From Ditylenchus dipsaci (taxonomy: Eukaryota > Nematoda > Chromadorea > Rhabditida > Anguinidae): a DNA stretch of 64,000 bases. The stretch covers positions 372,001-436,000 of the forward strand of contig SADC01001288.1 in assembly GCA_004194705.1 (NCBI GenBank), read 5' to 3'. Positions 1 to 64,000 of this stretch are shown piece by piece; within the stretch, counting starts at the first letter, position 1, and every line of letters begins with the position of its first letter. The position numbers and the translations under genes were made by a program. The notes under the pieces are model-generated. The model did not search any database and was not told the origin of the DNA. It worked only from the letters and a program-made list of their open reading frames with translations.

Positions 1-1284
1 TAACAGGGGGGACCAAGGCAAAATTTGGCACTGTACCCGGTCGTTGTACTCGGTCATAATGTGTACCCGGTCGTTGGTATACCAAAAAACTGATATTTCA
101 GCACATTAAAAAAATTGTGGACCCCTAGGCGTCAACAAGACCATAAGCATAGCCAATAGTAGCTCGGGGCAATTAATATCCAAGCCTCCTCCTATTGGGG
201 ATGGGAGATGTGTGTGGGGCGCTGGCTACTATTTTCCAACCTTGCCAATAAACAAAAACCAAAATCTAAATAAAAAAGGATAGAGTATTTTTTCTCTGAG
301 CCTATTCGAAACAGTCAAACCCAGCTATTAATCAAGCTTCAAAGACCATAATTACTTGATTTATAGATAGTGGTATCTTTGCGCATGGGCAGTATCGCGA
401 CCAATGAGGCCTAGCCGAGGTGTGATTATTGCTGGTTGAAAACTTTCACCAATTGCCCGCCTTGGTGAGCTGAAACATGCTCGCCTTGGCAATTTTTGGA
501 AACCCGCAAGGGTTGATTTGAATATTTTATCAATGTTGGACCTGTTGCATACTTTCAAGCAGTGACGCCTCGCAAATGAAGCGCCTCTCTACTTTGAAGG
601 TCTGTGTCTCGCGATTGGGCAGATATTTTTAAGATCTGTACTATGCCTTTTTTGACTCCCACGATTTTGGTTTCACAGGGTGACACGAAATTACTGAACG
701 ATTTCCTGAAATTTTTTATTTTTTAACTGCAATTTTTGAACTTAACTGTGTTCTTGTCTACTCTTCTACAATTTTTTTATAGAAAATTATGTTTGCGGCG
801 TGTTTGCTACCTAATATGAGTTCGCATATAGTGAAGGGTGTAAACTCTCTGAGCATAGAATTTCTTCTCTAACTCAAGTAGCAGAACACAAAAAGTGAAT
901 AGCGAGAGTTAGATAAATTATGTTTATGAACAAAAAATCATATACTGCGGAAATTTCTGAAGTATTCGGAAATCGGCTAGGCAAAGGCTTACGTGCATTG
1001 AATTTTCGGAGATGGTGCAGTAATTTTGATTCAGCCTGTACACTCAAAATCACAGGTTCCTCTAACACAGCCCCTCTGATATTCTACTAGAGAGAATACA
1101 AAATTCTATCTATTATAAGATTTGCGGAAAAGCCCTGCGTTGACTCTAAAGTGACAGAGAATTTTTTGATCGGCGGTAGATAATAATACCCTTATTAAAA
1201 AGCTCAGTTTAAATAGTAAAGCCTAGGCCTTCTCATCGCAAAAACTTTTTGAGTCCTAAAACTGAATAAGATTTAGCAGCCAAC
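1..1284. other. Non-coding left edge of copy A
   Basis: No gene is recognised here. Positions 1-75 are the right half of the hairpin element seen complete at 35,641-35,881. The rest matches 35,880-37,091 at high identity but with single-base indels that break the short open frames, for example the one at 874-1,068, which is frameshifted in copy B. It is therefore treated as non-coding spacer or intron. Confidence 0.6.
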
Positions 1285-1498
1285 CTTAGTGGTGTACTGT
1301 TGAGGAGGGAGGTAGTAGAAACCAGGTTCAGCTATGTTGGTCAGATTAGAGTCCAAGCTGTTTCCCTCTTCCAGATCAACAACAATAGCAGCTATTTGGT
1401 CGCTTGCAGCTGACAGCACTTTTTTCTTACTGCTTTTCTTCAAACCAAACAAACGCTTGATTTTGGCTGGCGAACTAAACCTCTTATTGCTAACTTCA
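1285..1498 (-). CDS. Unrecognised internal exon, 71 codons (copy A)
   Basis: I do not recognise the product. The segment starts after a TTTTCAG acceptor and ends at an AAG|GTTGGC donor. It encodes a basic stretch (KIKRLFGLKKSSKKK) followed by an acidic region (VVDLEEGNSLDSNLTN) and ends near FYYLPPQQYTTK. The copy at 37,092-37,305 has the same length (214 bp) with no indels, and one visible difference, at the Gly of EEGN, is synonymous, whereas the flanking DNA has indels. That pattern favours real coding sequence. It lies downstream of the innexin on the same strand and could be the end of a further gene. No catalytic motif or membrane segment is visible. Confidence 0.45.
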
Positions 1499-1621
1499 CT
1501 GAAAACGAAACTACCTGGTAGACGAGATCAGCTGATTTGACGTGTTTTTCATGGACAACAAATTTCTGAAAGGTTCTGTATTTGAGAGAAAATGTAGATG
1601 TTTGAATTACAATTTTTTATT

Positions 1622-1847
1622 GACAGCTGCCCCCTCCAAAAAGTATTTTTCTCTAAGCCAACTTTTTTCATTTTTCACCTGTTTCCCACTTTTTGCACCG
1701 ACAATACCAAGGATATTTGGCCGCTTAGCGTCCGAAGACCAGCACACTCCACATTGCAATGGATTGGGTGGAAAAAATCAAGGGAACCAAAAATGGTAGG
1801 CTTAGAGAAAAATACTCTTTGGAGGGGTCGGGCACTTGGGCTTTACG
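1622..1847. mobile_element. Short palindromic MITE, left unit boundary
   Basis: A hairpin element of about 225 bp. The left arm carries CTCCAAA(A/G)AGTATTTTTCTC and the right arm its inverse, GAGAAAAATACTCTTTGGAG. The outer ends resemble GACAGCAGCCCAAGTGC and GGGCACTTGGGCTTTACG. Five copies lie in the window (here, 6,364, 11,421, 37,431, 42,622), all in the same direction and all at edges of the 4.8 kb unit. Confidence 0.8.
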
Positions 1848-2425
1848 AGTTTTATTTATCGCTCAAATAAATTCTCATTTTGTAATTTAGTAATTTAGGA
1901 AAAGTCCCTAAAATATTTTGCTCTACAATAATTTGCTTGAACCGAAATCTCAAAAAATTTCAAATTATGAGATTAATTTCCCAGTAATAGGAAACCGTAT
2001 TTACTCTAATAAGTCAGATTGCCGTCTTTCTGAATAATGCTCAGAGTGTGGTTTTTATTTCAATCAAATTTTCAACCAGTTAATTACAATCTAACCAATA
2101 CAATTTCCAAAAAATTTGAATCTTTAATATATTTTTGACCCGAGTGTTTGAAAATATAGGTACAAGTCTAGAAAAATCCAACCGTTGGCTGAAAATTAAA
2201 ACAAAGAAAAGGGGTTTTTCCCTGATTAGGTTTGGTTGTAAAAACGCTTACAAAGAAAATCTTGAAGTTTTCTTTGTTCCTTCACATGTATGCCATCAAA
2301 AGGAATCTTAGACAAAATGCCGCTTTTCCAAAAAAACGACTAATGTTTTTAAAAACAAACTTTATGCACTAGAAAAAATTGCACTAGGTTGCCGGCTTTT
2401 TTCACTAAGTCTCTGAGGTGCCGGC
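1848..2425. other. Unit spacer without recognised genes
   Basis: This AT-rich spacer is present three times (here, after 6,603 and after 37,672) with small indels. No reading frame, RNA gene or inverted repeat was recognised. Confidence 0.5.
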
Positions 2426-2910
2426 CAGGGGTGGACAAGGGCCGGCCCAGCCCTGGATTTTGACTGCCCTGGCCGTACCCCCAGCATGCCGGCCGGGCCT
2501 AGGACCGAAGCCCGATAATAATTTAGAGTTGACTGTATTGGGAGCCTTGACTGTGTTGTTGACTGAGAGTTGACTGTATCATGATAGTTAACTGTAGCAC
2601 ATTTTTCTAATATCAGAGAAAATTTGAACGATTTTGATCAAATAATAATTGGTCGGTCAATTGACCATTGGTCAACCTTATAATTGTCTCAAAATCGTTT
2701 CAAAAATTTCTGAAATTTTTCATGATAATTACTAAAAGTTTTTTTTAAACGTAAGCCGAGCGCGAAGCGCGCAAAATTTTAAGCCGAGCTTCGGGCTTAA
2801 AACTGGCACGTCGCGACCCAGGTAAGGCCGTAGCTAAAACTGAGCAGGATGGGCTTGGCCATATTTCCATGGGCCGGGCCAAAAAATTTTTGAGCCTGTG
2901 TCCACCCCTG
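2426..2910. mobile_element. hAT-like MITE, CAGGGGTGGACA ends
   Basis: The inverted ends are CAGGGGTGGACA and TGTCCACCCCTG. They are flanked by an 8-bp target duplication, GTGCCGGC on the left and GTGCCAGC on the right. The 8-bp duplication and CAGGG start are typical of the hAT superfamily. The interior is GC-rich near the ends (GGGCCGGCCC) and carries several GTTGACTGTA repeats; no transposase is encoded. Copies at 7,183-7,668 and 38,250-38,734. Confidence 0.75.
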
Positions 2911-3118
2911 GTGCCAGCCTATTAAGAAAAAACACCGCAGGTGATATTCTATTAGTGGGATTAAAAAACATAAGAAAAATTCTTGAATTTTTTTCAAAAA
3001 TGGTACAACTTTGTCAGGATTTTCTTCTCGAAGAATAAGTCTGTATCGAAATCCTTCAAAATTTTGAAAGCTTGAATATAAGTGTTTAGCATCTTGAACT
3101 TTTCAACAAAAGGCCTAC

Positions 3119-3336
3119 CTGATCGACTGCAGAAAATCTTTGCAAGAAGGGTTAGAGCCCCGAATAACGTTAAACAAAACATATCTGCTCTGTCTAAACA
3201 CTTCTCCAAGCGTCACTAATTCAGAGTTACCAGCTTTTTTGTCAGTCTCTTGCTTAGCAGACAAAGAGATAAGTGTAATATTCTCTAGACAAGACTCATA
3301 CAGTTGACAAAACATTACTGGCAATATAATAATTAA
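3119..3336 (-). CDS. Unrecognised exon, distal unit
   Basis: The product is not recognised. The segment begins after an ATTCAG acceptor (a second acceptor, GCCAG, lies 19 bp inside) and ends at CAG|GTAGGC. The open frame includes MFCQLYESCLENITLISLSA, then a polar stretch, then VFRQSRYVLFNVIRG and SNPSCKDFLQSI. No ATG opens the longer frame, so it is probably an internal exon rather than a signal-peptide start. Copies: 7,877-8,093, with a 1-bp deletion that shifts the frame, and 38,943-39,160, intact. It follows the innexin on the same strand, but membership in that gene is unlikely because innexin exon 7 ends in a stop. Confidence 0.4.
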
Positions 3337-3379
3337 CTGAATTAGTTTGATGCAAAACAAATTTTAGAACATATACTTT

Positions 3380-4835
3380 AATTGCACGTTTGAATGCTAA
3401 ACAATTGCAGCGCTCATTTTAGGCGGCAATTTCAAAATTTAATTTTTTATGGTGATAAAAACACCTTCCAAAGGTTTCAGTTGTTAACTATAGAGCAGTT
3501 TAAGCCAATCAACCGGCGCTATTACTCATTTGCCGACAAACAAAAAACAATAAGTAAAATCGAAATAAAAAATTGCTAGTGGCAAGGCCTGCTCGGCTGT
3601 CGAAATGGGCGAAAAAAAGCTCAGTCTATTAACTCTTCATGGAGACTTATTTATCAACCCTCTCTTGGGGGTGGGGAGTTATTAGAGGGTGCTGAGTTAT
3701 TTTTTAACAAAAGTTGTAGTTTGAAATTTCTCAGTGCCCAAATGGATCAAAATCTCTTTTGTTGCGGATTTTTCACTTCATCTTTTCTTTGCGTCTTTGC
3801 TTTTTCTTTGTTATTTACTTGCTCTCATTCCTTGTAGTTTTCAGATATTCGAGTGCTAGAAATTCCAGTTACATAATGACAAGAGCTGTATAGTAAACAA
3901 AAAGTATTGCTCAGACGACAATACTACGGCAAAGCTTGAAACTATGGAATGGGCGCGCAAGAACTCGACAGAAGAAGCATGATAGAATGCATGGGCAAGG
4001 AAAAGGAGCTAAAACAACAAGCTTGCGGTTTTATTTTTGCTTTGAAGATGTTTTTATTTCGTTTTCGACAGTAACAAGTCTAGAGAATTCAAGACGAAGC
4101 AACTTAATGGACGTAGCCAACAAGTGAGCAATTCCGACTTTTGTGTTGAGCTGGTAGGCTGGATTTGTGATAAAAGAAGACCAAGCGACCAATGTCACGC
4201 CGTATCATCACCAAAAAGACAATAGAACTATTCCGAGAAAGTGATCTTACGGTAGATTTTGAAATCTTACACCCAATTGCTTTTTCGATTTCCATATCAC
4301 CTGTTTCATACAAACGCGGTCAAACCAACGTGAAAAGACTAAGCATTCTGTTATCAGGTAACAGAAGTTGACGAGATGTGAACGCAATGCCTACGAAGAA
4401 GATAGACTCTTCGAAAAAGGCGAGCTGCAAGAAAAAGCATGAAGACAAACAGAATAAAACATCGAATATTTTTATTAAGATACCGTATTAGCTCTCATAA
4501 TAGCCCCATCCCTCTAATAGCAGCCGCTCCCCTAGGAGGGGGGTTGAAAAAAAAGTTAAACAATAACTGGAAAAGATTTTTAACGTTTTGAAGAAAATAG
4601 ACATGCCTTCCAATCTTACTCCCGAAAACTAGAATAGAGACTGGATTATTTTTCGCTTCCATGCTCTCTAACAGTGTAGCATGGTTCTTGCAAAGAAAAT
4701 ACTTGCAAATGAAATTAACCAATGAATTTCTGAATTTTCCTATTATATTCAGCTCCCAGATTAACGCAACTTCAAGCGACCAAAATTAGAGAACAGAGTG
4801 TCTCAAAATTACATTGACCTTTTTAGAAAAATTGA
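3380..4835. other. Unit spacer without recognised genes
   Basis: This block is repeated at about 8,130-9,890 and 39,190-41,090. It contains a partial hairpin with GGGGTGGGGAGTTATTAGAG near 3,665 and short open frames of 60-70 codons on both strands near 3,936-4,313. These frames differ between copies by indels and stops and show no known motif, so no gene is called. Confidence 0.5.
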
Positions 4836-5055
4836 CGCTACTCGTTTATACCCCTCCCAAAAAAGCTACTCGGTTTTACCCCTCCCAATAATTTTTTATA
4901 GGTACCTAAAACCATATTTTTAATAAAAAAAGCTGGTATTAGTAATGGTTTGGCCCTGAGCCTAAGCCTAAGGGCCAAAGCCTAAGCCAAAGCCTAAGGT
5001 CTAAGCCTAATTCCTAAGCCTGAAAATTATTGGGAGGGGTAAAACCGAGTAGCGC
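4836..5055. mobile_element. Hairpin element with GACGCTACTCG ends
   Basis: The ends GACGCTACTCG and CGAGTAGCGCC are inverted, and inside them ACCCCTCCCAATAATT pairs with AATTATTGGGAGGGGT. The loop holds a run of GCCTAAG units (4,956-5,021). Copies at 9,891-10,113 and 41,091-41,313. Larger hairpins at 18,641 and 20,586 end in similar GCTA/TAGCGCC sequences and may be relatives. Confidence 0.7.
4956..5021. repeat. Interstitial TTAGGC-like array
   Basis: Several GCCTAAG/GCCAAAG units form a short degenerate array. The complement reads TTAGGC, the telomere hexamer known from nematodes. It sits in the loop of a hairpin element, with copies at 10,011-10,080 and 41,211-41,280, so it spread with that element and does not mark a telomere. 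Confidence 0.6.
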
Positions 5056-5244
5056 CGAAAAATTAGCAAGTACAATACCGTCACGACCCATTTCCGCATT
5101 CAACTTTTGTTTAATTGACATCTCTAGAAATAGGCATAGTCTTACGAAAGCTAAAAGTCTCAAAAGAAAGAGCTAATTTTTATTTTACATCTATCAGTGT
5201 TACTGGATACAAAAGATTTCCTGAACAGTCATAAAAATTTACAG

Positions 5245-5672
5245 TTATAAATCAAAATACTGAAAGGGACTTTTGCGGCACACTTCCCATTGAGCCTTCA
5301 TAAACACGGAAGCTTTGAAATTACCACAATTGCATTGCACTGCTTGTTGAACCGTAAAATCGTCGTGTTTCATCTGGTTTTCCACAAACTCTTTCAACTT
5401 TTCATGGCCCAAAAAGTTGTTTGGGCATTCACATAGGTCACCAGTCTGCAGCAACTGCTTTTCTAGAAGTGTTCTAGCCTTTTCTGTGTTTAGACAAAGC
5501 AACAGCCAGTAGCCGAAGTTGAGAAAAGTAATGAATGCAAGAAGGCTCAGCCACAACCACAACGTCAAATGAATATAGTCATTGAGCCTTAATAATTTGC
5601 ATTTTTTTATTTTTTTGAAATTTGTACACTCTGTTGTTAAAGGACCATTGCCGTCGCCGAAATGTTCGAATG
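5245..5672 (-). pseudogene. Extra copy of innexin exon 7, distal unit
   Basis: This exon encodes the last extracellular and membrane part and the cytoplasmic tail of the innexin: a FGDGNGPLTTECTNF region, a membrane segment around LTLWLWLSLLAFITFLNFGY, and a tail ending PFQYFDL before the stop. The frame is intact for the whole tail. The base that should complete its acceptor AG is changed: GCGAG|CATTC in the 10,729 and 41,931 copies reads GCGCG|CATTC here. It lies about 5 kb downstream of the proximal exon 7, so it would need exon skipping to be used. It is most likely an unused duplicate exon. Confidence 0.65.
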
Positions 5673-5744
5673 CGCGCAAGAATGTTTTTCACACCGATAA
5701 GTCTTGGCACCATGTTTTTTGAATGTATAATTGCTTTTTAAATA

Positions 5745-6317
5745 TTGGGTTGATTCATAATTAATGCGGATTTTTCATTGTAACTTATGTTCCGTTCAAG
5801 CAATTTCCCAAATATTCGGACCCTTTCCTCCTTATTGTAATCAGAGAGCTCATGAAGGACGCATCCAGACATCTTCCACACTTTGCCGAGTTTCTTGATA
5901 TGTCTAACGACTGTTGCTTGTCCGATATCAAACTGTTCAGGCAGCATCCTTGTTGTCAGGCTCTCGTCTTGTTCCAGCGCTAATTTGAGAGCTTGATCAA
6001 GGATGCGACCTCTTCCTTTCTTATCTTGCAAGCTTGTGTCACCGGATTTGAAACGCTTGAACCATCTTTCCACCTGACTTTGACTGATCGCCTCTTCGCC
6101 AAAGAGATCGACAATATCGCGAAAAGACTGCGCTGCCCTCCATCCTTTCTCGAAGTGGTAGAGCATGATATGGCAAATGTGAAGGTGGTTCTCGACGCGC
6201 ATTCTTCTTAACTAAAAGCGAGGGCATACTTTAAAACAAAAAAGCGAATTTAAAGAAGAAATAGATCAAAAGAATCATAAGGCAACACAAATCCGCATTA
6301 ATTAGGAATCAACCCAA
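5745..6317 (-). mobile_element. mariner deletion derivative, distal unit
   Basis: The ends TTGGGTTGATTCATAATTAA and its inverse are flanked by TA at 5,743-5,744 and 6,318-6,319. The minus-strand frame from ATG at 6,202 encodes the N-terminal DNA-binding half of a mariner-type transposase: first a helix-turn-helix around residues 15-55 (SQSQVERWFKRFKSGDTSL), then a second HTH ending near WVLHELSDYN in sister copies. The DDE/D catalytic half is missing. Copies at 10,802-11,374 and 42,003-42,575. The element can bind its own ends at most; it cannot transpose unaided. Confidence 0.9.
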
Positions 6318-6363
6318 TACAATAACTAAGGCTAGAATAGCTTTAGCAAGACAAGTTACTGAG

Positions 6364-6603
6364 GACAGCAGCCCAAGTGCCCGCCTTCCTCCAAAGAGTA
6401 TTTTTCTCTAAGCCAACTTTTTTCATTTATCACCTATTTCACACCTTTTGCACCAAAAATACCAAGGGTATTTCGACGCTTCCCGGGCAAAGACTAGCAC
6501 ACTTCACATTGCAATGGATTGAGGTGAAAAAAATCAAGGGAACCGAAAATGGTAGGATTAGAGAAAAATACTCTTTGGAGGGGTCGGGCACTTGGGCTTT
6601 ACG
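6364..6603. mobile_element. Chimeric palindromic MITE at the unit junction
   Basis: This copy lies between the two tandem units. Its left part matches the 11,421 and 42,622 copies (GTGCCCGCCTTCCTCCAAAG, and A at 6,557 in AGGATTAGAG). Its right end matches the 1,622 and 37,431 copies (TCGGGCACTTGGGCTTTACG). The switch lies between 6,558 and 6,583, where all copies are identical. It is the expected product of unequal crossing-over between the flanking elements. Confidence 0.8.
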
Positions 6604-7182
6604 AGTTTTATTTATCGCTCAAATAAATTCTCATTTTGTAATTTAGTAATTTAGGAAAAGTCCCTAAAATATTTTGCTCTACAATAATTTGCTTGAACCG
6701 AAATCTCAAAAAATTTCAAATTATGAGATTAATTTCCCAGTAATAGGAAACCGTATTTACTCTAATAAGTCAGATTGCCGTCTTTCTGAATAATGCTCAG
6801 AGTGTGGTTTTTATTTCAATCAAATTTTCAACCAGTTAATTACAATCTAACCAATACAATTTCCAAAAAATTTGAATCTTTAATATATTTTTGACCCGAG
6901 TGTTTGAAAATATAGGTACAAGTCTAGAAAAATCCAACCGATGGCTGAAAATTAAAACAAAGAAAAGGGGTTTTTTCCCTGATTAGGTTTGGTTGTAAAA
7001 ACGCTTACAAAGAAAATGTTGAAGTTTTCATTGTTCCTTCACATGTATGCCATCAAAAGGAATCTTAGACAAAATGCCGCTTTTCCAAAAAAACGACTAA
7101 TGTTTTTAAAAACAAACTTTATGCACTAGAAAAAATTGCACTAGGTTGCCGGCTTTTTTCACTAAGTCTCTGAGGTGCCGGC

Positions 7183-7668
7183 CAGGGGTGGACAAGGGCC
7201 GGCCCAGCCCTGGATTTTGACTGCCCTGGCCGTACCCCCAGCATGCCGGGCCGGGCCTAGGACCGAAGCCCGATAATAATTTAGAGTTGACTGTATTGGG
7301 AGCCTTGACTGTGTTGTTGACTGAGAGTTGACTGTATCATGATAGTTAACTGTAGCACATTTTTCTAATATCAGAGAAAATTTGAACGATTTTGATCAAA
7401 TAATAATTGGTCGGTCAATTGACCATTGGTCAACCTTATAATTGTCTCAAAATCGTTTCAAAAATTTCTGAAATTTTTCATGATAATTACTAAAAGTTTT
7501 TTTTAAACGTAAGCCGAGCGCGAAGCGCGCAAAATTTTAAGCCGAGCTTCGGGCTTAAAACTGGCACGTCGCGACCCAGGTAAGGCCGTAGCTAAAACTG
7601 AGCAGGATGGGCTTGGCCATATTTCCATGGGCCGGGCCAAAAAATTTTTGAGCCTGTGTCCACCCCTG
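7183..7668. mobile_element. hAT-like MITE, proximal unit copy
   Basis: Same element as 2,426-2,910, with CAGGGGTGGACA ends and the same GTGCCGGC/GTGCCAGC flanks. It was duplicated with the 4.8 kb unit rather than inserted independently. Confidence 0.75.
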
Positions 7669-7876
7669 GTGCCAGCCTATTAAGAAAAAACACCGCAGGT
7701 GATATTCTATTAGTGGGATTAAAAAACATAAGAAAAATTCTTGAATTTTTTTCAAAAATGGTACAACTTTGTCAGGATTTTCTTCTCGAAGAATAAGTCT
7801 GTATCGAAATCCTTCAAAATTTTGAAAGCTTGAATATAAGTGTTTAGCATCTTGAACTTTTCAACAAAAGGCCTAC

Positions 7877-8093
7877 CTGATCGACTGCAGAAAATCTTTG
7901 CAAGAAGGGTTAGAGCCCGAATAACGTTAAACAAAACATATCTGCTCTGTCTAAACACTTCTCCAAGCGTCACTAATTCAGAGTTACCAGCTTTTTTGTC
8001 AGTCTCTTGCTTAGCAGACAAAGAGATAAGTGTAATATTCTCTAGACAAGACTCATACAGTTGACAAAACATTACTGGCAATATAATAATTAA
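7877..8093 (-). pseudogene. Unrecognised exon, proximal unit, frameshifted
   Basis: Counterpart of 3,119-3,336 and 38,943-39,160 but one base shorter: a run of four C is three C near 7,917. The frame shifts after FNVIR. The acceptor and the GTAGGC donor are kept. Because the change is in a homopolymer, a sequencing error is possible. Confidence 0.5.
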
Positions 8094-9311
8094 CTGAATT
8101 AGTTTGATGCAAAACAAATTTTAGAACACATACTTTAATTGCACTTTTGAATGCTAAACAATTGCAGCGCTCATTTTAGGCGGAAATTTCAAAATTTAAT
8201 TTTATGTGGTGATAGAAACACATTCCAAAGGTTTCAGTTGTTAACTATAGAGCAGGTTTAGCCAATCAATCGGCGCTATTACTCATTTGATTGCGCCAGA
8301 AGCCTGGTTGCATGACGAAAAGAAGGCGCCTGGTGCCGACAAACAAAAACAATAAGTAAAATCGAAATAAAAAATTGCTAGTGGCAAGGCCTGCTCGGCT
8401 GTCGAAATGGGCGAAAAAAAGCTCAGTCTATTAACTCTTCATGGAGACTTATTTATCAACAATCTCTTGGGGGTGGGGAGTTATTCGAGGGTGCTGAGTT
8501 ATTTTTTAACAAAAGTTGTAGTTTGAAATTTCTCAGTGCCCAAATGGATCAAAATCTCTTTTGTTGCGGATTTTTCACTTCATCTTTTCTTTGCGTCTTT
8601 GCTTTTTCTTTGTTATTTACTTGCTCTCATTCCTTGTAGTTTTCAGATATTCGAGTGCTAGAAATTCCAGTTACATAATGACAAGAGCTGTATAGTAAAC
8701 AAAAAGTATTGCTCAGACGACAATACTACGGCAAAGCTTGAAACTATGGAATGGGCGCGCAAGAACTCGACAGAAGAAGCATGATAGAATGCATGGGCAA
8801 GGAAAAGGAGCTAAAACAACAAGCTTGCGGTTTTATTTTTGCTTTGAAGATGTTTTTATTTCGTTTTCGACAGTAACAAGTCTAGAGAATTCAAGACGAA
8901 GCAACTTAATGGACGTAGCCAACAAGTGAGCAATTCCGACTTTTGTGTTGAGCTGGTAGGCTGGATTTGTGATAAAAGAAGACCAAGCGACCAATGTCAC
9001 GCCGTATCATCACCAACAAGACAATGGAACTATTCCGAGAAAGTGATCTTACGGTAGATTTTGAAATCTTACACCCAATTGCTTTTTCGATTTCCACATC
9101 ACCTCTTTCATACAAACGTGTTCAAATCAACGTGAAAAGACTAAGCATTCTGTTATCAGGTAACAGAAGTTGGCGAGAAATGAACGCAATGCCTACGAAG
9201 AAGATAGACTCTTCGAAAAAAGCGAGCTGCAATAAAAAGCATGAGAACAAACAGAACAAAACATCGAATATTTCAATTAAGATACCGTATTTACTCTCAT
9301 AATAGCCCCAT

Positions 9312-9574
9312 CTACATCCGGCGGATGTGGATGTTGCATGCCAAAAATTTTTGGGTCGGATGTGGATGAAATTTTTTAGGTCGGATGTCAGCGGCAGGGC
9401 TGTAAAAACACCCGGAAGATACATCCGGATGTGGATGTATACATCCGAAACATCTACATCCGGCAGATGTGGATGTGGATGTTGCATGTCGAAAATTTTG
9501 GGCCGGATGTCGGATGTGGATGTTTTAGCCGAATGTGGACGAAGGATGTCGAAAATAAAAATTTTACAGCCCTG
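9312..9574. mobile_element. GGATGTGGATGT-repeat element, left-truncated
   Basis: Arrays of GGATGTGGATGT-like units in both orientations end at TTTTACAGCCCTG. The complete version is at 40,427-40,775. Here the left CAGGGCTGTAAAA end is missing, but an internal CAGGGCTGTAAAA near 9,397 suggests one element inserted in another. The corresponding site in the distal unit (about 4,505) is empty. Confidence 0.7.
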
Positions 9575-9890
9575 GAAGCCGCTCCCCTAGGAGGGGGTTG
9601 AAAAAAAAAGTAAAAAAATAACTGGAAAAGATTTTTAACGTTTTGAAGAAAAATAGACATGCCTTCCAATCTTACTCCTGAAAACTAGAATAGAGACTGG
9701 ATTATTTTTCGCTTCCATGCTCTCTAACAGTGTAGGATGGTTCTTGCAAATAAAATACTTGCAACTGAAATTAACCACTGAATTTCTGAATTTTTTCTAT
9801 TATATTCAGCTCCCGGATTAACGCAACTTCAAGCGACCAAGATTAGAGAACAGAGTGTCTCAAAATTACATTGACCTTTTTAGAAAAATT

Positions 9891-10113
9891 GACGCTACTC
9901 GTTTACACCCCTCCCAAAAAGCTACTTGGTTTTACCCCTCCCAATAATTTTTTATAGGTACCTAAAACCATACTTTTTAATAAAAAAAGCTGGTATTAGT
10001 AATGGTTTGGCCCTGAGCCTAAGCCTAAGGGCCAAAGCCTAAGCCAAAGCCTAAGGGCTAAGCCTAATTCCTAAGCCTGAAAATTATTGGGAGGGGTAAA
10101 ACCGAGTAGCGCC
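9891..10113. mobile_element. GCTACTCG hairpin with TTAGGC-like loop, proximal copy
   Basis: Counterpart of 4,836-5,055, with the GCCTAAG array at 10,011-10,080. It was copied with the unit. Confidence 0.7.
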
Positions 10114-10302
10114 GAAAAATTAGCAAGTACAATACCGTCACGACCCATTTCCGCATTCAACTTTTGTTTAATTGACATCTCTAGAAATAGGCATAGTCTT
10201 ACGAAAGCTAAAAGTCTCAAAAGAAAGAGCTAATTTTTATTTCACATCTATCAGTGTCACTGAGATACAAAACATTTCCTGAACAGTCATAAAAATTTAC
10301 AG

Positions 10303-13300
10303 TTATAAATCAAAATACTGAAAGGGACTTTTGCGGCACACTTCCCATTGAGCCTTCATAAACACGGAAGCTTTGAAATTACCACAATTGCATTGCACTG
10401 CTTGTTGAACCGTAAAATCGTCGTGTTTCATCTGGTTTTCAACAAACTCTTTCAACTTTTCATGGCCCAAAAGTTGTTTGGGCATTCACATAGGTCACCG
10501 GTCTGCAGCAACTGCTTTTCTAGAAGTTTTCTAGTCTTTTCTGTGTTTAGACAAAGCAACAGCCAGTAGCAGAAATTGAGAAAATTGATGAATGCAAGCA
10601 GGCTCAGCCACAACCACAACGTCAAATGGATATAGTCATTGAGCCTTAAAAATTTGCATTTTTTAATTTTTTTGAAATTTGTACACTCTGTTGTTAAAGG
10701 ACCATTGCCGTCGCCGAAATGTTTGAATGCTCGCAAGAATGTTTTTCACACCGATAAGTCTTGGCACCATGTTTTTTGAATGTATAATTGCTTTTTAAAT
10801 ATTGGGTTGATTCATAATTAATGCGGATTTTTAATTGTAACTTTCGTTCCGTTCAAGCAATTTCCCAAATATTCGGACCCTTTCCTCCTTATTGTAATCA
10901 GAGAGCTCATGAAGGACCCATCCAGCGATCTTCCACACTTTGCCGACTTTCTTGATATGTCTAACGACTCTTGCTTGTCCGATATCAAACTGTTCAGGCA
11001 GCATCCTTGTTGTCAGGCTCTCGTATTGTTCCAGCGCTAATTTGAGAGCTTGATCAAGGATGCGACCTCTTCCTTTCTTATCTTGCAAGCTTGTGTCACC
11101 GGATTTGAAACGCTTGAACCATCTTTCCACCTGACTTTGACTGATCGCCTCTTCGCCAAAGAGATCGACAATATCGCGAAAAGACTGCGCTGCCCTCCAT
11201 CCTTTCTCGAAGTGGTAGAGCATGATATGGCGAATGTGAAGGTGGTTCTCGACGCGCATTCTTCTTAACTAAAAGCGAGGACATACTTTAAAACAAAAAA
11301 GCGAATTTAAAGAAGAAATAGATCAAAAGAATCATAAGGCAACAAAAATCCGCATTAATTATGAATCAACCCAATAAAATAACTAAGGCTAAAATAGTTT
11401 CAGCAAAACAAGTTACTGAGGACAGCAGCCCAAGTGCCCGCCTTCCTCCAAAGAGTATTTTTCTCTAAGCCAACTTTTTTCATTTTTCACCTATTTCACA
11501 CCTTTTGCACCAAAAATACCAAGGGTATTTGGACGCTTCCCGGGCAAAGACTAGCACACTTCACATTGCAATGGATTGAGGTGAAAAAAATCAAGAGAAC
11601 CGAAAATGGTAGGATTAGAGAAAAATACTCTTTGGAGGGGATGGGCACTCGGTCTTTTAGGGTTACTAAGTAGTGCAGTGGTAAAAGCAATTTCTTTAGA
11701 ATAAAGTCAACTGGGCAATTCCATAACCACCTTAGAGCCTTAGACGACTTTGAGCGTCTGTATTTCGAAACAGAGTTATAATTTTGAAAAGCTTTTTTTC
11801 ATAACTCCCATGAGTTCTACCAATTGCGTTTTTAAACAAGCACCCGAAATCTCGAGATAGACTCGAAATTTTTTTTGATTTTGGGAAATTGCAAAAGAAG
11901 CCTCAAAGAATCTATTCAAAAATGCATACTACAAAAAACGCCTACTAATACATGTACGTTTATTAAACTTTGAAGTTGTGGAAAACCTACATGTTAATAG
12001 GCAAAACACACTGTACTGTGTGACGAACCATGTGACCTCCCTTTTCTCTCAGCTCAAAATCACAGTAGGTCACCTAAAATTATCTTAAGTAAACCAGAAC
12101 ACACTTTAGAAAAATGACAGACTCTAGGAAATCGACCAGAGACTTTCCAAGGAACCACTTTCCAAAAAGCCATGAGAGTCGCTAGTAACGAGTATTTGTC
12201 GCTCATGAAACTAGCTAGGATGTAGAGACCCAAACAGCAGGCTATCACATTAACAAATTTAAAAAGCAGATACCTTAAAATCGAATTGTTATTGACCTGA
12301 ATTCCCAATCATGATAGCTAATTTACATTTTGGTGACATATGTGGCATTAGTCGACTGAAGTTTGTATCGCAATTGCTTAGCTGCTGCCTCCATTCCCTG
12401 ATGTGTATTGCTGTGCAAAATCACTTGGACAATAGAGCTGACGTGGACACCTGCAATATATGAGTTATTAAAGTTCTAAATTAATTTTCAACATAGGAAA
12501 TAGTGACCACTTCTCCAATTCAAACCACTCCAAATAGTTTTAGGAAGAAAGCTGAGAATCATCAAACCGATCAGCAGCACAGGAAACCATTGGTAGTAGC
12601 CGAGAAGACGCTGAAATCTATGAATATTTTAACGACAGTAAATAGTCAAATTTTTATTTAATTTAATACATTTGAAAAATAAAAAAATAGTGTTGGTAAA
12701 AACAAGATACACAATGAAATTCGTTGTTACAGTCAAACCTGGATACAACAACACCTCAAGGGAGTGACCCTAGGGTGGTGTCGTATTGAGGTGGTATTGC
12801 ATCGAGGGTTCACTTGGCTTGATTTCAGTAAAAGGATACCAAATCGGTTTATCTTCGGGTGGTGTTATATCGAGGGTGGTGTTGTATCCAGGCTCGACTC
12901 TTGTATTTGTAATTTTATTCATTAAATAAAATTCGATCCTGGAAATTTTTGAAAAATCTGATAATCGAGAGTTAAAAAATTGGCTATTTATACTGATTAT
13001 GTGAAAAACTACCTCCTTTCTTTGTTCTATGTCTGTCGGGAAGGTCTCATTGGGGCTGACAAAATAGGTGCCCTCCACATAGCAAAGATCATAAACGTAC
13101 TTCTCCCAGTGCCCTTTAAACTGAGCTGGCAGCCAGCACTTAATAAAGCCATTATGTAAATTTTCTACCAGAACTAAAAAAACCTCAAGGGGCTTTCTGC
13201 CGAAAGTTTTTCCACCAACTACCAAAGAAAACAGGGCAAGCAAGGATGGGGTGTAAAAGTAGTTTAGACGGTCCACTAGATCTGTGTCTATCCTAAGCAT

Positions 13301-13738
13301 GCAGTTTGTTAACGCAGGATGTGTCAAAAAAAACGCCCACTCTTTACACAGTTATAATTTTTTTCATTTTTCTAAGCCTAGAAATTCTGTTTTGGAATTC
13401 TGCTAACCCTCATAACTTACAACCGAACGACTTTTTTCTGGTCTATTATGTCAAATACATGATTTTTGTTTGGTCCCCCGCTGGTTTGACTCCTGGCCTG
13501 CAGACGACTTCTAGATTTGCAAAGCTTAAACCACAGAGGATCAAGCGAAAATCGTGCTGATCAGAGCCTACAAAATTTCGAACTGGTTTTATAAAACGAT
13601 TATTGAAAACTATTGAAAGTGGTCATTTTAGTTGGGACTGTCAGTAGAATCTCGATGAATGAAAGTTTATTTTTGAATTTGTTTAAAAATGAAGTCTTAC
13701 CTTTTCTTTGGGTGGACTTGCCTCAACACAGATTGCAT
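10303..13738 (-). CDS. Innexin (gap-junction channel subunit), copy A
   Basis: Innexins form gap junctions and hemichannels in the plasma membrane of invertebrates. Seven exons join in phase: 13738-13701, 13292-13184, 13138-13013, 12610-12508, 12450-12338, 12296-12119, 10729-10303. Exon 1 starts MQSVLRQVHPKK. Family marks follow: DLVDRLNYFYT and first membrane segment, then ECWLPAQFKGHWEKY and CYVEGTYFV in extracellular loop 1, the YYQWF signature with membrane segment 2 and LPKTIW, SGRFPRV after membrane segment 3, and an LTLWLWLSLLAF segment 4. Without the lesion the protein would be 364 residues, a normal innexin length. Exon 7 lacks one A in GGCCCAAAAAG near 10,470, so the frame shifts after CECPNNF and truncates only the cytoplasmic tail. 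The exon 6 donor and exon 7 acceptor (GCGAG|C) are the least certain junctions. Confidence 0.88.
10802..11374 (-). mobile_element. mariner deletion derivative in innexin intron 6
   Basis: Same element as 5,745-6,317: ends TTGGGTTGATTCATAATTAA and its inverse, TA flanks at 10,800-10,801 and 11,375-11,376. The DNA-binding frame (11,259-10,831) has substitutions but stays open for 142 residues. It lies 73 bp upstream of innexin exon 7 in transcript order. Confidence 0.88.
11421..11660. mobile_element. Short palindromic MITE, right unit boundary
   Basis: Member of the CTCCAAAGAGTATTTTTCTC hairpin family. The right end is diverged (GATGGGCACTCGGTCTTTTA) exactly as in the 42,622 copy, which identifies it as the ancestral right-hand flank of the unit. 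Confidence 0.75.
12730..12903. mobile_element. Small TA-flanked hairpin in innexin intron 3
   Basis: CAGTCAAACCTGGATACAAC at the left and its imperfect inverse at the right, flanked by TA. GGTGGTGTCGTATTGAGG-like internal inverted repeats. The ends resemble the pogo/Tigger-like CAGTCAAACCTCG hairpins elsewhere in the window. Copy B has it at about 43,928-44,102. Confidence 0.65.
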
Positions 13739-13946
13739 GCTAAAAAAATATAACAAATATAGTCCGAAAAGGTGATGCATAACATCTGAGTAATTCAGGA
13801 CAAATCCAATCTGAACTATTTTGATTATTATTTTCAATATTTATTGCAGTCTTCTCCACTAATAGCACAATTTGAATATATAGAAAAAAACCTAACAAAA
13901 ACACACCCAACACAAAAATAAATTTGAATTTTTAAGTTTGAAGTGT

Positions 13947-16900
13947 TTAGTTAAGTTGCATTTCAGCTTCTTCCATCTCATCTTCCTTATCATCATTGTC
14001 CTCTTCAGCGGGCGGATAAGTTTCCCACGGTATCTCGTCATCTGAAGAGTTGGAGGAAACTAGTCCTGAAAGAAATTGAAATTTTCTTAATTGTCGACTT
14101 TTTTCTTTGAAGCCATTCTAAACAGATAGTTCAAAAAACTCCCTTGCACTTTTTCAGCAATTTAACTGTAGAGTCATGTTAAGCGTCTGGTGTGACACCG
14201 AATAGGTCATTCTTAGAAACTTCTGTTTAGCCCAAAGGATATACCGTATTTTCTCTATTGAACGCTTACGGGGGATTAATTTTCAACTCCTAAAAATTTT
14301 TGAAATTTTAAATCGAAAACGCCCTTAAAGGGGCATGCTCGCCACCGATGGAATATTCCAAAAGGCGGGTACCAGGTCAATTCAAAAAATAATTATTTTC
14401 AAAACAATTTTTGTTGAGTATTTGACGGGGAATAAGTAATCAAAAACATTGGCAGTGTTAAATAGCATCGGTGGCCTAGTGGTGAAGGACAGTATACCAA
14501 GTGCACAGAAGATAATTAAACCACCTGGATCGTATCCAAATCACCTGGATGTTACCTAAATCCCATTGATGATGCCAAAACCACGTGGATAGTATTCTTT
14601 GCACCCACAGTGTTTCGAATCGTTAACCTCGATTTTGAGAAAATTTTGCGGAAATTTAATTTTCTTTATCTGAACTAACCGGCTAGGGGAAGATTGCCAA
14701 AAACGAAAATTGCCAAACGTATGTTTTGCCAAAACGAAGATTGCCAAAACGAAAATTGCCAAAACGAAAATTGCCAAAACGAAAATTGCCAAAAACAAAA
14801 ATTGCGTTGCAGCTAATCGAAAATAAAATTGTAATTTTTTGGTTTGAGAAAATACTAATTTCGAACTATGATTTTATTATTTCACATTTCACTCTACGGG
14901 TCACGTAGAGGGGCACCTGGGCTTATGGAGAGGTGTAGCTTGTGAAAGTGTAGCTTCTAGAGAAGCTTGACTGTATTAGAACCAGAAATACTGCAGTTAC
15001 AGGAGCTTTTTAAATCAAGGTTATAACCGTATTTAAGTGAAAAATCGTTGGGAACTCTTCAGGTGGTCTAGGTAGAAGAGGGGAAATAATTTTGGGCTGG
15101 AAAACGGAGCCGGAGGATGGAGACAAAAATCAGGCAATGTCCATCCCTGCTATCCAGCTGGTTTAGATTTTATCCAGATGCTTTGAGCACTATCCAAGTG
15201 GTTTGGGTGGTGCAAGAAGTTCAAAATAATGACTTTCCCTTCAAGACAATAACATAAAAACATTAAAAAAAATATGTGAAAAATGCATGGTTCGCAAAAA
15301 CAGCAAATTTGCTGAAATGCAGCAAAAATAATTGGCGTTGTGTGTTTATTGAAAACAGCAAAATTGCAGCAAAAATGCAGCAAAATTTTTGCTGCATTTC
15401 AGCAAAATTTTGCTGCATTTCTCCGTCTCCCACATATTACGCGTTTTGCATTTTTCCAACTATATTTTTTGCTTTGTTTCTTTCTGTAGTCAGAAAATAT
15501 ATGAAACATCCGTATAACAGCAATACCTAGGCTATATGCAGCCCGTAAAAGTCACTCTGAAAGGGGAGGGAGGGATTTTCATATAAGCATCGGCTAGGTC
15601 ACAGGTTCAAATCCACCTGGATGCATGACCTATTTTTCACACCATTTTTCATATTTTATTTTCAAGTTTGGTATGAAAATAATGCTCATTCTAATGTCTA
15701 TCCGACAAGAGGGACTGCTGGGTACCCAAACTGGGATCCCCACCTGAGTACCCCTCCCGTGTACAGGATGGTTTGGAAAAATTCGGAAAATCATAAAAAA
15801 GTTTAAGTTTGAATTTTATTTGTCTGCAACTCATTCATATTTGTTTAAGTATAATATATTTTGTGTTTCGTATAGAAGAGCTTACAGGTAGCTTAAATTC
15901 TGTCACCGATTTTCCTGGGTAAGTCGATGGGGCAAGAAGCTACCTACGCGAAATTTTCAATATTTTCCGAATCTTTTTGGATTACTCGATACTACTCCAC
16001 CTTGGTACCTCTTTTCTGCGTAGCTCTATCCTGTGTACTCCCCCACCTGGGTACCACCACTGAGTACTACCTCATGGTTATTCCCGTCCTAGGTACTCCT
16101 CATATTGGTATCCCTCACCTGAGTAACACCAGCTGGGTACCCCCACCTGGGTCCACCAACTACTCAACTACGAAGATCGGGCCACCTGAGTACTGATCGT
16201 GAGTGATGGTAAACTTATAATTTTTTTAAGATTTTCGCTATTTAGATTGGCGATTTACAGCATTTTTTCGTTTGATAGACCAAACCTAAGTCAATCCTAG
16301 AAGCTTTTAGGCTCAAGAGGTGTCTGAAAAGTTCTGAATCCCTTCTTCGTCTTCGCTGTCATCCTTCTAATCTGTCCTTATCTCTTTCTTTTGTTCCTTT
16401 TTTAGAGTCAGAGTTGCACGAGGAATAATATATAAATGCTTTCACATTAAAATTACTATAAAAAGTTAGTAGCTCGCGAAGGTTTGATCAAGAGAAAAGA
16501 GAGTATGTTCGACGAATAGGATGGCCCTAGATTGGACGATTTTAAATTTTATTTATTACTAAATTCCGATTTTCAACTTTATTATAGCTTAGATATAAGC
16601 CATAGCCTAGAATCATGGCTACACATCGGTATAAAAAATGTGTAATTGTAAAGAAGATACAAAACATCGATCAAGGAAAAACACAAAATGAGGCAGCTGA
16701 TTCAGGTAGGCTTCAGCCTTCAACTCAGCTGTTATAGTTGTTTAACCATGCACTGATAGTCTCGCCGGATAGCCATGAGGATGAGCATTATTTTCATACC
16801 AAACTTGAAAATAAAATATGAAAAATGGTGTGAAAAATAGGTCATGCATCCAGGTGGATTTGAACCTGTGACCTAGCCGATGCTTATATGAAAATCCCTC

Positions 16901-18068
16901 CCTCCCCTTTCAGAGTGACTTTTACGGGCTGCATATAGCCTAGGTATTGCTGTTATACGGATGTTTCATATATTTTCTGACTGCAGAAAGAAAAAAAGCA
17001 AAAATCATAGTTGAAAAAAATGCAAAACGCGTAATATGTGGGAGACGGAGATATAAAATGCAGCAAAATTTTGCTGAAATGCAGCAAAAATTTTGCTGCA
17101 TTTTTGCTGCAATTTTGCTGTTTTCAATAAACACACAACGCCAATTATTTTTGCTGCATTTCAGCAAATTTGCTGTTTTTGCGAACCATGGAAAAATGAC
17201 CCAAGTGCACCCCCCCCCCTCTAAGTGCACCCCCCCCCTAAGTGCACCCCCCTCCAAGTGCACCCCCTACCAAGGGGGGGTGCACTTGGGGGGGGGGGGG
17301 GTGCACTAGGGGGGGTGCACTAGGGGGGGGGGTGTGTGCACTTAGGGTGGGGGTTGCACTTGGGCTTTTACGGTGGTGAAGCGGCGGCGGGCTGTGAAAG
17401 TCGGTCGTCGGTTCGATTCCCACTGAAGGCATAATTTTTCCTCAACTTTTCCGAAATTTCGTCAAATTTAACTTTAACTCTAACTTCAACCTTTAACTCT
17501 GAAGTCCTAGTCAAAAAGTAGGTTGGTGGGGGTTTATTAGAGAGTCAGGGATTATTAGAGAAAATAAAGTAATATTGTGTCAAACCTTTTTTTCTTCTCT
17601 ACTACTTGCAGGGTGTTGTAGTAGCGATGGCAACAAAAACAAGTGTGCGGATCGCAATGAAATTTTTTTGAGAACTGTTGTCTATTAATTTCTTATTCAC
17701 TGAAACTCTAAAAAACAAAAAACAAAGCTTACCAGAGTTGTAAGAACTAGCAACAGCCACAGACTTGACACTTTCCACATCTTCCCGTTCATTACAGATC
17801 TGAGCTTGGGCTTTGGTCTCATCGTCATCACCGAAATAGGCGTCTTTGAATTGGCTGCGCCTGTGCTTGTTGTCATCATGACGAGTCTCTTCAGACTCTG
17901 AATTGCAGGACACTTTGTCATCATCCTCGTAATAATATGGCTTATGCTCTTTGGCTCTGGCTTTACGGGGATTTGCGGGAAGCATGTAGGGTCCAAACTT
18001 AGCTATGGCTGGAACTCGGATTCTTCGCATTTGCCTGGGCTTGATTTTTGGCGGTCTTCGCAGACCTA
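13947..18068 (-). CDS. Basic-then-acidic C-terminal tail of the polymerase-ubiquitin-like protein
   Basis: Exon 18068-17733 starts after a TTTTAG acceptor and continues the second ubiquitin-like domain in phase 1. It is basic at first ([17 protein letters not shown]), then rich in acidic and polar residues. Exon 14065-13947 follows a TTTCAG acceptor, is strongly acidic ([16 protein letters not shown]) and ends in a stop after MQLN. The link from 19,780 uses a weak donor (ATTA|GTGTGA), so the join is inferred from phase and order. If it is wrong, these two exons would be the end of a separate small gene. The 3.7 kb intron between them is filled with nested transposons. Confidence 0.65.
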
Positions 18069-21000
18069 CTAAAATTAGAAAACTTTTTGTGCTTGCTAAA
18101 AATTTAGATTGCACGCCTCAATTCAAACTTTTTTTTATTTTATTTCCGACTTTTGGGTGGTTAGACATGATTTTTTCTCATCAACTATATGTTTCACAAT
18201 GATTCCGAATGACCACCCACTAATTTTGACTTGGTTTCAGACCCACCGAATTTCTCGTATATCACCCAAAAATTCTACAGTTAACTCGGGGGGTCTGATA
18301 CCAAGGTAGAGTTATGGGTGGTTATTCGAAACTGTTTTAAAACAAATATTCTACGAGAAAAAACCATACCTAAGTTGAAATGTGAAGCGCTTCATACAGA
18401 GTAAGTAAATAAATTCGAACGCTTTTCAATGGCCATAACTTTTTGTTCAGCCGGATCCCAAATTCTGTAAACGCAGAACGACTCAGTTTTTAATAAAACT
18501 TCGTTTGGTATATAGTGTGATCTCACTGTTGTTTGGCCTCGGCCATCCAGAGGCCATCCACACACCAGGACCTAAACCACAGGGGGACCAAGCTAAAATC
18601 GTGTTTTTCACATTATATACCAAACAAATTTCGACCCTACCGGAGTATACCCCCCCCCCCAAATGGAATTTGTTTAAAAGTGTTTCTAGCACCCTATATC
18701 GACTCAAAATCGCCTTAGAAGTTCAAAAAAAGCATTATTTTATAGTTCTGGTCAATAAAAAATCGAGTTTTGGGCATTTTTAAATCTCAACCATATGACT
18801 GTTTTACCCTGTTTTTCAACATGGGGCTGGGCAAAAAGTACCTCTAAATGCCTTTTTGAGCAAGAGTCTTTCTCGGAATCATGTCTTAGGTAAGTGAGTG
18901 CGCGCATCTCTAACCGACCAAGCCCCCTGCGCCCCCGAAGGGGGCGCAGGGGGGCTTGGTTGCTTGGGGTTGAGATGCGCACACCAACATACCTTAGACG
19001 CAAATCACTCGAAAGTGACTCTGGATGCATGAAAAAGCATGCATACCAGAGTTTCTTTATGCGGTAGGCCACAGTATTCAAAACTATGTTCAACATTTTT
19101 CTTTTTGGAATAAATCGGCCTCTTTTTGGTCCCTTACTACCCCAAAACATCCCTAAGTCCTTTAAAAATGGTCAAAAAAAGTAATTTTGGGTGGTCCCAA
19201 AACTCGATTTTTTATTGACCAAAACTCAAAAATAATGCCTTTTTTGAGTTCCTGAGGCAATTTTGAGTCGATATAGGGTGTTTGGAAACACTTTTAAAAA
19301 AATTCCATTTGGGGGGGGGGGGGTAAACTCCGGTAGCGCCCAAATTTCTATGAAAAACTAAGTCGCTCTGCGCTCACTAATTTCGAAATTTGGCCTAGTC
19401 AAAAAGTTATTGGCGTTTAAAAGTGTTCGAATTTCTTGTCTCACCCTGTACAGTCAAACCTCGATAAACGGACACCCCAAAAAGTTTGTTCCCGCCTAGG
19501 GTCCCACACTTTTTTTACCCCGATTTCTGAATATTTTTGCTAGTTCTGTTTTGACAGTTTGGTCGCAATTATTGTGAGGATTCCGATTTTGCCGATCATT
19601 TTTCGTAATTATAAAAAATCTTAATTATGAAAAAAGACGAACTTTTTGGGGTGTCGGTTTATCGAGGTTTGACTGTATATCAAAAATGAGTATGGATTAG
19701 GAACAATCGATTATTAGGGCATTTTTTAAATTGAACTTGCACAAAAACTCGCATTTGACCAGAGTTTTGCGTATCACACTAATTTTCTTTGGCTTTTCTA
19801 GTGGGTAGCACACATCATTAAGCTGGATGACTGAGTCATCGTCAATCTTGTAGAAGGATAGTGGACGCAACAGGCACAGACGAAGTCCTACAAGTCACTT
19901 TGTCAAAAATTAATTTGTAAAGTTACAGACCGTTGAGTGACAAGAACTGTTTGTAGCGCTGGCCTCCATTGGCCACTTGGATTCGCTTCATTAACTGCTG
20001 AACAGTGGCATTTTCAGGGAGGGAGTAGCCCTGTTTCTGACCATTGTGGTCTATGAACACAGTGATGTAGAAGGGCGCTGCACTTCTGTCACCACCTGCT
20101 CGCAATCTGTAAAACATGTGGGTGGGCAGACTTCTAGATCTAGCCAGCTCTTAGTGTCTCCATAGCTAGAGCACTTGACCATGAAAATTTAAAATTTAGG
20201 CACCTGTCAGTGAAGGCAAGCAAGCAGTCTTGCTCAATGTTATAATGTGCGAGGGACATCTCGTCCTCTAGCTGCTGACCTGCAAACTTGGTAATGCATC
20301 ATCAGTCTTATGTCAGGGGTTGCTTACACGTGTTAGAAGAGGGGAAAAGGGCTAGGGGAAACTTAGCAAAAACGAAATTCGCCAAACGCGAAAATATCCG
20401 AAACAAACATTGCCAAAACAAATATTGCCAAAGCGAAACCGCCAAATCGAAATTCGCCATAACGAAATTTACCAAATCAATATTTGCCAATATTAAATTT
20501 GCCCAATGTCAGTTTCTCATGAAAAAGTTCGCTCATCGCTAAATTGCTACCCTATTTTTCCAAAAATCCCAAAAATGTATTTTTTGACGCTAATTGCATA
20601 TACCCCCCCCCAAATCAACTTTTTTTAAAAGTGTTTTTAAACACCCTATATCGACCCAAAATTGTCTCGGGAGTTCAAAAAAGACATTATTTTTGAGTTC
20701 TGATCAATAAAAATATGAGTTTTGGACATTTTGAAATTTTGACCATTTGCCTGTTTTGGCATGTTTTGGTCACTGGAGCTGGGCAAAAATAGTCTCTAAA
20801 TGCATTTTTGTTCAAGAGTCTTCTCGGAATTATGTCTAAGGAAAGTGAGTGCGCGCATCTCTAACCAACCAAGCCCCCTGCGCCCCGAAGAAGGCGCAAG
20901 GGGCTTGGTTGCTTGGGGTTGAGATGCGCACACCCACATACCTTAGACGCAAATCACTCGAAAGTGACTCTGGATGCATAAAAAATGTATGCATACCAGA

Positions 21001-24000
21001 GTTTATTTATGCGGTAGGCCCCAGTCAACAAAACTATGTTCAACATCTTCCTTTTCGTTTAAAATTGGCCCCTTTTTAGTCTATTTCCACCCTAATACAG
21101 CCTTAAATCCCTTCGAAAACGGTCAAAATGGGTACTTTTTGGTGGTCCAGACACTCGATTTTTTATTGACCAGAACTTAAAAATAATGTCTTTTTTGAAC
21201 TCCTGAGGCGATTTTGAGTCGAAATAGAATGTTTGGGAACATTTAAAAAAAGTTGATTTGGGGGGGGGGGTATATGCAAGTAGCGCCTATTTTTTTATTT
21301 TTTAATCTTTAAACGGCACTAGTATGAACCGCTACTGGCTTTTTAAAATCTTTTACGGCATCACTAATTCTTCTAAGATTAACTTGAAAAGTTTAGAAAT
21401 ATTGCTATTTTCTTGCCTGAATATATTTTTTCTTAGGCTTTAGGAAATTTTATCTACAGTCAACTCACCTTGAAATATCAAAAACTGGTGTTTTCCCTCA
21501 GTTCCTGTGATCTTCTGTATCCTGGCCACCAAATGTTTGACAGTGCAAGTCCTGTCTACAGCCAACGGCAGTGTTTTTTCGTCACGTGTCTTGATGACTA
21601 CGTCACAATAGTCCAATCTCTCCAAATGACCCCAGTTCTGACCGGCTGAGAGTTTGACTGGGAAGCGGAGCTTAGCCTGTTCTCCATCTTTGAGGAATCT
21701 TTGAAAGGCTTTTTCCATGCTGTCTTTTAGGATAATGGCTGTCTGCTCCACACATTCTTGAGGCACTTCTACTATCAACTCGTCTGTAAAATAATGTTAG
21801 TATTAATTTGATACTATAGTTACATTCTACCATGAATCTGCATCACAATACGACCATGGAATTTCTGCTCTGCAAAATATTTTTTGAGTCGACGGTTTTC
21901 ACTTTTTAAAATTCACAGTTATACCTTGTAGCCGTTTGTCAGTGTAAATTAAGGCTTTTCGAAACATTTCAGAAGCAGTTCCCTGGAAAAGGCTTTGTTT
22001 CTAGTTAAATTTTTCGAAATAATCCATAATGATAAATAATGACTCTACTAAGAGTCATTAAATAATGAATATACTAAATAATGGCTCTATCTGCTTTGAC
22101 ACACAGCGCCATCTACCGTATTTTCTCTAATTTAACACCCCCCCCCCCCAATTCAAATTCGTGTTTTTTGGCATTGTGTTTTTGACCCACTTTTCGAAAA
22201 GTTTTCTCAGGCAAGCTATAACTCATTTTGTAGCTCATCTCACTGGCTACAAAATGAGTGGTAACTTCCATAAAAGCAGTCTTCAAAAAGTGGGTCGAAA
22301 ACGCAATGCCACAAACACGATTTTGAACGAGGGGGGACTTAAATTAGAGTAAGTACGGTATTCCAGTTTTTAACAGGTTTTAAGGCTTTTACTTTTTTAG
22401 TTTTTAAGCTACAGTGTAACTTCAGATTTTTGAAAAAATACAAAATGTGAAATTTCAGATTGCACTAATAAAGCTGACCGCAATGAACAATAAATCTTGA
22501 AAGAGCATCATGCAATCGCTTACCGAATTAGCTCAGTAGTTAGCCAAGAATTAGGTTTTAAACACATTTCAGACCTTTTAAAAATGCTCTAAAATTTGTT
22601 TTCTATCGTTTTATGAGACTAAAATGGCCATTGTGAAAGTGACTAATTATAGGATCTTGGGTCTATGACGAGCCTGATCATCTTTTTGTCAACCATAATT
22701 TTTGACGCTACTACTCTATATGAGTCCTCTGCAAAAAAGTGCTTGGCTCCTCTGTTGGTTTTTAGCTGTTTTTCAAAAAAAGCTAACAAGGCTTTAAAAA
22801 ATCCTGAGGGGAGGGGGTTTCTATAGCCCGGCTGGCCTCCCTCTGGGTACGTCTATACCGGGGACCCTAGAGTAGCGGAGCCTAATTTTCAATTAGCCAG
22901 TTACCTGAATGATATAGTTGATGCACTGTCTGCCTATTTTCTTATCATCCTTCTGAATGTCACCGATGGTCGAAGAGAATTGTTTTTTGCGTCCCAAGAA
23001 AGTCTCGGCATACAAGGTCTCCCTGCACTTGTCCATTCTGCTCTCTATCCAGCATTTGATTTCTGAATTCGATTAACCCTTGAATTCAATAAAACTACAA
23101 ACAAAGCAATAAAAAGTTACTTGGAAACAGCTGGAAAAATCGATTGATCAGAGCCTGGGCTTCTACTTTTGTAGCATTGATTTCGTGAGCCAGGGACTCA
23201 GCACCCATGCCATAGATAATGGCATAGCACAACTAAAATATTATTCTGCTATTTTACAACTTTATATATAACTGACTTGTTTAGATTTTTGTCTGGAGAT
23301 GGCCACCTCTTCCGTACTGAACATAGTAGCCATTTTGTCAAATGGATCTACCCCGTCAGCGGCATTCAACAATTTAGCCAGGCTTTTGTCTAAATTTCAG
23401 CACAGTATTTTTTTCTATATTTTTTTGTAAATCCGAAAATCAAATCACACCAGAAGAAAGCTGACACAGCACCCTCAACTCAAGTTGGCAATAGTCGGCC
23501 GCCACGAAAATGCATCCTAAACAGCACACAAACTTAACACATAGTCATACACAGACTACCATATCGACTACCATATTTACTTTAACAAATGGCCCTCCTT
23601 ACATTGTGTTTTGGACACACTTGCTGCTCTTGGCTGCTCTCAGGCAAGTTACCGTATAACCTCTTTTAATCCCCAGGGGGATTATTAATCAACCCTCCTC
23701 GGAGGGTGGGGGATTATTAGAGGGTGGGGGATTAATAGAGGGAGGGGGATTATACTTCAACCTTTTTAGCGCCGAACGCGCCGCAAATTTTTTTAAAAAC
23801 GTTATTTTAAAAATTGTAGTTCTAATTTATGGAATTAAAAATTCCGCCTATATTTTTGTCTTACGTGTATTTGACGTCTTAATTTTCGTCTCACCTTTCG
23901 CTTACTTTTTTCTTCCACATGATTTTGTATATCCAGAAAGCTACTTTGCGTTCAAAAGTCGACTTCAGCTGTACAACTGCTCTCCAACAAAGCCAGACCA

Positions 24001-27000
24001 TAAGCCCTAGTGGCGCGAAAGTCTTCCACCATTCCTTCTCGTTGCGTTTGGTAGCGATGCCGAGTCTCTCCACTCTACGCAACGCCAGTTACAATATTCC
24101 GTACATACTATTAGTGATCTATCAATCGCAGAAGTTGAACAGGTTTTTCGACCCTAGCGATGCAAATGCTTAGAACACAAATAATTAAATCATTCGTTTT
24201 TTATAAAATTTCGGTACATTACCCAGTGTTCATTTCCGTAGTCGAATTTACGGTTGCGATTTATGCGGCTGCGATCCGCCAGCACTTGAGATCGTCTTGG
24301 AATGGGTGGATTGAGCCCGACAGGAATTCTCTGAGGAAGTGATTGTCAAACTGTTTAATGGTTAGTTTTGATATTTCTCTTTAAGTATCAACGCAATTAT
24401 TTGCTTTGTGCCTTCAACAAATCCGTCAATGGATCAGAGGATATACAAATAGCGGGCTTTAAACCAAGTGGGCCAATTGAATGGCCTTGACATTTTTTGC
24501 AAGATTAGAGAAAAAACTAAGTCGAGATTGGCAGGACATTAAAAAAATAAGCCCTAGAATGTTGACGAAAACTAGATTTTTATCAAAAATATCAATGAAA
24601 ATAAGCTGTTCGATAGTGTTTGAAATGAAAGCTGAATTTTATTGGATCAAGGCCTCGTTTGTGAAAAAAATCATTAAGTTTTAACATGGAAATTAACTAG
24701 TGAAATGTTTAAAAAAAACTAGCAAGGTCACCTCGAAAATCGGAGGGGGGATTATTAGAGGGTGGGGGATTATTATTCGACCCCTCTCGGGGGTGGGGGA
24801 TTATTAGAGGGTGGGGGTTTAATAGAGGGTGGGGAATTAATAGAGGTTACACGGTACCACTAATTTTGTAGCCAGTGAGATGAGCTACAAGATGAGTGGT
24901 AACTTGCTTGTCAGAAGATTTCAAAAACGGGCCGAAAACACAATTCCACAAACACAATTTTTGAATTTAGGGGGTCAGACAGAGTTGTGAAATTTTCCGG
25001 AAAATTTCCTGGAAAAAAAATAAAATTTCCGTAAAAAAGAGAAAAATAGAAATATAGTCAACATTTATCAAAAACTACTCGTTTTTTGATCAATATCTAA
25101 TCCTAATTCGACTAAGAACTTTCTATTTCTCCAAAATACATACTGACGAAAAATTAGGCCGATTTGTCCGGGAAATTTCCGGAAAACTTCCCGGGAAAAT
25201 TTTCATTTCACAACTCTAGGGTGCGGTTATTAATGTAAAAAGGATGTTCGTGAACTTGCCTTGCGGAGCGATTAGCACTGATCGAGTAGAATAATGACTA
25301 ATTATAGGGTCCTGTAAAGTCTACATTTAAAGGGGCATGCTCGCGCCCGATGGAATAATTCTTTCATTTCAAATTGGCGGGTACCAGGCACGCCAGAGAT
25401 TTTGAATTTCAAATTCAAATTTTCAAATCATTTTGAGTTCTGTGCTTTATCTTTCGTGAGTTGTCGGTGATTTTTGCTCTCATTTTACGCTTGATTTTCT
25501 TACTGACTGTTTTGGTTTTAGCGTCAAAGAGTCTCGTGTGCTCAGGTGGTAATTTTCGCGCATGCTCACGTTCTTCCATCGATCTTGCTGCTTGTATTAG
25601 ATAAGTTTTATTTATTTTGTGCGCCGTCATTTTCTTTTCCCTTGTTCTGTCTTTCAGGTGTCTATTTGGAGGTCTCAAGAGCGAAGGATATCAGCAGTGG
25701 TTATATTTATGATTTTAGGTTCTCTCCTCAGGTATTATTAGACGTTTTTATACAAATTACGCTGCGACTGCATATATCCTGTCAAAGTCCATTATAAAAG
25801 TAAATAAATATAGCAGGCAACCATTTACGTAGTGATTTTTGACTTTGTCAGCCTGTATACGGTCGAAGTGTCACTTTCTATGTGCCTTCGTGCTCCATTC
25901 CATGGCAGTATGGCTAGGCCCTTGTAACATATCTGTCGGAGCGCGTCAACTTCTCTGAAGAGGCTGCCTAGCGAAAGTGTTCATTCCGCTGGGCTTTTTA
26001 CCGCTAGTTTTCAGGTTCGATCGACAATTGGGACCACATCTTTACGTCTTGCATCTTTGTCTCTCTTGCTTGGTTCTTGGCATTTGTAAAGTCCGCTAAA
26101 ACACACACCTTCGGAAATGAGAATGTAAAAGTTGTTGCAAACACGAAAAATGTGGGCAAAACATTGAGTTACAAGAAAGTGCGGACTGAATGTAGGTAGG
26201 TTATGATAACCTAAAAATTTTATCGACTGGAATCGGAAAATTGGAAAGACCTAACACTGCCGCATTACAACACTGCCGTCCAAATATCTTCTTTACGTCA
26301 CAGGATTCCTCTTTCACTTCTTTCTTCGATTTTCACGTTAATAATTTTAGATCACCAAATAACCTTTTTATCAGTTAGACCCGCTATCAGACCCACTTTT
26401 TACTTTGGTCTCCATGTTTTTTTGGCTTAGGTGCGATTTCAGAGAAAATTTTAGCGTAAAGCGTGTTTACCAATAAAAAAACTTCAACTTTGACTCCAGG
26501 AACAAACTAGAGCAGGAGTACTCTCAATCGGGAGTGCTGAACGAGCCACACAGACCAAAACATACCTGACTAATTGATGGATACAGAAAATGGAAGGAAA
26601 ACACACTGATCAATTCGATTACTGCGGCAAAAAGAGTATGATCCTTTCGCTCTCAATGCAGGTGGAAGTTATATCACCTGTTGTATTTCAGCTTAAATGA
26701 AAACCGGTAACATTCTGACTGCCGGAGGAAAGAACCGTTTGTAATTTGGAAGAGGAGAAAGGGATAGAGGTCTTCTGCCGAAATGGTACCCATTATCATT
26801 GCTAATAATCCTGACACCAATCGGACTCGTGTTCGTCTGACTTCTGGAGCCAAAAAAAATCCCGACAGCTAACCATACTCTGATCGGTAATATTGATGTT
26901 TCAGCATATTCGAATATCCTGTTTTCTAAGAATCGTTTTCTGTAACTTTCCGTTCCCGCTCCTGAATTACGACCATCGTCAGGATGCTCCACGAGGTTCA

Positions 27001-30000
27001 CACCATCAACCAATCCATCGATTGCACTTTTCGTCGTCTAGTGGTATGCGTCTCTAACTTTTAGGGGAGTCTATCAGTACAACCATCAACAGCGACGATT
27101 CTTAGAAAACAGGATATTCGAATATGCTGAAACATCAATATTACCGATCAGAGTATGGTTAGCTGTCGGGATTTTTTTTGGCTCCAGAAGTCAGACGAAC
27201 ACGAGTCCGATTGGTGTCAGGATTATTAGCAATGATAATGGGGTACCATTTCGGCAGAAGACCTCTATCCCCTTTCTCCTCTTCCAAATTACAAACGGTT
27301 CTTTCCTCCGGCAGTCAGAATGTTACCGGTTTTCATTTAAGCTGAAATACAACAGGTGATATAACTTCCACCTGCATTGAGAGCGAAAGGATCATACTCT
27401 TTTTGCCGCAGTAATCGAATTGATCAGTGTGTTTTCCTTCCATTTTCTGTATCCATCAATTAGTCAGGTATGTTTTGGTCTGTGTGGCTCGTTCAGCACT
27501 CCGATTGAGAGTACTCCTGCTCTAGTTTGTTCCTGGAGTCAAAGTTGAAGTTTTTTTATTGGTAAACACGCTTTACGCTAAAATTTTCTCTGAAATCGCA
27601 CCTAAGCCAAAAAAACATGGAGACCAAAGTAAAAAGTGGGTCTGATAGCGGGTCTAACTGATAAAAAGGTTATTTGGTGATCTAAAATTATTAACGTGAA
27701 AATCGAAGAAAGAAGTGAAAGAGGAATCCTGTGACGTAAAGAAGATATTTGGACGGCAGTGTTGTAATGCGGCAGTGTTAGGTCTTTCCAATTTTCCGAT
27801 TCCAGTCGATAAAATTTTTAGGTTATCATAACCTACCTACATTCAGTCCGCACTTTCTTGTAACTCAATGTTTTGCCCACATTTTTCGTGTTTGCAACAA
27901 CTTTTACATTCTCATTTCCGAAGGTGTGTGTTTTAGCGGACTTTACAAATGCCAAGAACCAAGCAAGAGAGACAAAGATGCAAGACGTAAAGATGTGGTC
28001 CCAATTGTCGATCGAACCTGAAAACTAGCGGTAAAAAGCCCAGCGGAATGAACACTTTCGCTAGGCAGCCTCTTCAGAGAAGTTGACGCGCTCCGACAGA
28101 TATGTTACAAGGGCCTAGCCATACTGCCATGGAATGGAGCACGAAGGCACATAGAAAGTGACACTTCGACCGTATACAGGCTGACAAAGTCAAAAATCAC
28201 TACGTAAATGGTTGCCTGCTATATTTATTTACTTTTATAATGGACTTTGACAGGATATATGCAGTCGCAGCGTAATTTGTATAAAAACGTCTAATAATAC
28301 CTGAGGAGAGAACCTAAAATCATAAATATAACCACTGCTGATATCCTTCGCTCTTGAGACCTCCAAATAGACACCTGAAAGACAGAACAAGGGAAAAGAA
28401 AATGACGGCGCACAAAATAAATAAAACTTATCTAATACAAGCAGCAAGATCGATGGAAGAACGTGAGCATGCGCGAAAATTACCACCTGAGCACACGAGA
28501 CTCTTTGACGCTAAAACCAAAACAGTCAGTAAGAAAATCAAGCGTAAAATGAGAGCAAAAATCACCGACAACTCACGAAAGATAAAGCACAGAACTCAAA
28601 ATGATTTGAAAATTTGAATTTGAAATTCAAAATCTCTGGCGTGCCTGGTACCCGCCAATTTGAAATGAAAGAATTATTCCATCGGGCGCGAGCATGCCCC
28701 TTTAATGCTTGTTAGTTTTTATTTAAAAATTGCCTTGGGAAGCACATGCATATCTGGATTGGAAGACAAGATACGACCAGCTGAAGCACTGTAATTGTCA
28801 AAAGCAGTCCTGATCCGATTGTCTGGGTACTTTTTAGCGGCGTGTAGAAGACTTGTCAAAGCCTATATTTACAAATAAAAAAAATCAAGTCTTTAACTAA
28901 TTTTTAAATTTGAATTACCGCTAAGGCATTCTCCAACCGTCGCCATTTGATGATCATATCACAGATTGGATGGCTGCAAACAAAAGTACACAGCTTAGAT
29001 TTTTACAAACTTAACCAGTACGCCTAGATAGCTACTCTTTTAATTCTTTAGATATAAATTTTTTGGCCCTGTGTGACAATGGGGGGGGGTTGCCTTGGTT
29101 CCCGCTGCTGACTTTTATTGTGAATTTGCAATTATGCTAGGACTAGTGCTGGGCAATTCTCCGCTCTTTGCCCCGAGATTCCGCGCTCCGAGCCGAGAGC
29201 AAGAGCAGGATTGAAAGTTCTGAGACGACGATCCAAGATCGAGAGCAGGAGCGAAATTTTCGAAGTCAGGAGCCAAGAGCATGAGCAGGAACGAAAATTT
29301 TGAAATGCCCAGCACTGGTTAGGACAGACTAAAACATAAGTTTAAGATACATTTAAATCCGTCGTAACATACACTGGCCTACCCTTGCCTAAGCCTAAAA
29401 AATCACACAAAGTTCAACTGGGCTGAGCAAGGCAAAAAGAACCTGCCATTGTAACATACGGCAAATTTTTTTTCTCGTTTTTTTTTCGTACGTTTTCTTC
29501 ACAAGAATGCTACAGTCAAACCTCTTTTGTTAAAAAAACTATCTTTTTAAATTCATGTTTCACGATCGATCAACTTAAATGACTTACAAAATATCCCTAT
29601 TTGCCAAAAAAATTTGGTTCCACAAAGCACGTTGAATAACGGTTGGACTAAAAAAAAAGAAAAAAAACTGACTCTATTTGCTTGAGCACATCAGCACTGG
29701 TGGACAGATGGCGTCGGGTGTTTCCAGCATTATTAGGGATGGACAGTTTCATTTTGGAAAACAGGATCTGCGAATTCAGTCAAATTTAGAGTCATTTTTT
29801 GTAGAAATTAAAACAAGATAAACTTTGGCCACTTCACCCGACGAGTCAAGATTGAATTTTTCTCCACAACACTGGAAAACCCTTTTCTCTTGGATGGTCA
29901 TCTGAATTTATAATTCTAGATAGTTTATAGATATCTATCGGGCATGACTTGCCTGACTAACAATCTTCTCAGACAACTTTTTGCACTTGTCTTTGTCAAA

Positions 30001-33000
30001 AGCGATGCCGAACAGTTCAATGTTGGAAACCACCTCTAGACTTTGTAAATAGAGTGACTGCAGATTCTGCATTCTGGCGCTGGATGAAGACAGTAGTTTG
30101 AGAGCCACTACATGGGTCAAGTAGGCATCGATGGCAGAGTTGATAATGGCCTAAAAAGGTTAGCAAAAACTAATTGGTTATTTTTTGAGGTAAGAAAAAA
30201 TAGATTTTGACTGTACAGTCAAACCTCGATTTAACGACCCCCACCTCAAGTTTGTTCCCACCTCGGGTCTGACACTTTTTTTAACCCAATTTTCAAAATG
30301 TTTTGGCGATTCTTTTTCGAGGGTCTGGTTGCGAATATCGTAAGGATTCCGATTTTGCCGATCGTTTTTCGAATACCTAAAGTTTTCGCTTTTAAAAAAT
30401 CAAAACCTCGATTTAACGGCCCCCCTTTTGAAAATTAGAGGGTCGTTAAATCGAGGTTTTGGTTTTTTAATAGCGAAAACTCTAGATTTATGAAAAACGA
30501 TCGCCGAAATCGGAATCCTTACGATATTTGCGACCATACTGTCAAAAAAGAATCGCTAAAACATTTTGAAAATGGGGTTAAAAAAAGTGTCGGGCCCTAG
30601 GTGGGAACGAACTTGAGGTGGGGGTGGTTAAATCGAGGTTTGACTGTATAACGAAAAATTTGTAGGATATTCTGATGGGGCAAAGCTTTTCCTTGCTGCT
30701 AAAAGACTTCTTTTTGCTCCCAAAGGACTTTTTTTTGCTGCTAATTTTTTTTGCTGCAAAAAGACTTTTTTTTGCGCCAAAAAGACTTTTTTTGCTGCAA
30801 AAAGACTTTTTTTTGCTCCCAAAGGACTTTTTTTTGCTGCTAATTTTGTCTGCTGCAAAAAGACTTTTTTTTGCTCCAAGAAGACTTTTTTTTGCTGCAA
30901 AAAGACTTTTCGTGCTGCAAAAAGACTTTTTTTTGCTGCTAAAATACTTTTTTTTGCTGCTAAAATACTTTTTTGCTGCAAATATTCTTTTGCTTCACAT
31001 GCCTTCTTCGCAGCATTTTTCACTAGAAATATCAATTATTATACATATTTTGCGGTCAATTTGTCCACAAACTTTTATTATTTCTTAGGAACGAATAAAC
31101 CATGCTGCTCAACCCAAAATTGTGTGCTGAAAACAGTTTGTTGAGACCAAAATCCTGTTTTGACTAACTAGAATCTTTAATACCCTGGGTTATTTATTAA
31201 AAAAAACAGTACTCACTTTAAGGTAGTCGCCACTTATGCACTTGGACGGGGGGGGGGGGGGGTTTTATATTGATTTTAGAAAAGTGTTTAAACATCTGCT
31301 AAGTAACTGTTTTACGCTCAGAATGATTTAAATCTATTTTCTGACACCTTCCTAAATAAAAAATCAATTTTTTGGAAAAAAAATTCAACCAAAATTTAAG
31401 TTTTTATTTAATTTTTGCCCCTGAAATGCATAAATACCAGGTAGTCGACCTTAAAATTAAGGGAATCATTCAGACTGAGGATGTATATAATTATATCATG
31501 CCTAGAGCAGTGCCTTGAGTGATTTAGTGTGTATAAATTTAGTGTGTATGAAAAGTCGGCTTTTGCCGCGAAATTTTTAGGCGGTACTTAAGTTGTTCAG
31601 CCGGACCCCACCTGGAGAATAAGGAACTACCTAGGTTTCGAAAGTGTGATTAATTGATCTGTGGACGAATTGGCGCATGCACGAATTGACTGTGGACGCA
31701 TTGACTGTAAACGAATTGACCGCAAAATATGTATAATAATTGATATTTCTAGTGAAAAATGCTGCGAAGAAGGCATGTGAAGCAAAAGAATATTTGCAGC
31801 AAAAAAAGTATTTTAGCAGCAAAAAAAAGTATTTTAGCAGCAAAAAAAGTCTTTTTGCAGCACGAAAAGTCTTTTTGCAGCAAAAAAAAGTCTTCTTGGA
31901 GCAAAAAAAAGTCTTTTTGCAGCAGACAAAATTAGCAGCAAAAAAAAGTCCTTTGGGAGCAAAAAAAAGTCTTTTTGCAGCAAAAAAAGTCTTTTTGGCG
32001 CAAAAAAAAGTCTTTTTGCAGCAAAAAAAATTAGCAGCAAAAAAAAGTCCTTTGGGAGCAAAAAGAAGTCTTTTAGCAGCAAGGAAAAGCTTTGCCCATT
32101 CTGATGCAAGCTGATTGAAATAAAAAATAATAATTGAATTTTTTCACTTGCAAAATGTTCGAAATGTAGTTTGAGCAGTCTAAATTAATTTCAGGCAGAA
32201 AATAATGATCACGAACCAAATGATATAAATACAGTCGAACCTCAATATAACGCCACCCCTTCAAGTTCGTTCTCGCCTAGGGTCCGACACTTTTTTGAGC
32301 TCTCTTTATGAAGGCTTTTTTTCAGTTCTTTTCTGTACAACACCATGTACACGAAAAAAATAGAGGGACTAAAACCAAGGACTCCAATTTTACCGATCGT
32401 TTTTTTTGAAAACTAAATAGTTTTGCCATTTTAAAAACATAACCTCGATATAGCGCCACTCTTTTTTGAAAACAGGAGGCTTTATATCAAGGTTTGTTTG
32501 TTAAATGGCAAAACTGTTTGGTTTTTAAAAAACGATCAGTAAAATCGTAATCCTTGCGATATTTGGGACCAGACTGTAAAATATAACTAAAAAATCCTTC
32601 AAAGAGGTAAAAAAAGTGTCGGACCCTAGACGGGAACGAACTTTTGGGGGTGGCGTTATATCGAGGTTTGACTGTATAATTTTGGGTTCATCGAAAAAAG
32701 TTGGCTTTTTGAACGGTTTTCCCTATTGTTTGTTTCAGGGTTTTATGTTGTTGTACCCAACGTAGGGTTAGCCGCTGCGCTGCCAAGAGAAGCACACTCC
32801 CCATTGCAAGACATTGGGGTGTGAATATGTGTGGTGATGTGTGGAGCTAAAGTCTCCACACATATATGTATGGCTCAAGCCCTGGTGCTGGTCTTGGCCA
32901 TGTACACCACCATGTACGCGAAATAAAAAAAATAAAGGGACCAAGGCGAAACACCACCTCTTTGTTGAACAGGGTCATGCTTTTTCCATCACAGTTTCGT

Positions 33001-34478
33001 CGTTTTTATCTTGAAAGCTGACTTACAGGCTCTATATCAGGAATTATTTTAACAGCCCATTCTGGTGGAGCACAATTGAATCTAAGTGAAAACTAATGAT
33101 AAAAACAATTTGCTATAAATTTGCAAACCTTTTAGCCATGTCTCTGATATTCAGTTTTATTGGCTGAATTGGGACATCAGAGTCCATTACAAGGCATTCC
33201 AGTGTTCGCACACATCCCACACTTCTGAAATAGCCAAAACTTTTCTGGGCGTCTACTCCGCTAATTTTAGGTAATTGAACTCAAGACCCGCTCTCAACTT
33301 GTCGAAAACGAAAGTTCTCAAAAATTTGCCTTGGCCCCCCCCCGTGTCGCAAATCGTGAAAAATTCGAAAAATTTTTTTGATAAAAAATGGTTAAAAAGA
33401 GTAAATAAATGGTTTTTGAGACTCTTAGAAAAAAATTTCCAAAAAAACAAAAACAGTGGGAACCAAGGCAAAATTTTGAGAACTTTTTTTGCGAAGTTTC
33501 CCCAGCCCGAGTCTTCGATTTTGAGTCTAGGTCCAAATAGCTCACTTAAAGAATTCGAGTCCCGCTCGGAGTTAGTTAACCCCGTAAAAGTCAAAGTGCA
33601 CCCCCGCTTTCCAAAGAGTATGAGTTCTCTAGCCGTACAACAGGGTGGTGCATATTCAGAAAACCCTGATTTTTTGCAATGTGGAGTGTGCTGCTCTATC
33701 GCGAGAAGCTGCGAAATACTCTAGGTATATCTACAAAAAAATTAGTTATAATAATAAGCGCAACACCCTTAACTCGTACCTTTCGTTTTAAATACTCTTT
33801 GGAGGGGTGCACTTCATATACCGTATTTCCTCTAAAATAGCCCTCCTTCCAAAATAGCCCCCCCCCCTCTACTTTGAGGGTCTGTATCTCGGAGCAGAGT
33901 AAATATTTTGCAAAGCTGTTTGATACGTTTTCTTAACTCCCACGAGCTCTACCGATTCCACTTTTTAGATTCTTAATTTTCACCCAAAAATCTCGAAATC
34001 GAATTCAAATTTTTCTGAAAATTGGAGGTTTGAATAAAATAGCCCCGGGGCTATTTTAGAGGAAATACGGTACTGTCTGGGATACCCAACTGAAATTTTT
34101 GGTGTCCTATCTGCAATTCTGTTACCCGACCTGAAGACAATTTCTCAGAAAAACCTACCTAGTCTTGATGCTGCAAGACGAGAACAAACTGCGAATGGAG
34201 CGGAGAAATTCTAGAGAATCAGGAATCCATTTGGTGGTCTTGTCGCTGGTCAGAAACTCTTCGAGCAGGGATTTCAAATCCTCCATCCCACAATTGGTGC
34301 CTGCAAACTAATTTTATTTGATATTCTTGTGCAATAGTGAAACTATTTACAAGAGTCCTTCATCTTGACCATCGGCAAGATAAAGTATTGGTTTTCGGTG
34401 GCGCTGATCATCAGGAACTCGCCTTTCACAAAGTTTAGGCCACATATCTCAGGGTAGCCCAGTTTGTCTCGGTTGCAG
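13947..34478 (-). CDS. A-family DNA polymerase (Pol theta/nu type) fused to two ubiquitin-like domains, copy A
   Basis: Template-directed DNA synthesis, probably nuclear repair or lesion bypass by family analogy. Exons in order, all phases compatible: 34478-34351, 34300-34159, 33224-33129, 33081-33027, 30150-29953, 29901-29824, 29767-29673, 28973-28919, 28862-28734, 25311-25260, 23516-23451, 23389-23277, 23232-23121, 23062-22905, 21982-21925, 21869-21831, 21783-21469, 20279-20204, 20106-19931, 19887-19780, 18068-17733, 14065-13947 (about 900 codons). Motif A reads [11 protein letters not shown]. The O-helix is [16 protein letters not shown], with the Arg, Lys, Tyr and YG positions kept. Motif C is QIHDEL, split by an intron inside the Asp codon. 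[18 protein letters not shown] matches the Pol theta/nu LHPLPGLILEWRR region. No large theta-type inserts are seen. Two beta-grasp domains and a tail follow motif C. The 5' end is incomplete and no helicase is seen. Confidence 0.92.
14488..17372. mobile_element. Foldback-like insertion of 2.9 kb
   Basis: Flanked by GTGGTGAAG at 14,479-14,487 and 17,373-17,381, a 9-bp duplication. Ends share CCAAGTGCA and its inverse. Interior: degenerate CACCTGGAT units (14,520-14,590), an ATTGCCAAAACGAAA array (14,695-14,800), inverted arms of about 400 bp rich in GCAGCAAAAT (about 15,285-15,690 and 16,790-17,190), degenerate CACCTGGGTACC units (15,715-16,200) and AAGTGCACCCCCC runs (17,200-17,345). No transposase recognised. 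Both arms carry a pol III B-box-like GGTTCAAATCC (15,604-15,614 and inverse near 16,850). Absent from copy B. Confidence 0.65.
17373..17431 (+). other. tRNA-like fragment with B box
   Basis: GGTTCGATTCC at 17,410-17,420 is a perfect pol III B box, with AGGCA at the 3' side as in an acceptor stem. The 5' half was separated by the foldback insertion: the A-box-like CCTAGTGGTGAAGG is at 14,474-14,488. The intact counterpart is at 45,637-45,702. Likely a tRNA-derived sequence carried by a transposon, not a working tRNA. Confidence 0.45.
18641..19340. mobile_element. Large hairpin with GC-rich core, type 1 arms
   Basis: Arms: CCGGAGTATACCCCCC at the left and GTAAACTCCGGTAGCGCC at the right; further in, ACCCTATATCGACTCAAAAT pairs with its inverse. 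The centre (18,881-18,997) is a near-perfect palindrome around AAGCCCCCTGCGCCCCCG. It lies in the intron between polymerase exons 19887-19780 and 18068-17733. Copy B: 46,980-47,682. Confidence 0.7.
19451..19675. mobile_element. pogo/Tigger-like hairpin MITE
   Basis: CAGTCAAACCTCGATAAACG and its inverse flanked by TA (19,449-19,450; 19,676-19,677). Such ends and TA target sites are characteristic of pogo/Tigger elements in the Tc1/mariner group. No coding capacity. Copy B: 47,792-48,015. Confidence 0.75.
19780..21612 (-). CDS. Tandem ubiquitin-like domains of the polymerase fusion
   Basis: The domains follow [10 protein letters not shown], the usual end of an A-family polymerase, within the same exon (21783-21469). 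Ubl1 starts near [15 protein letters not shown] and runs through HQFLIFQG; exon 20279-20204 adds [17 protein letters not shown]; exon 20106-19931 opens with LRAGG. This aligns with ubiquitin end to end. Equivalents of Lys6, Lys11 and Ile44 are kept, while Lys48 and Lys63 are Gln. Ubl2 ([20 protein letters not shown], then [10 protein letters not shown] and [20 protein letters not shown]) follows after seven residues and has no terminal Gly-Gly. Junction phases are 1, 2, 1, 1. The GTCTGT donor at 19,930 is chosen because it keeps the beta-grasp frame. Confidence 0.9.
20586..21287. mobile_element. Large hairpin with GC-rich core, type 2 arms
   Basis: Ends GACGCTAATTGCATATACCCC and GTATATGCAAGTAGCGCC. 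The central region (about 20,830-21,030) matches that of 18,641-19,340, while the outermost arms differ. It lies between the exon that starts Ubl1 and the exon that finishes it. Copy B: 48,924-49,627. Confidence 0.7.
22114..22360. mobile_element. TACCGTATTTTCTCTAATTTA hairpin
   Basis: The left TACCGTATTTTCTCTAATTT pairs with AAATTAGAGTAAGTACGGTA at the right, and TTGGCATTGTGTTTTTGACC pairs with its inverse inside. In copy B only the left end remains (near 50,454). It lies in the intron between polymerase exons 23062-22905 and 21982-21925. Confidence 0.65.
22704..22878. mobile_element. Small GCTACT hairpin
   Basis: GACGCTACTACTCTATA at the left and CTAGAGTAGCGG at the right are inverted; the interior is poorly matched. 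Probable decayed member of the GCTACTCG hairpin family. Copy B counterpart at about 50,634-50,809. Confidence 0.4.
23652..24854. mobile_element. TA-site element of 1.2 kb, copy A only
   Basis: The ends CCGTATAACCTCTTTTAAT and ATTAATAGAGGTTACACGG are inverted and flanked by TA. Copy B has the uninterrupted site (CAAGTTACCACTAAT at about 51,544). Near both ends are GGGGGATTATTAGAGGGTGG repeats. The middle has a minus-strand frame of 63 codons (24,082-23,891) with no known motif. The insertion is itself nested in an older hairpin (CTTGCT...CTCAGGCAAGTTACC) in the intron upstream of the motif A exon. Confidence 0.75.
25258..25259 (-). other. GC splice donor before the motif A exon
   Basis: The exon 25311-25260 ends CAAG|GCAAGT. 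Joining G to GATGCATT at 23,516 gives Gly-Cys-Ile-Phe-Val-Ala-Ala-Asp, the expected lead into motif A. The same GC donor is kept in copy B (CTCAAG|GCAAGT near 52,983). Confidence 0.75.
25331..28701. mobile_element. 3.4 kb palindromic element in a TTAA site
   Basis: AGGGGCATGCTC at the left and GAGCATGCCCCT at the right are flanked by TTAA on both sides. Copy B has the empty site with one TTAA (53,053-53,056). The arms (about 25,331-26,937 and 27,092-28,701) are almost perfectly inverted, so each short frame occurs twice, for example a basic 87-codon frame at 25,678-25,415 and 28,354-28,617. None resembles a transposase. The spacer holds a half tRNA-like sequence near 27,034. TTAA use and absence of a footprint suggest mobilisation by a piggyBac-type enzyme. 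It expanded a small polymerase intron to 3.4 kb. Confidence 0.88.
27034..27075 (+). other. tRNA 5'-half-like sequence at the palindrome centre
   Basis: TCGTCTAGTGGTATG resembles a pol III A box and the D-arm of a tRNA, and it is followed by a possible anticodon-arm stretch. No B box follows. It sits in the unpaired spacer of the TTAA palindrome. Confidence 0.35.
28732..28733 (-). other. GC splice donor after LPK
   Basis: Exon 28862-28734 ends CCCAAG|GCAATT. Reading through reaches a stop after four codons. Splicing to 25,311 gives [18 protein letters not shown], matching the family's NIP...RxAF stretch. Copy B keeps the same bases, with an intron of only about 50 bp. Confidence 0.75.
29144..29317. 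mobile_element. hAT-like MITE, CAGTGCTGGGCA ends
   Basis: TAGTGCTGGGCA at the left and TGCCCAGCACTG at the right, with 8-bp flanks GCTAGGAC and GTTAGGAC. GAGAGCAAGAGCAGGA-type purine repeats lie inside. Copy B: 53,491-53,664. Confidence 0.7.
29951..29952 (-). other. GC splice donor after IVSQ
   Basis: Exon 30150-29953 ends AGTCAG|GCAAGT. The next exon starts ATGACCATCCAAG after ATTCAG. The joined protein [19 protein letters not shown] continues the thumb region and leads to [11 protein letters not shown], equivalent to FSFTSSDDIAEV of Pol theta. The donor is conserved in copy B. Confidence 0.75.
30216..30646. mobile_element. pogo/Tigger-like hairpin, CAGTCAAACCTCGATTTAACG
   Basis: About 430 bp, almost completely self-complementary: GACCCCCACCTCAAG...CTTGAGGTGGGGGTGG, GTTCCCACCTCGGGTCTGACAC and its inverse. 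TA flanks. Only one branch of copy B's polymerase intron lacks it, so it is copy A-specific at this site. Confidence 0.75.
30678..32097. mobile_element. Foldback-like element with AAAGACTTTTTTTTGCTGC arms
   Basis: ATTCTGATG occurs at 30,669-30,677 and 32,098-32,106 as a 9-bp duplication; copy B has a single ATTTTGATG at about 54,596-54,604. Ends GGGCAAAGCTTTTCC and its inverse. Each arm (about 350 bp) is a tandem array of 18-21 bp units of the AAAGACTTTTTTTTGCTGC type. The middle (31,030-31,730) has no recognised gene. Long inverted arms of short tandem repeats plus a 9-bp duplication match the classical foldback (FB) architecture. The Lys/Ala-rich frames read from the arrays are repeat artefacts. 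Confidence 0.88.
32232..32674. mobile_element. pogo/Tigger-like hairpin, CAGTCGAACCTCAATATAACG
   Basis: TA-flanked hairpin with GTTCGTTCTCGCCTAGGGTC paired to GACCCTAGACGGGAACGAAC. Copy B counterpart 54,728-55,158 with many differences. Confidence 0.75.
33821..34070. mobile_element. TA-flanked CCGTATTTCCTCTAAAATAGC hairpin, copy A only
   Basis: CCGTATTTCCTCTAAAATAG and CTATTTTAGAGGAAATACGG form perfect inverted ends with TA flanks. Copy B reads straight through at about 57,603. The interior has a second short stem and no frame. Confidence 0.8.
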
Positions 34479-34639
34479 CTGAAAACTGAGAGGCTTAGAG
34501 TGTAACCTTTTACGACTCAACTCTTCTTCTCATTTATCAAGAAATTTTTAAAATTCTGTTTGACATATTGGTAGAGGAGTAGTAATAAGTATAGTAGTTT
34601 AGAAAGTTGAAGTTCTACAAAACACAAAATCTCAACAGA

Positions 34640-35024
34640 CGAATAAGAAAGGTGGACGAGCTGGATTTTTCTTTCACTGATGGTTTTAGGCTAGCTGATT
34701 CTATGACTTCCAGATCATTTGTACCATCAGCCTTTTTGACGTTTCTCAAAAATTTTCCTTGAAAAGCATCTGATGGGCATGGGTCAGTCCTTAAAATTTA
34801 TAGATGAATTATTATTTTTTAACACTTTCAAAACATCACTCACCAAGGGAAAGAAGAACCTTTGGGATCTTCTAGTAACATTCCTACAACAAAATTATTA
34901 GCTAATATAATCAAATAAAAATTTTACTTTTTCCCTGAGAGGTAGTTATATAGAGCTCATTAGCATCTAGCACTATTAAAGCTGGCACTATGCCTGAGAA
35001 GCTAAGTGAACGCAGCAAACGACT
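34640..35024 (-). CDS. Tentative upstream exons of the copy A polymerase
   Basis: Three candidate exons with fitting phases: 35024-34928 (TTACAG acceptor; SRLLRSLSFSG then VPALIVLDANELYITT), 34883-34844 (MLLEDPKGSSFP) and one starting at 34789 (TDPCPSDAFQGKFLRNV). The first resembles a beta-rich exonuclease-like fold. I could not find a donor that joins the third to 34,478 in phase, so its 3' end is open. Copy B has unrelated sequence upstream of 58,018 and lacks them. Confidence 0.4.
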
Positions 35025-35640
35025 CTGTAAAAAAGCAATTTATTGAAAAAAAAATTAGACATTTTCACAAAAAAAAACTAAACATATGTGAAAAGAGGGC
35101 ACTTGTATTTTTAGAAAAATGACCCCAAAACATGCCCTAATCTACTTTTTTTCTACTCTACAATAATACACAAGAAACATTAGTCAGCAGTTTCTAAAAT
35201 TTAAATTTCAATTTTCCTTAAAAAACATCTGACTGTAAGTCTTCAAGGGTACCAACAAAATACCTTAGAAAGGTAACTTGTTGGTACCTCACTCTAATGG
35301 CCCTGTCCATAGTCGGGTTCAACATTTAGGGTCAACATTTTTTTTAATTCGAAAAATGTCAATTTTTTTCTTTATATTTTTTTATTTTGATATCCCTAGG
35401 GCAATTTATTGAGCTTTACACAAAAATGTAGGCAGTTTTTTCCAGTGATTTTAAAAAACTTGACGTATGAACATCGGTGGGTAAAAAGTGTTGAGGGGTC
35501 ACCAGGTGGTCAACATTTGCCAAAATTTTGTAGAGACGAGATTTCGAATTTCTGTTCAAGCCATCTTGTAGAGCTCGAAAACTTGACAAAGGATTCTAAA
35601 TATCAGATTTAGCACTTTCTCCTAAAAAAACGACTGCCCT
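35025..35640. other. Region between copy A and the junction element
   Basis: AT-rich sequence without a convincing gene. A plus-strand frame of 67 codons at 35,409-35,612 has no known motif and no flanking signals. Confidence 0.5.
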
Positions 35641-35881
35641 ACGACCGGGTACACATTATGACCGGGTGCACTTTTTTGTAAAAGTTAAAAAAGTATGCTT
35701 AAACCACACGTTTGAGTCCGTCCTAACGGGCGCTGGCCTACCCTTGCCTAAGCCTAGGTCTAAGTGCGCAAAAAAATAAAAATAAAATCGAAAAGCATTT
35801 CAAAAAATTAACAGGGGGACCAAGGCAAAATTTGGCACTGTACCCGGTCGTTGTACTCGGTCATAATGTGTACCCGGTCGT
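35641..35881. mobile_element. CGACCGGGT hairpin spanning the copy A/B junction
   Basis: ACGACCGGGTACACATTATG at the left is inverted at the right (CATAATGTGTACCCGGTCGT). The right half also forms the first 75 bases of the window, so the duplication edge or window edge falls inside this element. It contains the recurrent CCTTGCCTAAGCCTA and AGGGGGACCAAGGCAAAA modules. Confidence 0.65.
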
Positions 35882-37091
35882 TGGTATACCAAAAAAACTG
35901 ATATTTCAGCACATTAAAAAAATTGTGGACCCCTAGGCGTCAACAAGACCATAGGCATAGCCAATAGTAGCTCGGGGCAACTAATTTCCAAGCCTCTTCC
36001 TATTGGGGATGGGAGATGTGTGTGGGGCGCTGGCTACTATTTTCCAACCTTGCCAATAAACAAAAACCAAAATCTAAATAAAAAAGGATAGAGTATTTTT
36101 TCTCTGAGCCTATTCGAAATAGTCAAACCCAGCTATTAATCAAGCTTCAAAGACCATAATTGCTTGATTTATAGATAATGGTATCTTTGCGCATGGGCAG
36201 TATCGCGACCAATGAGGCCTAGCCGAGGTGTGATTATTGCTGGTTGAAAACTTTCACCAATTGCCCGCCTTGGTGAGCTGAAACATGCTCGCCTTGGCAA
36301 TTTTTGGAAACCCGCAAGGGTTGATTTGAATATTTTATCAATGTTGGACCTGTTGCATACTTTCAAGCAGTGACGCCTCGCAAATGAAGCGCCTCTCTAC
36401 TTTGAAGGTCTGTGTCTCGCGATTGGGCAGATATTTTTAAGATCTGTACTATGCCTTTTTTGACTCCTACGATTTTGGTTTCACAGGGTGACACGAAATT
36501 ACTGAACCATTTCCTGAAAATTTTTATTTTTTAACTGCAATTTTTGAACGTAACTGTGTTCTTGTCTACTCTTCTACAATTTTTTTATAGAAAATTATGT
36601 TTGCGGCGTGTTTGCTACCTAATATGAGTTCGCATATAGTGAATGGTGTAAACTCTCTGAGCACAGAATTTCTTCTCTAACTCAAGTAGCAGAACACAAA
36701 AAGTGAATAGCGAGAGTTGGATAAATTATGTTTATGAACAAAAATCATATACTGCGGAAATTTCTGAAGTATTCGGAAATCAGCTAGGCAAAGGCTTACG
36801 TGCATTGAATTTTCGGAGATGGTGCAGTAATTTTGATTCAGCCTGTACACTCAAAATCACAGGTTCCTCTAACACAGCCCCTCTGATATTCTACTAGAGA
36901 GAATACAAAATTCTATCTATTATAAGACTTGCGGAAAAGCCCTGCGTTGACTCTAAAGTGACAGAGAATTTTTTGATCGGCGGCAGATAATAATACCCTT
37001 ATTAAAAAGCTCAGTTTAAATAGTAAAGCCTAGGCCTTCTCATCGCAAAAACTTTTTGAGTCCTAAAACTGAATAAGATTTAGCAGCCAAC

Positions 37092-37305
37092 CTTAGTGGT
37101 GTACTGTTGAGGAGGGAGGTAGTAGAAACCAGGTTCAGCTATGTTGGTCAGATTAGAGTCCAAGCTGTTGCCCTCTTCCAGATCAACAACAATAGCAGCT
37201 ATTTGGTCGCTTGCAGCTGACAGCACTTTTTTCTTACTGCTTTTCTTCAAACCAAACAAACGCTTGATTTTGGCTGGCGAACTAAACCTCTTATTGCTAA
37301 CTTCA
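37092..37305 (-). CDS. Unrecognised internal exon, 71 codons (copy B)
   Basis: Same length and splice signals as 1,285-1,498. The visible coding difference (GGC for GGA) is silent. Product unknown. Confidence 0.45.
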
Positions 37306-37430
37306 CTGAAAACGAAACTACCTGGTAGACGAGATCAGCTGATTTGACGTGTTTTTATGGACAACAAATTTCTGAAAAGTTCTGTATTTAAGAGAAAATG
37401 TAAGATGTTTGAATTACAATTGTTTCTATT

Positions 37431-37672
37431 GACAGCAGCCCAAATGCTACCCCCCCCCTCCAAAGAGTATTTTTCTCTAAGCCAACTTTTTTCATTTTTC
37501 ACCTGTTTCCCACCTTTTGCACCAACAATACCAAGGATATTTGGCCGCTTCGCGACCAAAGACTAGCACATTTTACATTGGAATGGATTAAGGTGAAAAA
37601 AATCAAGGGAACCAAAGAAGGTAGGCTTAGAGAAAAATACTCTTTAGAGGGACGGGCACTTGGGCTTTACGA
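37431..37672. mobile_element. Short palindromic MITE, left flank of the single unit
   Basis: GACAGCAGCCCAAATGCTAC...GGGCACTTGGGCTTTACG with CTCCAAAGAGTATTTTTCTC arms. With the 42,622 copy it brackets the unit in direct orientation, the substrate arrangement for the copy A tandem duplication. Confidence 0.75.
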
Positions 37673-38249
37673 GTTTTATTTATCGCTCAAATAAATTCTC
37701 ATTTTGAACTTTTTAGTAATTTAGGAAAAGTCCCTAAAATATTTTGCTCTATAATACTTTATTTGAACCTAAATCTTAAAAAATTTCAAATTATGAGATT
37801 AATTTCCCACTAATAGGACCGTATTTACTCTAATAAATCAGAATGCCGTCTTTTTAAATAATGCTCAGAGTGTGCTTTTTATTTCAATCAAATTTTCAAC
37901 CAGTTAATTACAATCTAACCAATACAATTTCCAAAAATTTGAATCTTTAATATATTTTTGACCCGAGTGTTTGAAAATATAGGTACAATTCTAGAAAAAT
38001 CCAACCGATGGCTGAAAATTAAAACAAAGAAAAGGGGTTTTTTCCCTGACTAGGTTTAGTTGTAAAAACGCTTACAAAGAAAATGTTGAAGTTTTCTTTG
38101 TTCCTTCACATGTATGCCATCAAAAGGAATCCCAGACAAAATGCCGCTTTTCCAAAAAAACGACTAATGTTTTTAAAAACAAACTTTATGCACTAGAAAA
38201 AATTGCACTAGGTTGCCGGCTTTTTTCACTAAGTCTCTGAGGTGCCGGC

Positions 38250-38734
38250 CAGGGGTGGACAAGGGCCGGCCCGGCCCTGGATTTTGACTGCCCTGGCCGT
38301 ACCCCCAGCATGCCGGGCCGGGCCTAGGACCGAAGCCCGATAATAATTTAGAGTTGACTGTATTGGGAGCCTTGACTGTGTTGTTGACTGAGAGTTGACT
38401 GTATCATGATAGTTAACTGTAGCACATTTTTCTAATATCAGAGAAAATTAGAACGATTTTGATCAAATAATAATTGGTCGGTCAATTGACCATTGGTCAA
38501 CCTTTTAATTGTCTCAAAATCGTTTCAAAAATTTCTGAAATTTTTCATGATAATTACTAAAAGTTTTTTTTAAACGTAAGCCGAGCGCGAAGCGCGCAAA
38601 ATTTTAAGCCGAGCTTCGGGCTTAAAACTGGCACGTCGCGACCCAGGTAAGGCCGTAGCTAAAACTGAGCAGGACGGGCTTGGCCATATTTCCATGGGCC
38701 GGGCCAAAAATTTTTGAGCCTGTGTCCACCCCTG
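38250..38734. mobile_element. hAT-like MITE, copy B
   Basis: Counterpart of 2,426-2,910 with the same ends and 8-bp flanks. Confidence 0.75.
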
Positions 38735-38942
38735 GTGCCAGCCTATTAAGAAAAAATACCGCAGGTGATATTCTGTTAGTGGGATTAAAAAACATAAGAA
38801 AAATTCTTGAATTTTTTTCAAAAATGGTACAACTTTGTCAGGATTTTCTTCTCGAAGAATAAGTCTGTATCGAAATCCTTCAAAATTTTGAAAGCTTGAA
38901 TATAAGTGTTTAGCATCTTGAACTTTTCAACAAAAGGCCTAC

Positions 38943-39160
38943 CTGATTGACTGCAGAAAATCTTTGCAAGAAGGGTTAGAGCCCCGAATAACGTTGAACA
39001 AAACATATCTGTTCTGCCTAAACACTTCTCCAAGCGTCACTAATTCAGAGTTACCAGCTTTTTTGTCAGTCTCTTGCTTAGCAGACAAAGAGATAAGTGT
39101 AATATTCTCTAGACAAGACTCATACAGTTGACAAAACATTACTGGCAATATAATAATTAA
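38943..39160 (-). CDS. Unrecognised exon, copy B
   Basis: Intact counterpart of 3,119-3,336 (218 bp) with Ser-to-Asn in the FRQ(S/N)RYVLFNV stretch. The donor is CAG|GTAGGC. Function unknown. Confidence 0.4.
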
Positions 39161-40426
39161 CTGAATTAGTTTGATGCAAAACAAATTTTAGAACATATAC
39201 TTTAATTGCACTTTTGAATGCTAAACAATTGCAGCGCTCATTTTAGGCGGCCATTTCAAAATTTAATTTTTATGGTGATAAAAACACGTTCCAGAGGTTT
39301 TTTTTGTTAACTTTTGAGCAGTTTTAGCCAATCAATCGGCGCTATTACTCATTTTATTGTGCCAGAAGCCTGGTTGCATGACGAAAAGAAGGCACCTGGC
39401 GCCAACCAACAAAAAACATTAAGTAAAATCGAAATAAAAAATTACTAGTGGCAAGGCCTGCTCGGCTGTCGAAATGGGCGAAAAAAAGCTCAGTCTATTA
39501 ACTCTTTACGGAGACTTATTTATCAACCCTCTCTTGGGGTGGGGAGTTATTAGAGGGTGCTGAGTTATTTTTTAACAAAAGTTGTAGTTTGAAATTTCTC
39601 AGTGCCCAAATGGATCAAAATCTCTTTTGTTGCGGATTTTTCACTTCATTTTTTCTTTGCGTCTTTGCTTTTTCTTTGTTATTTACTTGCTCTCATTCCT
39701 TGTAGTTTTCAGATATTTGAGTCCTAGGAATTCCAGTTGCATAATGACAAGAGCTGTATAGTCAACGAAAAGTACTGCTCAGACGACGATATTACAGCAA
39801 AGCTTGAAACTATGGAATGGGGGCGCAAGAACTCGAACAAATCCGCGTTGTAGAAGTTCATCGTCGACAGAAGAAGCATGATAGACTGCATGGGCAAGGA
39901 AAAGGAGCTAAAACAACAAGCTTGCAGTATTACTTTTGCTTTCAAGATGTTTTCATTTCGTTTTCGACAGTAACAAGTCTAGAGAATTCAAGACGAAGCA
40001 ACTTAATGGACGTAGCCAACAAGTGAGCAATTCCGACTTTTGTGTTAAGCTGGTAGGCTGGATTTGTGATAAAAGAAGACCAAGCGACCAATGTCACGCC
40101 GTATCATCACCAAAAAGACAATGGAACTATTCCGAGAAAGTGATCTTACGGTAGATTTTGAAATCTCACACCCAATTGCTTTTTCGATTTCCACATCACC
40201 TCTTTCATACAAACGTGTTCAAATCAACGTGAAAAGACTAAGCATTCTGTTATCAGGTAACAGAAGTTGGCGATAAATAAACGCAATGCCTACGAAGAAG
40301 ATAGACTCTTCGAAAAAGGCGAGCTGCAAGAAAAAGCATGAGGACAAACAGAACAAAACATCGAATATTTCAATTAAGATACCGTATTAGCTCTCATAAT
40401 AGCCCCATCCCTCTAATAGCAGCCGC

Positions 40427-40775
40427 CAGGGCTGTAAAAACATCCGGATGTGGATGTATACATCCGAAACATCCACATCCGGCGGATGTGGATGTTGCAT
40501 GCCAAAAATTTTGGGTCGGATGTGGATTTGGATGTCAAAATTTTTTGGCCGGATGTGGATGAAATTTTTTAGGTCGGATGTCAGCGGCAGCGCTGTAAAA
40601 ACACCCGGAAGATACATCCGGATGTGGATGTATACATCCAAAACATCTACATCCGGCAGATGTGGATGTGGATGTTGCATGTCGAAAATTTTTGGGCCGG
40701 ATGTCGGATGTGGATGTGGATGTTTTTAGCCGAATGTGGACGAAGGATGTCGAAAATAAAAATTTTACAGCCCTG
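40427..40775. mobile_element. hAT-like element with GGATGTGGATGT satellite interior
   Basis: Perfect CAGGGCTGTAAAA ends, flanked by GCAGCCGC and GAAGCCGC (8 bp, one mismatch). The distal unit of copy A has the empty site (TAGCAGCCGCTCCCC near 4,515). The interior is almost entirely GGATGTGGATGT-type repeats in both orientations. Confidence 0.82.
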
Positions 40776-41090
40776 GAAGCCGCTCCCCTAGGAGGGGGTT
40801 GAAAAAAAAAGTTAAACAATAACTGGAAAAGATTTTTAACGTTTTGAAGAAAAATAGACATGCCTTCCAATCTTACTCCCGAAAACTAAAATAGAGACTG
40901 GATTATTTTTCGCTTCCATGCTCTCTAACAGTGTAGCATGGTTCTTGCAAAGAAAATACTTGCAAATGAAATTAACCAATGAATTTCTGAATTTTCCTAT
41001 TATATTCAGCTCCCAGATTAACGCAACTTCAAGCGACCAAGATTAGAGAACAGAGTGTCTCAAAATTACATTGACCTTTTTAGAAAAATT

Positions 41091-41313
41091 GACGCTACTC
41101 GTTTATACCCCTCCCAAAAAAGCTACTCGGTTTTACCCCTCCCAATAATTTTTTATAGGTACCTAAAACCATATTTTTAATAAAAAAAGCTGGTATTAGT
41201 AATGGTTTGGCCCTGAGCCTAAGCCTAAGGGCCAAAGCCTAAGCCAAAGCCTAAGGGCTAAGCCTAATTCCTAAGCCTGAAAATTATTGGGAGGGGTAAA
41301 ACCGAGTAGCGCC
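41091..41313. mobile_element. GCTACTCG hairpin with TTAGGC-like loop, copy B
   Basis: Counterpart of 4,836-5,055; array at 41,211-41,280. Confidence 0.7.
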
Positions 41314-41502
41314 GAAAAATTAGCAAGTACAATACCGTCACGACCCATTTCCGCATTCAACTTTTTTTTAATTGACATCTCTAGAAATAGGCATAGTCTT
41401 ACGAAAGCTAAAAGTCTCAAAAGAAAGAGCTAATTTTTATTTCACATCTATCAGTGTCACTGAGATACAAAACAATTCCTGAACATTGATAAAAATTTAC
41501 AG

Positions 41503-44500
41503 TTATAAATGAAAATACTGAAAGGGACTTTTACGGCACACTTCCCATTGAGCCTTCATAAACACGGAAGCTTTGAAATTACCACAATTGCATTGCACTG
41601 CTTGTTGAACCGTAAAATCGTCGTGTTTCATCTGGTTTTCCACAAACTCTTTCAACTTTTTATGGCCCAAAAAGTTGTTTGGGCATTCACATAGGTCACC
41701 GGTCTGCAGCAACTGCTTTTCTAGAAGTGTTCTAGCCTTTTCTGTGTTCAGACAAAGCCACAGCCAGTAGCAGAAATTGAGAAAATTGATGAATGCAAGA
41801 AGGCTCAGCCACAACCACAACGTCAAATGGATATAGTCATTGAGCCTTAAAAATTTGCATTTTTTAATTTTTTTGAAATTTGTACACTCTGTTGTTAAAG
41901 GACCATTGCCGTCGCCGAAATGTTTGAATGCTCGCAAGAATGTTTTTCACACCGATAAGTCTTGGCACCATGTTTTTTGAATGTATAATTGCTTTTTAAA
42001 TATTGGGTTGATTCATAATTAATGCGGATTTTTCATTGTAACTTATGTTCCGTTCAAGCAATTTCCCAAATATTCGGACCCTTTCCTCCTTATTGTAATC
42101 AGAGAGCTCATGAAGGACCCATCCAGCCATCTTCCACACTTTGCCGAGTTTCTTGATATGTCTAACGGCTGTTGCTTGTCCGATATCAAACTGTTCAGGC
42201 AGCATCCTTGTTGTCAGGCTCTCGTCTTGTTCCAGCGCTAATTTGAGAGCTTGATCAAGGATGCGACCTCTTCCTTTCTTATCTTGCAAGCTTGTGTCAC
42301 CGGATTTGAAACGCTTGAACCATCTTTCCACCTGACTTTGACTGATCGCCTCTTCGCCAAAGAGATCGACAATATCGCGAAAAGACTGCGCTGCCCTCCA
42401 TCCTTTCTCGAAGTGGTAGAGCATGATATGGCAAATGTGAAGGTGGTTCTCGACGCGCATTCTTCTTAACTAAAAGCGAGGGCATACTTTAAAACAAAAA
42501 AGCGAATTTAAAGAAAAGATAGATCAAAAGAATCATAAGGCAACACAAATCCGCATTAATTATGAATCAACCCAATACAATAACTAAGGCTAGAATAGCT
42601 TTAGCAAGACAAGTTACTGAGGACAGCAGCCCAAGTGCCCGCCTTCCTCCAAAGAGTATTTTTCTCTAAGCCAACTTTTTTCATTTTTAACCTATTTCAC
42701 ACCTTTTGCACCAAAAATACCAAGGGTATTTGGACGCTTCCCGGCCAAAGACTAGCACACTTCACATTGCAATGGATTGAGGTGAAAAAAATCAAGAGAA
42801 CCGAAAATGGTAGGATTAGAGAAAAATACTCTTTGGAGGGGATGGGCACTCGGTCTTTTAGGGTTACTAAGTAGTGCAGTGGTAAAAGCAATTTCTTTAG
42901 AATAAAGTCAACTGGGCAATTCCATAACCACCTTAGAGCCTTAGACGACTTTGAGCGTCTGTATTTCGAAACAGAGTTATAATTTTGAAAAGCTTTTTTT
43001 TCATAACTCCCATGAGTTCTACCAATTGCGTTTTTAAACAAGCACCCGAAATCTCGAGATAGACTCGAATTTTTTTTGATTTTGGGAAATTGCAAAAGAA
43101 GCCTCAAAGAATCTATTCAAAAAATGCATACTACAAAAAACGCCTACTAATACATGTACGTTTATTAAACTTTGAAGTTGTGGAAAACCTACATGTTAAT
43201 AGGCAAAACACACTGTACTGTGTGATGAACCATGTGACCTCCCTTTTCTCTCAGCTCAAAATCACAGTATGTCACCTAAAATTATCTTAAGTAAACCAGA
43301 ACACACTTTAAAAAAAGCAGACTCTAGGAAATCGACCAGAGACTTTCCAAGGAACCACTTTCCAAAAAGCCATGAGAGTCGCTAGTAACGAATACTTGTC
43401 GCTCATAAAACTAGCTAGGATGTAGAGACCCAAACAGCAGGCTATTACATTAACAAATTTAAAAAGCAGATACCTTAAAATCGAATTGTTATTGACTTGA
43501 ATTCCCAATCATGATAGCTAATTTACATTTTGGTGACATATGTGGCATTAGTCGACTGAAGTTTGTCTCGCAATTGCTTAGCTGCTGCCTCCATTCCATG
43601 ATGTGTATTGCTGTTCAAAACCACTTGGACAATAGAGCTGACGTCAACACCTGCAATATATGAGTCATTAAAGTTCTAAATTGATTTTCAACATAGGAAA
43701 TAGTGACCACTTCTCCAATTCAAACCACTCCAAATAGTTTTAGGAAGAAAGCTGAGAATCATCAAACCGATCAGCAGCACAGGAAACCATTGGTAGTAGC
43801 CGAGAAGACGCTGAAATCTATGAATATTTTAACGACAGTAAATAGTCAAATTTTTATTTAATTTAATACATTTGAAAAACAAAAAAATAGTGTTGCTAAC
43901 AACAAGATACACAATGAAATTCGTTGTTACAGTCAAACCTGGACACAACAACACCTCAAGGGACTGACCCTAGGGTGGTGTCGTATTGAGGTGGTATTGC
44001 ATCGAGGGTTCAGTTGGCTTGATTTCAGTAAAAGGTTAAGAAATCGGTTTATTTTCGGGTGGTGTTATATCGAGGGTGGTGTTGTATCCAGGTTCGACTC
44101 TTGTATTTGTGATTTTATTCATTAAATAAAATTCGATCCTGGAAATTTTTGAAAAATCTGATAATCGAGAGTTAAAAAATTGGCTATTTATACTGATTAT
44201 GTGAAAAACTACCTCCTTTCTTTGTTCTATGTCTGTCGGGAAGGTCTCATTGGGGCTGACAAAATAGGTGCCCTCCACATAGCAAAGATCATAAACGTAC
44301 TTCTCCCAGTGCCCTTTAAACTGAGCTGGCAGCCAGCACTTAATAAATCCACTATATAAATTTTCTAGCGAGACTAAAAGAACCTCAAGTGGCTTTCTCC
44401 CGAAAGTTTTTCCACCAACTACCAAAGAAAACAGGGCAAGCAAGGACGGAGTGTAAAAGTAGTTTAGACGGTCCACTAGATCTGTGTCTATCCTAAACAT

Positions 44501-44901
44501 GCATTTTTTGAACGCAGGATGTGTCAAAAAAACGCCCACTCTTTACACAGTTATAAATTTTTTCATGTTTCTAAGCCTAGAAATTCTGTTTTGGAATTCT
44601 GCTAACCCTGATAGCTTACAACCGAACGACTTTTATTCTGGTCTATTATGTCAAAAACATGATTTTGTTTGGTCCCCCGCTGGTTTGACTCCTAACCTGC
44701 AGACGACTTCTAGATTTGCAAAGCTTAAACCACAGAGGATCAAGCGAAAATCGTGCTGATCAGAGCCTACAAAATTTCGAACTGGTCATTTTGGTTGGGA
44801 CTGTCAGTATAATCTCGATAAATGAAAGTTTATTTTTGAATTTGTTTAAAAATGAAGTCCTACCTTTTCTTTGGGTGGACTTGCCTCAACACAGATTGCA
44901 T
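41503..44901 (-). CDS. Innexin, copy B (probably splice-damaged)
   Basis: Seven exons parallel to copy A, starting ATG at 44,901 and ending at the stop of 41,503-41,505. Exon 7 is intact (TTECTNFKKIKKCKFLRLND, tail ending PFQYFHL) and exon 5 reads GVDVSSIVQVV, a close match to innexins. Exon 6 is in doubt: its acceptor AATTCAG|GTC in copy A is AATTCAAGTC here, moving the AG by one base and shifting the frame, and its donor GTCT|GT reads GTCT|GC. If these are real, the channel would be cut after membrane segment 2. The 45-bp intron in extracellular loop 1 is kept. Confidence 0.75.
42003..42575 (-). mobile_element. mariner deletion derivative, copy B
   Basis: TA-flanked, same ends as 5,745-6,317; the frame from 42,460 stays open for 154 residues including both helix-turn-helix regions and WVLHELSDYNKEE. 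Confidence 0.88.
42622..42860. mobile_element. Short palindromic MITE, right flank of the single unit
   Basis: Carries the right-flank markers (AGGATTAGAG and GATGGGCACTCGG) that are found in the left part of the chimeric copy at 6,364. Confidence 0.75.
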
Positions 44902-45493
44902 GCTAAAAAAATATAACAAATATAGTCCGAAAAGGTGATGCATAACATCTGAGTAATTCAGGACAAATCCAAACTGAACTATTTGAGTATTTAATTGTTT
45001 TCAATATTTATTGCAGTCTTCTTCACTAATAGCACAATTTGAATATATAGAAAAAAACCTAACAAAAATACACCCAACACAAAAAAATTTGAATTTTTAA
45101 GTTTGAAGTGTTTAGTTAAGTTGCATTTCAGCTTCTTCCATCTCATCTTCCTTATCATCATTGTCCTCTTCAGCGGGCGGATAGGTTTCCCACGGTATCT
45201 CGTCGTCTGAAGAGTTGGAGGAAACTAGTCCTGAAAGAAATTTAAATTTTCTTAATTGTCGACTTTTTTCTTTGAAGCCATTCTAAACAGATTGTTCAAA
45301 AAACTCCCTTGCATTTTTTCAACAATTAAACTGTAGAGTACTGTTAAGCGTCTGGTGTGACACCGAATAGGTCATTCTTAGAGACTGCTGTTTAGCCCAA
45401 AGGATATACCGTATTTTCTCTATTGAACGCCTACGGGGGATTAATTTTCAACTCCTAAAAATTTTTGAAATTGTAAATCGAAAATGCCCTTAA

Positions 45494-45806
45494 AGTGGCA
45501 TGCTCGCCGCCGATGGAAATATTTTGAAAGGCGGGTACCAGGTCAATTCAAACAAGAATTATTTTTAAATAAATTTTCGTTGAGTACACTGCGGGAAATC
45601 AGTAATCAAAAACACTTCCTTCTTTCAATAGCATCGGTGCCTAGTGGGATAGGGGCGGCGGACTGCGAAAATTGGTCGTCGGTTCGATTCCCACTGGAGG
45701 CATAATTTTTCCTCGACTTTTCCAAAATTTCGTCAAAATAATTCTCGTTTGAATTTCGCTGGTACCCGCCTTTCAAAATATTCCCATCGGCGACGAGCAT
45801 GCCCCT
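45494..45806. mobile_element. TTAA-site MITE with tRNA-like centre
   Basis: AGTGGCATGCTCGCCGCCGA and its near inverse ending GAGCATGCCCCT are flanked by TTAA. The ends match the 3.4 kb palindrome at 25,331, so this is a small family member. A tRNA-like sequence fills the centre (45,637-45,702). Copy A has the same insertion with the right end lost (left end 14,329). Confidence 0.8.
45637..45702 (+). tRNA. tRNA-derived sequence (probable pseudo-tRNA)
   Basis: The A-box-like TGCCTAGTGGGATAGG at 45,638-45,653 and the perfect B box GGTTCGATTCC at 45,681-45,691 are correctly spaced. TGCCT pairs with AGGCA as a short acceptor stem; four of five T-stem pairs form. The anticodon stem is weak, so no identity is given. 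It lies inside a TTAA MITE and is best read as a captured or SINE-like tRNA. Confidence 0.4.
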
Positions 45807-46979
45807 TTAACTCTGAAGTCCTAGTCAAAAAGTAGGTCGGTGGGGGTTCATTAGAGAGTGAGGGATTAATAGAGAAAATACGGTAACCATTGAAGTTTAC
45901 CGTGAGCGACTTAACTGTGCCCTTATTGTGTCAAACCTTTTTCTTCTCTACTACTTGTATGGTGTTGTAGTAGCGATGGTAACAAAAACAAGTGGGCGGA
46001 TCGCAATGAAATTTTTTGAGAACTGTTGTCTATTAATTTCTTATTCACTGAAACTCTAAAAAACAAAAAACAAAGCTTACCAGAGTTGTAAGAACTAGCA
46101 ACAGCCACAGACTTGACACTTTCCACATCTTCCCGTTCATTACAAATCTGAGCTTGGGCTTTGGTCTCATCGTCATCACCGAAATAGGCGTCTTTGAATT
46201 GGCTGCGCCTGTGTTGTTGTCATCATGACGAGTCTCTTCAGACTCTGAATTGCAGGACACTTTGTCATCATCCTCATAATAATATGGCTTATGCTCTTTG
46301 GCTCTGGCTTTACGGGGATTTGCGGGAAGCATGTAGGGTCCAAACTTAGCTATGGCTGGAACTCGGATTCTTCGCATTTGCCTGGGCTTGATTTTTGGCG
46401 GTCTTCGCAGACCTACTAAAATTAGAAAACTTTTTGTGCTTGCTAAAAATTTAGATTGCACGCCTCAATTCAAACTTTTTTTTATTTATTTCCGACTTTT
46501 GGGTGGTTAGACATGATTTTTTCTCATCAACTATATGTTTCACAATGATTCGAATGACCACCCACTAATTTTGACTTGGTTCAGACCCACCGAATTTCTC
46601 GTATATCACCCCAAAAATTCTACAGTTAACTCGGGGGGTCTGATACCAAGGTAGAGTTATGGGTGGTTATTCGAAACTGTTTTAAAACAAATATTCTACG
46701 AGAAAAAACCATACCTAAGTTGAAATGTGAAGCGCTTCATACAGAGTAAGTAAATAAATTCGAACGCTTTTCAATGGCCATAACTTTTGTTCAGCCGGAT
46801 CCCCAAATTCTGTAAACGCAGAACGACTCAGTTTTTAATAAAACTTCGTTTGGTATATAGTGTGATCTCACTGTTGTTTGGCCTCGGCATCCAGAGGCCA
46901 TCCACACACCAGGACCTAAACCACAGGGGGACCAAGCTAAAATCGTGTTTTTCACATTATATACCAAACAAATTCGACC

Positions 46980-47682
46980 CTACCGGAGTATACCCCCCCC
47001 CCCCCCAAATGGAATTTGTTTAAAAGTGTTTCTAGCACCCTATATCGACTCAAAATCGCCTTAGAAGTTCAAAAAAAGCATTATTTTATAGTTCTGGTCA
47101 ATAAAAAATCGAGTTTGGGCATTTTTAAATCTCAACCATATGACTGTTTTACCCTGTTTTTCAACATGGGCTGGGCAAAAAGTACCTCTAAATGCCTTTT
47201 GAGCAAGAGTCTTTCTCGGAATCATGTCTTAGGTAAGTGAGTGCGCGCATCTCTAACCGACCAAGCCCCTGCGCCCCCGAAGGGGGCGCAGGGGGCTTGG
47301 TTGCTTGGGGTTGAGATGCGCACACCACATACCTTAGACACAAATCACTCTAAAGTGACTCTGGATGCATGAAAAAGCATGCATACCAGAGTTTCTTTAT
47401 GCGGTAGGCCACAGTATTCAAAACTATGTTCAACATTTTTCTTTTTGGAATAAATCGGCCTCTTTTTGGTCCCTTACTACCCAAAACATCCCTAAGTCCC
47501 TTTAAAAATGGTCAAAAAAAGTAATTTTGGGTGGTCCCAAAACTCGATTTTTTATTGACCAAAACTCAAAAATAATGCCTTTTTTGAGTTCCTGAGGCAA
47601 TTTTGAGTCGATATAGGGTGTTTGGAAACACTTTTAAAAAATTCCATTTGGGGGGGGGGGGGGGGTAAACTCCGGTAGCGCC
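46980..47682. mobile_element. Large hairpin with GC-rich core, type 1 arms, copy B
   Basis: Counterpart of 18,641-19,340, differing mainly in homopolymer lengths. Confidence 0.7.
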
Positions 47683-47791
47683 CAAATTTCTATGAAAACT
47701 AAGTCGCTCTGCGCTCACTAATTTCGAAATTTGGCCTAGTCAAAAAGTTATTGGCGTTTAAAAGTGTTCGAATCTCTTGTCTCACCCTGTA

Positions 47792-48015
47792 CAGTCAAAC
47801 CTCGATAAACGGACACCCCAAAAAGTTTGTTCCCGCCTAGGGTCCCACACTTTTTTTACCCCGATTTCTGAATATTTTTGCTAGTTCTGTTTTGACAGTT
47901 TGGTCGCAATTATTGTGAGGATTCCGATTTTGCCGATCATTTTTCGTAATTATAAAAAATCTTAATTATGAAAAAGACGAACTTTTTGGGGTGTCGGTTT
48001 ATCGAGGTTTGACTG
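47792..48015. mobile_element. pogo/Tigger-like hairpin MITE, copy B
   Basis: Counterpart of 19,451-19,675 with TA flanks. Confidence 0.7.
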
Positions 48016-48923
48016 TATATCAAAAATGAGTATGGATTAGGAACAATCGATTATTAGGGCATTTTTAAATTGAACTTGCACAAAAACTCGCATTTGACCA
48101 GAGTTTTGCGTATCACACTAATTTTCTTTGGCTTTTCTAGTGGGTAGCACACATCATTAAGCTGGATGACTGAGTCATCGTCAATCTTGTAGAAGGATAG
48201 TGGACGCAACAGGCACAGACGAAGTCCTACAAGTCACTTTGTCAAAAATTAATTTGTAAAGTTACAGACCGTTGAGTGACAAGAACTGTTTGTAGCGCTG
48301 GCCTCCATTGGCCACTTGGATTCGCTTCATTAACTGCTGAACAGTGGCATTTTCAGGGAGGGAGTAGCCCTGTTTCTGACCATTGTGGTCTATGAACACA
48401 GTGATGTAGAAGGGCGCTGCACTTCTGTCACCACCTGCTCGCAATCTGTAAAACATGTGGGTGGGCAGACTTCTAGATCTAGCCAGCTCTTAGTGTCTCC
48501 ATAGCTAGAGCACTTGACCATGAAAATTTAAAATTTAGGCACCTGTCAGTGAAGGCAAGCAAGCAGTCTTGCTCAATGTTATAATGTGCGAGGGACATCT
48601 CGTCCTCTAGCTGCTGACCTGCAAACTTGGTAATGCATCATCAGTCTTATGTCAGGGGTTGCTTACACGTGTTAGAAGAGGGGAAAAGGGCTAGGGGAAA
48701 CTTAGCAAAAACGAAATTCGCCAAACGCGAAAATATCCGAAACAAACATTGCCAAAACAAATATTGCCAAAGCGAAACCGCCAAATCGAAATTCGCCATA
48801 ACGAAATTTACCAAATCAATATTTGCCAATATTAAATTTGCCCAATGTCAGTTTCTCGTGAAAAAGTTCGCTCATCGCTAAATTGCTACCCTATTTTTCC
48901 AAAAATCCCAAAAATGTATTTTT

Positions 48924-49627
48924 GACGCTAATTGCATATACCCCCCCCCCCCAAATCAACTTTTTTTAAAGTGTTTTTAAACACCCTATATCGACCCAAA
49001 ATTGTCTCGGGAGTTCAAAAAGACATTATTTTTGAGTTCTGATCAATAAAATATGAGTTTTGGACATTTTGAAATTTTGACCATTTGCCTGTTTTGGCAT
49101 GTTTTGGTCACTGGAGCTGGGCAAAAATAGTCTCTAAATGCATTTTTGTTCAAGAGTCTTCTCGGAATTATGTCTAAGGTAAGTGAGTGCGCGCATCTCT
49201 AACCAACCAAGCCCCCTGCGCCCCCGAAGGGGGCACAGGGGGCTTGGTTGCTTGGGGTTGAGATGCGCACACCCACATACCTTAGACGCAAATCACTCGA
49301 AAGTGACTCTGGATGCATAAAAAATGTATGCATACCAGAGTTTATTTATGCGGTAGGCCCCAGTCAACAAAACTATGTTCAACATCTTCCTTTTCGTTTA
49401 AAATTGGCCCCTTTTTAGTCTATTTCCACCCTAATACAGCCTTAAATCCCTTCGAAAACGGTCAAAATGGGTACTTTTTGGTGGTCCAGACACTCGATTT
49501 TTTATTGACCAGAACTTAAAAATAATGTCTTTTTTGAACTCCTGAGGCGATTTTGAGTCGAAATAGAATGTTTGGGAACATTTAAAAAAAAGTTGATTTG
49601 GGGGGGGGGGTATATGCAAGTAGCGCC
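48924..49627. mobile_element. Large hairpin with GC-rich core, type 2 arms, copy B
   Basis: Counterpart of 20,586-21,287. Confidence 0.7.
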
Positions 49628-51756
49628 TATTTTTTATTTTTTAATCTTTAAACGGCACTAGTATGAACCGCTACTGGCTTTTTAAAATCTTTTACGGCAT
49701 CACTAATTCTTCTAAGATTAACTTGAAAAGTTTAGAAATATTGCTATTTTCTTGCCTGAATATATTTTTCTTAGGCTTTAGGAAATTTTATCTACAGTCA
49801 ACTCACCTTGAAATATCAAAAACTGGTGTTTTCCCTCAGTTCCTGTGATCTTCTGTATCCTGGCCACCAAATGTTTGACAGTGCAAGTCCTGTCTACAGC
49901 CAACGGCAGTGTTTTTTCGTCACGTGTCTTGATGACTACGTCACAATAGTCCAATCTCTCCAAATGACCCCAGTTCTGACCGGCTGAGAGTTTGACTGGG
50001 AAGCGGAGCTTAGCCTGTTCTCCATCTTTGAGGAATCTTTGAAAGGCTTTTTCCATGCTGTCTTTTAGGATAATGGCTGTCTGCTCCACACATTCTTGAG
50101 GCACTTCTACTATCAACTCGTCTGTAAAATAATGTTAGTATTAATTTGATACTATAGTTACATTCTACCATGAATCTGCATCACAATACGACCATGGAAT
50201 TTCTGCTCTGCAAAATATTTTTTGAGTCGACGGTTTTCACTTTTTAAAATTCACAGTTATACCTTGTAGCCGTTTGTCAGTGTAAATTAAGGCTTTTCGA
50301 AACATTTCAGAAGCAGTTCCCTGGAAAAGGCTTTGTTTCTAGTTAAATTTTTCGAAATAATCCATAATGATAAATAATGACTCTACTAAGAGTCATTAAA
50401 TAATGAATATACTAAATAATGGCTCTATCTGCTTTGACACACAGCGCCATCTACCGTATTTTCTCTAATTTAAGCACTAATTTAGGTTTTAAACACATTT
50501 CAGACCTTTTAAAATGCACTAAAATTTGTTTTCTATCATTTTATGAGACTAAAATGTCCATTGTGAAAGTGACTTATTATAGGATCTTGGGTCTATGACG
50601 AGCCTGATCATCCTTTGTCAACCATAATTTTTGATGCTACTACTTTATATGAGTCCTCTGCAAAAAAGTGCTTGGCTCCTCTTTTGGTTATTAGCTATTT
50701 TCAAAAAAAGCTAAAAAGGCTTTAAAAAATCCTGAGGGGAGGGGTTTCTATAGCCCGGCTGGCCTCCCCTTTGGGTACGTATATACCGGGAACCCTATAG
50801 AGTAGTGGAGACTAATTTTCAATTAGCCAGTTACCTGAATGATATAGTTGATGCACTGTCTGCCTATTTTCTTATCATCCTTCTGAATGTCACCGATGGT
50901 CGAAGTGAATTGTTTTTTGCGTCCCAAGAAAGTCTCGGCATACAAGGTCTCCCTGCACTTGTCCATTCGGCTCTCTATCCAGCATTTGATTTCTGAATTC
51001 GATTAACCCTTGAATTCAATAAAACTACAAACAAAGCAATAAAAGTTACTTGGAAACAGCTGGAAAATCGATTGATCAGAGCCTGGGCTTCTACTTTTGT
51101 AGCATTGATTTCGTGAGCCAGGGACTCAGCACCCATGCCATAGATAATGGCATAGCACAACTAAAATATTATTCTGCTATTTTACAACTTTATATATAAC
51201 TGACTTGTTTAGATTTTTGTCTGGAGATGGCCACCTCTTCCGTACTGAACATAGTAGCCATTTTGTCAAATGGATCTACCCCGTCAGCGGCATTCAACAA
51301 TTTAGCCAGGCTTTTGTCTAAATTTCAGCACAGTATTTTTTTCTATATTTTTTTGTAAATCCGAAAATCAAATCATACCAGAAGACAACTGACACAGCAC
51401 CCTCAACTCAAGCTGGCAATAGTCGGCTGCCACGAAAATGCATCCTAAACAGCACACAAACTTAACACATAGTCATGGACAGACTTTAATTGGCCTTTTT
51501 GCATTGTGTTTGGAAACACTTGCTACTCTTGGCTGCTCTCAGGCAAGTTACCACTAATTTTGTAGCCAGTGAGATGAGCTACAAGATGACTGGTAACTTG
51601 CTTGACAAAAGATTTCAAAAAACGGGCCAAAAACACAATGCCACAAACACGTTTTTGAATTTCAGGGGTGGGGTCGAGGACTGGGTGATGTGAATTTTCC
51701 CGAAAATCAATGGAGAATATCCCCGCTAGTCGAAAATCGGGGAATATACTTTGGCT

Positions 51757-52656
51757 ATACTATAGAATGCCCCCCCCCCAGCTAGCGAAAAATTTACTTT
51801 TCCTGAAGGGAAAGGACCCGTCCCATTTTGATTCTCGTGCTCTGAATAGGCACGGAAACACTTTGGTTTCCGAAAAATCGAAAAAAAAAATTTTTCGATT
51901 TGCCTTGGTCCCCAAGGTAAAAAATTTAAGAAAATTCAAAAAAAAAATTTTTTGAATTCCCGCCAAAACATTTTTTAAGGGATTTAGGGCTGTATTGGGA
52001 GGGGAAGGGACAAAAGAGGGCCACTAATCACATAAGGCCCCTAAAAAGAAGATGTTGAACATAGTTTTGAATACTGGGGCCTACCGCATAAATAAACTCT
52101 GGTATGCATGCTTTTTAATGCATCCAGAGTCACTTTCGAGTGATTTGTGTCTAAGGTATGTGGGTGTGCGCATCTCAACCCCAAGCAACCAAGCCCCCTG
52201 TGCCCCCTTCGGGGCGCAGGGGGCTTGGTTGGTTAGAGATGCGCGCACTCACTTACCTTAGACATGATTCCGAGAAGTACTCTTGACCATAAAATGTATA
52301 TAGAGTCTCTTTTTGCCACGGCCCAGTTGAAAAACATGGCAGGACATCCGAAGTAGTCCAGAATTCACTTTTTTATAATTTTGCCATGAAGGTGGCCCCT
52401 TTTATCCCCTTCCCCTCCCAATACAGCCCTAATTCCCTTTAAAAATGTTTTGGCGGGAATTCAAAAAATATTTTTTTGAATTTTCTTAAATTTTTTAATT
52501 TGGGGACCAAGGCAAATCGAAAAAAAATTTTTTTCGATTTTTCGGAAACCAAAGTGTTTCCGTGCCTATTCAGAGCACGAGAATCAAAATGGGACGGGTC
52601 CTTTCCCCTTCAGGAATAGTAAATTTTTCGCTAGCTGGGGGGGGGCATTCTATAGT
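51757..52656. mobile_element. Large hairpin with GC-rich core, type 3 arms, copy B only
   Basis: CTATAGAATGCCCCCCCCC and GGGGGGGCATTCTATAG are inverted; GGAAAGGACCCGTCCCATTT and AAATTTTTCGCTAGC also pair across the element. The centre (about 52,045-52,290) carries the same GC-rich core and CTCTGGTATGCATGC stem as the hairpins at 18,641 and 20,586, in the other orientation, while these arms are unlike both. Confidence 0.75.
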
Positions 52657-53490
52657 GTTACCTATACTTTGGTTTTGTGAAGGTTTTCTCAAACATATTC
52701 TGACTAAAAAATTTTTTTCGGCAGATCGCTGCTTTTCACATCAGATTCGTGCTTGAATGGTTAACTTGCTTTCGAAAAAACTCTTAATACAAAAATTATC
52801 TAACAAATTTCGAATTCCTCTCTAGACAACGAAGATTTAAATTAAAACTTCAATATATTTCCTTAAGAACAATACCACTGCCTTTTCGGAATTTTATGGA
52901 ATAATTCCTAAAAGAAAATCACCGGTGATTTTTCCAATTCTGGGATCCGTGCGTTTATTAAAGTGAAACAGTAATTGTAAACTTGCCTTGAGGAGCGATT
53001 AGCACTGATCGAGTAGAATAATGACTAATTATGGGGTCCTGTAAAGTCTACATTTAATGCTTGTTAGTTTTATTTAAAAATTGCCTTGGGAAGCACATGC
53101 ATATCTGGATTGGAAGACAAGATACGACCAGCTGAAGCACTGTAGTTGTCAAAAGCAGTCCTGATCCGATTGTCTGGGTACTTTTTAGCGGCGTGCAGAA
53201 GACTTGTTAGAGCCTATATTTACAAATAAAAAAATCAAGTCTTTAACTAATTTTTGAATTTGAATTACCGCTAAAGCATTCTCCAACCGTCGCCATTTGA
53301 TGATCATATCACAGATTGGATGGCTGCAAACAAAAGTACACAGCTTAGATTTTTACAAACTTAACCAGTACGCCTAGATAGCTACTCTTTTAATTCTTTA
53401 GATATAAATTTTTTGGCCCTGTGTGACAATGGGGGGGTGGCCTTGGTTCCCCTGCTGACTTTTATTGGGAATTTGCAATTATCTTAGGAC

Positions 53491-53664
53491 TAGTGCCGGA
53501 CAATTTTACGCTCTTGGCCTCGAGATTTCGCGCTCCGAGCCAAGAGCAAGAGTAGGATTGAAAGTTTTGAGACGACGATCCAAGATCAAGAGCAGGAGCG
53601 AAATTTTCGAAGTCAGGAGCCAAGAGCAGGAGCAGGAACGAAAATTTTGAAATGCCCAGCACTG
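53491..53664. mobile_element. hAT-like MITE, copy B
   Basis: Counterpart of 29,144-29,317, with ends TAGTGCCGGACA and TGCCCAGCACTG. Confidence 0.6.
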
Positions 53665-54727
53665 GTTAGGACAGACTAAAACATAAGTTTAAGATACATT
53701 TGAATCCGTCGTAACATACCCTGGCCTACCCTTGCCTAAGCCTAAAAATCACAAAAAGTTCAACTGGGCTGAGCAAGGCAAAAAGAACCTGCCATTGTAA
53801 CATACGGCTAATTTTTTTTCTCGTTTTTTTCCGTACGTTTTCTTCACAAAAATGCTACAGTCTAACCTCTTTTGTTAAAAAAACTACCACGGTATCTTTT
53901 CAAATTCATGTTTCACGATCCATCAACTTAAATGACTTACAGAATATCCCTATATCAATCCCTTTATCAAAAAAATTTTTGGTTCCACAGGGCTCGTTCA
54001 ATAACGGTTTGACTGAAACAAAATAAAAAAACTGACTCTATTTGCTTAAGCACATCAGCACTGGTGGACAGATGGCGTCTAGTGTTTCCAGCATTATTAG
54101 GGATGGACAGTTTCATTTTGGAAAACAGGATCTGCGAATTCAGTCAAATTTAGAGTAATTTTCGTAGAAACTAAACAAGATAAACCTTGGCCACTTCACC
54201 CGACGAGTCAAGATTGAATTTTTCTCCACAACACTGGAAAACCCTTTTCTCTTGGATGGTCATCTAAATTTATAATTCTAGATAGTTTATAGATATCTAT
54301 CGTGCATGACTTGCCTGACTAACAATCTTCTCAGACAACTTCTTGCACTTGTCCTTGTCAAAAGCGATGCCGAACAGTTCAATGTTGGAAACCACCTCTA
54401 GACTTTGTAAATAGAGTGACTGCAGATTCTGCATTCTGGCGCTGGATGAAGACAGTAGTTTGAGAGCCACTACATGGGTCAAGTAGGCATCGATGGCAGA
54501 GTTGATAATGGCCTAAAAAAGTTAGCAAAAACTAATTGGTTATTTTTGAGGTAAGAAAAAATAGATTTTGACTATATAACGAAAAATTTGTAGGATATTT
54601 TGATGCAAGCTGACTAAAATAAAAAAATAATTAAATTTTTCACTTGCAAAATGCTCAAAATGTGGCTCGAGAAGTCTAAACTAATTTTAGGCAGAAAATG
54701 ATGATCGCGAACCAAATGATATAAATA

Positions 54728-55158
54728 CAGTCTACTCTCGATATAACGCCACCCCCTCAAGTTCGTTCCCGCCTAAGGTCCGACACTTTTTTACCTCTCA
54801 TTTTGAAAGCTTTTTTCAGTTCTGTTTTTACAGTCTGGCCCCCAATATCGCAAGGATTCTGATTCTACCGATTATTTTTGGAAAACTAAACAGCTTTACC
54901 ATTTAAAAAACAAAACCTCGATGTAACGCCACCCTTTTTCGAAAAAAAACAGGTGGCGTTATATCGAGTTTCTGTTTTTTAAATGGCAAAACTGTTTAGT
55001 TTTTTTTTAAAACAATCTTTGAAATCGGAATCCTTGCGATATTTGGGATCAAACTGTTAAAACAGAATTGACAAAACATTCAAAAAGAGGTCTAAAAAAG
55101 TGTCGGACCCTAGGCGGGAACGAACTTGAGGGGGTGGCGTTATATCGAGATTTCACTG
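54728..55158. mobile_element. pogo/Tigger-like hairpin, CAGTCTACTCTCGATATAACG
   Basis: TA-flanked counterpart of 32,232-32,674; GTTCCCGCCTAAGGTCCGAC pairs with GTCGGACCCTAGGCGGGAAC. Confidence 0.7.
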
Positions 55159-55455
55159 TATTATTTTGGCTCTATCCAACAAAGTCGGCATTTTGCTTTG
55201 GTTTTCCCTATTGTTTGTTTTAAGGTTTTATGTTGTTGTACCCAACTCAGGGTTAGCCGCAGCGCTGCCAAGAGAAGCACGCTCCACATTGCAAGGCATT
55301 GGGGTGTGAATATGTGAGGTGATGTGTGGAGCTAAAGTCTCCACGCACACATATATGTATAGCCCAAGCCCTGGCGCTGGCCTTGGCCATGTACAACACC
55401 ATGTACGCGAAAAAAAATAGACGGACCAAGGCGAAACAACACCTCCTTGTTGAAC

Positions 55456-56303
55456 GGGACACGCCCATTTCCCCTCAAAGGACGTTTCCCCTCAAGGACG
55501 TTTCCCCTCAAAGGACGTTTCCCCTCAAGGCCGTTTCCCCTCAAAGGACGTTTCCCTCAAAGGACGTTTCCCTCAAAGTTCCCCTCAATTTTTTTTGCAA
55601 TTTTCTTCGAGTTACCCATCTGGAGTCGCGCAAGTGGCGCGTCAATTTTTTCGCTCTTCTTTTTTGCGCTCTGCTTTTGCACTCTCGTTTTATTAATATT
55701 TTTTGTTCAGGTGCGCTAGCAATCGACAGCCATGAACATCATCAGAAACGTTTTGGAGGATATTGGTGGATTTTACCGTTAACACGCATTTTCACCGCCG
55801 GGTCATTTCACCGCCTGTATCATTTCACCGCCGGGTCATTTCACCGCCTGTATCTGTTCATTTTTTTAAGTCCGATTTTGTATTTATTCATTTTTCTGTG
55901 TTTTTTTTTGAAAATCGATATTTACTTTAAATATAAAAATTTAGCAATCTGATGGATGCTAATATAGAGCTTGTATATAAAGAGTTAGCCCTTATCCCGG
56001 ACCATGTACCCCCAAGGGTCAGCCCTTATCCCAGACCATGTACCCACAAAGGGCTTCCTATTGAATTAGGTTGCCTGCCGAAGGCAGGCAGGTAGAAGGA
56101 GAAGAATCTGAGGGAGCTTCGAGGGAAACTTTCTTTGAGGGGAAACGGCCTTTGAGGGGAACTTTGAGGGGAAACGTCCTTTGAGGGGAAACGTCCTTTG
56201 AGGGGAAACGGCCTTTGAGGGGAAACGGCCTTGAGGGGAAACGTCCTTTGAGGGGAAACGGCCTTGAGGGGAAACGTCCTTTGAGGGGAAACAGGGCGGA
56301 CCC
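55456..56303. mobile_element. Foldback-like element with CCCCTCAAAGGACGTTT arms
   Basis: TTGTTGAAC at 55,447-55,455 and 56,304-56,312 is a 9-bp duplication; copy A has the empty site near 32,960. Ends GGGACACGCCC and GGGCGGACCC are imperfectly inverted. The arms are tandem CCCCTCAAAGGACGTTT(C) units (about 55,470-55,580) and their inverse (about 56,130-56,295). Further inside, TTTCACCGCCGGGTCA and CTTATCCCGGACCATGTACCC units are each repeated twice. The Pro/Arg-rich frames across the arrays are artefacts. Confidence 0.85.
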
Positions 56304-56998
56304 TTGTTGAACAGGGTCACACTTTTTTCCATCACAGTTTTGTTTTTTTATATATTGAAAGCTGACTTACAGGTTCTATATCAGGAATTATTTTAACAGC
56401 CCATTCTGGTGGAGCACAATTGAATCTAAAGAATTACTGATAAAAAACACAATTGGTTATAAATTTGGATAACCTTTTAGCCATGTCTCTAATAGTCAGT
56501 TTTATTGGCTGAATAGGGACATCGGAGTCCATTACAAGGCATTCCAGTGTTCGCACACATCCCACACTTCTGAAATATCCAAAATATTTCTCGATGTGTA
56601 GTCCGGTAATTTCAGGTACTTGGACTCAAGCCCCACTGTCAACTTGTCAAAAACGAGAGTTCTCAAGAATTCGCCTAGGCACCCTGTGTTGCAAATCATG
56701 AAAAAATCAGAATTTTTTTCTGAAAGTGGTTAAAAAGTGTGAATTAATGGTTTCTGAGACTTTTGGAAAAAAATTCCAAAAAAAACAGTGGAGACCAAGG
56801 CAAATTTTTAGGAACTTTTTTTACAAAGTTTCCCTAGCCCGAAATTTTCGATTTTGAGTCTAGGTCCAAATATCTTACTTGAATGATTCAAGTTCTGCCC
56901 GGAATTCGGGTATCTCGTAAAGCTTGAAGTGCATCCCCCCCCCTCCAAAAAGTATGAGTTCTCCAGCCGTCGAAGAAAGTGGTACATACAGGGTGTGT

Positions 56999-57442
56999 CA
57001 GAATTACGCGCACATTGCTCTTTCTGTCTTAATTTTTTTATATGTTATCAATTTTAATTGAATTTATGCTGTCTGCATGGTATATCTCTTTCTTTTCATG
57101 CTTTTTACGTTTAGATCATGGCTAATATCAAGAATCAAGAGCAAGCAAACCGACTTTGTGTGAAGCAGTTCAAACTTGGTCTAGGAGAGATGTTCCGAAT
57201 AATCGAAAGTGGGCGTTCCTAAAGGTTTTAATTTTTGTCTCAATTTATCCTTTTTTCTTCTTGTTTATTATTGTTTATTGTTGTATGAAAAAAGATGAAT
57301 GGGAAGTCTGTGTTATTGGTTATTAAAAGCCCCGTAATTCTGGAGATTTCCTCGGGTTAGGGTCCGAAAACGGAAATCGACCTGGCAACGAGCTACTTCG
57401 CCAAATTTTTCAAAAAAGAGCGCGTAATTCTGACACACCCTG
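56999..57442 (+). mobile_element. TA-flanked Tc1/mariner-like remnant, copy B only
   Basis: CAGGGTGTGTCAGAATTACG and CGTAATTCTGACACACCCTG are near-perfect inverted ends with TA flanks; the copy A site is empty. A 34-codon frame from ATG at 57,118 (NQEQANRLCVKQFKLGLGEM) could be the stub of a transposase N-terminus. The rest of the coding region is deleted. Confidence 0.75.
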
Positions 57443-58018
57443 TATTAAAAAAAACCCCCAAATTCTTTGCAATGTGAAGTGTGCTGGTCTTGAGAAAAAA
57501 CCCTGGTATTTCTCCAAAAAAATAAGTTATAATAAATAATAAGGGCAACACCCCTAACTGGTACCCTTCGATTTAAATACTCTTTGGAGGGGTGCACTTC
57601 ATATGCTGTCTGGATACTCCAGTGAAATTTTTGGTGTCCTATCTGCAATTTTGTCACCCGACCTGAAGACTCTTTTTTCAGAAAAACCTACCTAGTCTTG
57701 ATGCTGCAGGACGAGAACAAACTGCGAATGGAGCGCAGGAATTCTAGAGAATCCGGAATCCATTTGGTTGTCTTGTCGCTGGTCAGAAACTCTTCGAGCA
57801 GCGATTTCAAATCCTCCATCCCACAATTGGTGCCTGCAAACTGGTTTTATTTGGTATTCTGGTGCAGTAGTAAAATAATTTACAAGAGTCCTTCATCTTG
57901 ACCATCGGCAAGATGAAGTATTGGTTTTCGGTGGCGCTGATCATCAAGAACTCGCCTTTCACAAAGTTTAGGCCACATATTTCAGGGTAGCCCAGTTTGT
58001 CTCGGTTGCAACTAAAAA

Positions 58019-58912
58019 CTTGGAAGTTTACTTTGATCTGACGTCTAACCTGGGCTTTTCTCCCCTTTTGTGCATGGTGTTTCAAGAATTTGGGAACATT
58101 TCTTTTGGTCATTGATTTTTTTAGAACGCATTTTTGCCAAAAAAGGTTTATACAGATCAATTAAGAATCGCTTGAGAATTTTCCAGAAAATTTTTAGTCC
58201 ATGCTCTTATAAGCGTCCGCCCCAGCTTTGAGGACCTATATCTCAGCTAAGAGAAGGAAATTTAACAAAGCTGTTTATTCTCAATATTTCAACTCCCATA
58301 AGCTCCACCTATTCTCCTTTTTAGTTTTTGGTTGAGCACCCAAACTTTTCGAGATCGACCCCAAAATCTTATGTTTTTCGGAAGTTTGAAAAATAAGCAC
58401 CCATGGGCTCTCATTAGAATAAAATTCGGTATTCAATAAGCAGTTTTCAAACAATAGAGTAAAAAATAATAACAATAAATATATAGATATATATCTACCA
58501 AGATTTCCCTACACTTGGACGCAAATTCTCAAGTCATTCTGAATCGATCTGTAAAAACCGTTTTTGGATAAATTTGAAAGGTCTATTTGCGCTAATGAAA
58601 AGTATTGTCCTAATAAAATGCGTTTATTTTTAGAATGTCCATAAAAAATTATAAAATACATTTTTCTAAACCAAGTGCTTCATTCACCTATTTTAGCTAT
58701 TGATTTTTTCAGTACTTGTGGTGCCCGAATCAATGAACATGATTTTTCAAAAAAAAATCAATAAAAAGAACGCATTTGTGGTAGATACTCATATAAAAGA
58801 CGGTGATAGAAAAAAATATATGGCAAGAGAAAAAGTGTTAGATGCTAACTACTTAAGACTAGGAAAAGCGATTGGGCACCTTTCTTTAGAATCTCATATT
58901 CATTTTTGAATA
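58019..58912. other. Spacer between copy B and the FN3 gene
   Basis: It contains a weak inverted pair (TCTTATAAGCGTCCGCCCC near 58,204 and GGGCTCTCATTAGAAT near 58,405). A 69-codon plus-strand frame at 58,700-58,909 overlaps a TTTTTTCAG but shows no known motif. A promoter for the following gene would lie here; no clear TATA element was identified. Confidence 0.4.
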
Positions 58913-61900
58913 ATGGTCGTGCTGGCCAATTTCACCACTTTTACTGTTTTATGTTTGATTGAGTTCAGATTTGGAAATCTGAACCAAATAGATAGTGAAA
59001 CACCAGAAGGTATGTAACTTCTTTTTTAAATTGTCCAAATTGCCAGAAAAAATGCAAATCGGAATCCCATTAACTGGCTAAATGTCACAAAAACACTAGT
59101 GATTGATGGCCCTGTGACCTGAAAAAAATTTTGAAAAAACTTTTTTCTTGTATTGTTTGAATACAGTCGACTCTGTCAATAACGCACGCCCACTTTTACT
59201 GTTTTATGCCCAGTAAGTTCGTTCCCGCCTAGGGTCTGACAACTTTTTACCCTAAATTTCGGAGCTATTTGATGAATGTTATTTGCCAGCCTAGTGCGAA
59301 AAGTCGCAAGGATTTCGATTTTGCCGATCGTTTTTTGTGAAACATTATATTTTCATCATTTAGACCCGCAACTCTCCCAATAGCGCACACCTATAAAGGA
59401 AACATGCGTGCGCTATTGGGAGACTTGCGGCTCTAAATGATGAAAATATGGTGTTTCGCAAAAACGATCGGCAAAATGGGAATCCTTGCGACTATTTGAA
59501 CTAGGCTGGCTAATAACATTCAGTAAATAGTTCAGAAATTTAGGGTAAAAAAAGTGTCGGACCCTAGCTGGGAACGAACTTTATTGGTCAACTGTAATAG
59601 AAAAAATTTAGAAAATATTGCTAAAATTAAGCCAAAATCTAAAAAACTATGGTAATCAAAAAGGCTCATACTGATTTGGTTTGCGAAAAGGCTGAAATAT
59701 GCCACGAAAAAGATTATTTCTGCCACGAAAAACGACATACCACGAAAAAGCGGAAATGTGCCACGAAAAAGCTGAAATGTGCCACGAAAAAGCTGAAATG
59801 TGCCACGAAAAAGCTGAAATGTACCACGAAAAAGCTGAAATGTGCCACGAAAAAAGTTATTTATGCCTTTTTCTGTCCAAGACCAACAAAATTACAATAT
59901 TTCGCAAGAATTCAAATTTTTCAGTCATGAAATAACTTGGATCCCTCAGAATCCCACCCCGGAATGGCCAGAAGCCCCTGAAAGTTGGTTTTTTGGGGGT
60001 TTTCTAAAGGGGAGTAAACTTTTTGCGAAAATTCGATTGAGCGGATCAGAATCCCGGTCCGATCAGCTGAATCACTCAGAATTCCACCCTGAACCACTCA
60101 AAACCACCATAAACCTGGAATTCTGAGTGATTCAGCCGATCGGACCGGGATTCTGATCCGCTCAATCGAATTTTCGCAAAAAGTTTACCCTCCCTTTAGT
60201 AAACCCCCAAAAAACCAACTTTCAGGGGCTTCTGGCCATTCCGGGGTGGGATTCTGAGGGATCCAAGTTATTTCATGACTAAAAAAATTTGAATTCTTGC
60301 AAAATATTGCTAAATTTGGTTGGTCTTGGACAGAAAAAGGCATACCGTATTTACTGTATTAACTCCCCACCCTCTAATAACTCCCCACCCTCTAATAAGT
60401 CCCCACCCTACGGACCTTATATCTCAGTCTAGAGCGAACATTTCGCAAATCTGTTTTTTGCATTTTCTTAGTTGCCGCGAGTTTACCTGATTCCACTTTT
60501 TAAATTTTGGTTGAGCACCCAAAAATATCAAAATCGAAATATTTTTTTTCCGATTTTTCAAGGGTTGAAAAATAACTCCCCATGGGGACTTAATACAGTA
60601 AATACGGTAAATAATTTTTTTTCGTGGCACATTTCAGCTTTTTCGAGGTACATTTCAGCTTTTTCGTGGCACATTTCCGCTTTTTCGTGGTATGTCGTTT
60701 TTCGTGGCAGAAATAATCTTTTTCGTGGCATATTTCAGCCTTTTCGCAAACCAAATCAGTTTATGCCAATCAAAAACTTGTCTAACTTATTCGCCCTCTC
60801 ACCCCAACTCAAAATGAATAAAGCATTTAGGCCCTATACGACAATAGGACACTTTTTTGCCTTGATCCCCCCTGTTGATTTTTTCGTGATTTTTTAGGCT
60901 TAGGCAAGGAAAAGCCAGCGTATGTTAAAACGGACTCAAACATGTTTTCCTTACTTTTTCAACATCTAGAACCATTTCGAGTCTGTCCTAACATATGCTG
61001 GCCAGCCCTTGCCTAAGCCGTAAGCCTAAAAACACACTAAAAATCAACAGGGGGGAACAAGGCAAAAAAGTGTTATATTGTCGTATATGGCCAAAAATGG
61101 CCTTGGTATGCTAAATTTGAATAAATTTTAATTTTTAACCTTTACTATACTCTAATTCGTCGTTATAGATATACTTCCACCCACAGACTTGAGAATAGAA
61201 CAGCTATCTTCACACATTTTGAAGAGATCCGGAAAATTGTCACATAACTTAACGATCTCTTTTTTGCCTCCCTATTTACCCAAAACAGTGCTCTACTACC
61301 GCATCAGACACACCTTCGCAGACTGGTCTAGCTACGATGAAGCAAATTTGCCTGCCAAAAGCTTTTGTGCTCCGATAAAGTCAAGCCTGGACGCCTCTGC
61401 TACACCCTCAAAAACATAAACCCTGATGTGAACTACAAAGTCAAAGTGGCTTCTTCTTATACTGGGCAAAATGACTGGTCAGAGTGGAGTGAGCCATTGC
61501 ACACTAAAAATGAAAGTAAGTTTTGCCAAAATTTATCGGGCAGCTGCAGAGCTATCGGGTGTTCATCACAATCTGGAAAATTTTTAGACCTAAATTACCT
61601 TGCATTTAGGTCTTCAGTGAATTTACTAAAAACAACACGGGAATTTAGGAATACCTACGGGAGGGAACTATTTGTAAGAAATTATTTTGGAAGTTGCAAA
61701 ATTCCCTGGATAGACGTAAAACTGATGCATAAGTGTTTTGCTGAGGACGATTTTCGGATCTGTGAGTGAGGATTAGTGCGCTCAGCTCACTGGTTGATAG
61801 TATGCAGGCTGCGCCATTATTTGTCCAAGAAAGTCTACCTTAGATGATTAACTAGGCGAAATCATCACTGACGAACTTGCAGCTTGACCCATTAAAGAGA

Positions 61901-63890
61901 TGAACCTGCGATTTACTTTGAAAGATTCGAGGCCTTTTTGGCTCTATATGTGTTGGTGGTCCTCTCGAAAAAAACAAGCCTTGATCCTCTTTGCTTATTT
62001 TTTTTAGAAATTTTTTTCTTGTGCTTTGTCTTTTTAAATTGTTTTTCTTGTGTTCTATTATATCTCAAGGGTTGCACGATGAAATTCACGGACAAAAATA
62101 GACTAAAAGTTTATTTTACTGCTTGAAAGTACATCGATTTATCTAGGACAGACAATGTCTATTACCGTAGAGGAAATGCGGTATGTATAAAATGAAACAA
62201 CAAATCGTATTTTATAATATTTATTGCACCATAAATTTTTTTGTTTATCAAATTGCTGAATAGATGCAAAAATTCAGCGAATGAAAATTTCTGAAAAAAT
62301 CGAATTTTCAAACAACAAGGGTGACCAAGGCAAAATTTAAAATAAAACACCGAAAAAAACAACAGGGGGACCAAGGCATACGTTTTTCAGGGGGGGGGAC
62401 CACCAACACATATGGAGCCATTTTTTTCATTTATTCTCTCTGTCTCTTATTTTTTGTCGCGAAGTGAACTGAACGGCCATTGACTTCAGTTTTCGTCTTG
62501 ATGCGCTAAAACTATTCCGTCGCTATTATTGGGTTGTCGAGCTACTTGCATTTCTGTTTAAAAAAAATGATTGGCTTTTTGGGCCAACCATGGTAATACA
62601 ATGAAGAAGTAACGAGAATAGCAAAAAAACTGCCAGATTTTGTACTACAACCTGTTCGTAAAGTCATTATAAAAATAAATATTAGGTGTACCACCGCCGC
62701 CGACACACTTGAGAATAGAAGAGCTATCGTCACGTACTTTGAAAATCTCTTTTGTGCCTTCCTCTTCGACTATTGGACTGATTTACTACAAGGTCAGGCA
62801 CACCCTTCAAACCAAATCTAGCTACATGGAGAAGAATGCATATGAGCTGGAGTGCCTAGAGGAAACCGACACTGAACGCATTTCCTACAAGGTAACCGAC
62901 CTAGAACCAAACCAGGAGTATGAATTCCAAGTGGCTTCTTCTTATACTGGGCAAAATAACTGGTCAGAGTGGAGTCAACCACTGCACACTGTGAAAAAAT
63001 GTAGGTTTGACACACAGTGATTTCAGAGCAAGTAGATAGTTAGTACAATCCAGAAAACTTTGAAATATAGGACTCACAGATGTGTTTTTTTTTGAATGGT
63101 CGCTTTCAAAATCAGGATTTGTTTGTGTCACGAAAAATGTTTGTCAAAATGTTAAAAATTTCTGTGGCGCTAATTCAAAAAATTAAACCCATCTGAGCCT
63201 TATTTCTAACGAACAGCTTTTTTGAATATTTTGACATACAGACATTTAGAGTTTTTGGCTATTTTCGTAAAACCCCATGAAAAACAACTTGAGAAAAACG
63301 AATATTTTTTCGTCTTTTTGGCTGTGATGTGAATTAGGTTTCTTGTCTGAATTTAGTATTTTTTACCGAAAAATATTATATTAGGCTTCATATGTGTTCG
63401 GGTTGCTCTTGCAGAAAAAAAACTGCCTTGGTCCCCCTGTTAATTTTTTTCAAAATTTTTGAAAGTCTCAAAAGGTGTTTATTCACACTTTCTAATCATG
63501 CTTACGCGAAAAAAGGCAGTTTTTTTCGTGGGCAACCCCTACACATATAGAACCTCACATTATGTGATAAAATAATTTCAGATTCTCCGCCACCCACAGA
63601 CTTGAGAGCAGATGAAATATTGCCAGATGCCTTTAAATTTTCTTTTTCGCCTCCCTCTTCACCCTACGGAGTGCTGCAGCACGAGTACAGGCTTAGGCTT
63701 GCAGGACAGCCTGATTACAAAATCGAACGGGTGAATTGCTTTGATGGAGCCCAGGCTAAACGCATATGCTTCAACATGACTAACTTAAAACCAAACCAGG
63801 ACCACAAAGTGCTGGTGGCTTGTTCCCAAGTTAAACAAGGTGACTGGTCAGCTTGGAGTCAACCACTGCATGTGAAAACTACAGAAGAAA
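58913..63890 (+). CDS. Secreted or membrane protein with cytokine-receptor-like FN3 modules (partial)
   Basis: Exon 1 (58913-59009) encodes a signal peptide (VVLANFTTFTVLCLIEF) and ends in phase 1 at GAAG|GTATGT. Exons 61169-61515, 62686-63000 and 63582-63890 each encode one fibronectin-III module beginning PPTDLR or PPTHLR and ending at phase 1 donors (GTAAGT, GTAGGT, GTAAAA). Each module carries a WSxWS box before its last strand: NDWSEWSEPLHT, NNWSEWSQPLHT, GDWSAWSQPLHV, preceded by KVKVASSYTGQ or similar. In class I cytokine receptors this box stabilises the membrane-proximal FN3 domain. Exons 3 and 4 are multiples of three (315, 309 bp). Exon 2 is 347 bp and needs one frameshift between LPAK and CSDKVKPGRLCY. 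The gene continues beyond the window, so a membrane segment cannot be checked. Confidence 0.85.
59164..59594. mobile_element. pogo/Tigger-like hairpin, CAGTCGACTCTGTCAATAACG
   Basis: TA-flanked hairpin in intron 1 of the FN3 gene. GTTCGTTCCCGCCTAGGGTC pairs with GACCCTAGCTGGGAACGAAC, the same inner stem as in the other CAGTC hairpins. Confidence 0.7.
59663..60767. mobile_element. Foldback-like element with GCCACGAAAAAGCTGAAATGT arms
   Basis: AATCAAAAA at 59,654-59,662 and 60,768-60,776 is a 9-bp duplication. The ends share TGATTTGGTTTGCG. The left arm has five or more GCCACGAAAAAGCTGAAATGT units (59,700-59,860) and the right arm their inverse (60,610-60,745). Inside lie a hairpin of about 340 bp (59,930-60,270, GGATCCCTCAGAATCCCACC) and a TACCGTATTTACTGTATTAA hairpin (about 60,343-60,610), so it carries nested insertions. 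Confidence 0.85.
60893..61065. repeat. CCTTGCCTAAGCC / ACAGGGGGACCAAGGC module
   Basis: TTAGGCTTAGGCAAGG with GCCAGCGTATGTTAAAACGG at the left is inverted at the right (GTCCTAACATATGCTGGCC, CCTTGCCTAAGCC). Related modules lie near 29,353, 35,712 and 53,703. Confidence 0.55.
61516..62685. other. Intron 2 of the FN3 gene
   Basis: No gene or complete hairpin recognised. It contains an ACAGGGGGACCAAGGC module near 62,363, a GCGGTATG-type fragment of the TACCGTATTT family near 62,163-62,185 and a G-run at 62,391-62,399. Confidence 0.55.
63001..63581. other. Intron 3 of the FN3 gene
   Basis: Short inverted stretch: TTGCTCTTGCAGAAAAAAAACTGCC near 63,403 against AAAAAGGCAGTTTTTTTCGTGGGCAA-like sequence near 63,511, flanking CTTGGTCCCCCTGTTAATTTTTT. 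No gene seen. Confidence 0.5.
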
Positions 63891-64000
63891 GTAAAATTTT
63901 AATGTGAAAAAATGTTTTTTGTGTAATTTCACAGTTAATGAATATTCACTAAAATTGAAAAAGTAGCCCTATGCGAAAACGGGAAAGTTGCAATCGGTGC

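What the first reader, a model, noticed from the sequence alone, without database searches (positions are those of the whole stretch)
13947..34478. DNA polymerase of the Pol theta/nu type fused to tandem ubiquitin-like domains
Twenty-two exons with compatible phases give an A-family polymerase with motif A (DYCQLELR), the O-helix ([14 protein letters not shown]) and motif C (HDEL), continuing in the same exon into a ubiquitin-like domain, then a second one, then a charged tail. The exon 21783-21469 encodes both the end of the polymerase ([10 protein letters not shown]) and the start of Ubl1, so the fusion does not rest on an assumed splice. I know of no Pol theta, Pol nu or HELQ/POLN family member with this architecture. 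Inference: a built-in Ubl could recruit repair or proteasome factors, replacing the ubiquitin-binding link other translesion polymerases use.
Basis: partly seen in the sequence, partly recalled or inferred. Interest (0 to 1): 0.92.

Follow-up and report, generated by a model that had tools for sequence, protein, structure and literature searches.

The report
DNA polymerase theta with ubiquitin-like tail
A plant-parasitic nematode's gene for the DNA-repair polymerase theta runs on, within a single exon, into two ubiquitin-like domains, a combination seen so far in only one species and with no known function.

Summary
On the minus strand, 22 exons (34478-13947) join in phase into 913 codons: family-A polymerase (Pfam E=1.3e-84), a clear ubiquitin-like domain (E=1.1e-15 alone), a weaker second one (E=2.6e-6, just above the cut-off) and a charged tail. 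Exon 21783-21469 carries both the polymerase end and the start of Ubl1, with no in-frame Met between them. The best match is a Ditylenchus dipsaci UniRef protein that fits the window's own second copy of the locus (58011-45112), so it is not independent. The next relatives, two Steinernema Pol theta-like proteins, end at the last polymerase residue; human Pol theta narrowly heads the PDB matches of the three-nematode profile. Between the copies there are 34 synonymous and 2 amino-acid changes, so the frame is selected, though the Ubl exons are identical and carry no signal. Not shown: a transcript, a second species, the 5' end or helicase half, any function. Ubl1 keeps 1 of 4 residues of ubiquitin's usual binding patch, Ubl2 none, which weakens the simplest recruitment idea. 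Verdict: a real, possibly lineage-restricted Pol theta architecture; function open.

The parts
21614..34478 (-). Polymerase part (residues 1-581): part of the exonuclease-like domain plus the family-A polymerase domain. Exons 34478-34351, 34300-34159, 33224-33129, 33081-33027, 30150-29953, 29901-29824, 29767-29673, 28973-28919, 28862-28734, 25311-25260, 23516-23451, 23389-23277, 23232-23121, 23062-22905, 21982-21925, 21869-21831, 21783-21614
   Evidence: phases, no stop; PF00476, residues 194-576, E=1.3e-84; coordinates of residues
21469..21783 (-). Fusion exon 17: end of the polymerase (DELIVEV...NWGHLERL) and the start of Ubl1 ([13 protein letters not shown]...LIFQ) in one open exon; identical in the second copy (50121-49807)
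20091..21601 (-). Ubl1 (residues 586-660): 21601-21469, 20279-20204, 20106-20091; aligns without gaps to ubiquitin residues 3-76; ends -RLRAGG- then DRS
   Evidence: phmmer alignment to ubiquitin; PF00240 1.1e-15; A5; coordinates
19820..20072 (-). Ubl2 (residues about 667-736): 20072-19931, 19887-19820; divergent, no diglycine
   Evidence: PF00240 2.6e-6, 27.5 bits vs 25.4; weak; partial fold
13947..19819 (-). Basic then acidic tail (residues 737-913): 19819-19741, 18068-17733, 14065-13947 with stop; no Pfam match above a cut-off
   Evidence: 4 synonymous and 0 non-synonymous differences between the copies in codons 582-913, all in exons 21 and 22
45112..58011 (-). Second copy of the same 22 exons (exon 1 58011-57884, exon 17 50121-49807, exon 22 45230-45112); one base fewer than copy 1 in each of exons 13 and 21
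   Evidence: fits UniRef P0001

Best explanation
This is the Pol theta (POLQ-1) polymerase gene of the stem nematode Ditylenchus dipsaci. Its reading frame runs past the usual end of the enzyme into a C-terminal extension of two ubiquitin-like domains and a charged tail, made as one polypeptide. Shown: the frame, the fusion exon, intact catalytic motifs and selection on the frame outside the identical Ubl exons. Inferred: the polymerase still extends annealed DNA ends as other Pol theta enzymes do, and the tail is a built-in, non-conjugated docking or regulatory module that contacts a partner (or the polymerase itself) through a surface other than ubiquitin's usual hydrophobic patch. Inferred origin: loss of the stop codon and capture of downstream Ubl-coding exons in the Ditylenchus lineage.
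For: 22 exons in phase, no stop. Pfam polymerase and ubiquitin on the one chain. D350, R397, K401, Y409, H524, D525 and E526 fall in columns invariant in alignments with 12 and with 30 other polymerases (numbered there on P0001; positions). Two Steinernema Pol theta-like proteins end at the last polymerase residue. The PDB profile search is headed by human Pol theta 6xbu, 288 bits, with Taq at 287. Copy 1 versus copy 2: 34 synonymous, 3 counted non-synonymous (2 amino-acid changes) over 911 codons, dS 0.060, dN 0.0014; codons 582-913: 4 synonymous, 0 non-synonymous. A 332-codon open extension has a chance of about 8e-10 at the local stop frequency. The published annotation of this species used RNA-seq hints (PMC6929663, whole text), and a UniRef model from this species has the same fusion.
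Against: Exons 15-20, which include Ubl1 and Ubl2, are identical in both copies and their introns nearly so, so selection on the Ubl part itself cannot be measured. No transcript was seen. No other species shows the fusion: PF00240 appears only in the D. dipsaci row among the 120 of 413 hits listed and in none of the 96; but one search was capped and missed even Steinernema, so this says little. The helicase half and the 5' end are not found in the window. Ubl2 is weak. Taq and Pol theta score almost alike. No partner or experiment supports the docking role, and the usual Ubl contact patch is mostly lost.
Confidence: 0.55

Rival explanations
1. The Ubl pair is a degradation or turnover handle: the proteasome or a shuttle receptor reads it and keeps polymerase levels low.
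For: Ubl1 is a close ubiquitin relative and keeps Ile44; Ubl domains of shuttle proteins bind the proteasome (general knowledge).
Against: Leu8, His68 and Val70 positions are Arg, Ala and Thr in Ubl1; none of the four is kept in Ubl2. No data on protein level.
Confidence: 0.18
2. In the animal, polymerase and Ubl cassette are expressed separately (alternative poly-A, internal start or operon-type trans-splicing) and the fusion exists only as a minor read-through.
For: Nematodes use operons (general knowledge); C. elegans polq-1 has a short, polymerase-only transcript with an internal start (PMC12274878, passages).
Against: There is no in-frame Met between residue 547, in the polymerase, and residue 637, inside Ubl1, so a whole Ubl1 cannot be started on its own in this frame without polymerase residues.
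Confidence: 0.1
3. Decaying duplicate: one or both copies are 5'-truncated pseudogenes and the Ubl fusion is incidental.
For: Copy 2 has one base fewer in exons 13 and 21; the first lies in a run of T, the second does not lie in a run, so read error explains the second less easily. Copy 1 lacks a start; no helicase in the window.
Against: 2 amino-acid against 34 synonymous changes over 911 codons: both copies stayed constrained for most of their divergence. The published assembly of the species is from PacBio reads.
Confidence: 0.1
4. Assembly artefact: the two copies are haplotypes joined end to end, and the fusion itself is a mis-join.
For: The published assembly is 227 Mb against 160-170 Mb by flow cytometry (PMC6929663); homology of the copies stops 9 bases before exon 1.
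Against: That concerns the duplication, not the fusion: polymerase end and Ubl1 lie in one 315-base exon, identical in both copies. There are no Ns in the window.
Confidence: 0.04
5. Ubl1 is cut after -RLRAGG by a deubiquitinase-like protease, leaving a polymerase with a free Gly-Gly end that can be conjugated.
For: -RLRAGG followed by DRS resembles processed Ubl precursors (resemblance from general knowledge).
Against: Ala stands at the Gly75 position with an extra Gly after it; no data.
Confidence: 0.03

Closest known systems
Nematode Pol theta (Steinernema hermaphroditum P0002, S. glaseri P0003; C. elegans POLQ-1 from a paper)
   Same: Polymerase domain 37% and 36% identical and collinear to the end; catalytic motifs kept
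   Different: P0002 carries a helicase-type N-terminal part (PF20470, PF21099; NCBIfam DNA helicase over residues 8-323), P0003 carries PF21099; both stop at the WGxL end. Here no helicase is found in the window and two Ubl domains follow. The Pol theta label for P0002/P0003 is mine; their sources call them hypothetical protein or DNA-directed DNA polymerase
Human Pol theta (PDB 6xbu, 8e23, 7zus)
   Same: 6xbu is the best PDB match of the nematode profile
   Different: Has an extra stretch of about 24 residues before motif C (the alignment breaks there); no Ubl (general knowledge)
Pol nu (PDB 4xvl)
   Same: Helicase-less A-family polymerase (general knowledge); similar fold score
   Different: Not among the 60 best PDB sequence matches shown; no Ubl (general knowledge)
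Ubiquitin / polyubiquitin
   Same: Ubl1 aligns without gaps to residues 3-76; the tandem arrangement aligns with a di-ubiquitin stretch
   Different: Only K6 and K11 of the seven ubiquitin lysines kept in Ubl1, K48 and K63 are Gln; hydrophobic patch mostly lost; not a free C-terminus
UniRef 'Ubiquitin-like domain-containing protein', Ditylenchus dipsaci (P0001)
   Same: Same fusion; matches copy 2 of this window
   Different: Automated model; leaves out stretches around the two one-base differences and starts at an upstream ATG

Membership tests
Pol theta (POLQ) | A-family polymerase motifs A, B and C intact | tested here: met
Pol theta (POLQ) | Closest relatives by sequence are Pol theta | tested here: met
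   Next hits after the own locus are Steinernema proteins with helicase-type parts, 322 and 319 bits against 181 for the best polymerase-I-type hit; PDB profile best hit 6xbu, though Taq is close behind at 287 against 288 bits. Against: with the single sequence, Taq (184 bits) ranked above Pol theta (161 bits)
Pol theta (POLQ) | N-terminal helicase-like domain in the same gene | tested here: inconclusive
   tblastn of P0002 and P0003 finds only polymerase residues in the window, apart from one P0003 hit at 654-691 with E=3.4; sequence beyond 64000 could not be searched
Pol theta (POLQ) | Protein ends at the C-terminal WGxL element | tested here: not met
   Frame continues 332 residues past it. 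This makes it a variant; I do not count it as defining
Pol nu (POLN) | Closer to Pol nu than to Pol theta | tested here: not met
   Pol theta, not Pol nu, is among the sequence matches shown; fold search ranks Bst, theta and nu together
Ubiquitin-like domain (PF00240), Ubl1 | Profile match above the curated cut-off | tested here: met
   57.6 bits vs 25.4
Ubiquitin-like domain (PF00240), Ubl2 | Profile match above the curated cut-off | tested here: met
   27.5 bits vs 25.4, but 24.5 bits in the longer query, best E=0.014 in PDB and 8.0 bits with a narrow ubiquitin HMM, a value that 1 of 500 shuffles exceeded
Ubiquitin-like domain, beta-grasp fold | Predicted beta-beta-alpha-beta core and the rest of the fold | tested here: inconclusive
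   Ubl1: strand-strand-helix-strand, block pLDDT 62-73 over residues 601-640 of P0001 and 48 over the third strand. With ubiquitin rows: Ubl1 strand-strand-helix at 70-78; Ubl2 strand-strand-helix at 60-76 with a third strand below 50. The second halves are at about 50 or less in both models. The 50 listed Foldseek matches of the second model all name ubiquitin, a variant of it, ISG15 or the BAT3 Ubl region's entry, best E=1.3e-3 and none below 0.001, and ubiquitin rows were used to build that model
Conjugatable ubiquitin-like modifier | Free or processable C-terminal Gly-Gly | not testable with these tools
   -RLRAGG- is internal

The most novel reading that the evidence does not exclude
In the Ditylenchus lineage the helicase half of Pol theta was dropped or made separate, and the polymerase instead acquired two ubiquitin-like domains as a new built-in recruitment and control module, so that end joining is wired to a Ubl-reading partner rather than to its own ATPase.
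Probability: 0.2. Interest if true: 0.75.

Novelty: new variant of a known kind. Interest (0 to 1): 0.55.

Why it matters
Pol theta is the core enzyme of a mutagenic double-strand-break repair pathway and a cancer drug target (general knowledge; also titles in the listing). A natural version with a covalently attached Ubl pair would be an evolutionary experiment in how that enzyme is recruited or switched off. It would also bear on how much of the helicase half the polymerase needs: the introduction of PMC5466332 (passages) says the polymerase domain alone restored bleomycin resistance to Polq-null mouse cells.

Tried and rejected
My first exon for the stretch before motif A (24330-24223) broke the phase and has no counterpart in copy 2; 25311-25260 replaces it, fits phase and motif, and exists in both copies. 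The same entry says both one-base differences of copy 2 lie in homopolymers; one search shows that only the one in exon 13 does. Because of this the pseudogene rival went from 0.09 to 0.10 (and the processing rival from 0.04 to 0.03) in this version. My first end for exon 20 (19760) also broke the phase; a GC donor after 19741 restores it, and the UniRef model joins a few codons earlier.

A stand-alone relative of the Ubl1-Ubl2-tail module was sought with 338 residues: 1275 candidates, none at E<=1e-3. A search for longer fused relatives with a chimeric query, scoring only part of it, reached its candidate cap, returned mostly polymerase I and is not informative. Pooling Ubl rows with polymerase rows (A4) put the Ubls on polymerase columns and was dropped; A5 has no polymerase relatives, and its model is poor outside the Ubls (mean pLDDT 44.5). 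NCBIfam gave only prokaryotic-type names. Papers: the listings showed no Pol theta-Ubl fusion (searches listed only part of what they found: 20 of 31, 20 of 21, 15 of 325, 12 of 266). I saw PMC6929663 whole, passages of PMC9071541, PMC12274878 and PMC5466332, and the others as search listings only.

Full report
What is there. The minus strand from 34478 to 13947 holds 22 exons that join in phase into 913 codons and a stop. Acceptors are AG; 17 of 21 donors are GT and 4 of 21 are GC. Pfam finds DNA_pol_A over residues 194-576 (E=1.3e-84) and ubiquitin with two stretches (E=5.3e-21) on the same chain. Ubl1 alone scores 57.6 bits and Ubl2 alone 27.5, against a cut-off of 25.4. Ubl1 aligns without gaps to ubiquitin residues 3-76.

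The fusion. Exon 21783-21469 (315 bases) contains the motif-C continuation, the polymerase end NWGHLERL and the beginning of Ubl1 in one open frame, while the other two frames hold several stops each. There is no in-frame Met between residue 547, in the polymerase, and residue 637, inside Ubl1, so a complete Ubl1 can only be made as a continuation of polymerase residues. At the local stop frequency a 332-codon open extension has a chance of about 8e-10. Two Steinernema proteins, collinear with the polymerase, end at the residue aligned with the last one of LERL.

The species and the second copy. The best database match (95% identity over the whole length) is a UniRef entry from Ditylenchus dipsaci with PF00240, PF11976 and PF00476. 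It carries the two amino acids that distinguish the window's second copy and leaves out the regions of that copy's two one-base differences, so it is most likely an automated model of that copy, not independent evidence. The second copy lies at 58011-45112. The published draft of this species is a PacBio/CANU assembly of 227 Mb against a flow-cytometry size of 160-170 Mb, annotated with RNA-seq hints (PMC6929663, whole text); whether this window comes from that very assembly was not tested. The two copies may be a true tandem duplication or two haplotypes joined end to end; I cannot tell.

Selection. Over 911 codons compared (2 left out for gaps) there are 34 synonymous and 3 counted non-synonymous changes, one of which is a Leu-Leu codon path, so 2 amino-acid differences. 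With 2147 non-synonymous and 586 synonymous sites, unconstrained change would put roughly 29 of 37 changes at non-synonymous sites. Codons 582-913 have 4 synonymous and 0 non-synonymous changes, all in exons 21 and 22. From exon 15 to intron 20 the copies are nearly identical: the six exons have no difference and the introns at most 6 in 1183 aligned bases. Elsewhere they differ more, for example intron 7 by 36 in 693, intron 14 by 16 in 503 and intron 21 by 63 in 766. That pattern suggests recombination or gene conversion over the Ubl region, and it means the Ubl exons themselves carry no selection signal here. Copy 2 has one base fewer in exon 13 (in a run of T) and in exon 21 (not in a run), so either the assembly has residual errors or copy 2 is damaged.

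Which polymerase. The next relatives, at 37% and 36% identity (322 and 319 bits), are Steinernema proteins with helicase-type N-terminal parts (PF20470/PF21099; NCBIfam DNA helicase on P0002); the best polymerase-I-type match has 181 bits. A profile of the three nematode polymerases finds human Pol theta first in the PDB, with Taq almost level (288 and 287 bits); with the single sequence, Taq ranked above Pol theta. The fold search puts Bst, Pol theta and Pol nu together. I call it Pol theta on sequence relationships. The helicase half is not found in the window. In copy 1 a stop lies 13 codons upstream of exon 1 with no Met between; in copy 2 an ATG lies in frame upstream. The 5' end is unresolved. 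In C. elegans the nested gene ceh-10 induces a short polq-1 mRNA that lacks the helicase part (PMC12274878, passages), so a polymerase-only product has a precedent; the gene exons tested beside copy 2 encode fibronectin type III repeats on the plus strand, not a homeobox.

What the Ubl domains can and cannot be. In the alignment with ubiquitin, Ubl1 keeps Ile44 but has Arg, Ala and Thr at Leu8, His68 and Val70, Gln at Lys48 and Lys63, and ends -RLRAGG- followed by DRS. In Ubl2 Ile44 is Ser, His68 is Gln, Leu8 and Val70 fall in gaps, and there is no diglycine. The meaning of these positions is general knowledge of ubiquitin. AlphaFold gives a mostly confident polymerase and strand-strand-helix-strand for Ubl1 (block pLDDT 62-73, third strand 48). 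With ubiquitin rows added it gives strand-strand-helix for Ubl1 (70-78) and strand-strand-helix for Ubl2 (60-76) with a third strand below 50. The second halves stay at about 50 or below in both models. The 50 listed Foldseek matches of that second model all name ubiquitin or a relative of it, linear di-ubiquitin first (E=1.3e-3, none below 0.001), but ubiquitin rows were part of its alignment. So Ubl1 is secure by sequence, Ubl2 is likely, and the full fold is not proven by these models.

Mechanism. My preferred reading is a Pol theta polymerase with a built-in, non-conjugated docking or control module. The catalytic part rests on homology. The docking role is inference, and the loss of most of the usual Ubl contact residues argues against plain ubiquitin-receptor binding. 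A turnover handle is the main rival. No expression, partner or phenotype was available.

Novelty and limits. The listings of seven literature searches, some of them cut to the best rows, showed no report of Pol theta fused to a Ubl. In the protein searches PF00240 occurs only in the D. dipsaci row of the 120 listed of 413 and in none of 96; but the search for longer relatives was capped, and the genome search did not complete, so the spread of the fusion among related nematodes is unknown.

Noticed in passing
window 25327-28705: Near-perfect palindrome (arms about 1.61 kb, 99.8% identical) flanked by TTAA on both sides, with a single TTAA at the empty site in copy 2 (53054): a TTAA-flanked foldback insertion in intron 9 of copy 1.
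   Followed up: partly
window 1-34487 and 35809-58020: Large repeat of the whole region, 93-98% identical in its main blocks and 82-83% in some pieces; near-identity from exon 15 to intron 20 only. Either a duplication or two haplotypes joined.
   Followed up: partly
window 62679-63020 and 63551-63907, + strand: Two exon-sized ORFs with fibronectin type III repeats upstream of copy 2 (PF00041, 2e-10 and 2e-5).
   Followed up: partly
window 12770-13351, - strand: Innexin exon (PF00876, 8.5e-12); it lies inside the repeated region.
   Followed up: no
window 34615-35060, - strand: Exons that look to me like the end of a nucleoredoxin-type gene just upstream of copy 1; no Pfam match at E<=1, label recalled only.
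   Followed up: no
introns after exons 5, 9, 10 and 20 of copy 1: 4 of 21 introns need GC-AG splicing in my model, which seems a high share for one gene.
   Followed up: no
window 15286-15710 and 16760-17190: Inverted repeat arms (431 columns, 96.3% identity) inside the 14482-17380 stretch that has no counterpart in copy 2, in intron 21 of copy 1.
   Followed up: no
   Followed up: no
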